Of a DNA stretch of 64,000 bases, positions 1 to 64,000 are shown piece by piece. Origin of the DNA: Polynucleobacter duraquae (GTDB lineage: Bacteria > Pseudomonadota > Gammaproteobacteria > Burkholderiales > Burkholderiaceae); NCBI RefSeq assembly GCF_000973625.1, contig NZ_CP007501.1, positions 1,962,293 to 2,026,292 on the forward strand, read 5' to 3'. The notes below the pieces were generated by a model. The model had not been told where the DNA came from and did not search any database. It worked only from the letters and a program-made list of their open reading frames with translations. The position numbers were made by a program, and so were the translations under genes. The stretch's first letter is position 1. Every line of letters begins with the position of its first letter.

Positions 1-522
1 GAGTTTGATGCTGAGGGGCGTTATGTCGAAGCTCGGTTTAAAAATCTTTCAGTGATTTCCGTGTACATGCCCTCAGGCTCAAGCTCACCAGAAAGGCAGG
101 AAGCTAAGTATCGTTATCTCGACTCTTTCTTACCGCATCTAGTAGAACTTAAGAAATCAGGTCGTGAGATTGTGCTGTGCGGGGATGTCAATATTGCCCA
201 TAATGAGATTGACCTCAAGAACTGGAAAGGCAATCTTAAGAACTCCGGATTTTTACCAGAAGAGCGCGCTTGGTTGACAAACCTATTTAGTAAAGTTGGT
301 TTTGTAGATGTCTACAGAAAACTAGAACCCGAGACTACGGATACCTGCTACACCTGGTGGAGTAATCGTGGTCAAGCGTATGCAAAAAATGTTGGTTGGC
401 GCATCGACTATCACATCACCACTCCCGGGATTGCAGCAAGCGCCAAAAATACTACTGTGTATAAAGATGATCGCTTTTCAGATCACGCGCCACTGACAGT
501 AGATTACGACTGGTCTATTTAA
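1..522 (+). CDS. xthA: Exodeoxyribonuclease III (AP endonuclease family), 5' end cut by window edge
   Basis: The reading frame is open from base 1 and ends with TAA at 520-522, giving the last 173 residues of a protein of the ExoIII/AP-endonuclease family (full members are about 255-270 residues). Visible family motifs are GDVN with a following N in the first third, WRIDYH near the end, and the SDHAPL catalytic Asp-His signature close to the C terminus. The family cleaves DNA at abasic sites and degrades 3' ends during base-excision repair, using Mg2+ in the cytoplasm. The 3' end overlaps the convergent ampG-like gene by 8 bp. The start codon lies outside the window; the GTG at 52 is internal to the domain and is not the start. 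Confidence 0.93.
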   Translation, partial: EFDAEGRYVEARFKNLSVISVYMPSGSSSPERQEAKYRYLDSFLPHLVELKKSGREIVLCGDVNIAHNEIDLKNWKGNLKNSGFLPEERAWLTNLFSKVGFVDVYRKLEPETTDTCYTWWSNRGQAYAKNVGWRIDYHITTPGIAASAKNTTVYKDDRFSDHAPLTVDYDWSI

Positions 523-1849
523 AAACCTGTGAGTCGTGCTTTTTAAATTCCACCACTTTGAAATGAATAGTGAGCCAAATCAGAATTAATACTGGCGCAC
601 CAATAACTGCAGTGCTAATAAAAAAGTTTGAGTAGCCAAAGTGATTTACAAAGACGCCTGAGAACCCAGCCAACCACTTTGGCAATAAGAGCATCATTGA
701 ACTAAACAAGGCGTACTGCGTTGCGGAGTACTGAATATTCGTTAGCGCCGATAAGAAGGCAATGAAAGCAGCTGTGGCAATTCCAGAACTCAGATTATCA
801 GCCGAGATAACCCAGATCAAGCCATGCAAGTCATGGCCCTGCGTGGCAAGCCAAGCAAATAACAAGTTACTGACAGCCGATAAAATTGCACCCAGAAACA
901 AAATCCGCATCACGCCAAAACGTAAGGTAAGGACGCCTCCGACGAAGGCGCCGACCAATGTCATCACTACCCCAAAGACTTTGCTCACTGCTGCCACTTC
1001 ATCTTTGGTGTAACCCATGTCCACATAAAATGGGTTGGCCATAATTCCCATCACCACATCACTAATGCGATAGATGGCAATTAAGGACAAAATTAAAATA
1101 GCGTGCCAACCGTAACGTTGAATAAAATCTGTAAATGGCTCAATTAAAGTTTGATGTAGCCACGCTTTTGCATTTCGGGCTTTTGCTAGCTCAATGCGAA
1201 CAGGCTCTTTACTAAACAAGGTAGTAAGCACACCAACACTGATAGAGAACGCCATACAAAGATAAGCAAATTGCCAGGCGGCTGGATCATAGCCAGTAGC
1301 ACCAGCTTCAGCGCGGGCGGCTAACCAGAGAACACCAGCACCAGACCAAATTAAAGCTAATCGATAGCCTGTTTGATAAGTAGCCGCCAGAGCCGCCTGG
1401 TGATCACTATCTGCAGACTCAATCCGGAAAGCATCCAAAGCAATATCTTGAGTTGCAGAACCAAATGCAACTAGCAGTGCACACCACACAATCGGCGTCA
1501 GCTGCACTTTAGGATCAATACTGGCCATACCGACTAGACCAACAATAATTAGAAATTGCGCAAAAAGTAGCCAGCTACGCCTTCTGCCAAAAAATCTTGA
1601 CAATAAGGGAATAGATAATCGATCTACCAAGGGAGCCCACATCCACTTAAAGGCATAAATCAAGCCAACCCAAGTGAGGTACCCAATCGTGCTGCGATCA
1701 ATGCCAGCCTCTCGCAACCAAAAGCTGAGTGTTCCCAAAACCAGCAGCAGGGGTAGACCAGCGGAGAAGCCCAAGAAGAGCATTCGAAGACATGGCCATT
1801 CGAGATAAACCCGAAAATCTTTCAGCCAGGACTGAGCACTACTAAGCAC
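515..1849 (-). CDS. ampG: AmpG-family muropeptide permease (MFS)
   Basis: A 444-residue, very hydrophobic protein with about 12-14 predicted membrane segments. The N terminus resembles AmpG: a LEWPCLRMLFLGFSAGLPL-like first segment, then an FWLREAGI segment and a WAPLVDR loop. AmpG imports anhydro-muropeptides released from peptidoglycan across the inner membrane for recycling, and in some bacteria this feeds beta-lactamase induction. It is the last gene of a minus-strand run. Its start overlaps the end of metW by 8 bp, suggesting translational coupling, although the two functions are unrelated. Substrate is inferred from family only; another MFS peptide or sugar permease is possible. Confidence 0.85.
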   Translation of the reverse strand: MLSSAQSWLKDFRVYLEWPCLRMLFLGFSAGLPLLLVLGTLSFWLREAGIDRSTIGYLTWVGLIYAFKWMWAPLVDRLSIPLLSRFFGRRRSWLLFAQFLIIVGLVGMASIDPKVQLTPIVWCALLVAFGSATQDIALDAFRIESADSDHQAALAATYQTGYRLALIWSGAGVLWLAARAEAGATGYDPAAWQFAYLCMAFSISVGVLTTLFSKEPVRIELAKARNAKAWLHQTLIEPFTDFIQRYGWHAILILSLIAIYRISDVVMGIMANPFYVDMGYTKDEVAAVSKVFGVVMTLVGAFVGGVLTLRFGVMRILFLGAILSAVSNLLFAWLATQGHDLHGLIWVISADNLSSGIATAAFIAFLSALTNIQYSATQYALFSSMMLLLPKWLAGFSGVFVNHFGYSNFFISTAVIGAPVLILIWLTIHFKVVEFKKHDSQVFK

Positions 1850-2423
1850 GTCGAACGCGGAACAGCGCTAAGCTTCCAAAAAGATTGGGCATCAAGGTAA
1901 CTTGCCGCCCCTCATGCAGGATGCATTGATCCAGAATCTGTAAGCCTAAGCTCGAAGCTAATTTTTCAAAATCAGCCACTGTGAGAACGCGTACATTGGG
2001 TGTGTTGTACCACTGATATGGCAGGCTTTTAGAAACTGGCATACGGCCAAAGCCAACGGCTAAGCGATGCGACCAATGACCAAAGTTCGGAAAAGAAACA
2101 ACCGACTCTTTGCCAACCCGGACGACTTCACGCAAGATCTTTTCAGTTTCATGAATAGTTTGCAGCGTTTGTGAGAGGACAACTGTATCAAAACTATTAT
2201 TCTCAAAGAGCGCCAAGCCCCCTTCCAGATTTTGCTGAATAACGTTCAAACCTTTTTGCACACAAGAAAGTACGCGCGCATCGTCAATCTCAACTCCATA
2301 AGCGTGCACAGGTTTCTGTTTTTGCAAATATTCTAAAAAGCTACCATCACCGCAACCGAGATCAAGCACTTCACTATTAGGTGCAATCCAATTCGCTATT
2401 GCGGCAAAGTCTGTGCGCTTCAT
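1842..2423 (-). CDS. metW: MetW, methionine biosynthesis methyltransferase-like protein
   Basis: A 193-residue class I SAM-methyltransferase fold with the glycine-rich motif [15 protein letters not shown] at about residues 19-33 and a later NFGHW segment typical of MetW. It overlaps metX by 4 bp (ATGA). The metX-metW pair is characteristic of beta- and alphaproteobacteria and other MetX users, where MetW is needed for full acyltransferase activity of MetX in the homoserine branch of methionine synthesis. The gene also overlaps ampG downstream. Identification is secure from the neighbour and motif; a methyltransferase reaction is not established for this family. Confidence 0.93.
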
Positions 2424-3559
2424 GCCTTCACCTCGAGCATTTGTTCAAAATAAGCACGAATCAAGTTGTGATAACGCGGGTCATCCAACAAGAAAGCATC
2501 ATGCCCATGCGGAGCATCAATTTCTGCATAACTGACTTCACTCTTATTGCTAAGTAAAGACTCCACAATCTCACGACTACGATTAGGTGGGAAACGCCAA
2601 TCAGTAGAAAAACTCACAACTAAAAACTTAGCCTGTACTTCGGCTAGAGCGCGATTTAAGCTGCCTTCATAACGACGAGAAGGATCGAAATAATCTAGCG
2701 CCCTAGTAATTAGCAAATACGTGTTGGCATCAAAGTAAACAGAGAACTTGTCACCTTGATGGCGCAAATAGCTTTCAACCTCAAACTCCACATCAAAGCT
2801 AAAGCGATAGTCTTGAGACTCGCCGCTAGGTCTTTGCAGCTCGCGCCCAAATTTTTCAGCCATATCATCGTCAGATAAATAAGTGATATGTCCGACCATG
2901 CGAGCCAACTTGAGGCCGCGCTTAGGCACTACGCCATATTCGTAGTAATTACCACCATAAAAATCTGGGTCAGACAAAATTGCATTGCGAGCTACTTCAT
3001 TAAATGCAATGTTCTGTGCACTCAATTTTGGCGTCGACGCAATTACTAAACAATGTGCAAGACGTTTTGGGAACTGGATAGCCCAAGCTAATGCCTGCAT
3101 GCCACCTAAGCTTCCGCCCATGACTGCAGCAAAACGACGAATGCCCAACTTATCGGCCAAGCGCGCTTGGGTGTTTACCCAATCTTCCACCGTAATTACC
3201 GGGAAGTCTGCGCCATAGGGTTTCTTAGTGGCAGGATTGATACTCATAGGACCAGTGGATCCAAAGCAAGATCCTAAATTATTAACGCCAATCACAAAGA
3301 AGTGATTGGTATCTACAGGCTTGCCCGGCCCAATCATGTTGTCCCACCATCCGATATCTTTTGCATCATCAGGATTGGGTCCAGCCACATGATGTGATGC
3401 ATTGAGTGCGTGACAAACTAGGACAGCATTACTTTTATCGGCATTAAGCTTGCCGTACGTTTCAATAACTAAATCGTAGCCCGATAAAATGGCGCCACTT
3501 TGCAAAGGCAAGGGCTCGGCAAAGTGGATAGTATTTCTAGAGAGATGTAGCTCGCTCAT
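2420..3559 (-). CDS. metX: Homoserine O-acyltransferase MetX
   Basis: A 379-residue alpha/beta hydrolase of the MetX family, which acylates L-homoserine with acetyl- or succinyl-CoA in the first committed step of methionine synthesis. The nucleophile is Ser150 in GGSLGGMQ, and the remaining triad fits Asp320 (STDWRFPP) and His353 (APHGHDAF). The conserved [11 protein letters not shown] and GSCFGSTGP segments are present. Length matches the family. It overlaps slmA upstream and metW downstream by 4 bp each, so the three genes are probably cotranscribed. Whether the donor is acetyl- or succinyl-CoA cannot be decided by eye; many betaproteobacterial members are succinyltransferases. Confidence 0.95.
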
Positions 3560-4212
3560 TCGGATAGAAGAATGCGAAGACTGATGTCAGACGCTTCAGT
3601 TGGAAGCTTTTTAAAGCCGCTACGAGCAAAGCGATGCCAACGGCCCAAAACATAACTCATCAACATCGCCGCACGGATGCTGACTTCATCTTGAGATACA
3701 TTTGCCCACGTACCGCCTTGAGTTTGGGCAATACGCAGTGCCTGCTTTAAAGATGTCTCAACACGATCAAGCACTTGTGTAATGCGCTCTTGTAAGCGAT
3801 CGTCTTCTTGCAATAGAGCGTCGCCCAAAAGTACGCGGGTCATGCCGGGATTCTTTTCTGCAAAGAATAAGAGCATCTGCAAAATTCCACGCGCTTGCGC
3901 AAGTCCAGACTCTTCTTTTTGATTAATCTGGTTAATCAGACCAAAAACCGTTTGCTCAATAAATGAAATCAGACCCTCAAACATCTGCGCCTTACTGGCG
4001 AAATGTCGATAGAGTGCCGCTTCTGAGACTTGAATTTTTGCTGCCAATGCTGCAGTTGTTACTCGCTCACCCTTGGGGTTTTGCAACATCTCTGCCAATA
4101 CTTGCAAAATCTGGAGGCGACGCTCACCTGGACGTGGGCGCTTACGTGTCTTGCCCTCTTCGGCAGTTGTCGTCTCAATCTCTGAGGCGCTAGGATCAAA
4201 AGAATCACGCAT
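3556..4212 (-). CDS. slmA: Nucleoid occlusion factor SlmA (TetR family)
   Basis: A 218-residue TetR-type protein. After an acidic/basic N-terminal extension of about 28 residues, it has the helix-turn-helix [21 protein letters not shown] (about residues 51-71) followed by a segment [14 protein letters not shown] that closely follows E. coli SlmA, and later [13 protein letters not shown] and DRLQERI. SlmA binds specific chromosomal sites and blocks FtsZ assembly over the nucleoid. The start overlaps nothing upstream, being 22 bp after argB, and the end overlaps metX by 4 bp. A plain metabolic TetR regulator is the alternative, but the similarity around the second and third helices favours SlmA. 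Confidence 0.87.
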
Positions 4213-4234
4213 ATTTATATCTCTTGTTCAACTC

Positions 4235-5137
4235 TTAGCGGGAACGAATCATCGTACCGAATGCTTGCTCTGTCAGAATCTCCAGTAATAAGGAGTGCTC
4301 AATTCGTCCATCAATAATGTGTACTGAATTTACGCCACTCTTTGCCGCATCTAATGCAGAAGAAATCTTTGGCAACATGCCACCAGAAATGGTGCCGTCA
4401 GCAAATAAGCCATCAATTTCACGTGCAGTCAGGTCGGTTAAAAGCGTACCGCTCTTATCCATTACACCTGGAATATTGGTCATCATAACTAATTTTTCTG
4501 CATGCAAAATTTCTGCCATCTTGCCAGCCACCAAGTCAGCATTAATATTGTAGGCCTGACCCTCTTCGCTAAATCCGATTGGAGAGATCACCGGAATAAA
4601 GGCATCATCCTGCAACGCTTTTACAACTGCAGGGTTAATCGTATCAATCTCACCAACAAAACCTAAATCAATAGTTCCGCCAGGCTTCTTTTCGTCGGCA
4701 ACCAGCATCTTCTTTGCACGAATCAAGCCACCATCTTTGCCAGTCAAACCAACCGCTTGGCCACCAAAGTGATTAATCAACATCACAATATCTTGCTGCA
4801 CTTCACCGCCCAGAACCCACTCAACCACTTCCATGGTCTCTTCATCGGTCACGCGCATGCCTTGAATAAAAGTGCCAGTCTTACCAATCTTTTTCAGAGC
4901 TTCATCAATTTGTGGGCCGCCGCCATGCACCACTACTGGGTTCATACCAACCAGCTTCAGCAAAATGACATCGCGTGCAAAGCTTTCCTTCAGGCGCTCT
5001 TCAACCATGGCGTTTCCACCGTACTTAATCACAATGGTCTTACCGTGATAAGCGCGAATGTAAGGCAAGGCCTCGGCCAAAATCTCCGCCTTTAATAAAG
5101 GAGAGATGTCACTAATAGTTGGGGATTGCTTTGTCAT
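4235..5137 (-). CDS. argB: Acetylglutamate kinase
   Basis: A 300-residue amino-acid kinase. The phosphate-binding [10 protein letters not shown] lies at about residues 36-45, VVHGGGPQI and the substrate-binding [12 protein letters not shown] are present, and the length is usual for ArgB. It phosphorylates N-acetyl-L-glutamate with ATP in the second step of the cyclic arginine pathway, in the cytoplasm. The long N-terminal helix before the core suggests the hexameric, arginine-inhibited type. It lies 26 bp downstream of dksA and 22 bp upstream of slmA on the same strand; no other arginine gene is in the window. Confidence 0.97.
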
Positions 5138-5163
5138 TGCTACTTTTATATTCGGTCTACTGA

Positions 5164-5652
5164 TTAATCGCCAAACAACTTTTGACGCAGTTCACGACGT
5201 TCTTGCGCCTCTAGCGAGAGATTGGCCGTTGGGCGTGCAATGAGGCGGTTCAGGCCAATCGGCTCACCAGTCTCTTCACACCAACCGTAATCACCAGACT
5301 CAATACGGGCTAAGGCCTGCTCAACTTTTTTCAAGAGCTTGCGCTCACGATCACGCGTGCGCAACTCTAGAGCATGTTCCTCTTCAATCGTTGCCCGATC
5401 CGCTGGATCAGGAACTAAAATATTTTCGCGCAAATGCTCTGTTGTTTCCGAGGCATTTTTCAGAATGTCGCCCTTTAAGGTCAATAACTTCTGACGGAAA
5501 AAATCTAACTGGCCGGCATTCATATAGTCCTTTTCGGACATCTTGAGTAATTCAGCTTCTGTTAAAGGGGCACCTTTGGCAGCTTTTGTGCTTGCCGCTT
5601 TACTAGGGGCTTTTGCTGCAGCCGTAGATTTCGTTGGTGTTTTTACCGTCAT
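5164..5652 (-). CDS. dksA: RNA polymerase-binding transcription factor DksA, cysteine-poor zinc-finger type
   Basis: A 162-residue DksA. A Lys/Ala-rich tail of about 30 residues precedes the coiled coil. The tip residues Asp82 and Asp85 in PDPADRA that reach into the RNA polymerase secondary channel are kept, as is the [11 protein letters not shown] segment. The globular domain carries only Cys125 ([12 protein letters not shown]); the three other zinc-ligand positions of E. coli DksA read Thr, Ser and Ala. DksA amplifies the ppGpp effect on rRNA and amino-acid promoters. This pattern should not bind zinc in the classical way, which recalls the zinc-independent DksA2 group. The upstream neighbour is a COG0523 zinc-type metallochaperone. 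From 5653 to 5766 lies the promoter region, with no gene seen. Confidence 0.93.
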
Positions 5653-5766
5653 TTCATTCTTTCCATGGATCTAAATCATTATTACTTCATTCTGCCAAAT
5701 TTTTACTACCCTTTTAGCCAATATTTATTAATGTTGGCCGTGGCGCGGGATTGTACTTTAAATTTC

Positions 5767-6828
5767 CTAGACCAAACAGCCCTCAAGCCCAGCCAGCAGG
5801 GTGTCTTTGGGCAAATCTATTCCAATAAAGACCATGCGGGTTTGCTTGGGCTCTGCACCCCATAAACCAGCCATATCACTGCCCATCATCTGATGGACGC
5901 CCTGGAACACGACTTTTCGGTTACTCCCCTTCACATAGAGGACGCCTTTGTAGCGCAACATCTTCTCACCGAAGACCTCCAAAATGCCCCCCAGGAAGTC
6001 TTCTAATTTTTTATGGTCAAAGGGTTTATCACTACGAAAAACGAAGGATTGGATCCGGTCTGTATGGCCTGCATGATCATGGTGATCGTGACTATGATCA
6101 TGACCACAGGTGCTGTGATCGTGATAGTCATGACTGTGATCATGGCCACAAGTAGCGTGATCATGATCATCTTGTCCTAAAAAGTGAGGATCAATATCGA
6201 GCTTCGCGTTCAAATTAAAGCCCTTAAGATCCAAAACAGCATCCAGAGGAACGATCCCTTTAGAAATTCCCTGAATTGGGGCCCGGGGATTCATGTGCAT
6301 TAGGCGATTGCGCAAGGCATCTACTTGGGCAGGCGTCACCAAATCGGTCTTAGTAATAAAGATTTGATCAGCAAAGCCCACTTGGCGCTGTGCCTCTTCA
6401 TGTTCGGTTAATTGTTGCGGGCCATGCTTGGCATCCACCAAAGTGACTACGGCATCTAGAACATAGTGGTCTGCTACGTCGTCATCCATAAAGAAGGTTT
6501 GAGCTACCGGGCCCGGATTAGCCACACCAGTGGTTTCAATAACCACGCGCTCAAAGCTAATTTTTTTGTCCCTACGTTGCTCCCAAAGCTCATTCAGAGC
6601 TTCAACCAGATCTCCACGGATGGTGCAACAAATACAACCATTGCTCATTTGCACAATGTTCTCTTGATTATCTTGAACCAAGATGTCGTTGTCGATATTC
6701 TCTTCGCCAAACTCGTTCTCGATCACAGCAATTTTTTTGCCATGCTCTGCAGTCAGTATGTGTTTGAGCAAAGTGGTTTTGCCGCTACCCAAAAAGCCCG
6801 TGAGAATTGTTACCGGAATTAACGCCAT
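5767..6828 (-). CDS. COG0523 (CobW/ZigA-type) GTP-dependent metallochaperone
   Basis: From the second possible ATG the protein has 353 residues. Walker A GFLGSGKTT sits at about residues 11-19, the metal-binding CICC motif at 65-68 (SNGCICC), an ENEFGE segment lies between them, and the guanine-specificity motif reads TKTD. A histidine-rich loop at about 220-255 with repeated HDH and CGHDH units is typical of zinc-handling members. The CobW C-terminal domain follows (RSDKPFDHKKLEDFL). The family uses GTP to load metal into client proteins, often under zinc limitation. The start at 6828 is chosen because the conserved N terminus begins MALIPVTILTG. The metal is inferred to be zinc or possibly cobalt. 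Confidence 0.9.
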   Translation of the reverse strand: MALIPVTILTGFLGSGKTTLLKHILTAEHGKKIAVIENEFGEENIDNDILVQDNQENIVQMSNGCICCTIRGDLVEALNELWEQRRDKKISFERVVIETTGVANPGPVAQTFFMDDDVADHYVLDAVVTLVDAKHGPQQLTEHEEAQRQVGFADQIFITKTDLVTPAQVDALRNRLMHMNPRAPIQGISKGIVPLDAVLDLKGFNLNAKLDIDPHFLGQDDHDHATCGHDHSHDYHDHSTCGHDHSHDHHDHAGHTDRIQSFVFRSDKPFDHKKLEDFLGGILEVFGEKMLRYKGVLYVKGSNRKVVFQGVHQMMGSDMAGLWGAEPKQTRMVFIGIDLPKDTLLAGLEGCLV

Positions 6829-6894
6829 CTTTGATCCTATCAAAATCTATAAATACATTTCCCAAACGGGAAACCTTCTATCTTACCGAGTTCT

Positions 6895-7896
6895 TCAAGC
6901 TTTGCCGGCTTTCGCACGAGGATGCGCCTTGTCATATGCCTGTGCTAGGTGCTGGAAGTCTAAAGAGGTGTAAATCTGGGTGCTGGCGATGCTGGCGTGC
7001 CCCAACATCTCCTGCACCGCCCTCAAATCCTGAGAAGACTGCAATACATGGCTAGCGAAGCTATGGCGCATCATGTGCGGGTGTACATGGGTAGGAAGAC
7101 CCGCCCGCATGGCTAAGGTGCGTAAGCGCGCTTGAACGGTACGGGGAGACAAACGCGCTCCCGTAGCGGAAATAAATAAAGCCATTGATGCATCTGCCTG
7201 TTCAAGCAAGTCTCGAGCTGCACGCCAAACTTTGAGAGACTGCATTGCTGGTCCACCAATAGGAACTGAGCGACGTTTACCGCCCTTACCCAAAACCGTC
7301 ACCTCTGCAGCATCCCAGTCCAGCCAGCCAGCAGACTCATGTTGACGATCCTTGCTTTGCATCACATCAATTCCCAATAGTTCTGATAAACGCAGGCCAG
7401 AGGAATAAAGCAAATCAATGATCGCAGCATCACGCACCGTCTCTAGATCCTTTTTTTCCTCAGCTTCTTTGACGGCCTGATTTACTAAGGAGAGGGCTTG
7501 CTCAACTGAAAGCGCCTTTGGCAAAGACTTCAAACGTTTAGGTGCTTTTACATCATCAACAGGATTGGCGACTAGGTTTGCAGTAATCCTGCCTGCCTGT
7601 GCATCCTTGCGTGCATCTTTCTCAGTCAACCAGTCATACCAGCCGCGCCAAGCAGAAAGCGCTCTTGCAATCGTGCGAGATGACTTTCCTTTGGAGTGTA
7701 GGCGACCAGCCCAGCGACGTACGTGAGCGTTGCTTACCTTTAACAGGTCAATAGTATCGTCTGCGGCCAGCGTTTGTAACTCGCTTAGATCCATGCGGTA
7801 CGCTTTCAGCGTATGCGGTGAGAGCTGCCTTAATACATGCAGCTCGTACAGATACTCTTGCATCAGGGGATGCAGATTAGCTGGTACTCGGCTCAT
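6895..7896 (-). CDS. xerC: Site-specific tyrosine recombinase XerC
   Basis: A 333-residue tyrosine recombinase. Catalytic residues can be placed: Arg169 (SSGLRLSE), Lys204 (VLGKGGK), His274 and Arg277 (HPHMMRHSF), His300 (LGHAS) and Tyr309 (TQIYT). The N-terminal SAM-like core-binding domain begins around LSPHTLKAYRMDL. XerC acts with XerD at dif to resolve chromosome dimers. The frame stays open upstream to 8055, but that part lies inside the DUF484 gene; the ATG at 7896 gives the family N terminus and a 20-bp overlap with the upstream gene. DUF484-xerC is the standard proteobacterial order, which marks this as the housekeeping recombinase and not an island integrase. Confidence 0.94.
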   Translation of the reverse strand: MSRVPANLHPLMQEYLYELHVLRQLSPHTLKAYRMDLSELQTLAADDTIDLLKVSNAHVRRWAGRLHSKGKSSRTIARALSAWRGWYDWLTEKDARKDAQAGRITANLVANPVDDVKAPKRLKSLPKALSVEQALSLVNQAVKEAEEKKDLETVRDAAIIDLLYSSGLRLSELLGIDVMQSKDRQHESAGWLDWDAAEVTVLGKGGKRRSVPIGGPAMQSLKVWRAARDLLEQADASMALFISATGARLSPRTVQARLRTLAMRAGLPTHVHPHMMRHSFASHVLQSSQDLRAVQEMLGHASIASTQIYTSLDFQHLAQAYDKAHPRAKAGKA

Positions 7897-8551
7897 AAGC
7901 CTGGATGCGATCCAAAGCTGCAGCGGTAAGTTCAGCAATCTGACGCAAATAGAACGCGCCCATATCCGCAGTAAAACGGGACTCGTCTTTGCTTGCCAGT
8001 AAAAGCACTGCGGGTGATTGCGCCATACCAATACTTTTGCCCAATGGCAGGCCAATAGCCACCATGCTTTGCCAGGCAGGATCGATACTCACTTGAGTTG
8101 CCAACAAATCGACACTCGCTGCAGCTAGCTCTTTGGCAGAGCCGCAAAGCGGTGTATCAATCCAAGGTCCGAATGCCGTATTGGGCGACAAGAGTTGGGC
8201 CGACTCGACTTCAAATACCTCTGCCAAACCCGAAGTCACCGCAGACTCTACTTCTGCCTTCGAATTAGCGCTCATCAGACGCAACAGCCAGGCGACTAGA
8301 CTTTGCTGAGTTTTATCATTCCGACTTCCAAAATGAAGCATCTCACTCAGACGACGATTGAGTTCTTGGTTTTGTGTACGCAACAAAGTCATCTGGCGCT
8401 CTTGCAAGGAGACTGCACGATCCCCATGGGGATGCTTCAAGCGAATTTCATTTAAAAGATTAGCGTAACGCTCAAAGAAGCCGGGGGTTGCGCGCAACCA
8501 CTCTGCTACCAATTCTTCTTGCTCGGCTTGCTTAGGATCGATTGCGCTCAT
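7877..8551 (-). CDS. DUF484 family protein
   Basis: A 224-residue protein of the DUF484 family, found next to xerC across proteobacteria. The N terminus has an EELVAEWLRATPGFFERY pattern and then a coiled segment (HGDRAVSLQERQM) leading into a GAF-like domain that ends in a FTADMGAFYLRQIAELTAAAL helix. There is no established reaction; the family looks like a small sensory or scaffold protein. It overlaps xerC by 20 bp, so the two are probably coupled. The upstream gatB stop is on the same strand, 35 bp beyond its start. Confidence 0.88.
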   Translation of the reverse strand: MSAIDPKQAEQEELVAEWLRATPGFFERYANLLNEIRLKHPHGDRAVSLQERQMTLLRTQNQELNRRLSEMLHFGSRNDKTQQSLVAWLLRLMSANSKAEVESAVTSGLAEVFEVESAQLLSPNTAFGPWIDTPLCGSAKELAAASVDLLATQVSIDPAWQSMVAIGLPLGKSIGMAQSPAVLLLASKDESRFTADMGAFYLRQIAELTAAALDRIQAYEPSTS

Positions 8552-8586
8552 CTATCTCTTTCTCGCTTATGTTCTGATTTCATTTT

Positions 8587-10055
8587 TTAGCTCAGCTTTT
8601 TACGTAGCAGCTCATTCACTTGACCTGGATTCGCCTTGCCTTGCGAAGCTTTCATAATCTGGCCTACCAAGGCATTGAATGCCTTTTCTTTGCCAGAACG
8701 GAATTCTTCAACGGACTTCTCGTTGGCCGCTAACACTTGATCAATCATGACTTCAAGCTCACTACTATCGCTAATCTGCTTCAAACCTTTAGCATCAATC
8801 ACTTGATCAACGGTACTGATGGCTTTACCTGCTGCAGCCTCTTCCCACAAGATTGCAAAGATATCTTTTGCAATCTTGTTAGAGATCGTGCCATCTGCTA
8901 CACGAGTTAATAGCGGTGCTAAATGTTTAGCTTTTAGTGGTGCATCCGCAGTAGCAATTCCTGCGCGATTCAGTGATGAAGCAAACTCACCTGCAATTAG
9001 GTTAGCCGCAGCTTTTGCCAAAGTATTACCAACAATCGCTAGTAGCTCTTCAAATATCTTTGCAGTCTCGCGATCTTGCGTGAGTAGTTGTGTGTCGTAG
9101 GCGCTTAAGCCAAATTCACTTTGCCATTGCTCACGAAGCTGTGCTGGTAAAGCTGGCATTTGGCTACGCACATCGGCAATCCAGGCATCATCAATTACTA
9201 CCGGCAATAAATCTGGATCCGGGAAATAGCGATAGTCATTAGCGTCCTCTTTACTGCGCATACTGCGAGTTTCTTGACGATCGGGATCGTATAGCCGAGT
9301 TTCTTGGACAACTTTGCCACCATCCTCAATCAATTCAATTTGTCTACGCACTTCGTATTGAATTGCCTCTTCCAAAAAGCGGAAGGAATTTAAGTTCTTA
9401 ATTTCGCAGCGGGTACCAAATTCTTTTTGGTCTACAGGTCGAACAGATACGTTAGCATCGCAACGGAAAGAGCCCTCTTGCATATTGCCATCGCACACAC
9501 CCAACCACACTACCAATGAATGTAATGCTTTTGCATATGCCACTGCTTCGGCTGCACTGCGCATCACTGGCTCGGTCACAATTTCCAATAATGGTGTACC
9601 AGCACGGTTTAAATCGATGCCGCTCGATGCCTCGCCATGTGGACCTAAGAATCCTTCTTCATGAACTGACTTACCAGCATCCTCTTCCATGTGGGCGCGC
9701 GTGAGCTCTACTACTTTGACTTGATCACCAACCAATATTTCGAGATGACCACCAACCACTATGGGGAGGTCCATCTGGCTAATCTGGTAGCCCTTTGGTA
9801 AGTCAGGATAGAAATAATTCTTACGAGCAAAAATACTTGCTGGTGAAATCTTGGCATTGACGGCCAAACCAAAACGAATAGCATGCTCAACCGCTTGACG
9901 ATTTAATACCGGCAATACCCCTGGTAAAGCCAAGTCAACAGCACAGGCTTGGGTATTTGGGTCAGCACCAAAACGCGTACTAGCACCGCTAAAAATTTTA
10001 GATTGAGTTTGTAACTGTGCGTGGGTCTCAAGACCAATAACGATTTCCCATTGCA

Positions 10056-10059
<4 letters not shown>
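8587..10059 (-). CDS. gatB: Aspartyl/glutamyl-tRNA amidotransferase subunit B
   Basis: About 490 residues from the ATG at 10059, whose ATGA overlaps the gatA stop; the next ATG at 10056 would also serve. The N terminus [13 protein letters not shown], the [16 protein letters not shown] segment and [10 protein letters not shown] are GatB hallmarks, and the C-terminal YqeY-like tail domain is present ([20 protein letters not shown]). GatB binds misacylated tRNA and activates Glu-tRNA(Gln) or Asp-tRNA(Asn) in the GatCAB complex, receiving ammonia from GatA. It is last in gatC-gatA-gatB. A purine-rich ribosome site lies inside the end of gatA. Confidence 0.97.
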
Positions 10060-12969
<2,910 letters not shown>

Positions 12970-12993
12970 TTGACTTAAGCGTCGATTAGGGAA

Positions 12994-13923
12994 TTGCAAC
13001 ATAGCGCTCCACCTCTTTTTAGACAAGGCGTTCCGGCTTTAGTTAAACTGATTGTCTGTCTTTCGATTAGCATCGCATTGATGTTGATCGATTTTCGCTA
13101 CAAAGCACTCGATCCCATTCGCAATAATGTCAATTGGTTATTGCGCCCACTAGAGTATGTGATGATGATGCCGCGCAATTTATTTGAGGCGACATCAGAA
13201 TACTTCACTAGCCGCGGAACTCTAGAAAAAGAAAATCGAGAAATGAAGGTGCGGCAAGCGGAACTCTCTTTGCTTGCAAATCAATCCGAGTTTCTGCTGA
13301 TAGAGAACCAAAATCTACGTCAGCTAATGGATTTGCAAAAGCAAGTTCCATTCGAAACATTACCAGTTGAAATTCTGTTCAATCCACCCAATCCAATTTC
13401 TCAGCGCATTGTGATTAATCGTGGACGTAATGACGGTCTTAAGCTGGGCAATCCCATTGCAAGTGATTCAGGTATCTTAGGTCAAGTAATCCGTGTATAC
13501 GATCACTCGGCAGAAGTGTCTCTATTAGAAGATCGTGACTTTGCGGTACCCGTACAAGTGGCACGCAATGGCTTAAGAGCTGCTGTTTTTGGAACTGGGC
13601 GCGCTAACCCGCTTGAGCTGCGTTACCTACCTGTAGCTAGCGACTTAGAAGTAGGCGATGTGTTGATTACCTCAGGTATTGATGGCGTTTATCCACCTGG
13701 CTTTGCAGTTGCTGTGATTAGTCGCATTGAACGAAATGCTGATAAAAATTCTTCTAACGTCTTTTGTGTGCCAGTTGCACCGGCAAACCGCTACCGACAA
13801 GCTCTAGCATTACTTTACGATCCGCAATGGGATGCCAAAGCATCTACCGCAAACAGCAAGCCTGATGCACCGCTGACGAATACTCCAGGACGTCGCCAAA
13901 CCCGTGCGCGAGGCATGCAATGA
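12994..13923 (+). CDS. mreC: Rod-shape-determining protein MreC
   Basis: A 309-residue bitopic protein with a short cytoplasmic N terminus, one membrane segment (about residues 14-32), a periplasmic coiled coil (about 68-110, RGTLEKENREMKVRQAEL) and two beta domains with the conserved INRGRNDGLKLGNPI and LITSGIDGVYPPG segments. MreC links MreB to the PBP2-RodA synthase. The start is TTG at 12994 just after a GGGA-containing stretch; no ATG or GTG gives the family N terminus. The last base pairs overlap mreD (ATGA). Confidence 0.94.
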   Translation: MQHSAPPLFRQGVPALVKLIVCLSISIALMLIDFRYKALDPIRNNVNWLLRPLEYVMMMPRNLFEATSEYFTSRGTLEKENREMKVRQAELSLLANQSEFLLIENQNLRQLMDLQKQVPFETLPVEILFNPPNPISQRIVINRGRNDGLKLGNPIASDSGILGQVIRVYDHSAEVSLLEDRDFAVPVQVARNGLRAAVFGTGRANPLELRYLPVASDLEVGDVLITSGIDGVYPPGFAVAVISRIERNADKNSSNVFCVPVAPANRYRQALALLYDPQWDAKASTANSKPDAPLTNTPGRRQTRARGMQ

Positions 13924-14444
13924 TCGACTTTCAAAGCGGCTATATTCTTCGCCCGGTAAGTGCAGTCTTTATTTATTTCAGCTTATTTTGCGCACTACTA
14001 CTCAATCTTTTACCAATTGGTAATTACGGCTGGGTACCAGACTGGCTAATTATTTGCATCATATTTTGGAACATCCACCAGCATCGCTACGTTGGCGTAA
14101 TCATCGCATTTATTCTTGGCTTGTTGATGGACGTTCATAACTCTGACTTGTTAGGCATTAACGCTTTTAGCTATTCATTGGTGGCTTATTTTGCTATCTC
14201 CTGGCATCGACGGATCGTCGCTTTAACCGCCTTCACCCAAGCGATGCATTTACTACCAATCTTCTTGCTCGTTTCATTATTCCCAGTACTCGCCCATTGG
14301 TTCTTAAGTGGTGAAGTCTATTGGTGGGCGCTCACCGGCGCCATTCAAGCGCTAATTGAGGCAATGTTGTGGCCTTTAGCAACACGTATCTTGCTATCGC
14401 CTCAACGTCGTCCTATTGATGTTGATCATAATCGTCCGCTTTAA
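13920..14444 (+). CDS. mreD: Rod-shape-determining protein MreD
   Basis: A 174-residue integral membrane protein with about five or six segments, a VPDWLIICIIFW stretch, and the MDVHNSDLLGINAFSYSL region typical of MreD. It is a membrane component of the elongasome and, in its family, modulates PBP2 activation together with MreC. It overlaps mreC by 4 bp and is followed after 8 bp by mrdA, so the genes are cotranscribed. Confidence 0.92.
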   Translation: MIDFQSGYILRPVSAVFIYFSLFCALLLNLLPIGNYGWVPDWLIICIIFWNIHQHRYVGVIIAFILGLLMDVHNSDLLGINAFSYSLVAYFAISWHRRIVALTAFTQAMHLLPIFLLVSLFPVLAHWFLSGEVYWWALTGAIQALIEAMLWPLATRILLSPQRRPIDVDHNRPL

Positions 14445-14452
14445 AACGCCAT

Positions 14453-16360
14453 ATGGTTTCTTTTAAAAAACCAGATCTCGACTCGTTTCAAGAGCGCATT
14501 CATATTGCGACCCTGTTTGTCACCGTCTGTTTCTTATTACTAGTGACGAGATTGGTGTGGCTGCAAATAGTGAGTCATACCAAATACGCTCTACTTGCAG
14601 AGAGCAATAGAATCGCTTTAGTTCCCGCACCGGCGAATCGCGGTCTATTGATAGACCGCAATGGAATCGTGATTGGCAGAAACTATTCGGCACTGACCTT
14701 AGATGTCAATGCGGAAGAAGTTAAAGGCAATGTTGATGAGCTGATCGACGAGCTCTCTCAAATTGTATTGATTTCTCCTAGAGATCGAAGAAATTTCAAG
14801 CGCTCACTTGAAGATTCTCGCAAAATGGGCACCTTTCCCCTCCGATCTATGCTCACCGAAGTGGAAACAGCTCGCTTTATGGTTAATCGCTACCGCTTTC
14901 CGGGTGTCGAGATACGCGCCCGAAGCTTTCGAGAGTACCCCTACAACGAGCTTGCCTCGCATCTGATTGGCTATATTGGGCGAGCTTCTAAGCAAGACAT
15001 CGAGCGCATGCAAACTGAAATTGATAACTCCAAAGCGAGTGATCCTGATGCGCTACAAACTTCATTTCTGCCGGGCATCCAATATGTGGGGAAAATTGGT
15101 ATAGAGCAAAGTTACGAAACAGTATTGCGAGGTAGGCCAGGATATGATGAGGTGGAGATTACTGCAGGCGGCAAACCCGTGCGCACACTTTCTAGCTCAC
15201 CATCGGTGCCAGGTAAAAATGTGGTCCTTTCGGTTGATATCAAGTTGCAATACTTAGTTGAGCAACTGTATGGAAATTTTAGAGGTGCATTTGTTGCGAT
15301 AGAGCCCGAGACTGGCGATATCTTGGCATTTGTTTCTAAGCCCAACTTTAACCCCAATGATTTTGTTGAGGGTATCGACTCAGTAACGTGGAAAGAGCTG
15401 AATGAGTCGCCACAAAAGCCACTGTATAACCGGCCGCTTAAAGGTATTTATCCGCCGGGATCAACTTACAAACCATTTATGGCGCTAGCAGCTTTAGAAA
15501 CGAAAAAGCGGACACCATCACAAACCATCTCTGATCCAGGTTATTTTGATTTTGGTAACCATACCTTCCGTGATGATAAAAAAGGTGGGCACGGCATTGT
15601 TGATATGCAAAAGTCGATCGTTGAGTCTTGTGATACCTACTACTACCATTTGGCGCGCGATATGGGCGTCAACATGATGCATGACTTCATGAAACCATTT
15701 GGCTTTGGTCAAATTACTGGCATTGACCTACAAGGTGAATCAAAAGGTGTACTGCCATCCACCGAGTGGAAGAAAAATACCTTCAAAAAGCCGGAGCAGC
15801 AAAAATGGTATGAAGGTGAAACTATTTCCTTGGGAATTGGTCAGGGCTATAACGCATTTACTATTTTGCAGCTAGCCCATGGCATGGCCAATTTAGCTAA
15901 TAACGGCATTGTGATGAAGCCGCATTTAGTCAAGGCGATTGAAGACCCCTTCACGAGAAATCGCACCCTGACTACGCCTAAGGAAAGTTATCGAATTGAT
16001 CTCGTACCCGAGAATATTGAGATGATTAAGAAAGCAATGGTCGAGGTAAATAATTCTGGAACCTCTGCATCTGTTTTCAAAGGTACTGGATACCAAGTTG
16101 GCGGTAAGACTGGAACAGCGCAGGTATTCAGCTTGAATTCGAAAGAATATCACCACGGATCTACAGCAGAATTTTTACGTGATCATGCTTTGTATGTTGC
16201 TTTTGCCCCTGCAGAAAAGCCGACAATCGTCCTTGCGATGGTTGTAGAGAACGCAGGATTTGGTGCGCAGCATGCTGCACCGATTGCGCGCAAAGCGCTA
16301 GATTTTTATCTTGAAGGTAAATGGCCAAAGGAGATTCCTGAATGGAAAAGAGCGCCATAA
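14453..16360 (+). CDS. mrdA: Penicillin-binding protein 2 (elongasome transpeptidase)
   Basis: A 635-residue class B PBP. One N-terminal membrane anchor (about 18-38) is followed by the pedestal domain, with the conserved RGLLIDRNGIVIG and a GRPGYDEVEI region, and by a transpeptidase domain with Ser337 of STYK (YPPGSTYKPF), an SCD form of the SxN motif, and KTG at about 552 (VGGKTGTAQ). It crosslinks new peptidoglycan during cell elongation, in partnership with RodA encoded immediately downstream. The genes overlap by 19 bp, in keeping with a fixed enzyme pair. Confidence 0.97.
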   Translation: MVSFKKPDLDSFQERIHIATLFVTVCFLLLVTRLVWLQIVSHTKYALLAESNRIALVPAPANRGLLIDRNGIVIGRNYSALTLDVNAEEVKGNVDELIDELSQIVLISPRDRRNFKRSLEDSRKMGTFPLRSMLTEVETARFMVNRYRFPGVEIRARSFREYPYNELASHLIGYIGRASKQDIERMQTEIDNSKASDPDALQTSFLPGIQYVGKIGIEQSYETVLRGRPGYDEVEITAGGKPVRTLSSSPSVPGKNVVLSVDIKLQYLVEQLYGNFRGAFVAIEPETGDILAFVSKPNFNPNDFVEGIDSVTWKELNESPQKPLYNRPLKGIYPPGSTYKPFMALAALETKKRTPSQTISDPGYFDFGNHTFRDDKKGGHGIVDMQKSIVESCDTYYYHLARDMGVNMMHDFMKPFGFGQITGIDLQGESKGVLPSTEWKKNTFKKPEQQKWYEGETISLGIGQGYNAFTILQLAHGMANLANNGIVMKPHLVKAIEDPFTRNRTLTTPKESYRIDLVPENIEMIKKAMVEVNNSGTSASVFKGTGYQVGGKTGTAQVFSLNSKEYHHGSTAEFLRDHALYVAFAPAEKPTIVLAMVVENAGFGAQHAAPIARKALDFYLEGKWPKEIPEWKRAP

Positions 16361-17493
16361 ATAAAGCAAAGAAAATATTCTTCAGTATTTTTAGCGGACT
16401 CGATCGCCAGCTTGGTCTTATTCTACTTGGCTTAGCGGGTATTGGATTTATTACCTTCTTATCTGCAAGTCAAAATACGCCAGTCCGTTTTGAGGATGAA
16501 CTACGCAATTTAGCGCTTTCTTTTGCAGTCATGTGGATTGTTTCTCGCATTCCACCAAAGTGGTTAGAGATGGCTGCAGTATGGATTTATGGAATCGGCG
16601 TTGCACTGCTGATTGCAGTCGCCATATTTGGGTTAATTAAAAAAGGTGCAAGACGTTGGCTCAATATTGGTTTTGTAATTCAACCATCTGAGCTCATGAA
16701 GATTGCTATGCCACTCATGCTGGCTTGGTACTTCCAAAAACGCGAAGGCATACAAAAATCTTGGGACTATGGGGTGGCAGCAATCATTCTTGGGATTCCA
16801 GTGCTGCTCATTGCGCGTCAACCTGACTTAGGCACCGCGCTCTTAGTGTTTGCTGCAGGTATGTATGCAATTATTCTTGCCGGATTGCCGTGGAAATGGA
16901 TCCTACCGTTCTTAGGTATTGGCGCCCTTGGCATCATCCTCATCATTATTTTTGGCAGCACGATTTGTGCGCACGATGTTGTCTGGCCATTAGTTCATAA
17001 CTATCAAAAAAATCGAGTGTGCACTTTGCTCGACCCGAGTAGCGACCCCCTTGGAAAAGGCTTTCACACAATTCAATCGATGATCGCAATTGGCTCAGGT
17101 GGATTTTTTGGTAAAGGCTGGTTTCAGGGTACGCAAGCGCATCTCGAGTTTATTCCTGAAAAACATACCGACTTTGTTTTTGCTGTTTTCTCAGAAGAGT
17201 TTGGCTTGCTGGGTAACTTAGTTATGTTGGCGCTTTTCTTCGCTTTAATTAAACGAGGTTTAGCCATCTCTGCCAGTGCACCCAATCTATTCACTCGCTT
17301 ACTAGGCGGATCTGTCACGCTGATTTTCTTCACCTACGCCTTTGTCAACATCGGCATGGTAAGCGGTTTATTACCTGTAGTTGGAGTCCCTCTACCCTTC
17401 ATCAGCTATGGAGGAACTGCTTTGGTGACTTTAGGGTTTGGTGCTGGTATTTTGATGAGCATTCATCGCCATCGACGCCTGGTTCAAAGTTAA
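16342..17493 (+). CDS. rodA: Peptidoglycan glycosyltransferase RodA (SEDS family)
   Basis: A 383-residue polytopic membrane protein with about ten segments. SEDS hallmarks are GARRWLNIGFVIQPSELMKIAMP, RQPDLGTALL, the large periplasmic loop with GKGWFQGTQ and FIPEKHTDFVFAVFSEEFGLLG, and PFISYGGTA near the end. RodA polymerises glycan strands from lipid II and works with PBP2. It is the last gene of the rod cluster, followed after about 50 bp by a strong hairpin terminator. Confidence 0.97.
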   Translation: MEKSAINKAKKIFFSIFSGLDRQLGLILLGLAGIGFITFLSASQNTPVRFEDELRNLALSFAVMWIVSRIPPKWLEMAAVWIYGIGVALLIAVAIFGLIKKGARRWLNIGFVIQPSELMKIAMPLMLAWYFQKREGIQKSWDYGVAAIILGIPVLLIARQPDLGTALLVFAAGMYAIILAGLPWKWILPFLGIGALGIILIIIFGSTICAHDVVWPLVHNYQKNRVCTLLDPSSDPLGKGFHTIQSMIAIGSGGFFGKGWFQGTQAHLEFIPEKHTDFVFAVFSEEFGLLGNLVMLALFFALIKRGLAISASAPNLFTRLLGGSVTLIFFTYAFVNIGMVSGLLPVVGVPLPFISYGGTALVTLGFGAGILMSIHRHRRLVQS

Positions 17494-17542
17494 GTATTCA
17501 GCTTGGGCATGTGTATGGGATTTTTTTACAGCCCCTAAAAAC

Positions 17543-17569
17543 AAAAAAGCCCGGCATGCCGGGCTTTTT
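17543..17569. terminator. Bidirectional intrinsic terminator between rodA and the HU gene
   Basis: A perfect 16-base palindrome, GCCCGGCATGCCGGGC at 17549-17564, is flanked by six A on the left and five T on the right. It can therefore end both the plus-strand rod operon and the minus-strand hup gene, whose stop is 18 bp away. Confidence 0.93.
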
Positions 17570-17586
17570 CATCAACAAAGCAAGAA

Positions 17587-17871
17587 TTACTTCTTACGCT
17601 TGTTAACTGAATCTTTAAATGCTTTACCAGCAGAAAACTTAACAGTTTTAGCAGCAGCAATTTTGAGTGGCTCACCAGTTTTTGGGTTACGACCCATACG
17701 TGCAGCGCGCTTACCAGAAGAGAAAGTACCAAAACCGATCAGCTGTACTGAGTCGCCTTTAGTAACAGCTTTAATGATTTGCTCAATAGCAGAATTCAAT
17801 GCAAATTCAGCTTTGGCTTTTGAGATCTCAGCGTCGTCAGCAATCGCTGCGATTAGTTCTGCTTTGTTCAA
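17587..17871 (-). CDS. hupB: HU-family DNA-binding protein
   Basis: A 94-residue HU protein. It starts [22 protein letters not shown] and carries the DNA-binding arm signature [24 protein letters not shown], ending in a lysine-rich helix. HU dimers bend and compact DNA without strong sequence preference. Length and arm match the HU alpha/beta group and not IHF, whose arms differ. It is a single gene with its own terminator; 17872-17984 upstream is AT-rich promoter DNA. Confidence 0.95.
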
Positions 17872-17984
17872 GTGAAGCTCCTTATAGATATTGATATCAG
17901 CGCACCTTGCGCTTACATGATTTTAACCACAAAAAATTACAAAAATAAAGCTGTGGCACAGCAAATTTTGTTATTGCCTATTTT

Positions 17985-18350
17985 TTACTCTTCTATAACT
18001 ATCACATCGGACACAAAATACTCAGTATCGCCAAAACAGCTTGTAGGCAATCCGATATGCTGTTCATATTTAAGGGCAACTTTTTTACCTAGATTAGCGT
18101 TAATTTTTTGTGCCACAGCATCTTCACGGACCGTAAAGAGGAATTTTTCTGACATGGTTCCAGGCATTGAAACCATAGCTAGCTCACCTTCCCAAGTCTT
18201 ACATACGTAGCCTCGATTGGAAAACTTTTGCACATAGCCAGCACGCTCACCACTCCCGTAGCTCCAATTAAGCATAACCCAGGTGTATGCCACTAAGCCA
18301 ACTAATCCAATCAATATCAAACTTGAAAGCCATTTTACGAATCTATTCAT
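17985..18350 (-). CDS. Hypothetical membrane-anchored protein
   Basis: A 121-residue protein with one N-terminal membrane segment (about residues 8-28, LSSLILIGLVGLVAYTWVM) and a periplasmic or surface part holding two cysteines (about 47 and 104) that could form a disulfide. It has motifs such as GYVQKFSNRGYVCKTWEGEL that I associate only with small uncharacterised proteobacterial proteins. Its neighbours are HU and a divergent LpxO-like gene, neither informative. I do not recognise a function. Confidence 0.7.
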   Translation of the reverse strand: MNRFVKWLSSLILIGLVGLVAYTWVMLNWSYGSGERAGYVQKFSNRGYVCKTWEGELAMVSMPGTMSEKFLFTVREDAVAQKINANLGKKVALKYEQHIGLPTSCFGDTEYFVSDVIVIEE

Positions 18351-18511
18351 GTGAATTTCCTTAACAAATCATCTTTGCAGCACTGATTAGGTGCGTTTTT
18401 GTGGCCCATTGGGCTTCAATTAACATTGGAGCATACTCATTGCAAAAATAGGGATGAAATGGTGCTCCGTACAAATTAAAATGTAAGTGTTAACGCTTAT
18501 TGGTACATTTA

Positions 18512-19414
18512 ATGGAACTACGTCACATCATTTTTCTGATCTTTGCTGTATCAGCCATCTATGTTTACTTTAGGGGTTCGGTTCGATTTGGCTTAGTTCG
18601 CTCTCTAACAGACTACCAAGTTCTTTTAGCGCCAATTAACAGCCTGCTCTACTTGTTTTCAAAAACCAAGGCTGGGGCATTTATTCCAGTATCAGACTTT
18701 CCTGAAATGAAGCCCCTGCAAGATCATTGGCAGATCATCCGTGATGAAGCACTCGCTTTGAACTCAGATGGAGCCATAGCAGCTGCTACGGGATACAACG
18801 ATATTGGATTTAACTCCTTTTTTCGGACAGGCTGGAAACGTTTTCACCTCTATTGGTATGGCAAAGAAATGCCGTCAGCGCAACTGCAGTGCCCTAAAAC
18901 TGTTGCCCTTCTCAAATCAATCCCCTCGATCAAGGCAGCAATGTTTGCCTCACTACCCCCCGGAGCAACGCTGGTAAGGCACCGAGACCCTTATGCAGGC
19001 TCCCTACGCTATCACATTGGCCTTGTCACTCCAAATGATCCCAAGTGCTTTATTAATGTGGATGGGGAGCGGTATTACTGGAAAGATGGTGAGCCAGTGA
19101 TGTTTGATGAAACCTACATCCACTATGCGGCCAACGAAACAGATCACCAACGAATTGTCTTATTTTGCGATGTAGAGCGGCCGGTTCACACTAAAGTGGT
19201 GCAACTGCTAAATCGCTGGTTTGGGCGTTACGTCATGAGCGCAGCCTCTTCCCAGAACGTTGAAGGAGAGAAAGTGGGATTTGTAAACGTTCTCTTTAAG
19301 TATTTTTACCACCTCAGAGCCCAAGCTAAAAAGCTCAAAGCAAAACATCGCAGCGTCTATTACATCGGAAAATGGGTTTTGATTTTGGGAATTTTGTACG
19401 CACTATTTTGGTAA
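18512..19414 (+). CDS. LpxO-like aspartyl/asparaginyl beta-hydroxylase family protein
   Basis: About 300 residues from the ATG at 18512; a TTG 12 bases earlier is also in frame. There is a membrane segment at each end and an Fe(II)/2-oxoglutarate hydroxylase domain between: the HRDPYAGSLRYHIGL motif supplies the first His and Asp, and HYAANETDHQRIVLFCDVERP the distal His and the 2-oxoglutarate-binding Arg. Membrane-bound members (LpxO) hydroxylate the secondary acyl chains of lipid A at the inner membrane. An LpxL-like acyltransferase gene lies 1 kb downstream. The lipid A substrate is inference from topology. The divergent spacer 18351-18511 holds the promoters; no gene is seen there. Confidence 0.82.
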   Translation: MELRHIIFLIFAVSAIYVYFRGSVRFGLVRSLTDYQVLLAPINSLLYLFSKTKAGAFIPVSDFPEMKPLQDHWQIIRDEALALNSDGAIAAATGYNDIGFNSFFRTGWKRFHLYWYGKEMPSAQLQCPKTVALLKSIPSIKAAMFASLPPGATLVRHRDPYAGSLRYHIGLVTPNDPKCFINVDGERYYWKDGEPVMFDETYIHYAANETDHQRIVLFCDVERPVHTKVVQLLNRWFGRYVMSAASSQNVEGEKVGFVNVLFKYFYHLRAQAKKLKAKHRSVYYIGKWVLILGILYALFW

Positions 19415-19417
19415 GCC

Positions 19418-19714
19418 CTAAGGGCTTAATGCTTGAGCAATCTGCTCTGGGGTGATTGAGCCCCAGATTTCCACTCGCTTTATGCGGCTGCTTTGTCCCG
19501 ATAAGAGCTGAATTTGTTTTTGTGGCACCCTCAATTGCTTAGAAAGCCAAGACAGCAGCATTTCATTTGCCTTGTTTTCCAGAGCAGGGGCCTGCAGAGA
19601 TATCTTGAGACAGCCGTCATGCAGGCCAACCACCTTAGTCAGCTTAGCGCCCGGCTGGCAATGTAGATGAAGAACAATGCCGGTAGGGGTTTGCTTTAAC
19701 CAAATAGGCATCAT
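19418..19714 (-). CDS. DUF167 (YggU) family protein
   Basis: A 98-residue member of the DUF167/YggU family, recognisable by LHLHCQPGAKLTKVVGLHDG near the start, the LKISLQAPALENKANEMLLSWLSK core and QIQLLSGQSSRIKRVEI. The fold is known but the function is not. It is convergent with the LpxO-like gene (3 bp apart) and divergent from the carbonic anhydrase gene with only 22 bp between starts, so that pair must have overlapping promoters. Confidence 0.88.
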   Translation of the reverse strand: MMPIWLKQTPTGIVLHLHCQPGAKLTKVVGLHDGCLKISLQAPALENKANEMLLSWLSKQLRVPQKQIQLLSGQSSRIKRVEIWGSITPEQIAQALSP

Positions 19715-19736
19715 TAAATTACTTTAAACTCAAACC

Positions 19737-20402
19737 ATGATTATGAAGAACTCCAACGCCTTAGACCAGCTATTTGCCAATAATCGGGAATGGGCAGAAG
19801 CAATGGTCGCCAAAGATGCTAATTTTTTTAAGCGCTTAGTTTCGCAGCAGGCGCCAGAATATTTATGGATTGGCTGTTCAGACAGTCGCGTACCCGCGAA
19901 CGACATTGTGAACCTGCTGCCTGGCGAACTTTTTGTACATCGTAATGTTGCCAACGTGGTGGTTCATACTGACTTGAACTGCTTATCCGTGATTCAGTTT
20001 GCCATCGACTTATTAAAGGTCAAACATATTTTAGTGGTGGGTCATTACGGGTGCTCAGGCGTACATGCCGCCCTAACTGATAAACGGGTTGGCCTTGCTG
20101 ACAATTGGCTACGTCATGTGAAAGATGTACATCAAAAACATGAGCGCTATCTTGGTGAAGTGATCCCATCTCCAAAACGTCAAGATCGCTTATGTGAGCT
20201 CAACGTTATTGAGCAAGTAGTCAATGTTTGTGAAACCACCATTGTTCAAGATGCGTGGTCCAGAGGGCAAGACCTTACAGTGCACGGATGGACTTACCGT
20301 CTGGAGACCGGCCTAGTCAACGATTTAGGCATGTCCATTAGCTCTACCGAAGAAATGAACGTGCGCTACGCTAAATCTTTATCTCGCTATGACACTGAAT
20401 AA
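19737..20402 (+). CDS. can: Beta-class carbonic anhydrase
   Basis: A 221-residue beta-carbonic anhydrase. Zinc ligands fit Cys47, Asp49 (WIGCSDSRVPAND), His103 and Cys106 (VVGHYGCSGV), with the HRNVAN segment between them. It interconverts CO2 and bicarbonate in the cytoplasm and supplies bicarbonate for carboxylases. Two ATG codons (19737 and 19743) are possible starts. The window also carries an SbtA-type bicarbonate permease at 34.2-35.1 kb. The lipid acyltransferase gene starts 8 bp downstream. Confidence 0.95.
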   Translation: MIMKNSNALDQLFANNREWAEAMVAKDANFFKRLVSQQAPEYLWIGCSDSRVPANDIVNLLPGELFVHRNVANVVVHTDLNCLSVIQFAIDLLKVKHILVVGHYGCSGVHAALTDKRVGLADNWLRHVKDVHQKHERYLGEVIPSPKRQDRLCELNVIEQVVNVCETTIVQDAWSRGQDLTVHGWTYRLETGLVNDLGMSISSTEEMNVRYAKSLSRYDTE

Positions 20403-20410
20403 ATTGAGTT

Positions 20411-21298
20411 TTGTTTAAAAACTTTTCAAACTATTCTGGGGTAGCACTCCTAAGACTTCTGGTTTCGCTTCCCTATAAGACTTTAGTCTCTATTGGCTAT
20501 GGCTTAGGCTATCTGGCAGCCAACATTCCCAATGATCGTAATCGCGTAGTCCAAAAAAACTTGGAACTCTGTTTCCCTGAGCTAAGCGCAACAGAAGTTG
20601 ACCAACTTAGAAAGCAACATTGGCGACTACTGGGTCGTAGCTTGGTTGAAAAAAGCATTATTTGGCTGGGCAGCAAAAAACAGCTTGCCGATATGATTGA
20701 GGTTCGCTCGGAGATTGATCTAAGTGATAGGCGGCCTCGTATTTTAGTAAATATGCATTTTATTGGTATTGAAGGCAGCATTATTTTGAGTGCACTTGCC
20801 AAGGAAAAGGGTTGGCCACGCACCTCTGGCTTTTTTCAAAGAATGAAAAGCCCTTTCTTCAACAAAAAAATTATTGAATGGCGCAATCGTTTCGGTGGAA
20901 ATTCAATTGATCGCCAAGGAAACTCGCTTGAGCTCATTCGAGAAATCCGCAAAGGTAGCTTCATCATTATTGCGCCCGATATTGATTTAGGACTTAAAGA
21001 CTCCGCCTTCGTCCCCTTCTTTAATATTCAAACTAATACGATCACAGCCGTATCGCGTCTAGCCAAAATCACAGGGGCACAGGTCTGCATGATGACTACT
21101 ACTCTGAAAAAAGATGAGGCTGGCTACATTTGCACTATTAGCAAGCCCCTTGAAAATTTCCCAACCGAAAATCCTGAAGCTGATACAGCTCGGCTCAACA
21201 GCATTTTTGAAAAAGAAATTAGGCTCAGGCCAGCCGAATACTACTGGGTTCATAAGCGCTTCAAAAACAGACCTCACAATGAAGCGAGCCCCTACTAG
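20411..21298 (+). CDS. LpxL/HtrB-type lysophospholipid or lipid A acyltransferase
   Basis: A 295-residue acyltransferase of the LpxL/LpxM family with a hydrophobic N terminus, the HxxxxE catalytic motif in NMHFIGIEG (about residue 118), an FQRMKSPFFNKKI segment and IIAPDIDLG near 195. The family transfers secondary acyl chains to the lipid A precursor at the inner membrane, using acyl-ACP. The start is TTG at 20411 with a weak TTGAG site. A second, more divergent homologue is in the tRNA-Phe island at 31.7-32.6 kb. An ornithine-lipid or other acceptor cannot be excluded. Confidence 0.86.
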   Translation: MFKNFSNYSGVALLRLLVSLPYKTLVSIGYGLGYLAANIPNDRNRVVQKNLELCFPELSATEVDQLRKQHWRLLGRSLVEKSIIWLGSKKQLADMIEVRSEIDLSDRRPRILVNMHFIGIEGSIILSALAKEKGWPRTSGFFQRMKSPFFNKKIIEWRNRFGGNSIDRQGNSLELIREIRKGSFIIIAPDIDLGLKDSAFVPFFNIQTNTITAVSRLAKITGAQVCMMTTTLKKDEAGYICTISKPLENFPTENPEADTARLNSIFEKEIRLRPAEYYWVHKRFKNRPHNEASPY

Positions 21299-21378
21299 CA
21301 CTTCTGCCGAGATTCCTTTGCAGCATGCATATTGTCAGGACCTAGTCTCTATCGAGGCAATTGCCCGATAATATAGTC

Positions 21379-22116
21379 ATGGAAGAAAAAATACGTGTAT
21401 CTAAGCTACTCTCTGAGCTAGGTCTTTGCTCACGACGTGAGGCAGACTCCTATATTGAGCAAGGCTTGGTTACTATTGATGGTGAAGTGGTCAATGAGCT
21501 AGGCTCCCGGGCTTTTCGCCACCAGAAGATTGAGCTCCAGTCTGGCGCCAAAGCACAGCAGGCATCGCGTATTACAGTTATTTTGAATAAGCCAGTCGGC
21601 TTCATCTCTCACTACGATGACGAGCAAGAGTATCAACCCGCAGCCTCGCTCATCACTCCTGAGAATTACTTTGCAAGCCAATTAGACAAGGCTCGTAATC
21701 CACGCTTTAATACTCGTGGCTTAGCGCCTGCCGGTCGCCTGGATATTGACTCCACTGGCATGCTAGTCTTAACTCAAGATGGTCGCATCGCAAAACTCCT
21801 CATTGGTGAAAATAGCCCCATCGAAAAAGAGTACTTAGTCCGAGTTGAAGGCGCACTCTCTTTTGAAGATTTAGATCGCCTAAAACATGGTCTGGAATTG
21901 GATGGTGTCGTTTTGAAGCCAGCTCAAGTCAGCTGGCAGAACGAAGATCAGCTTCGCTTTGTGCTACGCGAGGGCCGCAAGCGTCAAATTCGTCGCATGT
22001 GTGAATTGGTTGGCCTCAGGGTTTTAGGTCTCAAGCGCGTGCGTATGGGTCGAATTTCTCTGGGCGCCCTGCCCCCTGGAAAATGGCGCTTTGTAAGGCC
22101 CGAAGAGCAATTCTAA
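21379..22116 (+). CDS. RsuA/RluF-family rRNA pseudouridine synthase
   Basis: About 245 residues from the ATG at 21379. An S4 RNA-binding domain (VSKLLSELGLCSRREADSYIEQG) is followed by the catalytic core: VILNKPVGFIS, the catalytic Asp in GRLDIDSTGML, and EGRKRQIRRMCELVGLRVLGLKRVRMG near the end. The order matches the RsuA/RluB/RluE/RluF group; overall it is most like RluF (23S rRNA U2604) but an RsuA-type substrate is possible. The next gene, prfC, is also translational, and its promoter lies just after this stop codon. Confidence 0.88.
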   Translation: MEEKIRVSKLLSELGLCSRREADSYIEQGLVTIDGEVVNELGSRAFRHQKIELQSGAKAQQASRITVILNKPVGFISHYDDEQEYQPAASLITPENYFASQLDKARNPRFNTRGLAPAGRLDIDSTGMLVLTQDGRIAKLLIGENSPIEKEYLVRVEGALSFEDLDRLKHGLELDGVVLKPAQVSWQNEDQLRFVLREGRKRQIRRMCELVGLRVLGLKRVRMGRISLGALPPGKWRFVRPEEQF

Positions 22117-22131
22117 GAAGCTCTGCCCGTC

Positions 22132-22137
22132 TATAAT
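22132..22137 (+). promoter_or_regulatory. Probable -10 element of the prfC promoter
   Basis: A perfect TATAAT lies 15 bp after the pseudouridine synthase stop. No good -35 hexamer is seen at 16-18 bp. A start of transcription near 22144 would give a leader of only about 18 nt before the proposed ATT start of prfC. Confidence 0.45.
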
Positions 22138-22161
22138 TCTGTCAATTAGATTAAGCGCAGA

Positions 22162-23796
22162 ATTACCATCGATACCACCACCTCCAGCACTCCCGGCGCA
22201 GAAGTTTTAAGGCGCCGTAGCTTTGCCATCATCTCCCACCCAGATGCTGGCAAGACCACGCTTACTGAAAAACTCTTGCTGTACGCGGGGGCGATTCAAA
22301 TTGCGGGTAGCGTAAAAGCTCGCAAGGCTAGCCGACACGCGACCTCAGACTGGATGGAAATTGAGAAACAGCGCGGCATTTCTGTAGCTAGCTCTGTAAT
22401 GCAAATGGAATATCGTGATTGCATTATTAATCTTCTCGATACCCCGGGTCACCAAGACTTCTCTGAAGACACATACCGCGTATTGACTGCGGTAGATTCT
22501 GCACTCATGGTGATTGATGCCGCAAATGGTGTTGAATCACAGACCTTACGTTTGCTTGAAGTCTGTCGTGCGCGCAATACGCCCATTGTGACTTTCATCA
22601 ATAAAATGGATCGTGAAGTAAAGCCGCCCATGGAACTCATGGATGAGATTGAAACTGCACTAGGCATTGAAGTAGTTCCTTTTACTTGGCCAGTAGGTAT
22701 GGGTAAATCCTTCGCAGGCGTGATTGATATTGCCAACTCTCAAATGCGTATGTTCAAGGCGGGTGAGGATCGCGTTACTGAGGATTCTCATGCAATTGTT
22801 GATATTAATGATCCCGCTCTAAAAGAGCGCCTTGGCACTGATCTTGAAAATGCACTTGCTGAAGTAGATTTAATTAAAAATGCGATGCCCGCCTTTGATC
22901 GAGAAGCCTTTTTAGCAGGTCGTCAGTCACCGGTATTCTTTGGTTCAGCAATTAATAATTTCGGTGTACGTGAAATTCTCAACACCTTAGTTGAGCTTGC
23001 ACCATCACCGGGATCACGCAAAGCTTTACAACGAGAAGTTAGTCCTGCAGAGAATAAATTCTCTGCAGTGGTGTTTAAGATTCAAGCAAACATGGATCCA
23101 GCCCATCGAGATCGCGTTGCATTCTTGCGTATTTGCTCGGGACATTTTCAGCGTGGCATGAAATTGAAGATTTGTCGTAACGGCAAAGAAGTGCGCACCA
23201 ACAATGCGCTATCTTTCTTATCGCAACGACGCGATATCTTGGATGAAGCTTTCCCTGGAGACATTATTGGATTGCCAAATCATGGCCTACTTCGATTGGG
23301 CGACACGCTCACCGAAGGCGAACAATTGCAATTTACAGGCTTACCATTTTTCGCTCCAGAAATTTTCCGTATGGTTGAGTCTGCAGATCCATTGCGCTCC
23401 AAGCAATTACGCACGGGCCTAATGCAGCTTGGCGAAGAGGGTGCGATTCAAGTATTTCGCCCTATGACTGGTGGCACCATGCTGCTTGGCGCATTTGGAC
23501 AACTGCAGTTTGAAGTAGTAAGCCATCGCCTACAAACGGAATACGGGGCGGAAGTGCGCCTACTACCGGCACGCTATAACTTGGCTCGCTGGGTAAGCTC
23601 AGAAGATCCTATAGCACTCAAAAAATTCATACTAGAAAATATTCACCGCATGGCAGAGGATGTGGTGGGTGCTTCCGTATTTTTAGCTAGCCATAAATCT
23701 GAATTAGATGTTGCTCAACAGCGCTGGGAATCTATTCAGTTCCATGCCCTAAGAGAGCATGCAGGCCTGATCTATCAATCAGACCTCGCTGGCTAA
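22162..23796 (+). CDS. prfC: Peptide chain release factor 3, apparent ATT start codon
   Basis: A translation GTPase of the RF3 type. P-loop HPDAGKTT, the switch region with KQRGISVASSVMQ, DTPGHQDFSEDTYR, and NKMDRE are all present. RF3 recycles RF1/RF2 from the ribosome after peptide release. In this frame a TAG lies at 22147-22149, and no ATG, GTG or TTG occurs between it and the TTG at 22276, which is past the P-loop. The frame must therefore start at a rare codon. ATT at 22162 is the best choice: it gives an N terminus reading x-T-I-D-T, places the P-loop at residues 26-33 and the total at 544 residues, close to the usual length. ATT at 22150 or ATC at 22168 are alternatives. The Shine-Dalgarno match is weak. 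Confidence 0.9.
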   Translation: MTIDTTTSSTPGAEVLRRRSFAIISHPDAGKTTLTEKLLLYAGAIQIAGSVKARKASRHATSDWMEIEKQRGISVASSVMQMEYRDCIINLLDTPGHQDFSEDTYRVLTAVDSALMVIDAANGVESQTLRLLEVCRARNTPIVTFINKMDREVKPPMELMDEIETALGIEVVPFTWPVGMGKSFAGVIDIANSQMRMFKAGEDRVTEDSHAIVDINDPALKERLGTDLENALAEVDLIKNAMPAFDREAFLAGRQSPVFFGSAINNFGVREILNTLVELAPSPGSRKALQREVSPAENKFSAVVFKIQANMDPAHRDRVAFLRICSGHFQRGMKLKICRNGKEVRTNNALSFLSQRRDILDEAFPGDIIGLPNHGLLRLGDTLTEGEQLQFTGLPFFAPEIFRMVESADPLRSKQLRTGLMQLGEEGAIQVFRPMTGGTMLLGAFGQLQFEVVSHRLQTEYGAEVRLLPARYNLARWVSSEDPIALKKFILENIHRMAEDVVGASVFLASHKSELDVAQQRWESIQFHALREHAGLIYQSDLAG

Positions 23797-23798
23797 AT

Positions 23799-24047
23799 CT
23801 AGCGTGGGCTCAATTGCGGCCAATTGCAATCAAATACCGCAAGTAACTGAGTATCACTTTTTCTAAACGATGCAGTCTTGCCATATTGTGCGCAATACGC
23901 ATTGGCCTTTGGTGTAAGTGAGGCAGTAGATTCGCCATGACTAATTAGAAAGGTCACATGATTCGAATCTGATGCGTCGGTATAAACCGCGGCGCAAGCA
24001 CTTAAGCCAACCATGCCTAGCAATACAATATATTTGAAATGGGTCAT
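23799..24047 (-). CDS. Small putative lipoprotein
   Basis: An 82-residue protein from the ATG at 24047, which follows a GAGAA ribosome site; the frame is open 13 codons further but this start gives a clean signal peptide. The lipobox is VGLSAC with Cys at about residue 18. The mature part, of about 64 residues, contains two more cysteines and no domain I recognise. Its stop is 2 bp from the prfC stop (convergent). It follows the DUF2798 gene closely on the same strand. Function unknown; probably attached to a periplasmic membrane face. Confidence 0.65.
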   Translation of the reverse strand: MTHFKYIVLLGMVGLSACAAVYTDASDSNHVTFLISHGESTASLTPKANAYCAQYGKTASFRKSDTQLLAVFDCNWPQLSPR

Positions 24048-24082
24048 AAAAATTCTCTTTTTCAATAAAGGCATTCGCCTAC

Positions 24083-24307
24083 TCATCGCCCCAGCTTCTT
24101 GACCAAACTGGCAGTGAGCTTGCTAGCAAATGGGCGATAGATCAAAATACAAATCATCGCCACTGGGTAAGCAACCGCCCAAACCTCCAGCCACACCCAA
24201 AAGAAATCCTGTGCAAAACCTACCCGCACCAAAGTGGTGGCCAAAGTAATGCTTATTGACATGAGCCCACCCATAATGGCGGCAAAAATAAGATTGGGTA
24301 TATTCAT
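24083..24307 (-). CDS. DUF2798 family small membrane protein
   Basis: A 74-residue protein with two membrane segments (IFAAIMGGLMSISITLATTLV and WLEVWAVAYPVAMICILIYRPF), the pattern of DUF2798 proteins. These are uncharacterised inner-membrane proteins. It lies 35 bp upstream of the small lipoprotein gene, so the two may be cotranscribed. Confidence 0.8.
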   Translation of the reverse strand: MNIPNLIFAAIMGGLMSISITLATTLVRVGFAQDFFWVWLEVWAVAYPVAMICILIYRPFASKLTASLVKKLGR

Positions 24308-24436
24308 CAGGATCTAATCATAGCGTCTTGACTGCTTAGCTGTTATTCTGATTTATGATCACTATTCCGCGCCCTACATAGGGGAGTCTGCTGAGCAAGC
24401 TCAGAGGTTCATCATTCCAAGACTCTAGGAAAATAT

Positions 24437-24643
24437 ATGGCTGTTGGCCAAAATCAAAGAAATAGAAAAAACGACCCCATGGTGAGCAAAACTGGTAAAG
24501 CTAAATTGGGGCCACTTACTGTTACTCAACTCAATAAATTGCTCGAATCCAGCACCAAGCCTAAAGAAAAGGCAAAGATACAGAGGGCTCTTAATAAGCG
24601 CCCTCCGGTCGCGGCGCCCACTGCAACAGCAGCCGCAGCATAA
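24437..24643 (+). CDS. Small basic protein of unknown function
   Basis: A 68-residue protein rich in Lys, Asn, Pro and Ala, pI clearly basic, with a helical stretch LGPLTVTQLNKLLESSTKPKEKAKIQRALNKR and an Ala/Pro-rich tail. It has no signal peptide or membrane segment. A good hairpin terminator follows 5 bp after the stop and a GGAAA-type ribosome site precedes the ATG, which supports a real gene. Composition suggests nucleic-acid or ribosome association, but I recognise no family. The leader 24308-24436 includes a small inverted repeat CTGAGC-AA-GCTCAG at 24391-24404. Confidence 0.65.
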   Translation: MAVGQNQRNRKNDPMVSKTGKAKLGPLTVTQLNKLLESSTKPKEKAKIQRALNKRPPVAAPTATAAAA

Positions 24644-24648
24644 GTACT

Positions 24649-24675
24649 AAGCCCCGAAATTATCGGGGCTTTTTC
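24649..24675 (+). terminator. Intrinsic terminator after the small basic protein gene
   Basis: A 9-bp stem AAGCCCCGA / TCGGGGCTT with a five-base loop is followed by a T run (24670-24674). Confidence 0.9.
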
Positions 24676-24695
24676 CTATGTAATATGCTGTCACT

Positions 24696-25202
24696 ATGAA
24701 AGCATCTCCCCAAATTCACTCCATTTATATTGCAGCTAGAGCAGGTGATTTGATGATGCAGCTTGCGCAAGCTGAAATTATTGCCGGAGAGGGAATTGTG
24801 GGAGATCGCTACGCACTAGGTCTAGGTGCATTCTCTAAAACTAAGCCGAAAATTCGCCATGTTTCCCTCATTGCCCTCTCAGCTATAGAAAACGCTAATG
24901 ACCAATTGCGCACTAAACAGCAAGTTTTATTTGGCGAGGGTGATACCAGAAGAAATCTTGTAATTAAGGGAATTTCTGAGGGGGAGCTAAATGATCTAGT
25001 TGGACGGATTTTCTATTTAGGAGGTCTCGCATTTAAAGGCACTGAATTATGCGAGCCTTGTCAGCGACCGGCTAATTTACTGAAAAGACCGGACTTTATG
25101 AACGCTTTTGATAATAGGGGCGGTCTCAGAGCGGAAGCGCTAGACTCTGGGAGCATTAGCAACGGGGATTTTCTCACTTACTCACCAGACCAAGAAAAAT
25201 GA
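24696..25202 (+). CDS. MOSC domain-containing protein
   Basis: A 168-residue MOSC domain (the C-terminal domain of molybdenum-cofactor sulfurases). Visible features are GEGIVGDRYALGLGAFS, the segment GDTRRNLVIKGI, and the conserved cysteine region ELCEPCQRP near residue 118. MOSC proteins are thought to handle sulfur on the molybdenum cofactor or on small substrates, with the conserved cysteine carrying a persulfide. It overlaps the following GNAT gene by 4 bp. The precise substrate cannot be told from the sequence. Confidence 0.88.
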   Translation: MKASPQIHSIYIAARAGDLMMQLAQAEIIAGEGIVGDRYALGLGAFSKTKPKIRHVSLIALSAIENANDQLRTKQQVLFGEGDTRRNLVIKGISEGELNDLVGRIFYLGGLAFKGTELCEPCQRPANLLKRPDFMNAFDNRGGLRAEALDSGSISNGDFLTYSPDQEK

Positions 25203-25594
25203 TTACCTATACCGAGCAAGCAAGCATTAGTCCTGAACAGGCGATCGACCTCTATATCCGATCCACTCTCGGTGAGCGCCGTCCAATCGATAGCATTGAA
25301 ACCTTTGCGGCGATGCTTGCCAATGCAAATCTCACCATTTCCGCATGGGATGGTGAAAATCTAATTGGGATCAGTCGTAGCCTGACAGACTTTGCCTATG
25401 TGGCATATTTGGCCGACCTTGCAGTAGATGAACATTACCAGCGACAGGGAATAGGCAAGCGACTCATTGAAGAAACTCAGGAGCGCTTAGAGCCTGGCTG
25501 CATGATTGTGTTACTTGCAGCTCCGAAAGCAAATACCTATTATGAGCACTTGGGCTTTGAGCACAATCCACGCGCTTGGATCATGAAAAAATAA
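25199..25594 (+). CDS. GNAT-family N-acetyltransferase
   Basis: A 131-residue GNAT protein. The acetyl-CoA binding motif A is LADLAVDEHYQRQGIGKRLIEETQERL, and the final NTYYEHLGFEHNPRAW follows the usual YxxxGF pattern. Members acetylate amines of small molecules or proteins; no substrate is indicated. It overlaps the MOSC gene by 4 bp and is followed 19 bp later by the phosphatase gene, so the three form a likely operon ended by the terminator at 26263. Confidence 0.88.
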   Translation: MITYTEQASISPEQAIDLYIRSTLGERRPIDSIETFAAMLANANLTISAWDGENLIGISRSLTDFAYVAYLADLAVDEHYQRQGIGKRLIEETQERLEPGCMIVLLAAPKANTYYEHLGFEHNPRAWIMKK

Positions 25595-25613
25595 TTAAAC
25601 TGAATATTGCAAT

Positions 25614-26261
25614 ATGTCGACCACCAAACTCTGCCTAATTCGCCATGGTGAAACCACCTGGAATGCTGAAAGACGCCTTCAAGGGCATACCGACATTCCC
25701 CTGAATGAAAAAGGCGTCCTTCAGGCTCGCCAAATGGCGCAGGCCATTAAAAACTCAAAACTCTTGTTCGATGTTTTATATACCAGCGACCTTAAAAGAG
25801 CGGCGGACACTGCAAATGCCATTGTTGAGTTGTTTGGCGTAGAGGCAAGGGTGGATAGCGCTTTACGAGAGCGCCACTTTGGCGCACTTCAGGGGCTCAC
25901 GATTCAAGAGGCTCCATTACTGCAGCCTGTGATTTGGCAAGCGCATATTACTCGTGACTTAGAGCATGATCTTGAAGGCGGTGAGAGTATTCAGCAATTT
26001 GCATTGCGCGTTCATACTGCTTTAGAGAAAATACAAGAACAGCATTCAGGCAAAACAATTTTGCTTGTTAGTCATGGCGGCACTCTCGATATGATGTATC
26101 GAATTGCTAGCAAGCAAGATTTGAGTACTGAGCGGGTTGCCTCAGTACCAAATGCCTCGTTAAATTGGATTACACATCAGCCAGATGATGGCTGGTCAAT
26201 CGAGAAATGGGCTGATACTCGCCACCTTGAAGGTATAAGCTTGGATGGCGTAGATCTCTAA
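25614..26261 (+). CDS. Histidine phosphatase superfamily protein (phosphoglycerate mutase-like)
   Basis: A 215-residue branch-1 histidine phosphatase. The phosphorylated histidine is in CLIRHGETTWN (about residues 7-17), followed by LQGHTDIPLNEKG, the YTSDLKRAADTA motif and the second catalytic His in LLVSHGGTLDMM near residue 153. Such proteins are cofactor-dependent-type mutases or broad phosphatases (GpmB, CobC-like). No cobalamin genes are nearby, so a generic phosphatase is the safe call. Confidence 0.88.
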   Translation: MSTTKLCLIRHGETTWNAERRLQGHTDIPLNEKGVLQARQMAQAIKNSKLLFDVLYTSDLKRAADTANAIVELFGVEARVDSALRERHFGALQGLTIQEAPLLQPVIWQAHITRDLEHDLEGGESIQQFALRVHTALEKIQEQHSGKTILLVSHGGTLDMMYRIASKQDLSTERVASVPNASLNWITHQPDDGWSIEKWADTRHLEGISLDGVDL

Positions 26262-26262
26262 G

Positions 26263-26290
26263 CAAAAAGTCACCCATAGGTGACTTTTTG
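26263..26290. terminator. Bidirectional intrinsic terminator
   Basis: A perfect 12-bp stem (CAAAAAGTCACC and its complement) with loop CATA stands between the convergent phosphatase and Hc1-like genes. A- and T-rich arms allow termination on both strands. Confidence 0.9.
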
Positions 26291-26306
26291 TATTATTAAA
26301 GAAGAC

Positions 26307-26546
26307 TTACTTTCTAATATGGGCGTGACGAGCAGCATCTTGTGACATACCCTCAGCCTTTGGCTTTCCTTCAAGGGCTTCTTTCTCGGCGGTAATTTCT
26401 TTACGGCGCTCTTTACACGAACCAGCTATCTCTTGCAAAGCTTTACGGGCTCTCGCTGCAGAAGCTTTAACCCCTTTTCCGTGAAACTTTTCATTCTCTG
26501 ACTGGTACACCTCAAAAGCAGCCATTAGCTTGTCATGATGGGACAT
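26307..26546 (-). CDS. Small histone H1-like (Hc1-type) protein
   Basis: A 79-residue Lys/Ala/Glu-rich protein without a signal sequence. The central part, ENEKFHGKGVKASAARAR followed by KALQEIAGSCKERRKEIT, resembles the N-terminal region of chlamydial Hc1, where AEKGNKAAAQRVR is followed by a helix and a KESI-type stretch. It lacks the long lysine-rich tail of Hc1. By analogy it may bind DNA or another polyanion, but this is inference from motif similarity. It has its own terminator (26263-26290) and no operon partners. Confidence 0.6.
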   Translation of the reverse strand: MSHHDKLMAAFEVYQSENEKFHGKGVKASAARARKALQEIAGSCKERRKEITAEKEALEGKPKAEGMSQDAARHAHIRK

Positions 26547-26609
26547 GTTTTTCCTTATATATTATTGAAATAATTGACCTCAGAAACACTTTAACCTAAT
26601 CTATGTGAA

Positions 26610-26921
<312 letters not shown>

Positions 26922-27051
26922 TCAAGTCTCATAGTGTTTTCAAGTTTTATTTGATTGTATGGTCTTATCAAGCATTGAATCTAACAATACCGTCAGAGTA
27001 ATACTTTTTAGCCCTTCATTTTTTCCCATCCCGCTGGGCAATGTTTCCAAT

Positions 27052-27080
27052 AAAAAACCCCGTTTACACGGGGCTTTTTA
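27052..27080 (-). terminator. Intrinsic terminator of the phasin gene
   Basis: CCCCGT / ACGGGG stem with a four-base loop at 27058-27073, flanked by A and T runs, about 20 bp after the phasin stop. The 130 bp to its left (26922-27051) holds nothing I recognise. Confidence 0.85.
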
Positions 27081-27099
27081 TCTGTCTGAGTTATACCAA

Positions 27100-27657
27100 T
27101 TATTTAGTACGACTTTTTGCCGCTTTAGGAGTCTGACTAAATTGGCCCTGCGCACCCTTCATTGCAGTTTCTACATTTTTTTCAAAGTTGGCAAAAGCAT
27201 CTTGAGTGCTTGAACGTACTTGATCAAAGTTTTGCATTGCCGTATTGAATGCGGATGTAAAGGCACTGATGTAAGCCTCTGACCCAGCAGGCGCCTTTGA
27301 TGTAGCGGCAGCAACAAAGCTCTTTAGGCCATCCTGCGATTGATCGATAGCAGCCTCTACAGCTTCAACTAATTCTTGGTTACCGCGACGCAATACTGCA
27401 GCAACTTTTTTCTGATAATCAGCAACTTCAGCAACAGCCTCTTGTACTTCTGGGCTTTGCAGAAGGTCTAATGCTGCTTTTGCATCTTTACCTTTCATTA
27501 GCTCAGCTGCTTTGGCTTGTGCATTTGCAACAGCCTGTTGTGCAGCTTGGTAATTGATTTCCGCTAATTCTTGAGCATTTTCAAGTGCGGTTTGGCCTAG
27601 TGCACGTGCACTTTCTACGGATTTAGTTTGGTTTTCTGCAAATTGATTTTTAAACAT
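27100..27657 (-). CDS. phaP: Phasin family protein
   Basis: A 185-residue Phasin_2-type protein, almost wholly helical and rich in Ala, Gln and Glu. It has the typical LEYNYQA-like region (ALENAQELAEINYQAAQQAVANAQAKAAEL) and a middle LLQSPEVQEAVAEVADYQKKV. Phasins coat polyhydroxyalkanoate granules in the cytoplasm and limit granule fusion, which implies the strain makes PHA. The C-terminal basic tail (SQTPKAAKSRTK) is usual. It is a single gene with its own terminator and a candidate regulator site upstream. Confidence 0.92.
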   Translation of the reverse strand: MFKNQFAENQTKSVESARALGQTALENAQELAEINYQAAQQAVANAQAKAAELMKGKDAKAALDLLQSPEVQEAVAEVADYQKKVAAVLRRGNQELVEAVEAAIDQSQDGLKSFVAAATSKAPAGSEAYISAFTSAFNTAMQNFDQVRSSTQDAFANFEKNVETAMKGAQGQFSQTPKAAKSRTK

Positions 27658-27682
27658 GATTTTTCCATTAATTGGTTATTTG

Positions 27683-27744
27683 TTGCACTGCACCATATTA
27701 ATGGCATATTTGGGGCTTAGCAAGGGAATTTTGCTGCAAAGCAA
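27683..27744. promoter_or_regulatory. Possible PhaR-type operator region upstream of the phasin gene
   Basis: Two TGC-rich elements lie 26 and 74 bp upstream of the phasin start: TTGCACTGCA at 27683-27692 and the inverted repeat TTGCTGCAAAGCAA at 27731-27744. PhaR repressors of PHA genes are known to bind TGC-containing dyads of this general form. The rest of 27658-27851 is AT-rich with no gene. Confidence 0.35.
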
Positions 27745-27851
27745 CATTTTATTTCTGAGAGCGCTCTCTATGACCTCAATTGACCATAAGAATCTGCGTT
27801 CTCAGGTCGCATCTGCGCCTAGCGGGCAAAATACATTCACCCCAAAAATAA

Positions 27852-28412
27852 TTAAGCAGCTCTATTTTTTAAATAGTCAATCACCCAAGCCGGATCGCTG
27901 TCGCTTGGAAAAATGGGGTAGTGAACAGCCTCGATCACACCATCATTTGCGATCAGGGTGATGCGCTTTAATAAGGTCATTCCAGCAGCAACAAAGGTGG
28001 GCAAGCGCAAAGCTTGCTGAAATAGATAATCTGCATCACTTAGCACGGGGAATGGCAAATGCAAACGATCTGCCATTTCTTGCTGATATTCAGTAGATTG
28101 CACACTCAGCCCTACAACATCGGCACCAAGTGACCGAAGCTCTTGATAGTGATCCCTAAATGAGCAGCTTTGTGGGGTACATCCCCTTGCTCCCGGAATT
28201 TGGTCCCATCCATCTGGCAATGGAACGTTGGGCTGACCTGTCATTGGGTAACAGTAAATCACGGTACGCCCCTTAGTCTGACCAAGATTAAATTGGCTAT
28301 GGGTCGTTGTTTCTAGTGAAATGGCTGGCAAGCGCATGCCCACTAAGTGATCGGCGGCTCCATCATCTTGAGGGATAGGTAAGTCGCCAGGTAATTCATT
28401 GAGATTTGTCAT
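27852..28412 (-). CDS. Peroxiredoxin (BCP/AhpC-TSA type)
   Basis: A 186-residue thioredoxin-fold peroxidase. The active-site segment ARGCTPQSCSFRDHY contains two cysteines five residues apart, as in BCP-type enzymes where the first is peroxidatic and the second resolving. LGADVVGLSVQS and LPFPVLSDADYLF follow in the expected order. It reduces hydrogen peroxide or organic hydroperoxides in the cytoplasm. It is a single gene, divergent from nothing close, between phasin and an SRPBCC-type gene. Confidence 0.88.
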   Translation of the reverse strand: MTNLNELPGDLPIPQDDGAADHLVGMRLPAISLETTTHSQFNLGQTKGRTVIYCYPMTGQPNVPLPDGWDQIPGARGCTPQSCSFRDHYQELRSLGADVVGLSVQSTEYQQEMADRLHLPFPVLSDADYLFQQALRLPTFVAAGMTLLKRITLIANDGVIEAVHYPIFPSDSDPAWVIDYLKNRAA

Positions 28413-28442
28413 AAATGTAATCTTAGCCTACTAAGTCAGGGT

Positions 28443-29009
28443 CTATCTACAAGTCTTTGGCGGCACTGACCTCTTAAGTAATGCGGCCTCGGCCATTGAC
28501 TCAAACTGTCGACGTAATATATTTTTAATGAAGAATTCAATCACTACTGATGGCACTAAAGAATTTGGTTCAATTTGGGCGTCGTACTTAAAGGCAGTGA
28601 AATCCTTTTCAGAAAATAACCGCCAACTTCCCTTGTAATACTTTGTATCTCCACTTAATTGCTCAAAAAGTAATGCTCTGTTAGGGATCTCTACATACTC
28701 CAACTCAGAACGCATCTCAAATGGAATGAATAGAATTCTTTCCTCAAGCGAACGAGCGACCTTCACCTTGTTGCCAGATCTAGAAAGCACTTTTGAGTCG
28801 ACTACTCCGGGTAGATTTTTAGCGCCCTCATAGTCAGTAATAAAAACAAAAGCTTCACATATAGTGATCGGAACCTCATAGCTTGCATTTACCTGAAAGC
28901 GATCGCCGGCTCTCGTGACCGCTACTTTTAAGTCATATGCACTGGATGACTCTTGCGCCAAAGCAATGCCGAACGATGCAATCAGAAAAAAGTAAAGGAG
29001 CTGCTTCAT
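28443..29009 (-). CDS. Secreted SRPBCC/START-like domain protein
   Basis: A 188-residue protein with a cleavable signal peptide (MKQLLYFFLIASFGIALAQ) and a domain with the polyketide-cyclase/START pattern: FQVNASYEVPITICEAFVFITDYEGAKNLPG and later LFEQLSGDTKYYKGSWRLF and SLVPSVVIEFFIKNILRRQFESMAEAA. Domains of this type bind hydrophobic ligands; periplasmic ones are uncharacterised. It follows the haloacid dehalogenase gene by 75 bp on the same strand. Ligand unknown. Confidence 0.78.
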   Translation of the reverse strand: MKQLLYFFLIASFGIALAQESSSAYDLKVAVTRAGDRFQVNASYEVPITICEAFVFITDYEGAKNLPGVVDSKVLSRSGNKVKVARSLEERILFIPFEMRSELEYVEIPNRALLFEQLSGDTKYYKGSWRLFSEKDFTAFKYDAQIEPNSLVPSVVIEFFIKNILRRQFESMAEAALLKRSVPPKTCR

Positions 29010-29084
29010 GCTGGTAATTTAGCAGTATTAAAGTGATCCGCTTACGAATGCCATTGCGAAAGATTGTGGCTCGGCATCCGAAGA

Positions 29085-29780
29085 TTAAATTACTTCCAAG
29101 ACTTTGGTTAAGGAGCTACCTTCATAATTTGGTTTCTCACCAATTTCTTCAAAGGGGTGACCTAGGCGATTGACCCAAAATACATCAAAACCGAACCACT
29201 TGGCAGCTAGCGCATCCCAAGCATTACTCGATACAAAAAGAACCTCTTCTTTTTTAATTGGAAATGCTTTTAAAAGAAGCTCATAGGCTTGCGGAGCAGT
29301 TTTAAATAAATGAATGTCTTCTACTGTCACTACTTTATCTAAATAGGGCTTCAGGCCGTTACTGTCCACTACAGTGGCGAGCATGTCTTTGCTGCCGTTA
29401 GACAATATAGCCGTAGAAATAGCTTTTTCTTTAATGCTCTTAAGAACGCTCAAACTATCTTCAAAACCAGTTAGCTTGGCATATTGATTCATTAGTTGCT
29501 TTTCATATTCTGATGTGAGATTCAAATTCATCCGCTTGCAAACATAGCGCAATGAACGAATGGTTAATTCCCAAAATGGGAGATAGTGCTTGCTCCCATT
29601 TGGGTTGGGGTCGCTCATCGTCACTAAGCGGGTGTATTCAATTTGACGATCGCGCCACATCAAAGAAAGTGCCTGGCCATGTCCTGGAAATAATTCTTCA
29701 GCCAACTCACTCATGGAGTAAACGTCGAATAATGTTCCATAGGCGTCAAAGGCAATTAGCTTGTACATAATTTTTGCCAT
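29085..29780 (-). CDS. Haloacid dehalogenase, type II
   Basis: A 231-residue HAD-superfamily enzyme of the L-2-haloacid dehalogenase group. Nucleophile Asp is in AFDAYGTLFDVYS, the second motif is LSNGSKDML and the distal signature FVSSNAWDALAAKWFGFDVFWVNR is characteristic of type II dehalogenases. These hydrolyse C-halogen bonds of short 2-haloacids with inversion. The start is ATG at 29780 or, less likely, ATG at 29768. Upstream is a half-palindrome TGTCGTTT (29803) of the island type and then the leftmost tRNA-Phe-derived repeat, so the gene may belong to the island edge. Confidence 0.88.
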   Translation of the reverse strand: MAKIMYKLIAFDAYGTLFDVYSMSELAEELFPGHGQALSLMWRDRQIEYTRLVTMSDPNPNGSKHYLPFWELTIRSLRYVCKRMNLNLTSEYEKQLMNQYAKLTGFEDSLSVLKSIKEKAISTAILSNGSKDMLATVVDSNGLKPYLDKVVTVEDIHLFKTAPQAYELLLKAFPIKKEEVLFVSSNAWDALAAKWFGFDVFWVNRLGHPFEEIGEKPNYEGSSLTKVLEVI

Positions 29781-29834
29781 ATTTTTTATTATGAATCTCT
29801 ATTGTCGTTTAAAAAAATATTTCTTAAACTCACA

Positions 29835-29868
29835 GATAAGAAAACCACCCGAAGGTGGTTTTCTTATC
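29835..29868 (-). terminator. Terminator of repeat copy 1
   Basis: Perfect 15-bp stem (arm GATAAGAAAACCACC) with loop CGAA on plus, UUCG on the minus-strand RNA. It follows the lipoprotein gene and the first tRNA fragment. Confidence 0.9.
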
Positions 29869-29871
29869 TCT

Positions 29872-29919
29872 TAGTGGCCCAGTGCGGAATCGACTAAAGG
29901 AACCAAGATGTCAAATCCT
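29872..29919 (-). repeat. tRNA-Phe 3'-end fragment, copy 1 (most diverged)
   Basis: On plus it reads TAGTGGCCCAGTGCGGAATC, three changes from the tRNA-Phe 3' end over these 20 bases, then only loose similarity. It lies just after the stop of the lipoprotein gene at 29926 and 3 bp from the terminator stem. Confidence 0.7.
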
Positions 29920-29925
29920 TATTAA

Positions 29926-30321
29926 TTACATTTTGATGATCTGCCATGCGCCTTCTGAGCGACCATCGCCAATCTTATCGCCAGGCTTGGCATCTTTAGC
30001 ATAGAAATACAATGGCATACCATTGAAGGCTAACTGCTTTTTGCCATCATCACGGGTAATAACTGAATAGCCGCTAGAAACTGCAGGGCTTCCTTCAATC
30101 AATAGAGGCGGCCAGTTCGTTGCGCACATACCATTACAAGCCGACTTACCTGAGCCTGACGCATCCTTGCTGTAAGTATATAGAGTCATATTATTATTAC
30201 CGGCCAATACGCCATCGTTAGCTTTTGTAAATGGTGCTAATGCCACACCAGTCATTGAAGCACAAGCGGCAAGAGTAGCTGTAGCCACTAAGGCTATTAA
30301 TAGACTTTTAATTCGATTCAT
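29926..30321 (-). CDS. COG4315-type lipoprotein, copy A
   Basis: A 131-residue lipoprotein with lipobox LAAC (Cys at about 19) and two repeats of the secreted-repeat family with the Yx(F/W/Y)xxD pattern: LYTYSKDASGSGKSACNGMCATNWPPL and, later, LYFYAKDAKPGDKIGDG. The second half ends in the GAWQIIKM motif usual in this family, whose function is unknown. A near-identical paralogue is at 36354-36749 (about 113 of 131 residues equal by eye), and their upstream sequences are also alike. It occupies the first unit of the island. Confidence 0.9.
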   Translation of the reverse strand: MNRIKSLLIALVATATLAACASMTGVALAPFTKANDGVLAGNNNMTLYTYSKDASGSGKSACNGMCATNWPPLLIEGSPAVSSGYSVITRDDGKKQLAFNGMPLYFYAKDAKPGDKIGDGRSEGAWQIIKM

Positions 30322-30443
30322 GTTTACCCCTTTGTTAGTTGATTTTGTACTTTAACTCTAATTTATGTCTTTTGCTTTACACGAAATTTCTTAATAAGGG
30401 TGCCAACCTAATTAACGGAGTCTCACTCGCCAGCCCAAATGAA

Positions 30444-30465
30444 AAAACCACCCGAAGGTGGTTTT
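30444..30465 (-). terminator. Terminator of repeat copy 2
   Basis: Perfect 9-bp stem AAAACCACC / GGTGGTTTT with the UUCG-type loop, 9 bp from the tRNA fragment and downstream of the patatin gene. Confidence 0.9.
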
Positions 30466-30474
30466 AGTGCTCCC

Positions 30475-30512
30475 TGGTGACTCGGGGCGGAATCAACCAA
30501 AACCAAAGATCC
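30475..30512 (-). repeat. tRNA-Phe 3'-end fragment, copy 2
   Basis: TGGTGACTCGGGGCGGAATC matches the tRNA 3' end with two changes, after which the sequence diverges (accaaagatcc). The patatin stop codon is 5 bp away. Confidence 0.8.
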
Positions 30513-30517
30513 TAATT

Positions 30518-31624
30518 CTATGCCCAGAATTCTTTTATTTTTGGTGCCTCAATTTTTGATCGATCGTAGCCGGTACGCAATGCACCAGCAATTTGTTTTG
30601 GGTCAAGCAAGTCAACACCCTTGGGGGTGCCAGCAACTATCCACTTTACTTTTGTACCGGTCGCCTTAATGTCTTCAATATTTTGAGCAACGGGATGTGG
30701 AATGGTTGTGAGAATTGCTCCCGTCACCCCATCGGTCAAGGTAATGACCAGAGCTCTTTTTGAGCCAGCCACCAAATCCACATGGGCTGGATTTGAGCAA
30801 ATTCCCCCATCCATAACGTAACGTTGGCCCAATAATGTTGGTCCTGCTACCCCTGGCAAGGAGCTGCTTGCTGCTGCACCATGCGCCAAGGGAATGCTAT
30901 TTTTTCTAGCAACTTGTTGCCCTACAACAATGCGCTCACCTGTATAGCAATCAATACCTGTTGTGTACATCCGACTTGTAGACCAATCTTTTTTACTATC
31001 ACCTGTTAATAATGCAACTAGTCTTTCAACGTGATTGCCATTTAATTTATTGTTAGATGCTAAAGCTGCATGGCCGATTATTTTGCGCGTCTCTATGCTT
31101 CCATCGGATGCACTCATATTAATTTGGTCGGCTCTCATCTGACTTGTATTGGGCTTATTTAAAGGCGCAATCTTGGCAAAAATCTCGGGGAACTTCCCAA
31201 AGAAATCAAACTCAGTTCGTAGGCGAGTAAATTCGCCCGAGAGTAGTGATGAGCCCATATAAGATCCAGCAGAGGTGCCCACCACCATTTCAGGAAGTTG
31301 GGCCATGTCTAACCCGGCCTCAATAAGGCCATGAAAGAATCCGCAATACCAGGCAATGTAATATTCTCCGCCGCCGCCGAGTACCATGGTTCGGTCAAGT
31401 CCTTTTGCTAGTTTTGAAACTGTAGGCTTAGTAGCAATAGGAATTGCCAGACCATCATCGGCAAATAATTTATTAGATATTTCATTAGCCTTAATTTGAA
31501 TATTTGACTTTGGGTGCGTTGACTGCGCTTTAGCTGCATCAGCCATGATTCCAGAAGCACCAGTAATGGCTACAGCACCAACAGCGGAAGTTTTTAAAAA
31601 ATTACGGCGTGAAGATTGCGTCAT
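30518..31624 (-). CDS. Patatin-like phospholipase with Tat signal
   Basis: A 368-residue protein. The N terminus SSRRNFLKTSAVGAVAITG is a twin-arginine signal, so it is probably exported folded. The patatin domain has the glycine-rich oxyanion segment GGGGEYYIAWYCGFFHGL (about 83-100), nucleophile Ser118 in GTSAG and Asp272 in the DGG motif (MDGGICSNPAHVDL). Such enzymes are serine lipid acyl hydrolases. A GGAG site precedes the ATG by 5 bp. It is the single gene of its island unit, ending just before the tRNA fragment copy 2. Confidence 0.9.
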   Translation of the reverse strand: MTQSSRRNFLKTSAVGAVAITGASGIMADAAKAQSTHPKSNIQIKANEISNKLFADDGLAIPIATKPTVSKLAKGLDRTMVLGGGGEYYIAWYCGFFHGLIEAGLDMAQLPEMVVGTSAGSYMGSSLLSGEFTRLRTEFDFFGKFPEIFAKIAPLNKPNTSQMRADQINMSASDGSIETRKIIGHAALASNNKLNGNHVERLVALLTGDSKKDWSTSRMYTTGIDCYTGERIVVGQQVARKNSIPLAHGAAASSSLPGVAGPTLLGQRYVMDGGICSNPAHVDLVAGSKRALVITLTDGVTGAILTTIPHPVAQNIEDIKATGTKVKWIVAGTPKGVDLLDPKQIAGALRTGYDRSKIEAPKIKEFWA

Positions 31625-31672
31625 ATCGGCTCCATTGATAGTTAATCAATTTATAGCAGATCTGCAAATGAG

Positions 31673-31694
31673 AAAACCGCCCGAAGGTGGTTTT
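31673..31694 (-). terminator. Terminator of repeat copy 3
   Basis: Stem AAAACCGCC / GGTGGTTTT (one G-T pair) with the UUCG-type loop, 9 bp from the tRNA fragment. Confidence 0.88.
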
Positions 31695-31703
31695 GGTGTT
31701 TCT

Positions 31704-31740
31704 TGGTGGCCAGGGCGGGATCGAACCACTGACATAAGGA
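31704..31740 (-). repeat. tRNA-Phe 3'-end fragment, copy 3 (native subtype)
   Basis: The match runs from the CCA end through the T arm and variable loop toward the anticodon arm (aaccactgacataagga), with a few substitutions. Unlike copies 4-9 it keeps the tRNA-Phe sequence beyond the T loop. The acyltransferase stop is 4 bp away. Confidence 0.85.
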
Positions 31741-31744
31741 GGTC

Positions 31745-32596
31745 TTACTCTATGGGAGCCATCTCTGCTCCAGCTGGTCTTTTGTAGCGGTTGTAAGACC
31801 ACATATATTGATGTGGTCTTGAAAGTATCATCTCTTCAAAATAGTGATTCATTTCTGTACAGGCATCAACTAGACAATCTGGAAACGCTTCTGCCATCAA
31901 TCGGCTCTTAATTAGCCAGCCCTTTCCCAATCCCAGCCTTTCTGCTCCTACAAAAAGAATTGCCACGTTCGCTTGGCGAGCCAACTTAACTGGAAATGAT
32001 GTTGTATACGCATATTGATTAAAAAATTTAGCCCATACCCCATCGCCAACGCTTGGCACCTGATCTGCTAATAGACCCACTACCTCGCCTTTTAATAAAG
32101 CCCTCTTAATTTGACGAACCCCGCCAATATTTGCTTCAACAAACTCAATCTCAGAATGTTTGCGTGATCTAAGCATAAGCTCATTCACCCATCTTTTTCG
32201 GGCCGGCCTATACATTACTGTTGCTCTTGTATGCTCAGCAAAAATACGGGGCACTATTTCAAATCCCCCCAAATGTGGAGCAAGAACAATTAAGCCTTTT
32301 CCATTTTTGGATAGCTCAATAACTTCATTCCAGTTTTCTATGGTTACTTTATTAATGGAGGATTTTGGATGCCTCCAAATCCACAATGTATCCGCAAACA
32401 TCATTCCCGATTCAGCAGCGACCCTCCACGGGGTTAATTGGAATCCAGAATAATGAGCCGCGCTCTGATAATTTTTATATAGGCGTCGTCGGTACCTAGG
32501 AGAAAACAAGTAAACCAATACACCTATACCAGCTCCAATTATTTGAATGGCTGCTAATGGAAGAGAGCTAAAGAGCCTCAATATGAAATATAACAT
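31745..32596 (-). CDS. LpxL/HtrB-type acyltransferase (island copy)
   Basis: A 283-residue acyltransferase of the LpxL family with a hydrophobic N terminus and the HxxxxE motif in LAPHLGGFEIVPR (about residue 109), then YRPARKRWVNELMLRSR and LLADQVPSVGDGVWAKFFNQ. It would add acyl chains to lipid A or a related lipid at the inner membrane. It is distinct from the core homologue at 20.4-21.3 kb, so the island may change envelope lipid acylation. It is the only gene in its unit. Confidence 0.86.
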   Translation of the reverse strand: MLYFILRLFSSLPLAAIQIIGAGIGVLVYLFSPRYRRRLYKNYQSAAHYSGFQLTPWRVAAESGMMFADTLWIWRHPKSSINKVTIENWNEVIELSKNGKGLIVLAPHLGGFEIVPRIFAEHTRATVMYRPARKRWVNELMLRSRKHSEIEFVEANIGGVRQIKRALLKGEVVGLLADQVPSVGDGVWAKFFNQYAYTTSFPVKLARQANVAILFVGAERLGLGKGWLIKSRLMAEAFPDCLVDACTEMNHYFEEMILSRPHQYMWSYNRYKRPAGAEMAPIE

Positions 32597-32622
32597 TTGC
32601 CATTCTAGACGCTATCAAATAA

Positions 32623-32644
32623 AAAACCACCCGAAGGTGGTTTT
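32623..32644 (-). terminator. Terminator of repeat copy 4
   Basis: Perfect 9-bp stem AAAACCACC / GGTGGTTTT, UUCG-type loop, 9 bp from the tRNA fragment. Confidence 0.9.
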
Positions 32645-32653
32645 GGTGATTCT

Positions 32654-32697
32654 TGGTGGCTCGGGGCGGAATCGACCAGGGCCGAGGATATGAATCC
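32654..32697 (-). repeat. tRNA-Phe 3'-end fragment, copy 4 (GGGCCGAGGAT subtype)
   Basis: The 3' acceptor strand and T arm of tRNA-Phe (TGGTGGCTCGGGGCGG on plus) are followed by CCAGGGCCGAGGAT-ATGA-ATCC. On the minus strand GGAT and ATCC can pair as a small stem. The lipoprotein stop lies 15 bp away. Confidence 0.88.
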
Positions 32698-32712
32698 CTT
32701 AAGAGTATGAGT

Positions 32713-33033
32713 CTATCTATAACCCAGAACATCGTCCTGAGTTCTTTTTTGACCCTCTAAGAATCTTTTACTACATATTCCCGAACCACTTTGATTTGCG
32801 AGCTTTTTTGCGTCTACCTGCATTTGATACATTGTTTCAAAACAATCTCTTCTATTCACAAACTCAAATGCTTTTGTATGGGTTTGCTTGCCCTTATGAA
32901 AATAGAAAAAATCTAAGGTCCAGTACTTATCGCCTGTAATGCTAACGCTCATAGGCGCTGAGTCTAGTGGCGGAGGTTGACTCGCACAAGAAATCAAAAA
33001 CACCACAATGCAAAGAATAGAAAACTTGTTCAC
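32713..33033 (-). CDS. Small lipoprotein of unknown function
   Basis: A 106-residue protein with a lipoprotein signal (MNKFSILCIVVFLISCASQ, Cys at about 16). The mature part has two cysteines (about 64 and 87) and a WTLDFFYFHKGKQTHTKAFEF beta-rich stretch. I recognise no family. It is the single gene of island unit 4 and is flanked by tRNA-derived repeats on both sides. Expected location: outer or inner membrane, periplasmic face. Confidence 0.65.
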   Translation of the reverse strand: MNKFSILCIVVFLISCASQPPPLDSAPMSVSITGDKYWTLDFFYFHKGKQTHTKAFEFVNRRDCFETMYQMQVDAKKLANQSGSGICSKRFLEGQKRTQDDVLGYR

Positions 33034-33114
33034 GTTTGGCTTACTGTCTATAAATCCTTAATTTCCAAATATTCTATACTTTTTTACAATTAAATTCCTG
33101 ACAGCCCAAATGAA

Positions 33115-33136
33115 AAAACCACCCGAAGATGGTTTT
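33115..33136 (-). terminator. Terminator of repeat copy 5
   Basis: Same stem as copies 2 and 4 with one mismatch (GATGGTTTT in the right arm), 9 bp from the tRNA fragment. The mismatch suggests weakening. Confidence 0.8.
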
Positions 33137-33145
33137 GGTGTTTCT

Positions 33146-33190
33146 TGGTGGCCCGGGGCGGAATCGACCAGGGCTGAGGATGGCTTATCC
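33146..33190 (-). repeat. tRNA-Phe 3'-end fragment, copy 5 (GGGCCGAGGAT subtype)
   Basis: TGGTGGCCCGGGGCGGAATC is identical to the tRNA 3' end; then ACCAGGGCTGAGGAT-GGCTT-ATCC. The hydrolase stop codon is 6 bp away. Confidence 0.9.
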
Positions 33191-33196
33191 GCTCGT

Positions 33197-33931
33197 CTAA
33201 TTTGCCAAAATAAATTTAGCGGCAGCACTTACCATTTGATCTTCTACCTTATTGAACCCATGGTATGCCAATCCCATACATGGCAAGCCTACGTCTTCTC
33301 CCCCATCAATCATGACTAATTCTGATTTAGTTTCTTTACTTCGCCCCTTAATAATTGATTCTGATGCGCTTATTGGTGTAGCGGCACACGCTTCTTTTTT
33401 ATGGTGGATTGCCATTACCGGCTTACTAAAGTTATTGCCTAAAGTTTCCCCAATATGTGTCCCGGCAATGATGATCCCAGCTACTGCTCCAGACTTCTCA
33501 TTCTGATTGGCAAATTGAACTGCTGTTACCGTTCCCATGCTGTGTCCAAAAATCCAGACGGGTACATTGAATTTATTTCTGTAATATTTAACGACACTTT
33601 CAACTCGTGCTAGGTGTTCAGATTTGCCGCGTACATTCCCGCGCCTTGCGTCACCCAAATCATAGGGCGAATCCACCAATACTGAATTAATTCCATACTG
33701 CTGCCATAATCCTGCCGAACGATTTAGCGGATTTTGCTTGGTGGTTGACCCGTCAGACTTTAAATCTAATACCCCATCGCCACCAATGAATAGAAGAACA
33801 ACTGCTTTTGGCTTGGCAGTCTCAATTAGAAATGTTTTTGTAGGTGTCTCACCAGTCTGTGGAACCTCTAGCAACTGTCCATAGACAAAAGCCGGCATAA
33901 AAAGTGATATCAGACAAATGATTATTTTCAT
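33197..33931 (-). CDS. Secreted alpha/beta hydrolase
   Basis: A 244-residue protein from the ATG at 33931, chosen because a GGAGA ribosome site lies 8 bp upstream and overlaps the earlier ATG at 33946. A signal peptide (MKIIICLISLFMPAFVYG) precedes an alpha/beta hydrolase core with the nucleophile elbow GHSMGTVTA (about residue 133) and a final AYHGFNK His region. It resembles periplasmic dienelactone-hydrolase-like or esterase proteins; no substrate is evident. A TGTCGTTTTAAACGACA palindrome lies 43 bp upstream, over the likely -35 region (a TAATAT -10 is at 33956-33961). Confidence 0.8.
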   Translation of the reverse strand: MKIIICLISLFMPAFVYGQLLEVPQTGETPTKTFLIETAKPKAVVLLFIGGDGVLDLKSDGSTTKQNPLNRSAGLWQQYGINSVLVDSPYDLGDARRGNVRGKSEHLARVESVVKYYRNKFNVPVWIFGHSMGTVTAVQFANQNEKSGAVAGIIIAGTHIGETLGNNFSKPVMAIHHKKEACAATPISASESIIKGRSKETKSELVMIDGGEDVGLPCMGLAYHGFNKVEDQMVSAAAKFILAN

Positions 33932-33974
33932 CGAGGGCGTCTCCATTGGCTCTAAATATTAGCATCATCTACGT

Positions 33975-33991
33975 TGTCGTTTTAAACGACA
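33975..33991. promoter_or_regulatory. Island palindrome P1, copy a
   Basis: TGTCGTTTTAAACGACA, two 8-base arms around one T. It lies upstream of the hydrolase gene and would cover the -35 side of its promoter. Confidence 0.6.
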
Positions 33992-34030
33992 CCGACTGGC
34001 ACATGGATGAACAATCCCTTCAAACAAAAC

Positions 34031-34047
34031 TGTCCTTTTAAAGGACA
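34031..34047. promoter_or_regulatory. Island palindrome P2, copy a
   Basis: TGTCCTTTTAAAGGACA, the same design as P1 with G and C exchanged in both arms; 39 bp from P1. Confidence 0.55.
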
Positions 34048-34107
34048 GTTCATGATGGGGATGTCCGAGACTTATTGCGCCTAAGCCTGTGAGGCCCTGA
34101 AAAGAAA

Positions 34108-34128
34108 ATAGCCCAACAAGTGGGCTAT
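34108..34128 (-). terminator. Terminator of repeat copy 6 (tRNA-Phe type)
   Basis: Stem ATAGCCCA / TGGGCTAT with loop ACAAG, the same hairpin that follows the intact tRNA-Phe gene, 9 bp from the tRNA fragment. Confidence 0.85.
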
Positions 34129-34137
34129 CGTGTTTCT

Positions 34138-34182
34138 TGGTGGCCCGGGGCGGAATCGAACCAGGGCCGAGGATGCGCATCC
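34138..34182 (-). repeat. tRNA-Phe 3'-end fragment, copy 6 (GGGCCGAGGAT subtype)
   Basis: Identical to tRNA-Phe from the CCA end through the T loop (to AATCGAACCA on plus), then GGGCCGAGGAT-GCGC-ATCC. The permease stop is 3 bp beyond. Confidence 0.92.
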
Positions 34183-34185
34183 GAC

Positions 34186-35142
34186 CTAGTAAGTAAGTCC
34201 AGCTACATAGGTATAAAGAGGAATTCCCAAGATGATGTTGAAAGGGAAAGTAATGCCTAATGACATCCCCATATATAGGGCAGGATTTACTTCGGGAAGT
34301 GCGTGCCTTAATACGGCCGGCACAGCAATGTAAGAAGCGCTGGCAGCAAGCACCATCAATAAAACAGTATCACCTAGAGGTAGGCCTAGCAACTTACACA
34401 GCCCCAATGCGATAGAGGCGTGAACTAATGGGGCTCCAATTGCGTAAAACAAAGTAATTGGGGGTTTACCTTTTAATCCCTCAAAGTTCTTAGCAGCCAT
34501 TAAGCCCATATCCAGCAGGAAAAAGGCAAGCATACCCTTGAACAAATCAATAGAAAATGGGGCCATTATTTTTTGTCCATCATCACCGCTTACCAGGCCA
34601 ACTAACATCGAGCCCAACAAAAGAAGCTGTGCGCCATCAGTAAATGATTCATGAAGAATCTTTGATATTCCTGTGGACTGCTTTGAATTGGTAGCTGATG
34701 CTCTTGCTTTATTCGCCAATAAGATTGCCAGAATAATTGCTGGGGACTCCATCAAAGCCATCGCGGCCGCCATATGACCCCCAAAAGCAATACCATATTG
34801 GTCAAGCGCTTGTGTTGCGGTGATGAAAGTAACGGCGCTAACAGAGCCATAAGTTGCGGCAACGGCGGCGGCATCGTAGTTATTCAGCTTGGTTCTTAAA
34901 ACCAAATATCCAATGAAAGGAATAATGATTGCGAGAAATACTGCCAATCCAAGCGCCAAACCAATTTCAAGAGTAAATCCTGATTTATGAAGCGCAAAGC
35001 CTCCCTTCAACCCCAAAGCCATCAACAGATATAAAGATAAAAATCTAGCTATGGGCTGAGGAATTTCTAGATTAGATTTCACCGCGCCAGCAAAGGCACC
35101 AAAAACAAAGAATAGAATTGCTGGATCCAAGAAATTGCTCAT
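34186..35142 (-). CDS. sbtA: SbtA-type sodium-dependent bicarbonate permease
   Basis: A 318-residue integral membrane protein with about ten segments, matching the sodium-dependent bicarbonate transport (SbtA) family. It starts FLDPAILFFVFGAFAGAVKSNLEIP and has ARFLSLYLLMALGLKGGF, a second inverted half with LLDMGLMAA, and APLVHASIALGLCKLLGLP followed by LAASASYIAVPAVLRHALPEVNP. SbtA imports bicarbonate using the sodium gradient; in cyanobacteria it belongs to the carbon-concentrating mechanism and is gated by SbtB, which is absent here. In a heterotroph it could feed carboxylases. It is the single gene of its island unit. Confidence 0.9.
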   Translation of the reverse strand: MSNFLDPAILFFVFGAFAGAVKSNLEIPQPIARFLSLYLLMALGLKGGFALHKSGFTLEIGLALGLAVFLAIIIPFIGYLVLRTKLNNYDAAAVAATYGSVSAVTFITATQALDQYGIAFGGHMAAAMALMESPAIILAILLANKARASATNSKQSTGISKILHESFTDGAQLLLLGSMLVGLVSGDDGQKIMAPFSIDLFKGMLAFFLLDMGLMAAKNFEGLKGKPPITLFYAIGAPLVHASIALGLCKLLGLPLGDTVLLMVLAASASYIAVPAVLRHALPEVNPALYMGMSLGITFPFNIILGIPLYTYVAGLTY

Positions 35143-35207
35143 ATAAACATCTTAGTTATTTTCTAAGACTTTTGTATTGGCCCCATAGAACCTGAGGACT
35201 AAATGAA

Positions 35208-35229
35208 AAAACCACCCGAAGGTGGTTTT
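35208..35229 (-). terminator. Terminator of repeat copy 7
   Basis: Perfect 9-bp stem AAAACCACC / GGTGGTTTT with UUCG-type loop, 9 bp from the tRNA fragment. Confidence 0.9.
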
Positions 35230-35238
35230 GGTATTTCT

Positions 35239-35284
35239 TGGTGGCCCGGGGCGGAATCGAACCAGGGCCGAGGTTGCCTTATCC
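35239..35284 (-). repeat. tRNA-Phe 3'-end fragment, copy 7 (GGGCCGAGGAT subtype)
   Basis: Identical to tRNA-Phe from the CCA end through the T loop, then GGGCCGAGGTT-GCCTT-ATCC. Here the adjoining gene is on the plus strand, so the fragment lies upstream of its start and not after a stop. Confidence 0.9.
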
Positions 35285-35315
35285 TATACTGGGTAATATC
35301 GGCTAAGCTCCTAGA

Positions 35316-36110
35316 TTGATGAGAAAAAATCTACTCGGGCTCCTTTTTGCGCTCTCTCTATCCGTTGTCCTCCACCTAGGTCTATTTCTGCTGTGGACAT
35401 CATATGAAGGTTTCACCTACTTAAAACCCAAAGTTAAAAATCCAGACATTATTGAGGTTCAGCTTGAAGAGCCTATTGCCAAAAATAATAGCGACTTAAA
35501 TACCAGTCTAAATAGTGATAAACAACCAGCATCATTAGGGGCACCATCAGCCCCAACAGCAGAAGAGTGGGCTTTCGCATCCAAATATACTTTAAAAAAT
35601 AGCAAAGGCTATCGTCACTCTTTTGGTCAACAAGTGAGAAGCATGATGGGGACTGCTGTTGAGGGACCAGATCAAGGGCAAGTCAGATTCAGTATTGAAA
35701 TTGCTCCAAATGGTACCGTCACTAAAGTAGAAACGCTTTGGAAAACTTCCGATAAGGCGGAGCAATTAGCTAGAAAGGCAATGAAGTCTATGCCTGCTTT
35801 GCCACCCACGCCAACAGGCAAATCACTCATCTTCGAAAGAACAATTTCATTTACGCCATTTGCTACAAATGATGCGCCAGTCTATAGAGATGATTGTCTC
35901 CCCGATACACCAGCGTTTAGCAATCCATTTGCCTGGGATGGCAAATCATCCCAAGAAATCAAGAAGAACAAGCCTGCTGAAAAGCTCAGCCCCGAAGCGT
36001 TGGCTGAATGCCTAAAGCAATTACCCCAAGACTCTATTGATGGCATCACTGCTGAGGCTCAACGGCAACTAGACATATGGAGCTCGGAAAAACTTAATCA
36101 AAGAAAGTAG
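35316..36110 (+). CDS. TonB-like envelope protein
   Basis: A 264-residue protein with one N-terminal membrane segment (LLGLLFALSLSVVLHLGLFLLW) followed by a PDIIEVQLEEP motif typical of TonB/TolA-type anchors, a Ser/Ala linker and a C-terminal domain with RFSIEIAPNGTVTKVETLWKTS and KAMKSMPALPPTP, which resembles the TonB C-terminal pattern. The last 60 residues add a Lys-rich extension with cysteines. It may be an envelope-spanning energy transducer, but ExbB/ExbD genes are absent. It is the only plus-strand gene among the single-gene units, so this unit is inverted. Confidence 0.7.
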   Translation: MMRKNLLGLLFALSLSVVLHLGLFLLWTSYEGFTYLKPKVKNPDIIEVQLEEPIAKNNSDLNTSLNSDKQPASLGAPSAPTAEEWAFASKYTLKNSKGYRHSFGQQVRSMMGTAVEGPDQGQVRFSIEIAPNGTVTKVETLWKTSDKAEQLARKAMKSMPALPPTPTGKSLIFERTISFTPFATNDAPVYRDDCLPDTPAFSNPFAWDGKSSQEIKKNKPAEKLSPEALAECLKQLPQDSIDGITAEAQRQLDIWSSEKLNQRK

Positions 36111-36147
36111 GGTTTCTATACATACGTATATACGCATATATTTGTAA

Positions 36148-36164
36148 TGTCGTTTTAAACGACA
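36148..36164. promoter_or_regulatory. Island palindrome P1, copy b
   Basis: TGTCGTTTTAAACGACA, identical to copies a and e. It lies after the stop of the plus-strand TonB-like gene, so here it is not in a promoter position. Confidence 0.55.
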
Positions 36165-36192
36165 TGACTGACACAAGGATGTCTAATTGATT

Positions 36193-36209
36193 TGTCCTTT
36201 TAAAGGACA
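36193..36209. promoter_or_regulatory. Island palindrome P2, copy b
   Basis: TGTCCTTTTAAAGGACA, identical to copy a, 28 bp from P1 copy b. Confidence 0.55.
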
Positions 36210-36267
36210 GTTCATGATGGGGATATCCAAGACTAATGGCGATTAACCCTGCCAAGCCCCAAAAGAA

Positions 36268-36290
36268 AATAGCCCAAAAAGTGGGCTATT
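36268..36290 (-). terminator. Terminator of repeat copy 8 (tRNA-Phe type)
   Basis: Stem AATAGCCCA / TGGGCTATT, loop AAAAG, 8 bp from the tRNA fragment; same hairpin type as copy 6 and the intact tRNA-Phe. Confidence 0.87.
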
Positions 36291-36298
36291 GAGGTTCT

Positions 36299-36343
36299 TG
36301 GTGGCCCGGGGCGGAATCGACCAGGGCCTCAGGGCACTAATCC
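36299..36343 (-). repeat. tRNA-Phe 3'-end fragment, copy 8
   Basis: TGGTGGCCCGGGGCGGAATC identical to tRNA-Phe, then ACCAGGGCCTCAGGGCACTA and ATCC. The lipoprotein B stop is 10 bp away. Confidence 0.9.
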
Positions 36344-36353
36344 TGAATAACTG

Positions 36354-36749
36354 TTACATCTTGATAATCTGCCACGCACCTTCTGAGCGGCCATCACCTA
36401 TCTTGTCCCCTGGTTTTGTGTCCTTGGCATAAAAATACAAAGGCATGCCATTAAAGGCTAACTGCTTTTTGCCATCATCGCGAGTAACGATAGAATAGCC
36501 GCCAGATACTGCAGGGCTACCATCAACCAATAATGGTGGCCAGTTCGTTGCGCACATTCCATTACATACCGACTTACCTGAACCGGCCACATCCTTGGTA
36601 AAGATATATAAGGTCATATTGTTATTGCCGGCCAATACACCGTCGTTAGCTTTTGTAAATGGTGCCAATGCCACTCCAGTCATTGACGCACAAGCGGCAA
36701 GAGTAACTGCTGCGACTAAGCCCATTAATACTGTTTTAATTCGATTCAT
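36354..36749 (-). CDS. COG4315-type lipoprotein, copy B
   Basis: A 131-residue paralogue of the lipoprotein at 29926-30321, equal at about 113 positions by eye; most changes are conservative and the C-terminal 40 residues are almost unchanged. The same lipobox (LAAC), the CNGMCATNWPP block and the LYFYAKD repeat are present. The leader with GGGGTAAAC before the ATG is shared too, and a TAAAAT -10 at 36788-36793 is overlapped on its upstream side by palindrome P1 copy c. Duplication of the whole unit within the island is the simplest explanation. Confidence 0.9.
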   Translation of the reverse strand: MNRIKTVLMGLVAAVTLAACASMTGVALAPFTKANDGVLAGNNNMTLYIFTKDVAGSGKSVCNGMCATNWPPLLVDGSPAVSGGYSIVTRDDGKKQLAFNGMPLYFYAKDTKPGDKIGDGRSEGAWQIIKM

Positions 36750-36797
36750 GTTTACCCCTTTGTTTGTTGAGTAACTACTTTAACTCTATTTTATGTC

Positions 36798-36814
36798 TGT
36801 TGTTTTAAACGACA
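36798..36814. promoter_or_regulatory. Island palindrome P1, copy c
   Basis: TGTTGTTTTAAACGACA, one mismatch in the left arm. It lies 48 bp upstream of lipoprotein B and over the predicted -35 region. Confidence 0.55.
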
Positions 36815-36839
36815 TTACACTTTCGCCACATAAATGAAA

Positions 36840-36859
36840 AAACCACCCGCAGGTGGTTT
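36840..36859 (-). terminator. Terminator of repeat copy 9
   Basis: 8-bp stem AAACCACC / GGTGGTTT with loop CGCA, 10 bp from the tRNA fragment. Confidence 0.87.
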
Positions 36860-36869
36860 AGGTGTTTCT

Positions 36870-36913
36870 TGGTGGCCCGGGGCGGAATTGACCAGGGCCG
36901 AGGATATCAATCC
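36870..36913 (-). repeat. tRNA-Phe 3'-end fragment, copy 9 (GGGCCGAGGAT subtype)
   Basis: TGGTGGCCCGGGGCGGAATT, one change, then GACCAGGGCCGAGGAT-ATCA-ATCC. The cupredoxin stop codon is only 2 bp away. Confidence 0.9.
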
Positions 36914-36915
36914 GC

Positions 36916-37770
36916 CTAGTGCTTTTTTGCCACTACATTGATGACGCCCTTCATTCCAGCTTCATAGTGCCCGGGCTCAAAGCATGCCATGGCATATTGC
37001 CCGGGCTTTTTAAAAGTCCAAACCAATTCCGATTGTTGTCCTGGTTTTGCAGCGATTTCATTCGTATGATGATGCCCCTTAGCTCCAGGACTTGCCATCT
37101 CTTTAGCGTGAGTAATGATTTCTTTTTCAGTTCCAATTACCAGCTCATGGTCTAACTTGCCCTTATTAACCAAAATAATGCGAATGGGCTCACCCGCTTG
37201 TGCTTCCCATATTGCTGGGGAAAAACGCATCGTGTCATCAACCTCAATACGAACTTCTTTCATTGCTTGGGTAATCACTGGTGCTGGTGTTCCATGTCCA
37301 TGACTGTGGCCATGGCCGTCCCCACCATGCTCATTAAAGTAGGAAAGGGAATATAAAGATGCGGCAATAACAAGGGCTAGGCTAATGCCCCCATAAATCA
37401 GTACTGCCTTAACTTTTATTTTGCCCTTGCCTTCCATTAGATACATGGCCAACAAAGACATGGCAAATCCGACAGGCACGACCCATGAGCTTCTACCGGG
37501 GGAGTCTGGGAAATGCTGGAGCCCTCCAGTAAAGAAACCCAAACCGATTGAGGCAACAATACCAATGGCCAGAACATCGGTCCAGCTGTGATCTTTATCA
37601 GGGTTGGCAATTTTTTCTAATGTGCCCCCAACGAGATAAATCACGACTCCGAATACGGCAGTCAAGAATGCTCGTTCTTCACTGAAAAATCCATGGGTAA
37701 TGGCGCCAGCAGTAAAGCTAATTCCCGTATATTTACAAAGAGAGGCGATGTGGCTGAGTGGAAAGTTCAT
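36916..37770 (-). CDS. Membrane-anchored cupredoxin-domain protein
   Basis: A 284-residue two-part protein. The first 150 residues carry about four membrane segments (for example GFAMSLLAMYLMEG and AVLIYGGISLALVIAASLYSL). A His-rich linker (GDGHGHSHGHG) then leads to a cupredoxin domain of about 115 residues, with copper ligands fitting His in KLDHELVIG and Cys, His and Met in ACFEPGHYEAGM. A blue-copper electron carrier or periplasmic copper-binding protein tethered to the inner membrane is likely. The join of a four-helix domain to plastocyanin-like beta sheet is unusual. It is the single gene of its island unit. Confidence 0.83.
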   Translation of the reverse strand: MNFPLSHIASLCKYTGISFTAGAITHGFFSEERAFLTAVFGVVIYLVGGTLEKIANPDKDHSWTDVLAIGIVASIGLGFFTGGLQHFPDSPGRSSWVVPVGFAMSLLAMYLMEGKGKIKVKAVLIYGGISLALVIAASLYSLSYFNEHGGDGHGHSHGHGTPAPVITQAMKEVRIEVDDTMRFSPAIWEAQAGEPIRIILVNKGKLDHELVIGTEKEIITHAKEMASPGAKGHHHTNEIAAKPGQQSELVWTFKKPGQYAMACFEPGHYEAGMKGVINVVAKKH

Positions 37771-37828
37771 GGGCGTATCTTAAGAGAAATTAACGAATCT
37801 TGCCTAAAACACCATTACCCATAAATAA

Positions 37829-37850
37829 AAAACCACCCGAAGGTGGTTTT
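37829..37850 (-). terminator. Terminator of repeat copy 10
   Basis: Perfect 9-bp stem AAAACCACC / GGTGGTTTT with UUCG-type loop, 9 bp from the tRNA fragment. Confidence 0.9.
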
Positions 37851-37855
37851 AGTGT

Positions 37856-37904
37856 TTCTTGGTGGCCCGGGGCGGAATCGAACCACCGACACAAGGATTT
37901 TCAA
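37856..37904 (-). repeat. Left 49-bp direct repeat (attachment-type site), tRNA-Phe fragment copy 10
   Basis: 49 bases identical to 42681-42729, that is, the 3' 45 bases of tRNA-Phe from the CCA end to the anticodon loop plus four flanking bases. Identity stops inside the anticodon loop, a common crossover place for tyrosine integrases. Confidence 0.92.
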
Positions 37905-38127
37905 ATATCCTCCGATAGACCGCTTTCGCTTTGATTTCAAGGGCTTGGGTCACCAGTCTTGACTTGTCTAAAAATTGTGCGTCCTTGTGCCGGTCAAATT
38001 TAGCAATGAAATCAGAATCTTGCGAGGGGCAATTTTTCTGTGTGTACAGATTGTGTTGCCATACCCTTCCAGTAAATAGCCATAGCGTATTGAAATGTCG
38101 TTTAAAACGACATCTCTGGAAGAGTCT
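37905..38127. other. Gene-free stretch with a possible coding remnant and palindrome P1 copy d
   Basis: No start-bearing gene is supported. On the minus strand one frame is open from about 38131 through the tRNA fragment to a TAA at about 37847, reading for example FNTLWLFTGRVWQHN and later DFIAKFDRHKDAQFLDKSR. This could be the tail of a lost protein gene. P1 copy d (TGTCGTTTAAAACGACA) is at 38096-38112. Confidence 0.45.
38096..38112. promoter_or_regulatory. Island palindrome P1, copy d
   Basis: TGTCGTTTAAAACGACA, the reverse complement form of copies a, b and e. It lies 15 bp after the HD-GYP stop codon. Confidence 0.55.
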
Positions 38128-39174
38128 TTAAATTAGCGGTGGAAATGTATATCCATCAACTTTAAATACTTTTAAGCAAGCATTTACGACGTCAGCATCA
38201 AATAGCTTGTCACTGCCCATAGCGATCTCTTCTAATGCGGCATCTATACCCTTACCTTTTCGGTAAGGGCGATCTGATGACATTGCCTCTACAGTATCAG
38301 CCACACCTAGAATTCGGGCCTCTTCACAGACTATATCGCCTTTAATTGCGTTGGGGTAGCCACTGCCATCCAAACGCTCATGATGCTGAAGAACTGCTTG
38401 AGCAATATTCCAAGGAAAGTGAATATGTTTGAGCATGTCGTAACCGGCTTGAACATGGTTTCTTAACATGGCAACTTCGAAGTTGCTTAAGGCAATAGGC
38501 TTCGTTAGAATTTCTGCGGGAATTGTAATTTTGCCAATGTCGTGAACTAAAGCGGCCATTCGAATACCTTCAATAGTATGTAAAGGTAAATTCATTTCGG
38601 CAGCAATTGCTACAGCTAGATTTGCTACACGCTTTTGATGTCCTCCAGTATAGGGGTCTCGAGCAACAATGACGTTGGCAAGAGTATCGACCATTTCATT
38701 CATAGAAATATTGACGGAGTGTTGATACTCAAGCAATTCTTTTTCTAGTTTTTTTCTATCTGAAATGTCGCGAATATTACATTGAATAACGCGATCACCG
38801 TTAACACCATAAGCATTGCTGACAAACTCTACATTAACAATCTTCTCATCTTTTCTTTTTAATGGAAGGTCTTCGTATCGTATGTAGCCTTTGTCTTTAA
38901 GCACAGTAAAGGCTGTTAAAGCCGCGGCTTTATCTACCATCGCGCCAATTTCCCAAAGCTCTTTACCGATGAGCTCTTCTCTTGTAAACCCAAGTAAATT
39001 AGTGATGAATGGATTGGCGTCTTGAATGACTCCTGTTTGAAAATCAAGGATCAAGATGCCATCTTGAGCTGTCTCAAATAATCGCCTGTAGCGTAGCTCT
39101 GATTGTTTAGCTAACTGCTCTTTGCTTAATTCATCTGCCATATGATTTTTTGTGAGTTCTTTGAAGACTCTCAC
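38128..39174 (-). CDS. PAS / HD-GYP domain cyclic-di-GMP phosphodiesterase
   Basis: A 348-residue cytoplasmic protein: a PAS domain (about 25-140, with [15 protein letters not shown] and a PAC tail [15 protein letters not shown]) followed by an HD-GYP domain. The metal site HD is at 211-212 ([11 protein letters not shown]) and the [11 protein letters not shown] signature at 264-274. HD-GYP enzymes hydrolyse cyclic-di-GMP. A GGDEF cyclase gene is divergent 101 bp away, so the pair probably sets c-di-GMP for the neighbouring PgaC-like synthase. Confidence 0.93.
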
Positions 39175-39275
39175 CCTTTATTTGAGTGTATACCCATTAT
39201 TTCTTACATCTATAGACTTTCTTTAAATTTTTAGTTGTAATCTATCTAATCTAATCATGAAATTTAAGGCACGCT

Positions 39276-40127
39276 TTGTATATAGCAATTGGCCTTTACT
39301 GCTTATCACTACTCTGCCAGGTCTTTGCCTCGCTTATTAGCCTTTCATTATTTCGACATTCAGCAACCATATATCGCTGGGGCTGGTTATTTTTAGCTAT
39401 CGGCCTTAGTTTAATGATCGGCCGAAGGATTGGTCCGATATTCCACGTCTTTGAATCTGGCCGCTTCGACTTATTGGACGCGATACTATCGCTACCAATT
39501 TCAGGATTCTTATTACTCGGCGTTCTTGGTCTAAGAAAATTGCTTCTCAAGGCTGACAACAATCAACTGATGCTCGAGACTCTTGCTCAGCACGACCCCC
39601 TCACTAATAGTTTAAGTCGTACCGAAATACTCTATCGAATCTCGGAAGAAATTGATCGATCACGGAGAAATAAGCATACTTTTGCTTTATTAGAGATGGA
39701 CATTGACCACTTTAAAAATGTAAATGATCAATATGGGCATCATGTTGGCGATGAAGTCCTATTAAACCTAGTTCGGCACTCTCAAGAAGCAATTCGCTCC
39801 ATCGATACAGTTGGTCGAATAAGTGGAGAAGAATTTCTGATTCTATTGCCAGAAACAGGAGCCGATGGAGCCGCTCAAATTGCTGAGCGTTTGCGTGAAC
39901 ACATTGCTAATACAACAAATGAAACGAGTGCTCTAACGCCAATAAGAATCACCATTAGCATTGGAATTGCCATTTTTAATCCCGACGACAATCCTCGAAT
40001 GTCGCGTAGCATCGCACTCAATGAACTCATAAGTAAGGCTGACTTAGCAATGTATCAAGCAAAGAATGAAGGGCGCAATCGTGTTTCCTTTTGGAGTGCC
40101 TCTACCCCACCTTTAAAAATGGCATGA
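39276..40127 (+). CDS. Membrane GGDEF diguanylate cyclase
   Basis: A 283-residue protein with three membrane segments in the first 95 residues and a GGDEF domain. The active-site motif is SGEEF at about 183-187 (RISGEEFLILLPETG), a functional variant, and MDIDHFKNVNDQYGHHVGDEVL precedes it. It makes cyclic-di-GMP from GTP at the inner membrane. No RxxD inhibitory site is apparent just before the motif. The gene converges on the barrel-protein gene with 2 bp between stops. Confidence 0.92.
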   Translation: MYIAIGLYCLSLLCQVFASLISLSLFRHSATIYRWGWLFLAIGLSLMIGRRIGPIFHVFESGRFDLLDAILSLPISGFLLLGVLGLRKLLLKADNNQLMLETLAQHDPLTNSLSRTEILYRISEEIDRSRRNKHTFALLEMDIDHFKNVNDQYGHHVGDEVLLNLVRHSQEAIRSIDTVGRISGEEFLILLPETGADGAAQIAERLREHIANTTNETSALTPIRITISIGIAIFNPDDNPRMSRSIALNELISKADLAMYQAKNEGRNRVSFWSASTPPLKMA

Positions 40128-40129
40128 TG

Positions 40130-41074
40130 TTAAAACGGAATGATGAGCTCTTCCATAATGTAGCGATAAAAGTAATTAGGGCCTAAAAAACCAGCCGATT
40201 TTCCATATCCTGCTCGAGTCTTAAAATAATAATCATTTGATGCTACTGGGCTAGTAGCCGCGAACTCATAGAGCTGTGTAGTAGTGCTTGGATCCTGATT
40301 CACCGTTTGCCGCCCAACACCTGCTGTGCCGCTGAGCACCCATCCCGCAATTCTTTTTCTTGCGCCAAACGCAATCATCGTCTCGTTATAGGTTGATGGA
40401 TTAAAGTAATTATTGGCAACATTGGTATTGGTGTCTCTATATTGGCGATAACGCAGTTGTGCCGTTAACCCATAGTCTGGCACCAGGTCATAAATGAGTT
40501 TTGCTCTCACTATTGGCCGGGTATTGGTATCCGAGAAATACATATTTGCGCCCATCACTATCGCAGTTAAGCGCTTCATAAGCTGTTGCTCAATGCTGAT
40601 ACCGCCAAGGGTGTAATAGATTCCATTATTTAAAGAATTTTGTGTCTCCACCCTATCTCGATTTACTATGACTTCAGCCTTTGTAGAGTCCGTTACTCGA
40701 AATCCATAATTACTGTCCGTGGTCACTAATTGATGACCATTTTGAGTGTTGTAGCCAATATTGAGGTTGTAACCCAGAGCTGTTCGCGGATTAATGGCTT
40801 TAGTCATCAGCGTATATTGCTCGCCTGTAGAGTTCCAGCCACCCTGCGTAAAGTAATTGTGCTGATAAGTAATGCCTGTATATTTTTCACCATGTTCATA
40901 CAAAGGTAGATATCCTGCTTTGTATTTGTAGGTGGAGAATCCTTCGCTATCAGAGCCAAAATAGACATTCGGCACTGAAATCGCCTGTTTTGTTTGCTCC
41001 TCTTCTGCTCCATTGGCATGAAAAGTGAATAACAATATGCCGAAAAACAGATAGGCCTGAACTACTCTTCTCAT
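40130..41074 (-). CDS. Putative outer-membrane beta-barrel protein of polysaccharide export (PgaA-like C-terminal part)
   Basis: A 314-residue protein with a signal peptide (YLFFGILLFTFHANGAEE) and alternating aromatic/polar strands typical of outer-membrane barrels, ending in a strand with terminal Phe (YIMEELIIPF), the usual BamA-recognised end. The start overlaps the PgaC-like gene by 4 bp. In poly-N-acetylglucosamine systems an outer-membrane barrel (PgaA) exports the polymer made by PgaC; this protein is the size of the barrel alone and lacks a TPR part. Assignment to PgaA is inference from the partner. Confidence 0.7.
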   Translation of the reverse strand: MRRVVQAYLFFGILLFTFHANGAEEEQTKQAISVPNVYFGSDSEGFSTYKYKAGYLPLYEHGEKYTGITYQHNYFTQGGWNSTGEQYTLMTKAINPRTALGYNLNIGYNTQNGHQLVTTDSNYGFRVTDSTKAEVIVNRDRVETQNSLNNGIYYTLGGISIEQQLMKRLTAIVMGANMYFSDTNTRPIVRAKLIYDLVPDYGLTAQLRYRQYRDTNTNVANNYFNPSTYNETMIAFGARKRIAGWVLSGTAGVGRQTVNQDPSTTTQLYEFAATSPVASNDYYFKTRAGYGKSAGFLGPNYFYRYIMEELIIPF

Positions 41075-42372
41075 TTAGTGCCCCATGATTTGCGAAGATT
41101 AAATAGCTCAGAAAAATATCCATACACACAGGCAGGCTGGAGAATAAATCCGTAAGCAAATACATAGGACAAGAATCCCAAGATATTTGCCCGAACTGTT
41201 AAATGCTCAGCATTGAACATCGCCTTGCCTTTTAAATACATTTGCCAATTGAGCAAAAAAGCCATTGGCAATAGTGATAGCGTCATGGGGCCTGCTATCC
41301 AAAATATACCAAAGCAAGCTAGGATCAGTCCTGGTATGAATCCAAAGGTAAAGGCAATGTCCATCAATGGAAACATCGTATTCCACCAAATATAAAAAGT
41401 GGAGTACCGGGGTTTAAACAGGATCATCGGATTATCTTTAAATGCCTCAACTAAGCCGCGAGACCAACGTCTTCTTTGATTAACAAATTTTTTTAATGTG
41501 TCAGGGCAGTCGGTAAATGCCAAGGCATCTTCGGCATGACCAACTCTATGACCTGCCGCCAAAATTCTCCAAGTCAGCACGATATCTTCACCGACCATCT
41601 CTGGCCACCCACCCAGCTCCACTACTGTCTTGCGGTCATACAGAGAGAATGCGCCTTGTGCCACCAAAGTGCCTTGAAATAAAGACTGAATGCGCTTAAT
41701 GGTGGCAATTCCTAAAAAGTAATCCCACTCCTGCGCCTTGGTGATCCAGTTCTCTCGTGAATTTCGAATGAGAATTTCACCAGCAACTGCTTTGGTATTG
41801 ATTGGATCAGAGAGATATCGTCCCACTAAATGGCGTACCCCGTCTTTCAATATATAGCTATCAGCATCAATTGAAATAATGATGTCAGTCGTACATTTTG
41901 CTAAGCCATGGTTTAGAGCTGATGCCTTACCGCCGTTACGCCCTAAATCAATGAGCTCTAGATTTGAATGGGCCGACTGTAAAGCCCTAACAGAATCAAC
42001 CGTCTTATCGCTCGAGCCATCATTAATCACAATGATGCGAATATCTGCTGGGTAGTCCTGTAGAAAAATTCCTGACAGGGTTGAGGCTATTGAATTCTCT
42101 TCGTTATAGGCGGCGATTAATATTGTGACTGGTGGGTAGTGTTGATCAACAATGACTTTAGGGCGACGATCGAGTAGTAGCGCCATCGCCACAAAGGCAT
42201 TCATAAAGCCTGGAATGATGGCAATAAAGGTAATGATGAAATAGGCAGGAACTGTTCCTACTTCATTGCTTAGATCTGAAAACCAAGGCTGGGAATACCA
42301 AAAAGAAAACCCCATCCAACTCAAGGAAAATAGCAGTGAAACAATAAATTTTCCTTTTACTGAAAAATACAA
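41071..42372 (-). CDS. PgaC/IcaA-like family 2 glycosyltransferase
   Basis: A 433-residue processive GT2 with membrane segments at both ends. Catalytic motifs in order are YNEENSI, DGSSDKT, the DADSY metal site, EDIVLTWRI and QRRRWSRG, which corresponds to the QxxRW motif. This set matches PgaC/IcaA and hyaluronan-synthase-like enzymes that polymerise UDP-GlcNAc at the inner membrane. The start is TTG at 42372 with a TATAAA -10 at 42389-42394. Overlap with the barrel gene and nearby c-di-GMP genes point to a c-di-GMP-controlled exopolysaccharide. PgaB and PgaD are not seen, so polymer and modification are open. Confidence 0.88.
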   Translation of the reverse strand: MYFSVKGKFIVSLLFSLSWMGFSFWYSQPWFSDLSNEVGTVPAYFIITFIAIIPGFMNAFVAMALLLDRRPKVIVDQHYPPVTILIAAYNEENSIASTLSGIFLQDYPADIRIIVINDGSSDKTVDSVRALQSAHSNLELIDLGRNGGKASALNHGLAKCTTDIIISIDADSYILKDGVRHLVGRYLSDPINTKAVAGEILIRNSRENWITKAQEWDYFLGIATIKRIQSLFQGTLVAQGAFSLYDRKTVVELGGWPEMVGEDIVLTWRILAAGHRVGHAEDALAFTDCPDTLKKFVNQRRRWSRGLVEAFKDNPMILFKPRYSTFYIWWNTMFPLMDIAFTFGFIPGLILACFGIFWIAGPMTLSLLPMAFLLNWQMYLKGKAMFNAEHLTVRANILGFLSYVFAYGFILQPACVYGYFSELFNLRKSWGTK

Positions 42373-42426
42373 AGGATTCCATCCAAAATTTATACTTATT
42401 CAGAATACTCCTTGGCGGGCTTGTTT

Positions 42427-42443
42427 TGTCGTTTTAAACGACA
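42427..42443. promoter_or_regulatory. Island palindrome P1, copy e
   Basis: TGTCGTTTTAAACGACA, 54 bp upstream of the GT2 start. Confidence 0.6.
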
Positions 42444-42506
42444 TTCCGAGTACATACCCTTAGCGTCGCTTAAATGAACGCTTGACTGACGCAGGGATGA
42501 ATAATT

Positions 42507-42531
42507 GACGTGTCCTTTAAAAGGACACGTC
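42507..42531. promoter_or_regulatory. Island palindrome P2, copy e (extended)
   Basis: A 25-base palindrome with 12-base arms (GACGTGTCCTTT and its complement) around one A; its centre is TGTCCTTTAAAAGGACA. Confidence 0.6.
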
Positions 42532-42652
42532 ATGAACCTGACGCCCCAGTCTAGAGTCAGAGTGAGAGTATCCTGATTGACGGATTAAATCTATGGGATT
42601 TGAATAAACACGCTAGGCGCTAGGTCTAACCACCATTGAGGGCCTCTAATAA

Positions 42653-42677
42653 AAATAGCCCAACAAGTGGGCTATTT
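42653..42677 (-). terminator. Terminator of tRNA-Phe
   Basis: 10-bp stem AAATAGCCCA / TGGGCTATTT with loop ACAAG, 7 bp after the tRNA 3' end, ending in a U tract on the minus strand. Confidence 0.9.
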
Positions 42678-42684
42678 AGATTCT

Positions 42685-42760
42685 TGGTGGCCCGGGGCGG
42701 AATCGAACCACCGACACAAGGATTTTCAATCCTCTGCTCTACCGACTGAGCTACCAGGCC
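42685..42760 (-). tRNA. tRNA-Phe (anticodon GAA)
   Basis: A complete 76-nt tRNA on the minus strand with encoded CCA. The acceptor stem GGCCTGG pairs with CCGGGCC (one T-G pair). The D arm contains AGCTCAGTCGGTAGAGC, the anticodon loop TTGAAAA has GAA at positions 34-36, and the T arm is GGTGG-TTCGATT-CCGCC. It is the only full tRNA seen in the window and the source of the ten partial copies to its left. A TATAAT -10 lies just upstream (42771-42776). Confidence 0.97.
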
Positions 42761-42770
42761 AAGAGATGGA

Positions 42771-42776
42771 ATTATA
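42771..42776 (-). promoter_or_regulatory. -10 element of the tRNA-Phe promoter
   Basis: TATAAT on the minus strand, 11 bp before the tRNA 5' end; a convincing -35 is not seen. From 42777 to 42920 there is no gene, only a GGGGGCGCCCCC palindrome at about 42848-42859. Confidence 0.55.
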
Positions 42777-42920
42777 AATGAAACTGTGTTTTAGCTCGGA
42801 AAACGTTCAAACTGAGCTCATCCTGCTTGACCAGCAGGGAAATCCTATGGGGGCGCCCCCTAAGGCGGGTGAATGAGGATAAGGCAAGGAACTGGAGTTA
42901 CTCTGCATGATATCTGTCCA

Positions 42921-44252
42921 TTACTTAAGTGTTATTTGAATCGATAACTGCTCGGCCTGTTTGGCAATTGAGCTTGCAGCTATCACGTCACCTAGGCTGC
43001 CCATAGTTGCAGGCCCAATCATCCATAAATCATCCCATTCCCCACCCGATAATTTGGAAACTCTATAGTCGCTAGCTACCGCAATCGATTTTCCAAGGGC
43101 GTCCGGTCTTGCAATTTGATCTGCAATTAACTTACTAAGTAAAGAATCGCGCCCAACCCCAGTGCAATTGAATATCCGATCTCCCGACACCTTAGATCCA
43201 TCGCCCAAAACTACTGTTACTGTTTGTGCAACCTCAATTCGTTTGGCGCGCCCCAATACAAATTGAATCTGTTTATTAGCCTCCAGCTTTCTATAGGCCT
43301 TAATTGTTTGGGGTGATGCCCTAAAGCGATATAAAGACCAAAGCCAGCCGAGCCGCTTAAAAAGAATTCGACGCTGGAAATAAGAAAATTGCTGCCAAAT
43401 CATATTTATATTTGGTCTAAGCTCTTCCCATGCACTTTGCCATACCACGCTATCCGTTGGTGCGGAAGGAAGGTAGTTACGAATAAAGCGAACTAACTTA
43501 GCCGGAGTTAAGTTTTTTGGCCAATCGGGTTGGCCCTCTCTCTTCCAGCCCGCTTGCATTGGCGGGAAGACTGCTCTTGGGCCTATCACTTTAATCACGC
43601 CTTGATGCCCTTGACCAACAAGCGCATTAATTGCATCCAATGCAGTTAAGCCTCCGCCAAGCAAAATAATTTCTTCATGAGCATGAATATTGCCCAGGTC
43701 CTTACCCACCCAAGGGCTCTCAATAAGCTGCGAAGGGCTCATAGCAGTCTGAATATTTTGAACGGCGCAGGGCCAAATGGGTGGCGGATTACCGGTTGCA
43801 ATAATCACCCGCTGCGCAACAATCGTCTTGAGCTTGTCTATCTCAAGGCACCAATACTCGTTAGCCTTATATAGATTGCTTACTTTTGCATAAATCTGAT
43901 CGATCTGATCTGAGCCAAGTTCTTTGCTTACAAGCTCGGAAATATAGCGACCGAAATCCTGGCGCCGATAAAAGTAGCCCGCTTCCGTTTGTGCTTCAGA
44001 GTCATCTATATGCACCTTAGCCCACCTTGCAAAATGCAATGGGTCCTCAGAAAAAACAGATGGAAGATCCTCGCGAACATTGAGGCGAAAAAAAGGACTA
44101 ATACAGTTATATGCATTCCCTTTACCCAATAATCCAGGACCAATTAATAGAATCTTTGAACAATGTATTCCCCTGCGCAAGAGATGAATGAACGCAACTG
44201 CGGCAGCAAAGCCATCCCCAATAATGACAATTTCTTTTATATCTTGGGTCAT
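42921..44252 (-). CDS. FAD/NAD(P)-binding protein (NAD_binding_9 family)
   Basis: A 443-residue flavoprotein-like enzyme. The N-terminal dinucleotide fold starts VIIGDGFAAAVAFIHLLRRG (last Gly of GxGxxA kept), followed by FRLNVREDLPSVFSEDPLHFARWAK typical of the pfam13454 (YdhS-like) group, and an internal second Rossmann motif ILLGGGLTALDAINAL. A terminal segment WMIGPATMGSLGDVIAASSIAKQAEQLS resembles other oxidoreductases of this group. The reaction is unknown. It lies just outside the tRNA-Phe gene, on the same strand, and is probably core. Confidence 0.82.
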   Translation of the reverse strand: MTQDIKEIVIIGDGFAAAVAFIHLLRRGIHCSKILLIGPGLLGKGNAYNCISPFFRLNVREDLPSVFSEDPLHFARWAKVHIDDSEAQTEAGYFYRRQDFGRYISELVSKELGSDQIDQIYAKVSNLYKANEYWCLEIDKLKTIVAQRVIIATGNPPPIWPCAVQNIQTAMSPSQLIESPWVGKDLGNIHAHEEIILLGGGLTALDAINALVGQGHQGVIKVIGPRAVFPPMQAGWKREGQPDWPKNLTPAKLVRFIRNYLPSAPTDSVVWQSAWEELRPNINMIWQQFSYFQRRILFKRLGWLWSLYRFRASPQTIKAYRKLEANKQIQFVLGRAKRIEVAQTVTVVLGDGSKVSGDRIFNCTGVGRDSLLSKLIADQIARPDALGKSIAVASDYRVSKLSGGEWDDLWMIGPATMGSLGDVIAASSIAKQAEQLSIQITLK

Positions 44253-44341
44253 CAGGAAATTATTAGAGTGAAAATCAGAACCCGCATTTTTTCTTTGTCA
44301 GCCCCACTACGTAATAAGTGCTTGAGCACTGAATAATGGGC

Positions 44342-44527
44342 TCACTCCTCCCATGGGAATCTTGCACGACTTAATTCTTCCATCATTTCACGCTTACTCG
44401 GAGCTCTTCTTCTAGTGGTGCTAGTGTCACTTTTAGGTGCATTCTGAAAATCATCAGCGCATCCTGGCCCTGAAAGCTCACAAGGCGCAATAGACTCTTG
44501 ATCAATTGGTTTTAGAGGTGTTGTCAA
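44342..44527 (-). CDS. Small protein following the OsmC/YcaO gene, unknown
   Basis: A 61-residue polar protein starting 13 bp after the YcaO-fusion stop on the same strand, so probably translated from the same mRNA. It has no signal peptide or membrane segment. The N-terminal half contains two cysteines in PCELSGPGC plus several Ser and Thr (SDTSTTRRR); the C-terminal half is charged, RRRAPSKREMMEELSRARF, ending in PWEE. I recognise no family. YcaO enzymes often modify small peptides encoded nearby, but this particular YcaO type is associated with a ribosomal role, so no substrate claim is made. Confidence 0.5.
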   Translation of the reverse strand: MTTPLKPIDQESIAPCELSGPGCADDFQNAPKSDTSTTRRRAPSKREMMEELSRARFPWEE

Positions 44528-44540
44528 TGCCTAATCCTAA

Positions 44541-46742
44541 TTAGTCACAATTACCATTTTTTTCTCTAGCAGCATGTATTTTTCTATAGCTATCAATCAA
44601 GCGGTGATGCCTATCGAGACCCTCGAGTTTCATGCTTGTGGGGGTTAAACCATAGAAGCGAATAGTTCCATCTACGGACCCCACTACAGCATCCATTCTC
44701 TCGCTACCAAACATTCTACGAAAGTTAACTAGGTAGTCATCAAGCTCTAAGTTGTCATCTAGTACCGTCTCTAACACTGCATTCAATGCCTGATAAAACA
44801 ATTTACGCTCGACTGTATTGTCGTTATATTGAAGGAAAGAGCCGACCAGCTCATGGGCCTCTTCATGCTGCTTCAAAGCAAGATGAATGAGTAGCTTTAA
44901 CTCCAACACTGTTAGCTGACCCCAGGGCGTATTTTCATCAAACTCGATACCGATCAGTGTGGCGATATCACCGTACTCATCTAGCTCATTATTTTCTAAG
45001 CGCTCAAGCAGTGCGCATAAGCCGGCATCATCCAAATTGGATATATTCAAAATATCGGCGCGAAACAACAACGCTTTATTGATGTTATCCCAAACAAGGT
45101 CTTCAATTGGATAAACCTCAGAATAGCCAGGCACTAAGATTCGACATGCGATTGCTCCTAGCTGGTCATAGACCGCAACGTAAGCTTCTTTGCCAATAGA
45201 CTGAAGAATGCCGAACAAGGTGGCCGCCTCTTCTTCATTCGAGTTTTCACTTTTGCCGGAAAAATCCCACTCAACAAAATCGTAGTCTGATCTTGCACTA
45301 AAGAAGCGCCAAGAGACGATGCCACTTGAATCAATAAAGTGTTCAACAAAGTTATTTGGCTCAGTGACCGCTTCACTTATAAAGGTAGGCGGAGGCAAAT
45401 CATTGAGGCCCTCCAAGCTACGCCCCTGAAGTAGCTCAGTCAAACTCCGCTCCAATGCCACCTCTAAACTTGGATGAGCACCGAATGAAGCAAACACGCC
45501 ACCTGTTCTTGGGTTCATTAGAGTAACGCACATAACTGGATATACACCACCCAGTGATGCGTCCTTTACCAATACTGGGAAGCCCTGTTCCTCAAGACTC
45601 TGAATGCCTGCCAAGATGCTAGGGTACTTTGCAAGCACTTCCTGCGGAATATCTGGCAAAGCAATTTCACGTTCAAGAATTTCACGCTTCACTGCTCGCT
45701 CAAATATCTCAGATAAACATTGCACCTGAGCTTCAGCCAGCGTATTGCCAGCGCTCATACCATTGCTGACATAGAGATTTTCAATCAGGTTAGAAGGAAA
45801 ATACACCGTCTCACCATCGGACTGGCGCATATAAGGCAATGAACAAATGCCGCGCTCGCCATTACCAGAATTAGTGTCAATTAAATGTGACCCGCGCAAC
45901 TCGCCATCAGCATTAAAAATATTGAGACAGTACTTATCCAGTATTTCTTTAGGCAGGGCATTTTTAGGGCCTGGCTTAAACCAGCGCTCAGCAGGGTAAT
46001 GAACAAAGGAAGCGTTAGCGATCTCTTCACCCCAGAATGCGCCCGCATAGAAATGGTTGTTGCTCAGTCGCTCGATATACTCACCCAAGGCTGAAGCAAG
46101 TGCGCTTTCTTTCGTAGATCCCTTGCCATTGGTAAAGCACATTGGTGAGTGTGCATCGCGAATATGCAAAGACCATACATTTGGGATTAAATTGCGCCAC
46201 GAAGCGATTTCGATCTTAATTCCTAGATTAGCCAACACACCAGACATATTGGCAATAGTTTGTTCTAGCGGTAAATCTTTGCCGGCAATGTAAGTGCTCA
46301 AATTTGAATCTGGCCTTAAAGCCAATAAAGTTTGAGCATCCGCATCTAAGTTTTTAACCTCTTCAATAACAAACTCTGGGCCTTCTTGTACCACTTTCTT
46401 CACCGTGCAACGCTCAATGGAGCGCAAAATACCCTGGCGATCGGTGGCAGAAATGTCTTCCGGAAGCTCTACTTGAATTTTAAAAATTTGTTGGTAACGG
46501 TTTTCTGGATCGACAATATTATTTTGAGAAAGGCGAATATGCTCTGTTGAGATATTGCGCGTATCACAATATAACTTCACAAAATAAGCGGCACATAAGG
46601 CTGACGAAGCTAAGAAGTAATCAAAAGGCCCCGGGGCTGAACCGTCACCCTTATAGCGGATAGGCTGATCAGCAATCACCGTGAAGTCGTCAAACTTGGC
46701 TTCAAGGCGTAGCTTATCGAGAAAATTGACCTTTATTTCCAC
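44541..46742 (-). CDS. ycaO: OsmC/YcaO fusion protein
   Basis: A 733-residue protein in two parts. Residues 1 to about 135 form an OsmC-like domain with both conserved cysteines (SSALCAAYF and IERCTVKK). From about 150 on is a YcaO domain: RDAHSPMCFTNGKGSTKESALASALGEYIERLSNNHF, the ATP-binding region ERGICSLPY, LAEAQVQCLSEIFERAVKR, and VALERSLTELLQGR. The OsmC/YcaO fusion is a known family; E. coli YcaO takes part in beta-methylthiolation of ribosomal protein S12, and other YcaO enzymes use ATP to activate peptide backbones. A C-terminal extension of about 180 residues is helical and acidic. Function here is inferred. Confidence 0.9.
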   Translation of the reverse strand: MEIKVNFLDKLRLEAKFDDFTVIADQPIRYKGDGSAPGPFDYFLASSALCAAYFVKLYCDTRNISTEHIRLSQNNIVDPENRYQQIFKIQVELPEDISATDRQGILRSIERCTVKKVVQEGPEFVIEEVKNLDADAQTLLALRPDSNLSTYIAGKDLPLEQTIANMSGVLANLGIKIEIASWRNLIPNVWSLHIRDAHSPMCFTNGKGSTKESALASALGEYIERLSNNHFYAGAFWGEEIANASFVHYPAERWFKPGPKNALPKEILDKYCLNIFNADGELRGSHLIDTNSGNGERGICSLPYMRQSDGETVYFPSNLIENLYVSNGMSAGNTLAEAQVQCLSEIFERAVKREILEREIALPDIPQEVLAKYPSILAGIQSLEEQGFPVLVKDASLGGVYPVMCVTLMNPRTGGVFASFGAHPSLEVALERSLTELLQGRSLEGLNDLPPPTFISEAVTEPNNFVEHFIDSSGIVSWRFFSARSDYDFVEWDFSGKSENSNEEEAATLFGILQSIGKEAYVAVYDQLGAIACRILVPGYSEVYPIEDLVWDNINKALLFRADILNISNLDDAGLCALLERLENNELDEYGDIATLIGIEFDENTPWGQLTVLELKLLIHLALKQHEEAHELVGSFLQYNDNTVERKLFYQALNAVLETVLDDNLELDDYLVNFRRMFGSERMDAVVGSVDGTIRFYGLTPTSMKLEGLDRHHRLIDSYRKIHAAREKNGNCD

Positions 46743-46849
46743 GGGAATGATTCCAGAATGATATGGGCGCTATTATCCTTCGCAACGTTGATGCTGTATG
46801 CCTTATTAAAAACCTCAGAATCAATAACAAGGACTAATAGCAAGGCGTC

Positions 46850-47530
46850 TTATTGCTCGGCTTTATTGCGTGAAGTATCGATTCCTAAAGCTTTAAGCTT
46901 GCGATAGAGGTGAGTCCGCTCTAAGCCCGTGTACTCAGAAATTTTGGTCATGCTACCACCCATGATGATCATTTGATGCTCAAAGTAGGCCTTTTCGAAT
47001 AAGTCTCTAGCCTCACGAAGCGGCAAATCAAAATAGGTTTTTGCAATCCCGCTGATGTACTCCCCACTCTGAACTTGCGAGGCCGACTCGCTGACTACCG
47101 CTTTCAGGCTTGGACTTGAAGAAGGCGCCGCCGACAATTTTTCTTCAGCGAGCTCAACATGCTTAGGCGAACTTTCTAAGGCCTTGGTAACCGTCTTGAG
47201 TAACTTTTGAAGTGCAATCGGCTTTTCCAAGAAATTGAGTGCGCCTATGCGGGTGGCTTCAACGGCCGTATCAATCGTGGCATGCCCTGACATCATCACC
47301 ACGGGCATGGTGAGTTGCCCTGTTTTAGACCACTCTTTTAATAAACTAATGCCGTCAACATCGGGCATCCAAATATCTAGCAAGACTAGGTCTGGGCGCA
47401 TTTGTTCGCGAATTGTACGCGCCTGCATAGCACTCTCAGCCGCATACACGGTATGACCCTCATCCGTCAGAATCTCATTGAGAAGCTCACGAATTCCCAT
47501 CTCATCATCGACCACCAAAATACTTGCCAT
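46850..47530 (-). CDS. NtrX-like response regulator without AAA+ domain
   Basis: A 226-residue response regulator. The receiver domain (1-120) has DDE near residue 7, Asp52 in LVLLDIWMPDVDG as phosphoacceptor, and the conserved Lys in FLEKPI. It is joined by a Ser-rich linker to a Fis-type helix-turn-helix (LREARDLFEKAYFEHQMIIMGGSMTKISEYTGLERTHLYRKLKALGI). The AAA+ module of full NtrX is missing, so it cannot drive sigma-54 open-complex formation in the usual way. It is coupled to the NtrY-like kinase gene (2 bp apart). Targets are unknown. Confidence 0.9.
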   Translation of the reverse strand: MASILVVDDEMGIRELLNEILTDEGHTVYAAESAMQARTIREQMRPDLVLLDIWMPDVDGISLLKEWSKTGQLTMPVVMMSGHATIDTAVEATRIGALNFLEKPIALQKLLKTVTKALESSPKHVELAEEKLSAAPSSSPSLKAVVSESASQVQSGEYISGIAKTYFDLPLREARDLFEKAYFEHQMIIMGGSMTKISEYTGLERTHLYRKLKALGIDTSRNKAEQ

Positions 47531-47532
47531 TC

Positions 47533-49842
47533 TTATGCTGCCTCTTTTGCCAGATTCATAAACAAAATTGATACTTGCGCACCGATCACCTCATCCGCCT
47601 GCATACGATTCCGGATTTCGATTTTGGCGCCGTGATCGTCTACTATTTTCTTCACCACCGCCAATCCCAATCCAGTGCCTTTACTTTTCGTTGTTACATA
47701 GGGCTCAAAGGCTCTTGCCAATATCTTAGCTGGAAAACCTGAACCACTATCACTTATTGTTAAACGTACCGCATTTTGTGGCACACCATGTGATTCTCCG
47801 TAAGGCACTAATTCTGTTTTTATCTCAACTGGCTCAGATTGATGGGTGCCCTCAAGAGTAGCATCTTGCGCATTTTGCAAAAGATTATGAATAATCTGTC
47901 TGAGTTGCGTAGAGTCCCCCATAATATTTGGGCAACGAGAATCCAACCGGGTTTTTATAGGGCTTCCTTCGTATAGTCCGAGGATCTCTTGTGTCAAAGT
48001 ATTAATAGAGACCGATTTTAGTTGCGGGCTTGGTGTCTTTGCGAAATCCCTAAAATCATTCACCATCTCTTTCATGGCCTGAACTTGGCCGATGATGGTT
48101 TCTGTGCTGCGATTCATCATCTCCTCTTGCTCGGGACTCAGTTTGCCGGCTAACTTGTGCTGTAATCTCTCTGCAGAGAGCTGTATGGGGGTTAGCGGAT
48201 TCTTAATCTCATGCGCCAAGCGCCTCGCTACCTCACTCCAAGCAATGGAGCGCTGTGCACTAACTACATCGGTAATGTCATCAAAAACCACCATACGTAA
48301 ATCGGCGGTTAGCTCGGTTCCACGAATAAATAAAGTAACACCGGGCTCATTCTCAAACTCGTTTGTGCTGTGAAGCTGAATCTGTTTTTGCCAGACTGGC
48401 GCTAATTTATTTTTAGCTACTGAGGGCTGGCTATCATCTTCTCCAACAGACAACTTCAGCGTAGCAAAGCCCTCTTTGATGGCCTTATCAAACTCAATGA
48501 GGCTTGGGCTATCGCTTAAAGGACGTCCATCCATTTTAGTTAAGTCTTGGCTAAAGATACGGTCAGCACCAGAATTACTAGAGACCATGTTGAAATTTTT
48601 ATCAAAGATACAAACACCAGCAGTTAAATTGCCCAAGACTGTTTCAAGGAATGCTTTAGATTCTTGGAGGGAGGTTCTTGTATCAGCAAGCTGGCGAGTC
48701 ATCACATTAAATTGACGCGTCAACATTCCCAACTCATCGCCAGTATCTAACTCTGGCTTTGGGGATAAGTCACCCTGAGCAACGGCCTGAGTGCCCTTTA
48801 ATAGCATCAACAAAGGCCTAGCCAACTGACGACCCAAAATCAAAGCTAAAGTAACCGCCACAAATAATGCAAAAAATAACGTGAGTGTGAGCGTACCAAC
48901 AAACATTTTTCTTAGGCCGGTTCGACCCAAGGATTTCTCCTGGTAGTCGCTGTAGGCAGACTCAACCGCAACGATATTCTTGGCCAATGGGCCAGGAATA
49001 AAGCGCACTAGTTGCAAAAAATATTTATCCTCCACCTCTGAGCTAGCGCCCGATTTTCCCGAGATCTGTTTTTTTCGCACAATCGGCACAATCGCTCTAA
49101 CCCGATAAGCACTCTGCCCCCCATCCACCTCTATTTGCTCAACAGAGGTGATGCCCTTCTTTTTAAATGCCTCAGTGATGACATCGGGAGTAGGTGCGGG
49201 TAGATATTTTTTGGGCCTAGATTCGCTAGTTAAGATTAGGTTGCGCTGGATACTAAACAGACTCACCTCTTGAATGCCAAATTGGTTACGGATCTTCATT
49301 ACCATGGTGCCAACCTGTTCAGAGGTCGCGCCCGAAGGGACCTGAACAATTTGCTCAGCAATGTAATTGCCCTCCGCCAAAATCTCTTCTTGCGCAACGC
49401 GCAGGGTAACGCGCCCCAGCTCAAGTCCAGCGTCTAGCGCGGACTCTACCTGAACGTCAAACCAAGTCTCAATGCTGCGAGATACGAACTGCAAAGAAAC
49501 GCCATATAAAATTAATCCCGGAACGACGCCAACCAAAGCAAAAATCATGGCTAGCTTGGCAACTAAGCGCGTACCAAATCGGCCCTTGCGCCAACGAATG
49601 GCAATCACGATCACTAAAGTCAGAATGACTAAAGTTAAACAAATACCAACAATGACATTGGCCGCATAAAGCCAAATAAAATAGTTATCAAAAAACTCAG
49701 TATTGGATGTTGCAACCGATAGCAGCGCTAACAGCAATAGCGCAAAGGCGCCAGTTACTACCATGGCTATTGGAAGGGCTCGTCTTTTCCAAGCGTCTTT
49801 CTCAAACGCATTTGGCCCAATGAAGTTTAAAGATATCTTCAT
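47533..49842 (-). CDS. NtrY-type sensor histidine kinase
   Basis: A 769-residue membrane kinase. Three membrane segments at the N terminus, a large extracytoplasmic part, a further segment near residue 320-340, HAMP (QLARPLLMLLKGTQAVAQGDLSPKPELDTGDELG), PAS (LETVLGNLTAGVCIFD), and the kinase core: H-box LAHEIKNPLTPIQLSAERL, then N-box HNLLQNAQDA, G1 DSGSGFP and G2 KGTGLGLAVVKKI. The order matches NtrY. It phosphorylates the response regulator encoded next. A GTPase-like input is not visible; the signal is unknown. It overlaps DUF4390 upstream by 4 bp. Confidence 0.93.
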   Translation of the reverse strand: MKISLNFIGPNAFEKDAWKRRALPIAMVVTGAFALLLLALLSVATSNTEFFDNYFIWLYAANVIVGICLTLVILTLVIVIAIRWRKGRFGTRLVAKLAMIFALVGVVPGLILYGVSLQFVSRSIETWFDVQVESALDAGLELGRVTLRVAQEEILAEGNYIAEQIVQVPSGATSEQVGTMVMKIRNQFGIQEVSLFSIQRNLILTSESRPKKYLPAPTPDVITEAFKKKGITSVEQIEVDGGQSAYRVRAIVPIVRKKQISGKSGASSEVEDKYFLQLVRFIPGPLAKNIVAVESAYSDYQEKSLGRTGLRKMFVGTLTLTLFFALFVAVTLALILGRQLARPLLMLLKGTQAVAQGDLSPKPELDTGDELGMLTRQFNVMTRQLADTRTSLQESKAFLETVLGNLTAGVCIFDKNFNMVSSNSGADRIFSQDLTKMDGRPLSDSPSLIEFDKAIKEGFATLKLSVGEDDSQPSVAKNKLAPVWQKQIQLHSTNEFENEPGVTLFIRGTELTADLRMVVFDDITDVVSAQRSIAWSEVARRLAHEIKNPLTPIQLSAERLQHKLAGKLSPEQEEMMNRSTETIIGQVQAMKEMVNDFRDFAKTPSPQLKSVSINTLTQEILGLYEGSPIKTRLDSRCPNIMGDSTQLRQIIHNLLQNAQDATLEGTHQSEPVEIKTELVPYGESHGVPQNAVRLTISDSGSGFPAKILARAFEPYVTTKSKGTGLGLAVVKKIVDDHGAKIEIRNRMQADEVIGAQVSILFMNLAKEAA

Positions 49843-50420
49843 CGCTTAATGAGGTTGGGGCCGTTTTGTAAGAAAGGAAAGCGCACCCAATCACTGGTGA
49901 CATTCCAGTCACGATTGTTAAGAGCATTTACCTGAAATGGCTTGGGTAGCTTGCTTAAATCTAGAGTCATTCTGAGTGCTGCAGTGTACGACTTGCTTGC
50001 GTCAATTTGGTTGCTATCAATAACCCGCCAACCCCCAACACTACCCACGGTCTGCAAAGCCTCAAATAGTGTTTTTGCAGAAAAGGTAAAACCCTCAGAA
50101 GCTATACGGTATTGCTGAGTCATTGGCTGATAAGAAAGGCGGGTTGATCTCTGAGCAAGTACAGGCTTTTCATCAAACCAATACCAACGCGAACGCGTTA
50201 AGTCAAACTCAGTTTGAAAATATAAAACAACCCCTTTTTGAACCGCATCTTCTAAACCCGGTGTTAACTCAATCTTAAATGTTGCATTCAGAAACCAATC
50301 ATTATCCACCTGCTCCAGATCAGCAGTTTTGAGCTTAATTCCCTCCGCACTTGCACCAACTGAAAATAGGCTCAAGGACATCAAAACACAAAGGGTGAAT
50401 TGTTTAACGCCTTGGTTCAT
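49839..50420 (-). CDS. DUF4390 protein
   Basis: A 193-residue protein from the ATG at 50420, with a signal peptide (MNQGVKQFTLCVLMSLSLFSVGASAEG) and the DUF4390 core (DNDWFLNATFKIELTPGLEDAVQKGVVLYFQTEFDLTRSRWYWFDEK). The frame is open to 50459, but that start is within the rsmB 3' end and gives no signal peptide. Betaproteobacteria keep rsmB-DUF4390-ntrY-ntrX in this order. Function unknown; the location is periplasmic or secreted. Confidence 0.87.
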   Translation of the reverse strand: MNQGVKQFTLCVLMSLSLFSVGASAEGIKLKTADLEQVDNDWFLNATFKIELTPGLEDAVQKGVVLYFQTEFDLTRSRWYWFDEKPVLAQRSTRLSYQPMTQQYRIASEGFTFSAKTLFEALQTVGSVGGWRVIDSNQIDASKSYTAALRMTLDLSKLPKPFQVNALNNRDWNVTSDWVRFPFLQNGPNLIKR

Positions 50421-51729
50421 GGCCCATTTTCTTAAACAAAGCATAGTAAAAACCGTCATTTAGCTCAGCGGGCAAAATTTGCCCAGGTGCGCTTAATCGT
50501 AATGCATCAGTATGCTCTGCAGCAAACCACGTTGCCTGCTCCTCACCCTCCTCTGGGAACATAGAGCAAGTTACATACAAAAGTGTGCCGCCGATCTTTA
50601 GGATCTTCCAGGCTTGCTCCAAAATGGCGCGCTGCCTAGTTTGCAAGGCCTTAATATCAGCCTCACGCCGCAAAAAAGGTATGTCGGGGTGCCTTGCCAC
50701 AATGCCCGATGCAGAGCAAGGCGCATCCAAAAGAATTTTGTCAAATAACTTGCCATCCCACCATGCAGTCTTTGAGGCATCCCCGCGCACTATGCGAACA
50801 GCATCAGACTGCAGGCGTAAACGGTCTAAATTGCCGCCAATTTTTCCAAGGCGCTCACCATCCAACTCCAAAGCAATCATCTCGCACTGCGCCAACTCTA
50901 GTAGGTGCGCTGTTTTTCCGCCAGGTGCAGCGCAGGCATCCAAAATGCGCTCACCCGGTTTTGGATCCAGCAATATAGCTGCAATTTGTGCCCCCGCATC
51001 TTGAACAGAAACTGCACCACTATAAAAACCTGGTAAGTCTGAGACTGGCACCGCCTCTTGTAATAACAAAGCGGAATCTAATATGACCCCAGCAACACTA
51101 TCAATTGGTTCAGCTGCAATGCCAGCTTGGTGTAATAGCTCTTGATATTCCTTGCGCGTATGTTGTTTAACATTCACCCGCAAAATTAAGGGCGCCCGTT
51201 GAGCCTGCTGAATCAACATAGCTTGCCAAGCCTTGGAGTAATTTCTCTTTAAGCTAGCTCGCCACCAGGGCGGGAAAAACATGGGGATAGGATCTGGTGG
51301 GTAAGGCTTTTCATTCTCAGCCTGGACCGCAAGGCTCACCTTACGAAGCACTGCATTTACGAGACCCTTGGCATACGTTGTAGGCTCATATTCACTACAA
51401 GCTTTTACAGCCTGGTCAACGATTGTATGTACTGCATAACCCTTAACATCGGATCTGCCCTGCAAAAACAAAGCAATCGCAACACTTAATAAGTACTCTA
51501 CTTCTGGTGGGGGCGTCTTTGGAATAAATTGTTGAATGAATTCATGTGATCTCACCCACTTACGCAAGGCATCAAACGTGAGGCTTTGAACAATGGGTCG
51601 CTCATGGGCATCTAACTGATCCAATACTTCAGTGAGCGATCGGCCTACCATCACTTCACCAATTGCTTGTGCAGAAATGGTAATTGCCTCTGACAGCGGA
51701 AGACTGCGTGGTGTTTTTTGATCGGTCAA
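50404..51729 (-). CDS. rsmB: 16S rRNA (cytosine-967-C5)-methyltransferase RsmB
   Basis: A 441-residue enzyme. The N-terminal NusB-like domain (about 1-150) is followed by a SAM-methyltransferase domain: DACAAPGGKTAHLLEL, the second motif DAPCSASGIVARHPDI with the PC catalytic cysteine, and the TCS motif (YVTCSMFPEEGE) with the second catalytic cysteine. It methylates C967 of 16S rRNA. It overlaps the DUF4390 gene downstream by 17 bp and is separated from fmt by 1 bp. Confidence 0.95.
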   Translation of the reverse strand: MTDQKTPRSLPLSEAITISAQAIGEVMVGRSLTEVLDQLDAHERPIVQSLTFDALRKWVRSHEFIQQFIPKTPPPEVEYLLSVAIALFLQGRSDVKGYAVHTIVDQAVKACSEYEPTTYAKGLVNAVLRKVSLAVQAENEKPYPPDPIPMFFPPWWRASLKRNYSKAWQAMLIQQAQRAPLILRVNVKQHTRKEYQELLHQAGIAAEPIDSVAGVILDSALLLQEAVPVSDLPGFYSGAVSVQDAGAQIAAILLDPKPGERILDACAAPGGKTAHLLELAQCEMIALELDGERLGKIGGNLDRLRLQSDAVRIVRGDASKTAWWDGKLFDKILLDAPCSASGIVARHPDIPFLRREADIKALQTRQRAILEQAWKILKIGGTLLYVTCSMFPEEGEEQATWFAAEHTDALRLSAPGQILPAELNDGFYYALFKKMGHEPRR

Positions 51730-51730
51730 A

Positions 51731-52726
51731 TCACTCTTTCTTGAACTGCATTATTTTTTCCTGCGTGCGGTAGCTCTGTAAACAAGCGCTGGCGCCAATC
51801 TTTTTTCCGCCAGGCTTTTGCATTTCTAAGATTTCAATCACGCCATCTCCACACTGAACATACACGCCATCTCCACTAAAGCCTAAAACCCGTCCCGGGA
51901 TGGCATCTTGATGTATTTGCTCCTTGCTAGGTAAACAAGAGTTCCAAAACTTCAAATGCTCGCCATCCAAACTACTGGTGGACCCAGGAAATGGGTTAAA
52001 TGCTCGAATACGTCGATCGATTTCTATCGCGCTTAAATGCCAATCAATTTCTGCTTCGCTCTTTAATATTTTTTCTGCATAAGTAACTCCCTCTATAGCT
52101 TGTGGAGTTCTTGAGATGGCAATACCTTTATCTAAATCATTGAGGGTCTTGACGATCAACTTAGCCCCTATGGCCGCCAAATGGTCGTGAAGTGATGCGC
52201 TAGTTTCTTGAGATGTAATTTTTAACTCACCCACTAGAATGGTGTCGCCGGTATCGAGACCCGCATCCATTTGCATGATGCATACACCTGTTGCAGGGTC
52301 ACCCCTTTCTATGGCACGCTGTATCGGCGCTGCACCGCGCCACCTTGGCAGCACAGAGGCGTGAATATTTAAGCAACCATGCCTCCCGCTCTGAGAAGCA
52401 AGATCAAGAATAGCCTGGGGAAGAATTAATCCATAAGCAACGACTACCATTACATCAAATTCAATATCAGATAGATATTGAAAGGCCTCTTGCGCTGCTA
52501 TTTTTTTCTGCAAGTCTGTATGGTTCTGCTTGAGCGTTTCAGGTTGCAGAACCGGAATATCTTTCTCTTGTGCAAATGCTTTTACAGGGCTCGCTTGAAG
52601 ATGCATGCCTCGACCTGCACGACGATCTGGCTGTGTCAGTACTAAAACAATTTGATGACCAGCCTCATCTATTGCGCGCATTGCTTGCGCAGCAAACTCT
52701 GGGGTACCAGCAAAGACAATTCTCAT
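51731..52726 (-). CDS. fmt: Methionyl-tRNA formyltransferase
   Basis: A 331-residue protein beginning MRIVFAGTPEFAAQAMRA. It has the folate-binding core with NIHASVLPRWRGAAPIQRAIERGD and TGVCIMQMDAGLDTGD, and the C-terminal OB-like domain. It formylates initiator Met-tRNA from 10-formyl-THF. The downstream partner def (deformylase) lies 7 bp upstream on the same strand, the usual def-fmt-rsmB order. Confidence 0.97.
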   Translation of the reverse strand: MRIVFAGTPEFAAQAMRAIDEAGHQIVLVLTQPDRRAGRGMHLQASPVKAFAQEKDIPVLQPETLKQNHTDLQKKIAAQEAFQYLSDIEFDVMVVVAYGLILPQAILDLASQSGRHGCLNIHASVLPRWRGAAPIQRAIERGDPATGVCIMQMDAGLDTGDTILVGELKITSQETSASLHDHLAAIGAKLIVKTLNDLDKGIAISRTPQAIEGVTYAEKILKSEAEIDWHLSAIEIDRRIRAFNPFPGSTSSLDGEHLKFWNSCLPSKEQIHQDAIPGRVLGFSGDGVYVQCGDGVIEILEMQKPGGKKIGASACLQSYRTQEKIMQFKKE

Positions 52727-52733
52727 TGGGCGC

Positions 52734-53249
52734 TTAGCGCTCGCCTACTAATTCTTTTGCGCGCTTTTTCATTTTGAGAGAAATACGATTACGCTTCAAC
52801 ATAGATAGGTACTCAACAAACACCTTGCCTTGCAAGTGATCCATCTCGTGCTGCAAACAAACTGATAGTAAGCCGTCTGCCTCTATTTCAAATTCTTTAC
52901 CGTTGATATCGAGCGCCTTTACTCGTATGACTGCTGGGCGGTCTACTTCGTCATAATATTCAGGCACGGAAAGACAACCTTCGCGCCATGATTTTTTTTC
53001 AGGGCTTGCCCAAATTAGCTCAGGATTAATGAATACCATTAACTCGTCTTGATTATCTGAAACATCAATAACAACAATTCGCTCATGAATGTCTACCTGC
53101 GTTGCAGCTAAACCAACGCCTGGCGCGTCATACATAGTCTGGGCCATATCGGCCACAATTTTTTTAATGCGCACATCTACCTGCGCTACCGGTTTGGCAA
53201 CCTTATGTAGGCGTGGATCTGGATAACAAAGGACGGTTAATAAAGCCAT
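52734..53249 (-). CDS. def: Peptide deformylase
   Basis: A 171-residue enzyme from the ATG at 53249; a TTG 15 bases earlier is also in frame but adds no family residues. Motif 1 GVGLAATQV, motif 2 [10 protein letters not shown] (Cys metal ligand) and motif 3 [12 protein letters not shown] (two His ligands and catalytic Glu) are intact. It removes the formyl group from nascent proteins using Fe2+. It is the first gene of the def-fmt-rsmB operon, divergent from dprA with about 70 bp between. Confidence 0.96.
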
Positions 53250-53320
53250 ATGGGAATTATCCAACAGAGTAATCAGACTGTCCCGATAGTTCTTTACAGC
53301 CCTATGCTGAAAATTGCCTT

Positions 53321-54019
53321 ATGCGCATATCTAAAAACTCAAACATCGTCCAAATTCAACGAAATTCCCCTGACTATCCAGCTCGTCTGCTAGATTTATA
53401 CGATCCACCCAGCTCACTCTATATATATGGTGATATTCGCCTACTAAATATTCCGACGATTGCCATCGTGGGCTCAAGAATTGCCAGCCCAGAAGGGGTC
53501 AAGAACGCCCACTATTTTGCGCAAGCCCTGTCAGCCGAGGGTTATCTCATTATTTCTGGGCTGGCCCGAGGCATTGATGGGGCCGCCCATTTAGGTGCCC
53601 TTGGGTCAAATCAGGATCATCCAACCATAGCAGTATGTGGAACAGGGCTTGATATCGTGTATCCAAGAGAACATCTTGGGTTAGCCCAGGCCATTGGTGG
53701 GGTAGGCCTCTTGGTGTCTGAACTAGTCCCAGGATCAGGGCCAAAAGCATGGCACTTCCCTCGCAGAAACCGCATCATTGCAGCCTTGTCCCTGGGAATA
53801 CTTGTGATAGAGGCGGCCGAGCGCTCTGGCTCGCTCATTACAGCTAGGTTGGGCTGTGAACTTGGCCGCGAGATTTTTGCGATTCCTGGGTCAATACACA
53901 ACCCACTCTATAGAGGCTGCCACCAACTACTTCAGCAAGGGGCCAAACTGGTTCAATCCCCGAAAGACATTCTTGAGGAGCTGCCAAAATGGTCAAAAAC
54001 GGAATTTAAAGGTGTTTAA
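53321..54019 (+). CDS. dprA: Short DprA (DNA processing protein)
   Basis: A 232-residue protein with the DprA Rossmann-like core: AIVGSRIASPEGVKNA, ISGLARGIDGAAH, VCGTGLDIVYPREH, FPRRNRIIAALS, and VIEAAERSGSLITA. DprA loads RecA on incoming single-stranded DNA during natural transformation. Usual members have about 360-390 residues with a SAM-like N-terminal domain and a winged-helix C-terminal domain; both are absent or reduced here. No frameshifted extension was recognised, so it may be a genuine minimal form. The 197-bp gap 54020-54216 up to topB has no gene. Confidence 0.9.
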   Translation: MRISKNSNIVQIQRNSPDYPARLLDLYDPPSSLYIYGDIRLLNIPTIAIVGSRIASPEGVKNAHYFAQALSAEGYLIISGLARGIDGAAHLGALGSNQDHPTIAVCGTGLDIVYPREHLGLAQAIGGVGLLVSELVPGSGPKAWHFPRRNRIIAALSLGILVIEAAERSGSLITARLGCELGREIFAIPGSIHNPLYRGCHQLLQQGAKLVQSPKDILEELPKWSKTEFKGV

Positions 54020-54216
54020 AGCACCATTTTAAGAAAAATAGAGTCTTAAATGGGGTTTTACCAGGCTCCAAAAATGAGGTTTTTGGACTTTTGTCAATTT
54101 ATCGGTTAATAATAAAAAAGGGGCATGAAAGAGGTCTGACCAGAATCTGGTTTAAATTGGTCACCCGTTTTCACCCATTAAAAACATCATTTCAAGCTCA
54201 AATTTAGGCAAAACGC

Positions 54217-56895
54217 GTGGCAACTAAAGCAACTACCAAAAAAAGCAGCTCAAAGACTTCAACTGTTGATCACCCAAAGGCGCTGATCATTGCGGAGAAA
54301 CCTTCCGTTGCGAATGACATTGCCAAAGCTTTAGGTGGCTTTACTAAATACGAGGATTATTTTGAGAGCGATGACTTTGTTATCTCATCTGCTGTTGGCC
54401 ATCTATTAGAAATCGCCGCCCCCGAAGAATTTGATGTCAAGCGTGGCAAATGGTCTTTTGCAAATCTGCCTGTTGTGCCCCCCTATTTTGATTTGCGCCC
54501 AATCGCCAAAACTGAATCTCGACTGAAGGTTTTGCAAAAGCTCATTAAGCGTAAAGATATTAACGAACTCATTAATGCATGTGACGCGGGTCGCGAAGGT
54601 GAATTGATCTTTCGTTTGATTGCGCAACATGCAAAAGCACCTCAGGCCATTAAGCGGCTCTGGTTGCAATCCATGACACCGGCAGCAATCAGAGATGGCT
54701 TTGCCTCCCTGCGCAGCGATACGGATATGCAGCCTCTCGCCGATGCGGCACGCTGCCGCTCTGAAGCGGATTGGCTAGTCGGAATTAATGGCACTCGCGC
54801 TATGACGGCATTCAATAGCAAGAGCGGTGGATTCTTTCTGACAACAGTGGGCCGAGTACAAACACCAACGCTATCAATCGTTGTGGAGCGTGAAGAACTC
54901 ATTCGGAAGTTTATCTCCAAAGACTATTGGGAAGTGAAAGCAGAATTTATTGCTGCAGCTGGCGTATATGAAGGGCGCTGGTTTGATCCTAAGTTTAAGA
55001 AAGATGCTGCCGTTCCAGACGCTCGAGAGAACCGTCTTTGGAGTGAAGCTGCAGCACAAAGTATTGTTGCTGCGTGTCGCGATAAAAAAGCGAGCGTTAA
55101 AGAAGAAGCAAAACCAGCAACACAATTGGCGCCTCAACTGTTTGATTTAACGAGCCTACAACGTGAAGCAAATGCACGCTTTGGCTTCTCTGCTAAAAAT
55201 ACTCTTGGCTTGGCCCAAGCGCTTTACGAGCGCCATAAAGTACTGACCTATCCACGTACCGATGCTAAGGCCCTGCCTGAAGATTATTTGGATACCGTGA
55301 AGCAAACGATGGAAAACCTAGCCGAGAACTCGCAAGAATATCGCTCCTTTGCCAAACAAATCTTACAAGGTGATCCGAAGGATCCAAAAGCCAAGGCAGG
55401 GTATGGCTGGATCAAACCAAACAAACGTATTTTTGATAACTCAAAAATATCCGATCACTTTGCGATCATCCCTACCTTAGAGTCTCCAAAGAGTCTGAGT
55501 GAGCCGGAACAAAAACTGTATGACTTAGTTGTTCGTCGCTTTTTGGCAGTGTTTTATCCTGCTGCCGAATTCCGCGTCACCACTCGCATCACCGAGGCAT
55601 CGGGACATCACTTTAAAACCGAAGGTCGCGTCCTAGTCTCGCCGGGTTGGCTAACGGTATACGGCAGATCCAATCAAGCAGATGATGAGTTGGTAGCGGT
55701 ACAAGAAGGCGAAACTGTTCAAAATGAATCTATTGCAGCCGTTCCATTAAAAACCAAGCCACCAGCTCGATATACCGAGGCAACTTTGTTATCGGCCATG
55801 GAGAGCGCTGGCAAATGGGTCGATGATGATGAGATGCGTGAAGCAATGGCCGAAAAAGGCTTAGGCACACCTGCAACTCGAGCTGCCATCATTGAAGGCC
55901 TGCTAGCAGAGAAATATATGGTCAGGGAAGCGCGCGAGCTCATTCCCACTGCTAAGGCATTTCAGTTGATGACGCTCTTGCGCGGCCTAGATGTTGAAGA
56001 ATTAACACGACCCGATCTCACTGGTAGCTGGGAAAATAAACTCTCTCTGATTGAGCGCGGTGAGATGAATCGCGATACCTTCATGCAAGAAATTGCGCAG
56101 ATGACGCAACGTATTGTTAAGCGCGCCAAAGAATATGACAGCGACACCATTCCCGGTGACTATGCGACCATGTCTACGCCATGTCCTCACTGCAAAGGTT
56201 CCGTTAAAGAAAACTATCGTCGGTTTGCCTGTGAGAAGTGTGGCTTTACGATTAGCAAAACTCCGGGTGGACGAGCATTTGAGTATCCAGAGGTTGAAGA
56301 ATTGCTGCGCGAAAAAACCATTGGGCCACTACAGGGTTTCCGCAGCAAAATGGGCAGACCATTTGCAGCAATTATTAAGTTAAGCGAAATCCCAGAAGAT
56401 GATGCTGATTATCCAAATGCGGGCTTCAAGCTCGAATTTGATTTTGGCAATACTCAAGAAGATGAATCCGAAGCAATCGACTTTACTGGCCGTCAGACTT
56501 TGGGTGTTTGTCCAAAATGTTCTGGTGCTGTTTACGAAGATGGCATGCGCTATTTGTGCGAAAGAAATACTGGACCAGATAAATCGTGTGACTTCAAAAC
56601 CGGTAAGGTCGTTTTACAACAAGAAATTTCTGCTGAGCAAGTTCAAAAATTGCTTACCGAGGGTAAAACCGATTTGCTAACCAATTTCAAATCTAACCGT
56701 ACCGGCCGGGGCTTTAAAGCTTATCTTGCCTTGGGTGCAGACGGAAAAATTGGTTTTGAGTTTGAGGCAAAAGCGCCTAAGGCAGGTGCCGCTGCTAAAG
56801 CGCCAGCAAAAAAACGTGCGGGTGCCAGTGCGGCCACTAAGTCAGCAGCAAAACCTAAGCGCGCCAGCAAAGCAAAGTCATCTTCAAGCACTTGA
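54217..56895 (+). CDS. topB: DNA topoisomerase III with C-terminal zinc ribbons
   Basis: An 892-residue type IA topoisomerase starting at GTG 54217. The Toprim motif reads LIIAEKPSVANDIAKALGG and the acidic motif DAGREGELIFR, both of the TopB rather than TopA type. The catalytic tyrosine is Tyr345 in TYPRTD, and VGRVQTPTLSIVVEREE is present. Two zinc-ribbon-like blocks (CPHC ... CEKC at about 650-675 and CPKC ... C near 770) precede a Lys/Ala-rich tail. It decatenates and relaxes DNA. The last 175 bp overlap mnmC on the other strand. Confidence 0.93.
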   Translation: MATKATTKKSSSKTSTVDHPKALIIAEKPSVANDIAKALGGFTKYEDYFESDDFVISSAVGHLLEIAAPEEFDVKRGKWSFANLPVVPPYFDLRPIAKTESRLKVLQKLIKRKDINELINACDAGREGELIFRLIAQHAKAPQAIKRLWLQSMTPAAIRDGFASLRSDTDMQPLADAARCRSEADWLVGINGTRAMTAFNSKSGGFFLTTVGRVQTPTLSIVVEREELIRKFISKDYWEVKAEFIAAAGVYEGRWFDPKFKKDAAVPDARENRLWSEAAAQSIVAACRDKKASVKEEAKPATQLAPQLFDLTSLQREANARFGFSAKNTLGLAQALYERHKVLTYPRTDAKALPEDYLDTVKQTMENLAENSQEYRSFAKQILQGDPKDPKAKAGYGWIKPNKRIFDNSKISDHFAIIPTLESPKSLSEPEQKLYDLVVRRFLAVFYPAAEFRVTTRITEASGHHFKTEGRVLVSPGWLTVYGRSNQADDELVAVQEGETVQNESIAAVPLKTKPPARYTEATLLSAMESAGKWVDDDEMREAMAEKGLGTPATRAAIIEGLLAEKYMVREARELIPTAKAFQLMTLLRGLDVEELTRPDLTGSWENKLSLIERGEMNRDTFMQEIAQMTQRIVKRAKEYDSDTIPGDYATMSTPCPHCKGSVKENYRRFACEKCGFTISKTPGGRAFEYPEVEELLREKTIGPLQGFRSKMGRPFAAIIKLSEIPEDDADYPNAGFKLEFDFGNTQEDESEAIDFTGRQTLGVCPKCSGAVYEDGMRYLCERNTGPDKSCDFKTGKVVLQQEISAEQVQKLLTEGKTDLLTNFKSNRTGRGFKAYLALGADGKIGFEFEAKAPKAGAAAKAPAKKRAGASAATKSAAKPKRASKAKSSSST

Positions 56896-57956
56896 GCAGC
56901 AATGAGCTTAGCTGCTAAAGCTGACCATAACGCGCCTCTTGACCCCAGGGCTGTTGCTAAAAATATCCCAGGGCGTTGAGTTAGCGCACCAATGATAGGT
57001 AGGCGGTCGCCAGCGACACAGCGCACCCCGACAAAGCTTCCTACCTTGTGGAGTTGCTCTGTATCGCCCTCCGGATAATTCAACAAGCCCTTGGCTAATT
57101 CGCGATTAAAGTCATCGCTTGAATTCCAATCTTGAAGATCCGATTCGCCCTCATCAAAACTTGAGCCCACTATCCACTGATAATTTCCATCAGATAAATT
57201 CTTAGCTGGCAAACAATAGCCATCGCCTGATATGGCTGTGCGTGGCAGTTTTAATGTCCAAGGGTTTTTCATATCAACAGAAAAAATGCTTAGCTGTCCG
57301 CGTACTGGCCGCAAGGGAAGTCGCACGTCCATGCTTTCAACTAAGCTTTTGGTTTCTAGCGCTGCTGCAATGATGACTTTGCCAGCGGTCATGATGGGCT
57401 TATCTTGAGAGTTGACTAGCCTCCAACCCACATCGACTTTTTCCAACCGGGCCACTGAGATATTCCAGCAACAATTAAGCTTTGGATGAGGCCTTAGTGA
57501 ATCCTGCGTTGCCTCAGATAAGTTTAGTGACGCGCCCCGTGGGAGCCAAATGCCGTCTTGATTAATGCCACAGATTTGCAATGCCTCATCCGCATAAAGT
57601 GCTTGAGCCATGCCCTCATCGAGATTAAGTGACTGTAGATAGCTTGCAACATCATCCCGATTAAAGACTTTATCTTTTTTATTTGGCTGGAAGATGCCGT
57701 GCTGATTCCAGCCTTTGCCCCAGCGAGCTTCAGCCATCAAAAATGCAATGCGAGTTAAGCGTAATAAACGGGGGGCGCCACGGCCAACATGTGGATGAGC
57801 AATAGCGTAGGCATGGCTTGAGCAAGCTGATGCAGGGTGGGGCGCTGAGTCAACAATACAAACTGCTTGACCTCGCTCGAGCAACTCACTGGCAATGCTC
57901 GATCCAGCAATGCCTGCCCCAATCACCACGATGTCATGGTGTTGGGGTGAGGTCAT
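56721..57956 (-). CDS. mnmC: FAD-dependent oxidoreductase domain of MnmC (stand-alone)
   Basis: A 411-residue flavoenzyme of the MnmC C-terminal type. Dinucleotide motif VVIGAGIAGSSIASELLERG, then RPVRGQLSIF, YQWIVGSSFDEGESD, FVGVRCVAGDRLPIIGAL and TALGSRGALWSALAAKLIAA. It would complete 5-methylaminomethyl-2-thiouridine at tRNA wobble position 34. The E. coli protein fuses this to a methyltransferase domain; here only the FAD domain is encoded. The conserved domain ends near residue 350, and the last 55-60 residues (low-complexity Ala/Leu/Phe) are read antisense to the topB tail. It is followed 45 bp upstream by pckG. Confidence 0.85.
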   Translation of the reverse strand: MTSPQHHDIVVIGAGIAGSSIASELLERGQAVCIVDSAPHPASACSSHAYAIAHPHVGRGAPRLLRLTRIAFLMAEARWGKGWNQHGIFQPNKKDKVFNRDDVASYLQSLNLDEGMAQALYADEALQICGINQDGIWLPRGASLNLSEATQDSLRPHPKLNCCWNISVARLEKVDVGWRLVNSQDKPIMTAGKVIIAAALETKSLVESMDVRLPLRPVRGQLSIFSVDMKNPWTLKLPRTAISGDGYCLPAKNLSDGNYQWIVGSSFDEGESDLQDWNSSDDFNRELAKGLLNYPEGDTEQLHKVGSFVGVRCVAGDRLPIIGALTQRPGIFLATALGSRGALWSALAAKLIAAQVLEDDFALLARLGFAADLVAALAPARFFAGALAAAPALGAFASNSKPIFPSAPKAR

Positions 57957-58001
57957 TAAGTAAAGGGTTTTTAAGAGGCTTCTTAAACTTCTAGGGAATG
58001 C

Positions 58002-59849
58002 CTAGGCGTTTAAGCGCTTCTCAATTTTGCTACGCGCTTCGATTAACTCTTTTGGCAAGCGCTCGCCTAAATGTTCAAACAATTCTGAATGAAGCTTGAG
58101 CTCGCTTTTCCAGTCATCAACAGCAACCATAATGGCTTTTTCAAACTTGTCTGTTGAGTAGTCGAGACCATTCCAATGCATATCAGCATGCTCTGGGCAA
58201 ATACCAAATACAGTTTCCTTGCCTTTGGCTGTACCTTCAGCACGGCCCAAGATCCAAGAAAGCACGCGCATGTTTTCACCAAAACCAGGCCATACAAACC
58301 TGCCGTTTTCATCTTTACGGAACCAGTTGACGCAATAGATCTTTGGCAATACAGCACCTTCAGCAGCAAGCTTACTACCGATATTTAACCAGTGTTGGAA
58401 GTAGTCGCTCATGTTGTAGCCAGCAAATGCAATCATTGCAAATGGATCACGACGCACAACTCCTACTTGGCCAGTAATCGCAGCAGTGGTTTCAGAGCCC
58501 ATTGTTGCGGCCATGTAAACACCTTCTACCCAGTCACGTGCTTCGCTTACCAATGGAACGGTATTTGAACGACGGCCGCCGAATAAGAATGCATCAATCG
58601 CTACGCCCTCAGGGTTGTCCCAATTGGGATCGACTGCGGGGTTGTTTGTAGCGGCTACAGTAAATCGTGAGTTTGGATGTGCGGCTTTGCGGCCAGCAGC
58701 GCCATCAGCAGGAGTCCAGTCTTTACCTTGCCAATCAATTAGGTGTGCTGGAGGGGTGTCAGTTAAACCTTCCCACCAAACATCGCCATCATCAGTTAAA
58801 CCAACGTTAGTAAAGATTACATCTTGGTTTAATGAATCTAGGCAGTTTGGATTGGTTTGACGATTTGTTCCAGGGGCAACGCCGAAGTAACCAGACTCTG
58901 GATTGATCGCAAACAAACGCGTCTTGCCTGTAACGCTGTCTTTACGTGGCTTGATCCATGCAATGTCATCACCAACCGTAGTGACCTTCCAACCCTCAAA
59001 TCCCTTTGGAGGAATCATCATAGAGAAGTTAGTTTTTCCGCAGGCAGATGGAAACGCAGCAGCAATATGGTATTTCTTGCCTTCAGGTGAAGTGACGCCC
59101 AAGATCAACATGTGCTCAGCCAACCACCCTTGGTCGCGACCCATATTGGATGCAATGCGCAATGCAAAACATTTTTTACCTAATAAAGCGTTGCCACCGT
59201 AACCAGATCCGAAAGACCAAATCTCGCGAGTTTCTGGATAGTGAACGATGTACTTGGTTTTGTTATTGGGCCACGCAACATCTTTTTCACCAGCAACCAA
59301 AGGCTTGCCAACAGTATGGATACAGGGAACGAACTCACCAGTAGCGCCTAGCTGGTCAATCACTGCTTTACCCATGCGAGTCATCAAACGCATGTTGATA
59401 GCAACATATGGGCTATCAGAAAGTTCAACACCAATGTGTGCAATTGGGGAGCCAATTGGGCCCATTGAGAATGGCACTACATACATTGTTCTGCCGCGCA
59501 TACAACCATCAAATAACGGCTGGAGAGTGGCACGCATTTCACTTGGCTCCACCCAATTATTGGTTGGGCCCGCATCATCTTTATTTGCAGAGCAGATAAA
59601 AGTGCGGTCTTCTACGCGAGCTACGTCATCTGGATCTGATAGTGCTAAGAAAGCATTTTTGCGCTTCGCAGGGTTTAGGCGCTTGAACACACCTGCACTT
59701 ACCAACAACTCACAAAATTCATCATATTCAGCCTGTGAGCCATCACACCAGCGAATTTTATCTGGCTTGGTTAGGGCGGCTATATCTGCAACCCATTGAA
59801 TCAATTTCTGGTTTTTAACGTACTCAGGCGCATTGGTGTTGATGGTCAT
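58002..59849 (-). CDS. pckG: Phosphoenolpyruvate carboxykinase (GTP)
   Basis: A 615-residue GTP-dependent enzyme. The kinase-1a motif is [13 protein letters not shown], the nucleotide-binding and substrate residues lie in PYVAINMR and the R-loop, and [10 protein letters not shown] and FPSACGKTN patterns mark the GTP class (unrelated to the ATP class of E. coli). It converts oxaloacetate to phosphoenolpyruvate for gluconeogenesis on acids, matching a lifestyle on small organic acids. It is a single gene; the 90-bp gap to mnmE (59850-59939) holds its promoter. Confidence 0.97.
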
Positions 59850-59939
59850 GTGAATCCTATGAAATGTAATATTTTTGATCGCATTATTTTAACATTTTGG
59901 ACGTCTTTTTTATGCATAAGCCTGCTAAGAACGAATCCT

Positions 59940-61322
59940 TTATTTACCAATACAAAATTGGCTAAATATCTTGCCTAAAAGATCGTCTGGGAGCAGTTTC
60001 CCAGTAATTTGTCCAAGTTGATCTTGTGCTAAACGGAGCTCTTCTGCAAACAACTCCAGCGATATATTGCCATTAGCGGCAAATTGTTGGGATTGATCTA
60101 GGTGCTTAGCAGCCCTATCTAGGCAGTCTAAATGCCGCCTACGCGCCACAATGACACCGTCTTGAGAACCACCCCAACCTACGAGCTCCAATATTTTCTG
60201 TTTTAAGGCCTCGATACCTTGACCCGTCTTGGCTGAAATGAATAAGGTTTGATTTTCATCTTGGGCAGAAATGGGGTTGCCCAATAAGTCCGACTTGTTA
60301 TTGACCTCCAGCACAGGGCACTTTGGGGGGAGCGCTTTTAGTATTTGGCTTTTTAACTCTAAAATTTCAGTGGCCGCCGTTGTTTCTGAAGAGCTTGGAT
60401 CTTGGAGAAAAATAACCAGGTCCGCCGCCCCAATAGCTTCCCACGATCTTTCGATACCTTTTGCCTCAACTAAATCACTGGTCGCGCGTAAGCCTGCGGT
60501 ATCAATAATATGCATAGGAACACCGCTGATGGTAATGCTCTCCTTCACACGATCTCTTGTGGTTCCGGCGATAGGCGTAACAATAGCGACCTCCTCGCCG
60601 GCCAGTCGATTAAGAAGAGAACTTTTGCCAACGTTAGGCGCGCCAGCCAAAACCAGCTGAATGCCGTCACGCAAAATCTTGCCCTGTTTCGCCCCCTCCC
60701 TTAATGCAGACAACTTTCGCATCACAGCGCTTAGGCGTTCACGAGCTTGGGCATTCTCCAAGAACTCAATCTCCTCCTCAGGAAAGTCCAGGGTGGACTC
60801 CACCAAAATGCGCAGCTGGGTAATTTCTTCAATCAGGCTGTTGATGTCATTTGAGAAAGCTCCTTGCAGTGAGCGTGCTGCGCCGCGAACTGCCGCTGCA
60901 CTTTGAGCATCAATTAAATCTGCAATCGCCTCAGCTTGGGCTAAATCAATTTTGTTATTAAGATAAGCTCGTAAGGAAAACTCGCCAGGCTCGGCAATTA
61001 CTAGGCCTTGATCTTTTCCCAACTCAAGACATCGCTTCATGACCAACTCTAAAAGTTGTGGTCCACCATGGCATTGCAGCTCTAGAACATCTTCGCCCGT
61101 AAAAGAGGCGGGGGCTGCGAAATAAATTGCAAGGAGTTGGTCGATTGATTCACCCTGTGCATCTCGTAGAGTAAGTAGGTTGGCTTGCCGGGGTGTAAGC
61201 GCCTTATTGAATAAGGCTTTAGCCATAGGCAAAAGCTGGGGGCCGCTAATACGAATAACGCCGATACCAGCTTTGCCTGGTGCGGTGGCAAGCGCAATGA
61301 TGGGCAGCTTTCTCGTCATCAT
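59940..61322 (-). CDS. mnmE: tRNA modification GTPase MnmE
   Basis: A 460-residue protein: N-terminal folate-binding domain (APGKAGIGVIRISGP), helical region, a G domain with GAPNVGKSSLLNRL, DTAGLR and NNKSD, and the terminal CIGK motif with the family's conserved C-terminal Cys. With MnmG it forms the cmnm5U34 wobble modification. It is next to yidC, the usual origin-proximal order, and functionally linked to the mnmC gene 2 kb away. Confidence 0.97.
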   Translation of the reverse strand: MMTRKLPIIALATAPGKAGIGVIRISGPQLLPMAKALFNKALTPRQANLLTLRDAQGESIDQLLAIYFAAPASFTGEDVLELQCHGGPQLLELVMKRCLELGKDQGLVIAEPGEFSLRAYLNNKIDLAQAEAIADLIDAQSAAAVRGAARSLQGAFSNDINSLIEEITQLRILVESTLDFPEEEIEFLENAQARERLSAVMRKLSALREGAKQGKILRDGIQLVLAGAPNVGKSSLLNRLAGEEVAIVTPIAGTTRDRVKESITISGVPMHIIDTAGLRATSDLVEAKGIERSWEAIGAADLVIFLQDPSSSETTAATEILELKSQILKALPPKCPVLEVNNKSDLLGNPISAQDENQTLFISAKTGQGIEALKQKILELVGWGGSQDGVIVARRRHLDCLDRAAKHLDQSQQFAANGNISLELFAEELRLAQDQLGQITGKLLPDDLLGKIFSQFCIGK

Positions 61323-61360
61323 TGCAGGCGCTCCTTATTTATTCTTCAGCAGCTAAAAAT

Positions 61361-63073
61361 TTATTTAGCCAACTTCTTTCCAATCATTTGGTTTATCTGC
61401 CATTGTTGAGCAATCGATAGCAGGTTATTCACCACCCAATACAAAACCAGGCCTGCAGGGAAAAAGAAGAACATGACTGAGAATATTAAAGGCATATACA
61501 TCATCACCTTTGCCTGAATTGGATCTGGTGGTGTTGGGTTAAGTTTGGTTTGCACAAACATAGAAGCCGCCATGATGATTGGCAAAATTCCAATTGGAAT
61601 CGAATTTAAGCCAATCAAATCACTAATGGATGTGTCTGGTAATGAGAGATCATGAACCCACAAAATCCATGGGGCGCCACGCAACTCAACCGATGACAAT
61701 AACACCCAATACAAAGCGATAAATACTGGAATCTGAATCACCACCGGCAAACAACCACCTAGTGGGTTGATCTTTTCTTTGCGATACATCTCCATCATCG
61801 CCTGATTCATTTTTTGTGGCTCGCCTTTGAACTGCTCTTTCATGGCGACTAGACGTGGCTGCACTTCCTTCATGCGCGCCATCGATTTATAGCTTGCAGC
61901 TGAAAGTGGGAAGAACACCAACTTAATTAAGATGGTTAATAGGATGATTGACCAACCCCAGTTGCCAACATAAGAGTGGATGTTGTCTAATAACCAGAAA
62001 ATGGGTTTCGCCAAAATAGTTAGGTAGCCGTAGTCTTTCAGCAACTCAAAACCTGGTGCAATTGTTTCTAACATGCGCTCTTCTTGCGGGCCGACAAATA
62101 GTTTTGCTTTTTCTACAACTGTAGAGCCCGCAGGAATAATCCCAAGCGGTGTTTGCATGCCAATTCGGTATAAATTGTTATCAATTTTGTTGGCATAGAT
62201 ATCGCGAATTGTCTTATCACCTGGAATCCATGCGCTTGCAAAATACTGCTGAACCATGGCAATCCATGCAGGCTCACCTGCAGCTATCTGAGTAGGGATA
62301 GTAATTTTGTTCTTGTCTATTGCCGTGAACTCAAGCTTATTAAACTTTTCTTTATCCGTGTAAGCTGCTGGCCCAGTAAACGTACTTGCGGAAAAAGCAC
62401 CATCAAAGGGGCCAATTTTTTGTTCTTGGGAAGCGTCGCGAACAATCTCTGTGTATAGAACTAGAGGATTGGGATTATTGCCGGCTTGAGTAACGCGATG
62501 ACCCACATCTACAACATAGCTTCCTTGGCTAAGGATGAAGGTTTTTTCAAGCTTAACGCCATTACGCTCGCTGAAGAAAATAACAAATGGGCGGCCTGAT
62601 TCATCTTTTCCAGATTGAGCCAACCTGAAGGTACTGGTGTGGTTTGGAAGGTCGCTGTTTAAAGAAATTAAACCCGAGCGCGCAAAGTATTTGTGTTTTG
62701 ATGTGTATTGAAATAACTCAACTGGTTTGTTTTCTGCCGTTAAAGATTTTAGTAGCTTTGCATCAACGACATTTGCTCCGCTTGAGCTAATTTTCAAAGC
62801 AAGAACGTCGTTCTGTAACGTGAACTTTTCCGCACTCTCCATGAGATCACCATTGATAGATGGTGTTGTTGCAATTACTGGTGCGCTCGACAATTGGGTA
62901 GGTACATCCGTCTTGCTTCCAGCTACAGCTTTGTCCGCAGGTGCCGGAGTGGTTGTTATGGGTCCACCAAACATTGATGGCTTACCCTCGTGAACCTGCC
63001 AGTTGTTATATAGCATTAGGCCTGACATGGAGAAGACTGCCCAAAGAATTGTTTTTTTAAAGTCCATTTGCAT
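61361..63073 (-). CDS. yidC: Membrane protein insertase YidC
   Basis: A 570-residue protein with an N-terminal anchor (KKTILWAVFSMSGLMLYNNW), a large periplasmic domain (about 50-350) and five C-terminal membrane segments (with WGWSIILLTILIKLVFFPL and the NPLGGCLPVVIQIPVFIALYW substrate groove region). YidC inserts and folds inner-membrane proteins alone or with Sec. Length is normal for betaproteobacteria. It lies 4 bp from yidD. Confidence 0.97.
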   Translation of the reverse strand: MQMDFKKTILWAVFSMSGLMLYNNWQVHEGKPSMFGGPITTTPAPADKAVAGSKTDVPTQLSSAPVIATTPSINGDLMESAEKFTLQNDVLALKISSSGANVVDAKLLKSLTAENKPVELFQYTSKHKYFARSGLISLNSDLPNHTSTFRLAQSGKDESGRPFVIFFSERNGVKLEKTFILSQGSYVVDVGHRVTQAGNNPNPLVLYTEIVRDASQEQKIGPFDGAFSASTFTGPAAYTDKEKFNKLEFTAIDKNKITIPTQIAAGEPAWIAMVQQYFASAWIPGDKTIRDIYANKIDNNLYRIGMQTPLGIIPAGSTVVEKAKLFVGPQEERMLETIAPGFELLKDYGYLTILAKPIFWLLDNIHSYVGNWGWSIILLTILIKLVFFPLSAASYKSMARMKEVQPRLVAMKEQFKGEPQKMNQAMMEMYRKEKINPLGGCLPVVIQIPVFIALYWVLLSSVELRGAPWILWVHDLSLPDTSISDLIGLNSIPIGILPIIMAASMFVQTKLNPTPPDPIQAKVMMYMPLIFSVMFFFFPAGLVLYWVVNNLLSIAQQWQINQMIGKKLAK

Positions 63074-63077
63074 TCAC

Positions 63078-63317
63078 TTAATAATGATGAGACGTTGGTT
63101 TTACTGCGGGGTCATGTCCACCTTGTGACCATGGATTGCAACGCAAAATACGCCACACCATCAGCCTAAGGCTTTTTAAAAACCCGTAGTGGGCAAAGCA
63201 ATCGCAGGTATATTGTGAGCATGAGGGGATATACTTACAGTGCATACCGACAAATGGGCTGAGAGTTATTTGATAGAGTCTCACAATCTTAATGGCCAGC
63301 TTATTCAGTAGATGCAC
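63078..63317 (-). CDS. yidD: Membrane protein insertion efficiency factor YidD
   Basis: A 79-residue protein with the conserved block YQITLSPFVGMHCKYIPSCSQYTCDCFAHYGFLKSLRLMVWRILRCNPW and end GGHDP. The three cysteines of the family are present. It aids YidC-dependent insertion at the inner membrane. It sits 1 bp after rnpA and 4 bp before yidC on the same strand. Confidence 0.94.
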   Translation of the reverse strand: MHLLNKLAIKIVRLYQITLSPFVGMHCKYIPSCSQYTCDCFAHYGFLKSLRLMVWRILRCNPWSQGGHDPAVKPTSHHY

Positions 63318-63318
63318 T

Positions 63319-63636
63319 TTATATTAGCCCTGCAATTTGAGCTCGCAGACCTTCTTTTTCTTTGCCCCGGAGTCTGCCGCGTGTTTCGCGACCAATTGGT
63401 CTTTTCAGCTTCACTACAACATCACTGTTGAGGTTTGTTGTTTGAGCGCTTCTAACCAATTCTCGGATCATGCGCTTTAATCGGTTTCGATCTACCGCAC
63501 GATTAGCTAGTTTTTTAGCAACCGCAATACCCAAGTCTGGTTTTTCGCCCTGATTTGGAGATGCCAAGTACAAACCCCAACACAAACTTGTCTTGGGGTG
63601 TGTTTTTAGTAATTCAGAAATCCTGGCGCTATTCAA
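63319..63636 (-). CDS. rnpA: Ribonuclease P protein component
   Basis: A 105-residue basic protein with the signature segment LANRAVDRNRLKRMIRELVR, typical of RnpA, near residues 45-64. It binds the RNase P RNA and helps cut the 5' leaders from tRNA precursors. The stop is 1 bp from yidD and the start follows the rpmH stop by 8 bp. Together these genes form the conserved origin-proximal rpmH-rnpA-yidD-yidC-mnmE cluster. Confidence 0.93.
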   Translation of the reverse strand: MNSARISELLKTHPKTSLCWGLYLASPNQGEKPDLGIAVAKKLANRAVDRNRLKRMIRELVRSAQTTNLNSDVVVKLKRPIGRETRGRLRGKEKEGLRAQIAGLI

Positions 63637-63644
63637 CTGCTAAA

Positions 63645-63779
63645 TTAAACAGCCAGACGTTTGCGACCTTTGGCGCGACGGGCATTTAATACCGCGCGTC
63701 CACTCTTGGTTTTCATACGAATACGAAATCCGTGTGTGCGTTTGCGACGTGTTACTGAGGGTTGGTATGTTCTTTTCAT
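63645..63779 (-). CDS. rpmH: 50S ribosomal protein L34
   Basis: A 44-residue protein, [18 protein letters not shown] continuing to KGRKRLAV, all family positions present. It is short and easily missed; a longer overlapping frame in this spot is spurious. It is the first gene of the cluster transcribed away from the origin. A TATATT -10 is at 63843-63848. Confidence 0.97.
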
Positions 63780-63840
63780 GATTCATCCTGCAAAACCCAG
63801 TATTTTCCTTGTTGCTTGGCAAAAGGTCAACCGCTGAAGG

Positions 63841-64000
63841 AGAATATATAGGTATTTTTCTCTATTTATTTAGTTAAAACTTAATAAACCTCTAATTTAT
63901 ATAGGTTTTTTTGTTTTATTCACAAGTTATCCACAGGTTTTCCACGTTTTTAAGCTTGTGGATAACTTTATTGGATCGCTACAATGAATCCTCCAAAAAT
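63841..64000. other. Replication origin region with DnaA boxes, left part of oriC
   Basis: The AT-rich stretch 63841-63925 is followed by DnaA boxes: TTATCCACA at 63927-63935 and its inverse TGTGGATAA at 63957-63965, both perfect, plus a weak TTTTCCACG at 63938-63946. It lies after rpmH, where betaproteobacteria place oriC and dnaA. The window ends inside this region. Confidence 0.88.

Follow-up and report, generated by a model that had tools for sequence, protein, structure and literature searches.

The gene array beside tRNA-Phe in Polynucleobacter duraquae is best explained, with a probability of roughly 0.6 judged from sequence, as an integron-like row of cassettes that would use tRNA-Phe as its landing site and be moved by a recombinase acting in trans. 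It lies in a 64,000-nucleotide stretch of contig NZ_CP007501.1, hereafter the window. Across the genus, the cassettes recur as discrete units, change partners within a core of ~25 bp, and end in a dedicated dyad-symmetric site, and the sites decay with distance from the tRNA; cassettes are often more alike between species than the core genome flanking them, and those ending in the type B site described below carry no detected recombinase.

Layout of the array and structure of its sites

The window holds ten fragments of the tRNA-Phe 3' end, all on the minus strand and with genes in between (Table 1), and they lie downstream of an intact tRNA-Phe gene, as in tRNA islands of the Islander type. 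A hairpin-plus-T terminator stands 3' of each fragment, of the ACCACC type in eight (some with one base changed) and of the AGCCCAC type (T1) in two; scan and reading thus confirm the layout described in an earlier sequence-only reading. Our ungapped site scan recovered nine of the ten fragments, and the one at 31.7 kb, which has a deletion, was read by eye. The link to tRNA-Phe, as opposed to random dispersal, holds for the main array, which adjoins that gene, but not for small ectopic groups: the same genome has site groups at 588 kb (2 copies) and 1188 kb (3 copies) with no adjoining tRNA-Phe.

Table 1. Features of the array, in order from tRNA-Phe (positions in the window)
Feature	Position	Strand	Evidence
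tRNA-Phe(GAA), array head and presumed landing site	42685..42760	-	ARAGORN
AGCCCAC-type (T1) terminator directly 3' of tRNA-Phe	42654..42673	-	sequence
4.8-kb unit ending in type A site: glycosyltransferase, porin-like, GGDEF, HD-GYP genes	37905..42684	-	by eye
Type A site, tRNA-Phe anticodon loop to 3' end	37858..37904	-	scan + sequence
Cassette: terminator 37847-37830, cupredoxin-domain gene 37770-36916, left arm	36892..37857	-
Type B site core	36868..36891	-	scan + sequence
Cassette: terminator 36857-36840, Lipoprotein_15 gene 36749-36354	36321..36867	-
Type B site core, arm stem changed but still complementary (CAGG..CCTG)	36297..36320	-
Cassette: T1 terminator 36287-36268, leader with two palindromes, gene 35316-36110	35262..36296	-
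Type B site core	35237..35261	-	scan + sequence
Cassette: terminator 35226-35209, Na+-dependent bicarbonate transporter (Sbt_1) gene 35142-34186	34161..35236	-
Type B site core	34136..34160	-	scan + sequence
Cassette: T1 terminator 34126-34107, palindrome leader, alpha/beta-hydrolase gene 33946-33197	33168..34135	-
Type B site core	33144..33167	-	scan + sequence
Cassette: terminator 33133-33116, 106-aa lipoprotein-like gene 33033-32713 (by eye; no Pfam match)	32676..33143	-
Type B site core	32652..32675	-	scan + sequence
Cassette: terminator 32641-32624, lipid A acyltransferase-like gene 32596-31745	31743..32651	-
Decayed type A-like site with deletion	31702..31742	-	sequence
Cassette: terminator 31691-31674, patatin-like gene 31624-30518	30497..31701	-
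Decayed type B site core, 4 mismatches	30473..30496	-	scan + sequence
Cassette: terminator 30462-30445, second Lipoprotein_15 gene 30321-29926	29894..30472	-
Decayed site, array end, 3 mismatches, left arm hardly recognisable	29870..29893	-
Last terminator	29842..29859	-	sequence

Two types of site can be distinguished. Type A is a tRNA-Phe fragment broken in the anticodon loop; in the window only the 37.88- and 31.72-kb fragments, in which tRNA identity reaches the anticodon arm, are of this type. Type B is a site of ~50 bp in which an arm absent from the tRNA (AGGATnnnnnATCCTCGGCCCTGG) is followed by the T-loop-to-CCA part of tRNA-Phe. In six type B sites of the window (36.89, 36.32, 35.26, 34.16, 33.17, and 32.68 kb), a clear arm foreign to the tRNA, with the sequence ATCCTCGGCCCTGG or one close to it, stands ahead of 24 to 25 bp of tRNA identity; the arm is decayed at the 30.50- and 29.89-kb fragments and still visible in a relative of the latter in genome G016 (locus L032, position 17778). 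Most of the fragments are a dedicated, recombination-site-like sequence and not plain tRNA remnants, and the earlier view of them as simple displaced tRNA ends needs changing for most.

When the right arm of the site is reverse-complemented, 5.85 of 8 positions agree with the left arm, compared with 1.78 in nearby DNA and 4 of 8 (counted by hand) in the tRNA itself. At a second dyad upstream, Watson-Crick compensation was 0.595 (null, 0.518 ± 0.010), a value reached in none of 500 shuffles and, with one sequence per family, in none of 1,000; this analysis found no G-T excess, which suggests that the second dyad is a feature of DNA. A dedicated site with two dyads, one of them compensated, may parallel the conserved structure and variable sequence of the integron attC site.

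Recurrence of cassettes and the position of exchange

In a search of 186 Polynucleobacter genomes, the core was present in 0 to 13 copies per genome, with two or more in 146, and the reversed core pattern had no match. Some members of the genus, such as G001, lack an array, and G050 has one core match only; no arrays were seen outside Polynucleobacter in the family comparison. The site scan found 259 sites in 43 loci and none in the same sequences reversed, and 183 type B and 43 type A sites were assigned in the 43 loci of 34 genomes (reversed sequence, 0). From the 34 genomes read, we analyzed 216 units (180 B-ended and 36 A-ended). B-ended units have a median length of 1,060 bp, with 120 of 180 shorter than 1.5 kb, which bears out the description of mostly single-gene units with terminators. 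Recurrent units form 29 clusters covering 157 of the 216, and equal-length cassettes (516, 579, 645, 680, 831, 948, and 1,330 bp) are found between differing neighbours; A-ended units without a recombinase also recur at one size (2,713 to 2,715 bp in four genomes). BrnT toxin is the commonest protein family in the cassettes, and 33 of the 156 longest genes are oriented against the array. Gene content differs between species, as had been anticipated, and the units are clearly not fixed and identical across the genus.

Several cassettes of the window take part in this recurrence. The 4.8-kb unit next to the tRNA clusters by DNA with the unit after tRNA-Phe in G011 (4,786 bp); the cassette at 35262..36296, whose gene is on the plus strand, against the array, is also present in G016 at 98.1% identity; and a 283-aa family very similar to the lipid A acyltransferase-like protein (by eye) occurs in 7 genomes of the sample. 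The second Lipoprotein_15 gene shares 84% identity with its counterpart at 36.5 kb, and a HAD-family gene (29780-29085) lies beyond the last terminator.

Site decay rises with distance from tRNA-Phe (tau, 0.39; null standard deviation, 0.084; maximum of 0.27 in 2,000 shuffles), a trend that is weaker with sites of at most three mismatches (0.34, reached in at least 1 of 2,000 shuffles). Together with the recurrent units, this trend supports the proposed serial insertion beside tRNA-Phe; it also corresponds to the integron arrangement of a fixed end site with the newest cassettes nearest, the site here being a tRNA and not attI. Cassettes were more alike than the flanking core in 39 of 51 pairs (at the extreme, 97.4% versus 71.8%) and were not in 12, the core comparison being available for 51 of 187 cassette pairs and lacking for 136.

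The class of the terminator is concordant with the cassette downstream of it (0.60; null, 0.27 ± 0.06; 0 of 500 shuffles) and shows no clear linkage to the cassette upstream (0.34, reached in 29 of 500 shuffles). Each unit of the window does have a terminator, as had been stated, but it belongs to the downstream and not the upstream gene. The left arm is linked to the cassette upstream of it, and linkage switches sides between -1 and +23 of the core; because the terminator tracks the downstream gene and the left arm the upstream one, exchange falls within ~25 bp. This bound is no tighter because variants inside the core are mostly private: a finer placement (+1 to +6) was lost on family-averaging, and a one-T indel at the arm/core border is not clearly linked to the cassette on either side (25 and 29 of 500 shuffles).

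On the cassette-array explanation, a cassette would comprise the right half of a site, its own terminator, a leader, a gene or small group of genes, and a left arm. Recombination of its site with tRNA-Phe or an array site would insert it precisely and push the old 3' end downstream, and the tRNA would stay whole because the exchanged part is identical to its 3' end. A site-specific recombinase would carry out the exchange, most likely a T-loop-targeting tyrosine recombinase, which a transient phage or island may supply in trans, with circular cassettes as putative intermediates. The genome sequences, which are static, showed no circular form and no excision. tRNA-Phe would thus take the role of attI and the type B site that of attC, or the array would work like a row of miniature cis-mobilizable elements (CIMEs).

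A different and rather unlikely account treats the sites as leftovers of past integrase events and attributes present shuffling to RecA-dependent homologous recombination, e.g., after natural transformation, between repeats of site plus terminator. Sites with like terminators offer ~50 to 60 bp of near-identity, homology alone also predicts exchange inside the common core, where finer mapping failed, some genomes with arrays yielded no dedicated recombinase, and two contigs of G024 have nearly the same cassette end followed by different neighbours. However, homologous recombination needs no common left arm, and non-homologous cassettes nevertheless keep the non-tRNA arm with its two dyads, one compensated; polarity from the tRNA is also natural for landing-site insertion and less so for exchange between any two repeats.

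Search for a recombinase

As the sequence-only reading had noted, no integrase is found in the units of the window. A tyrosine recombinase was detected in none of the 180 B-ended units and in 5 of the 36 A-ended ones, namely, the five largest (8.4 to 11.8 kb), four of which encode a pair of ~420 to 460 and ~190 to 230 aa; the recombinase-bearing array units end in A sites, not B. Since no recombinase was detected in the other 31 A-ended units, the two site types do not split cleanly into islands and cassettes. Among 87 proteins encoded by the 24 largest B-ended units, the 25 commonest Pfam families include no recombinase or transposase, with 65 rarer families standing outside this set. In a PF00589 search of 19 genomes, G003, which has a fresh array, has only two matches, of two kinds present in all 19 genomes that we read as XerC/XerD-like, and G000 has three, none in its array; neither array has an integron integrase gene (intI) beside it. 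PF00239 (DsiB/Ccr, large serine type) matched in 11 of 32 genomes, with no match in G003, G010, G019, and other array-bearing genomes. Viral contigs contained no exact B site, and one IMG/VR contig of 13 kb, whose genes look inovirus-like by eye, carries an attP of type A together with a 335-aa integrase. No recombinase is tied to the type B site so far.

That inovirus-like contig and the five large recombinase-bearing units are what might be expected if ordinary tRNA-integrating islands had inserted serially and later lost their integrases and most cargo. We consider this improbable, as B-ended units are small across the sample and have no detected recombinase, the 25 commonest families in the largest of them include no recombinase or transposase, the same cassettes recur intact at unchanged length, and some recombinase-less A-ended units also recur at one size.

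It is very improbable that the hairpin-forming site is acted on, as single-stranded DNA, by an HUH (Y1) transposase of the RAYT/IS200 kind. PF01797 is matched in 180 of 186 genomes, usually by one gene of ~230 to 240 aa, it is matched only in two pieces in G050, with its single core match, and the upstream dyad behaves as a DNA feature; yet across the family, Polynucleobacter among its genera, 84 of 100 genomes and 18 of 25 genera have the gene, whereas arrays were seen in Polynucleobacter only, and array-less members such as G001 have it as well. Least credible is a repeated transcription terminator or RNA element spread by copying with no mobility role, which would fit the terminator 3' of every window site but is disfavoured by the recurrence of whole genes with sites, by terminator families that vary between sites and travel with the downstream gene, and by the lack of a G-T excess in the dyad.

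Related systems and significance

The nearest precedents are the ssrA islands of Dehalococcoides, CIMEs, and additive genomic islands, and the layout is less unprecedented than the sequence-only reading had supposed, as two of these share serial 3'-end repeats. According to the sections of PMC3146451 used here, which also mention CIMEs and accretion of ICEs and IMEs at tRNA genes, the Dehalococcoides islands are serial behind a stable-RNA gene and each closed by a 20-bp 3'-end repeat, T-loop insertion is inferred, and next to the repeat lies a conserved motif without a match in the RNA gene; 16 of 31 have a 6-gene module including DsiB, a relative of the SCCmec Ccr recombinases, and 15 lack the integration module. 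Serial units, RNA-gene 3' repeats, a non-RNA motif beside them, and units without an integration module are thus common to both systems as far as those sections go. Unlike those islands, the B-ended Polynucleobacter units have no detected recombinase (0 of 180) and mostly measure ~1 kb; their terminators move together with the genes, and the 34 genomes have many of the same cassettes in common. The parts of PMC10872708 used here describe an additive flexible genomic island at tRNA-Lys of "Ca. Methylopumilus" with serial 3'-end repeats, with no description there of a dedicated site, cassette recurrence, or exchange mapping, as well as tycheposons, tRNA-linked cargo elements of plankton genomes with a tyrosine recombinase. 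Tycheposons resemble the present units as tRNA-linked cargo in plankton genomes and differ in their size (4 to 200 kb) and in having their own recombinase. Islander-type islands likewise have the integrase inside, which here applies to 5 of 36 A-ended and none of 180 B-ended units.

CIMEs are att-flanked segments without a recombinase that are mobilized by a relative's integrase; those known derive from a single ICE family and have its attL and attR. The Polynucleobacter segments are similarly bounded by sites and mostly without their own recombinase; unlike CIMEs, they place many unrelated single genes under one site, and we found no helper element that has it. Integrons consist of mobile gene cassettes with attI and attC sites, the integrase intI, and promoterless cassettes read from a common promoter. 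Both systems have a row of mostly single-gene cassettes with sites in one orientation, a fixed landing site at one end, toxin-antitoxin cassettes, and between-species exchange, and a structured and sequence-variable site at the cassette 3' end may be a further common feature. The cassette system is nonetheless not a member of the integron family: no intI was found, the landing site is a tRNA gene, the site resembles tRNA-Phe and not attC, and about a fifth of the longest genes run against the array. Polynucleobacter cassettes carry their own terminator and presumably their own promoter, and a terminator at the start of each window cassette argues against promoterless cassettes read from a common promoter.

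We tentatively raise the prospect, somewhat short of even odds, that this is a second, independently evolved integron-like system, with a genus-wide pool of single-gene cassettes, a dyad-structured site that derives from tRNA-Phe and has evolved for this purpose, and the tRNA-Phe gene, or a decayed copy elsewhere, as attI; with the recombinase not encoded by the cassettes, platform, cassettes, and enzyme would be fully uncoupled. Polynucleobacter have small genomes and are abundant in fresh water, and a pool of cassettes marked by a recognisable site would account for the movement of single genes between their species, including a bicarbonate transporter, a lipid A acyltransferase, and toxin-antitoxin pairs. 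The site lets this pool be searched for in any metagenome, and, if the explanation is true, an integron integrase is not needed for integron-like gene capture to arise.

Two kinds of site in the tRNA-Phe array

We read the tRNA-Phe array of Polynucleobacter duraquae as a series of discrete mobile cassettes (probability about 0.9). The window is the final 64 kb of the single-contig, 2.03-Mb genome of this species (G000), and the sequence-only reading had described in it ten copies of the tRNA-Phe 3' end downstream of the gene and on the same strand, with a hairpin terminator after every copy and single genes or small gene groups in the intervals; this layout is borne out on reading of the sequence. 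Pfam matches identify the cassette products as a cupredoxin, two Lipoprotein_15 proteins, Sbt_1, an alpha/beta hydrolase, a lipid A acyltransferase, and a patatin, and two further cassette genes have no Pfam match. The DNA of the two Lipoprotein_15 cassettes is 84% identical over 463 bp, and this duplicate is one of two same-genome repeats that qualified for the cassette comparison.

Positions of array features and related loci
Feature	Sequence	Position	Strand	Remark
tRNA-Phe	Window	42760..42685	minus	Head of array
Lipoprotein_15 gene	Window	36354-36749
Lipoprotein_15 gene	Window	29926-30321
Palindromes GTCCTTTTAAAGGAC/GTCGTTTTAAACGAC	Window	33.98-34.05, 36.15-36.21, 38.10, 42.43-42.53 kb
Palindromes GTCCTTTTAAAGGAC/GTCGTTTTAAACGAC	G000	699169-699229		L099 9170-9230
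Ectopic group at 1188 kb of G000	L014	about 8285-9468
Ectopic group at 588 kb of G000	L015	8188-9153
Degenerate tRNA-Phe copy	L024 (G008)	about 4945-5023
Degenerate tRNA-Phe copy	L044 (G070)	offset 3660-3742	reverse
Y1/HUH (RAYT-like) protein	L132	1465-2169
Y1/HUH protein matches	G050:C1	719181-719828		Two pieces
Viral contig	L056 (IMG/VR)	1-13065

A scan for the 24-bp tRNA core, ungapped and therefore missing sites with indels, recovered 259 sites in 43 loci from 34 genomes (33 intact tRNA genes, 43 type A sites, and 183 type B sites) and no core sites in the same 43 loci reversed. Type A sites extend upstream into the anticodon loop (TTGAAAATCCTTGTGTCGGTGG) before departing from the tRNA, and type B sites carry AGGATnnnnnATCCTCGGCCCTGG left of the core, an arm distinct from the tRNA-Phe sequence whose last 14 positions are 52 to 95% conserved in register among 222 B sites. 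This left arm matches the reverse complement of the right arm at 5.85 of 8 positions, compared with 1.78 for nearby DNA and 4 of 8 for the tRNA itself. The core dyad varies too little for a compensation test (124 of 500 shuffles), but a second dyad of the B site, AGGAT/ATCCT, is maintained by paired substitutions: 59.5% of its cells are Watson-Crick pairs, compared with 51.8 ± 1.0% when the 3' letters are redealt (0 of 500 shuffles), and when each upstream family contributes a single site (n = 149) the values are 57.9% and 52.0 ± 1.2% (0 of 1,000), in shuffles that leave some relatedness among sites in place. G-T pairs in the second dyad fall below expectation, and the lack of a G-T excess speaks against RNA structure as its cause and points to a feature of DNA rather than RNA.

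Cassette content, exchange, and transfer

The sites delimit 216 units, named by the site that closes them, of which 180 are B-ended (median, 1,060 bp; 120 below 1.5 kb) and 36 are A-ended (median, 3.4 kb). These unit counts and the cluster counts below are biased toward array-rich genomes, since the 34 genomes were chosen from the first listed together with array-rich ones. In the 156 B-ended units shorter than 2.5 kb, the longest open reading frame (median, 189 amino acids) runs along the array in 123 and opposite to it in 33, and those in the array direction stop at a median of 29 bp before the core, a few bases ahead of the left arm. Twenty-nine clusters of recurrent DNA take in 157 of the 216 units, a figure that somewhat overstates gene identity because the clustering also merges units with only a leader in common; by protein, 35 families hold 104 of the 156 units and 52 are singletons. 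The commonest family is the BrnT toxin (10 units in 10 genomes), which in the 1188-kb copy of G000 adjoins a BrnA-like antitoxin gene; other families include the Phd/YefM antitoxin, CBS, FMN reductase, and several DUF families. Cassettes of equal length were found repeatedly with different neighbors.

The exchange point was approached through 222 B sites, which gave 309 pairs with only left neighbors homologous and 619 with only right neighbors homologous. Variants of the left arm track the upstream cassette and variants from +23 onward track the downstream cassette; most variants of the intervening core are private. Concordance of terminator class was 60% (family mean) among pairs homologous on the right (null, 27 ± 6%; 0 of 500 shuffles) and 34% among pairs homologous on the left (29 of 500 shuffles). 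With the terminator following the downstream cassette and the left arm the upstream one, a cassette comprises its terminator, the leader, the gene, and the left arm, and the change of partners falls within about 25 bp, the interval to which the exchange position is bounded. A narrower exchange in the T-loop (+1 to +6), hinted at by a cruder pairwise-identity profile, was lost on family averaging. Two contigs of one assembly (L111 and L112 of G024) share a near-identical cassette end and a site core and then continue into different terminators; they are one cassette in two neighborhoods. The palindromes GTCCTTTTAAAGGAC and GTCGTTTTAAACGAC are the mark of a leader common to cassettes with the AGCCCAC-type (T1) terminator. 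They occur at nine places in G000: seven follow tRNA-Phe within the array region, and one pair sits between tRNA-Ser(TGA) and a histidine kinase-like gene similar by eye to one carried on a cassette (L055+4128).

In our best reading, small cassettes would insert at tRNA-Phe and at sites already within the array, recombination would take place within the stretch of the tRNA that covers T-loop and acceptor, and the tRNA would stay intact after insertion. Core mismatches increase away from tRNA-Phe (243 concordant versus 106 discordant pairs in 29 tRNA-Phe-headed arrays; null standard deviation, 0.084), with a weaker distance trend (0.34, equaled at least once in 2,000 shuffles) for sites of at most 3 mismatches in 27 arrays. 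For 51 of 187 intergenome cassette pairs the flanks upstream of tRNA-Phe could be compared, and the cassette was more similar than the flank in 39 of these (medians, 87.3 versus 78.8%; extreme pair, 97.4 versus 71.8%).

Candidates for the mobilizing enzyme

We lean toward a dedicated site-specific recombinase acting in trans as the agent that moves the cassettes; that they are instead moved by homologous recombination seems to us unlikely. A tyrosine recombinase profile made from six sequences, which distant enzymes may escape, matched none of the 180 B-ended units. It matched 5 of the 36 A-ended units, the five largest at 8.4 to 11.8 kb (L021, L047, L048, L053, and L054), four of which encode a pair of enzymes of ∼420 to 460 and ∼190 to 230 amino acids. 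Large A-ended islands with such pairs are seen in L047, L048, L053, L054, and L101, and similar pairs occur elsewhere in genome G001. Six more recombinase loci with the left end out of view likewise lead to an A site (L024, L028, L037, L083, L088, and L101), further ones sit upstream of tRNA-Phe, and L072, with its right end out of view, shows a weak match after a B site. The other 31 A-ended units have no detected recombinase and some are of one size (2,713 to 2,715 bp in four genomes); therefore, recombinase-free cassettes may end in A sites as well.

None of the enzymes considered could be tied to the type B site. In P. alcilacus (G003), whose array has exact cores, the PF00589 proteins number just two; they are read as XerD and XerC, both kinds occur in every one of the 19 genomes searched, and these 19 have no accessory tyrosine recombinase in common. 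The short recombinases (∼190 to 230 amino acids) lie within arrays in A-ended units and are also found in G001, which has a single core match. A Y1 (HUH/RAYT) protein is present in 180 of 186 Polynucleobacter genomes, yet also in 18 of 25 genera of the family; in L132 it lies behind a penicillin-binding protein-like gene, and in G050, a genome with a single core match, it matches in two pieces. Only 11 of 32 genomes have a serine recombinase, and the exact B pattern occurred in none of the viral contigs. One 13-kb viral contig (L056), with genes that by eye are inovirus-like and a 335-amino-acid integrase, has a 51-bp terminal repeat identical to the 3' half of tRNA-Phe; it carries a tRNA-Phe attP of type A and shows one route to type A sites. 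A relative precedes the type A site of P. cosmopolitanus (L028 and L087).

Distribution and relation to known systems

The sequence-only reading had called for copies to be counted across many Polynucleobacter genomes, and their number does vary: the core pattern is present in 172 of 186, with one match in 26 (presumably tRNA-Phe alone), at least two in 146, and at least three in 111. Among 337 genomes of other genera in the family, 289 have one match, 16 none, 26 two, and 6 three or four; these six belong to one genus, and in three of them (G259, G434, and G438) the matches are scattered, except for two in G259 that lie 16 kb apart. The exact B-site pattern was found at 41 loci in the genome collection, 26 titled Polynucleobacter and 8 in beta-proteobacterial, Burkholderiales, Burkholderiaceae, or Alcaligenaceae bins without a genus. 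Five are coding coincidences (L060, L061, L077, L078, and L085), and two, on contigs binned as Thermoflexus and Rhodobacteraceae (L062 and L069), are real cassette sites that are perhaps misbinned Polynucleobacter DNA. Barring these coincidences and probable misbinnings, the loci are all Polynucleobacter or unnamed beta-proteobacterial bins and give no clear case for B sites outside the genus.

Cassettes also occur away from tRNA-Phe. G000 has ectopic groups at 1188 and 588 kb, each with a type A site first and B-ended cassettes after it, and a cassette at 588 kb, its gene SodC-like by eye, is 96.3% identical over 673 bp to a cassette in the tRNA-Phe array of G016. Degenerate full-length tRNA-Phe copies head ectopic groups in G008 and G070. 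In the former (L024) the 5' half has decayed and the last 49 bases equal the real tRNA, and in the latter (L044) there are 4 differences in that part, which is what retention of the 3' half for recombination would look like. In a shuffle test the score of L024 did not exceed all shuffles (27.0 versus 28.0); the same place read as L071 scored 27.0 versus 23.5.

We found no published account of the tRNA-Phe cassette array in a search that did not extend to Hoetzinger 2017 on Polynucleobacter islands, which may cover parts of it, and Polynucleobacter is unmentioned in the available portion of an account of tRNA gene fragments (PMC9897764). The array resembles integrons in behavior but falls outside them because the integron integrase is missing. 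The nearest published case in the literature compared is that of the Dehalococcoides ssrA islands, for which the available text reports T-loop insertion with 20-bp repeats and a conserved motif alongside, an integration module missing in 15 of 31, and a suggested parallel to CIMEs and accretion (PMC3146451). The Methylopumilus tRNA-Lys island, as described in the part of its report available, indicates that the broad layout exists beyond Polynucleobacter (PMC10872708). Compared with what these partial accounts describe of both islands, the Polynucleobacter array additionally has cassettes of about one gene, a separate dyad-bearing site, terminators that travel linked to genes, and a genus-wide reshuffling of the same cassettes.
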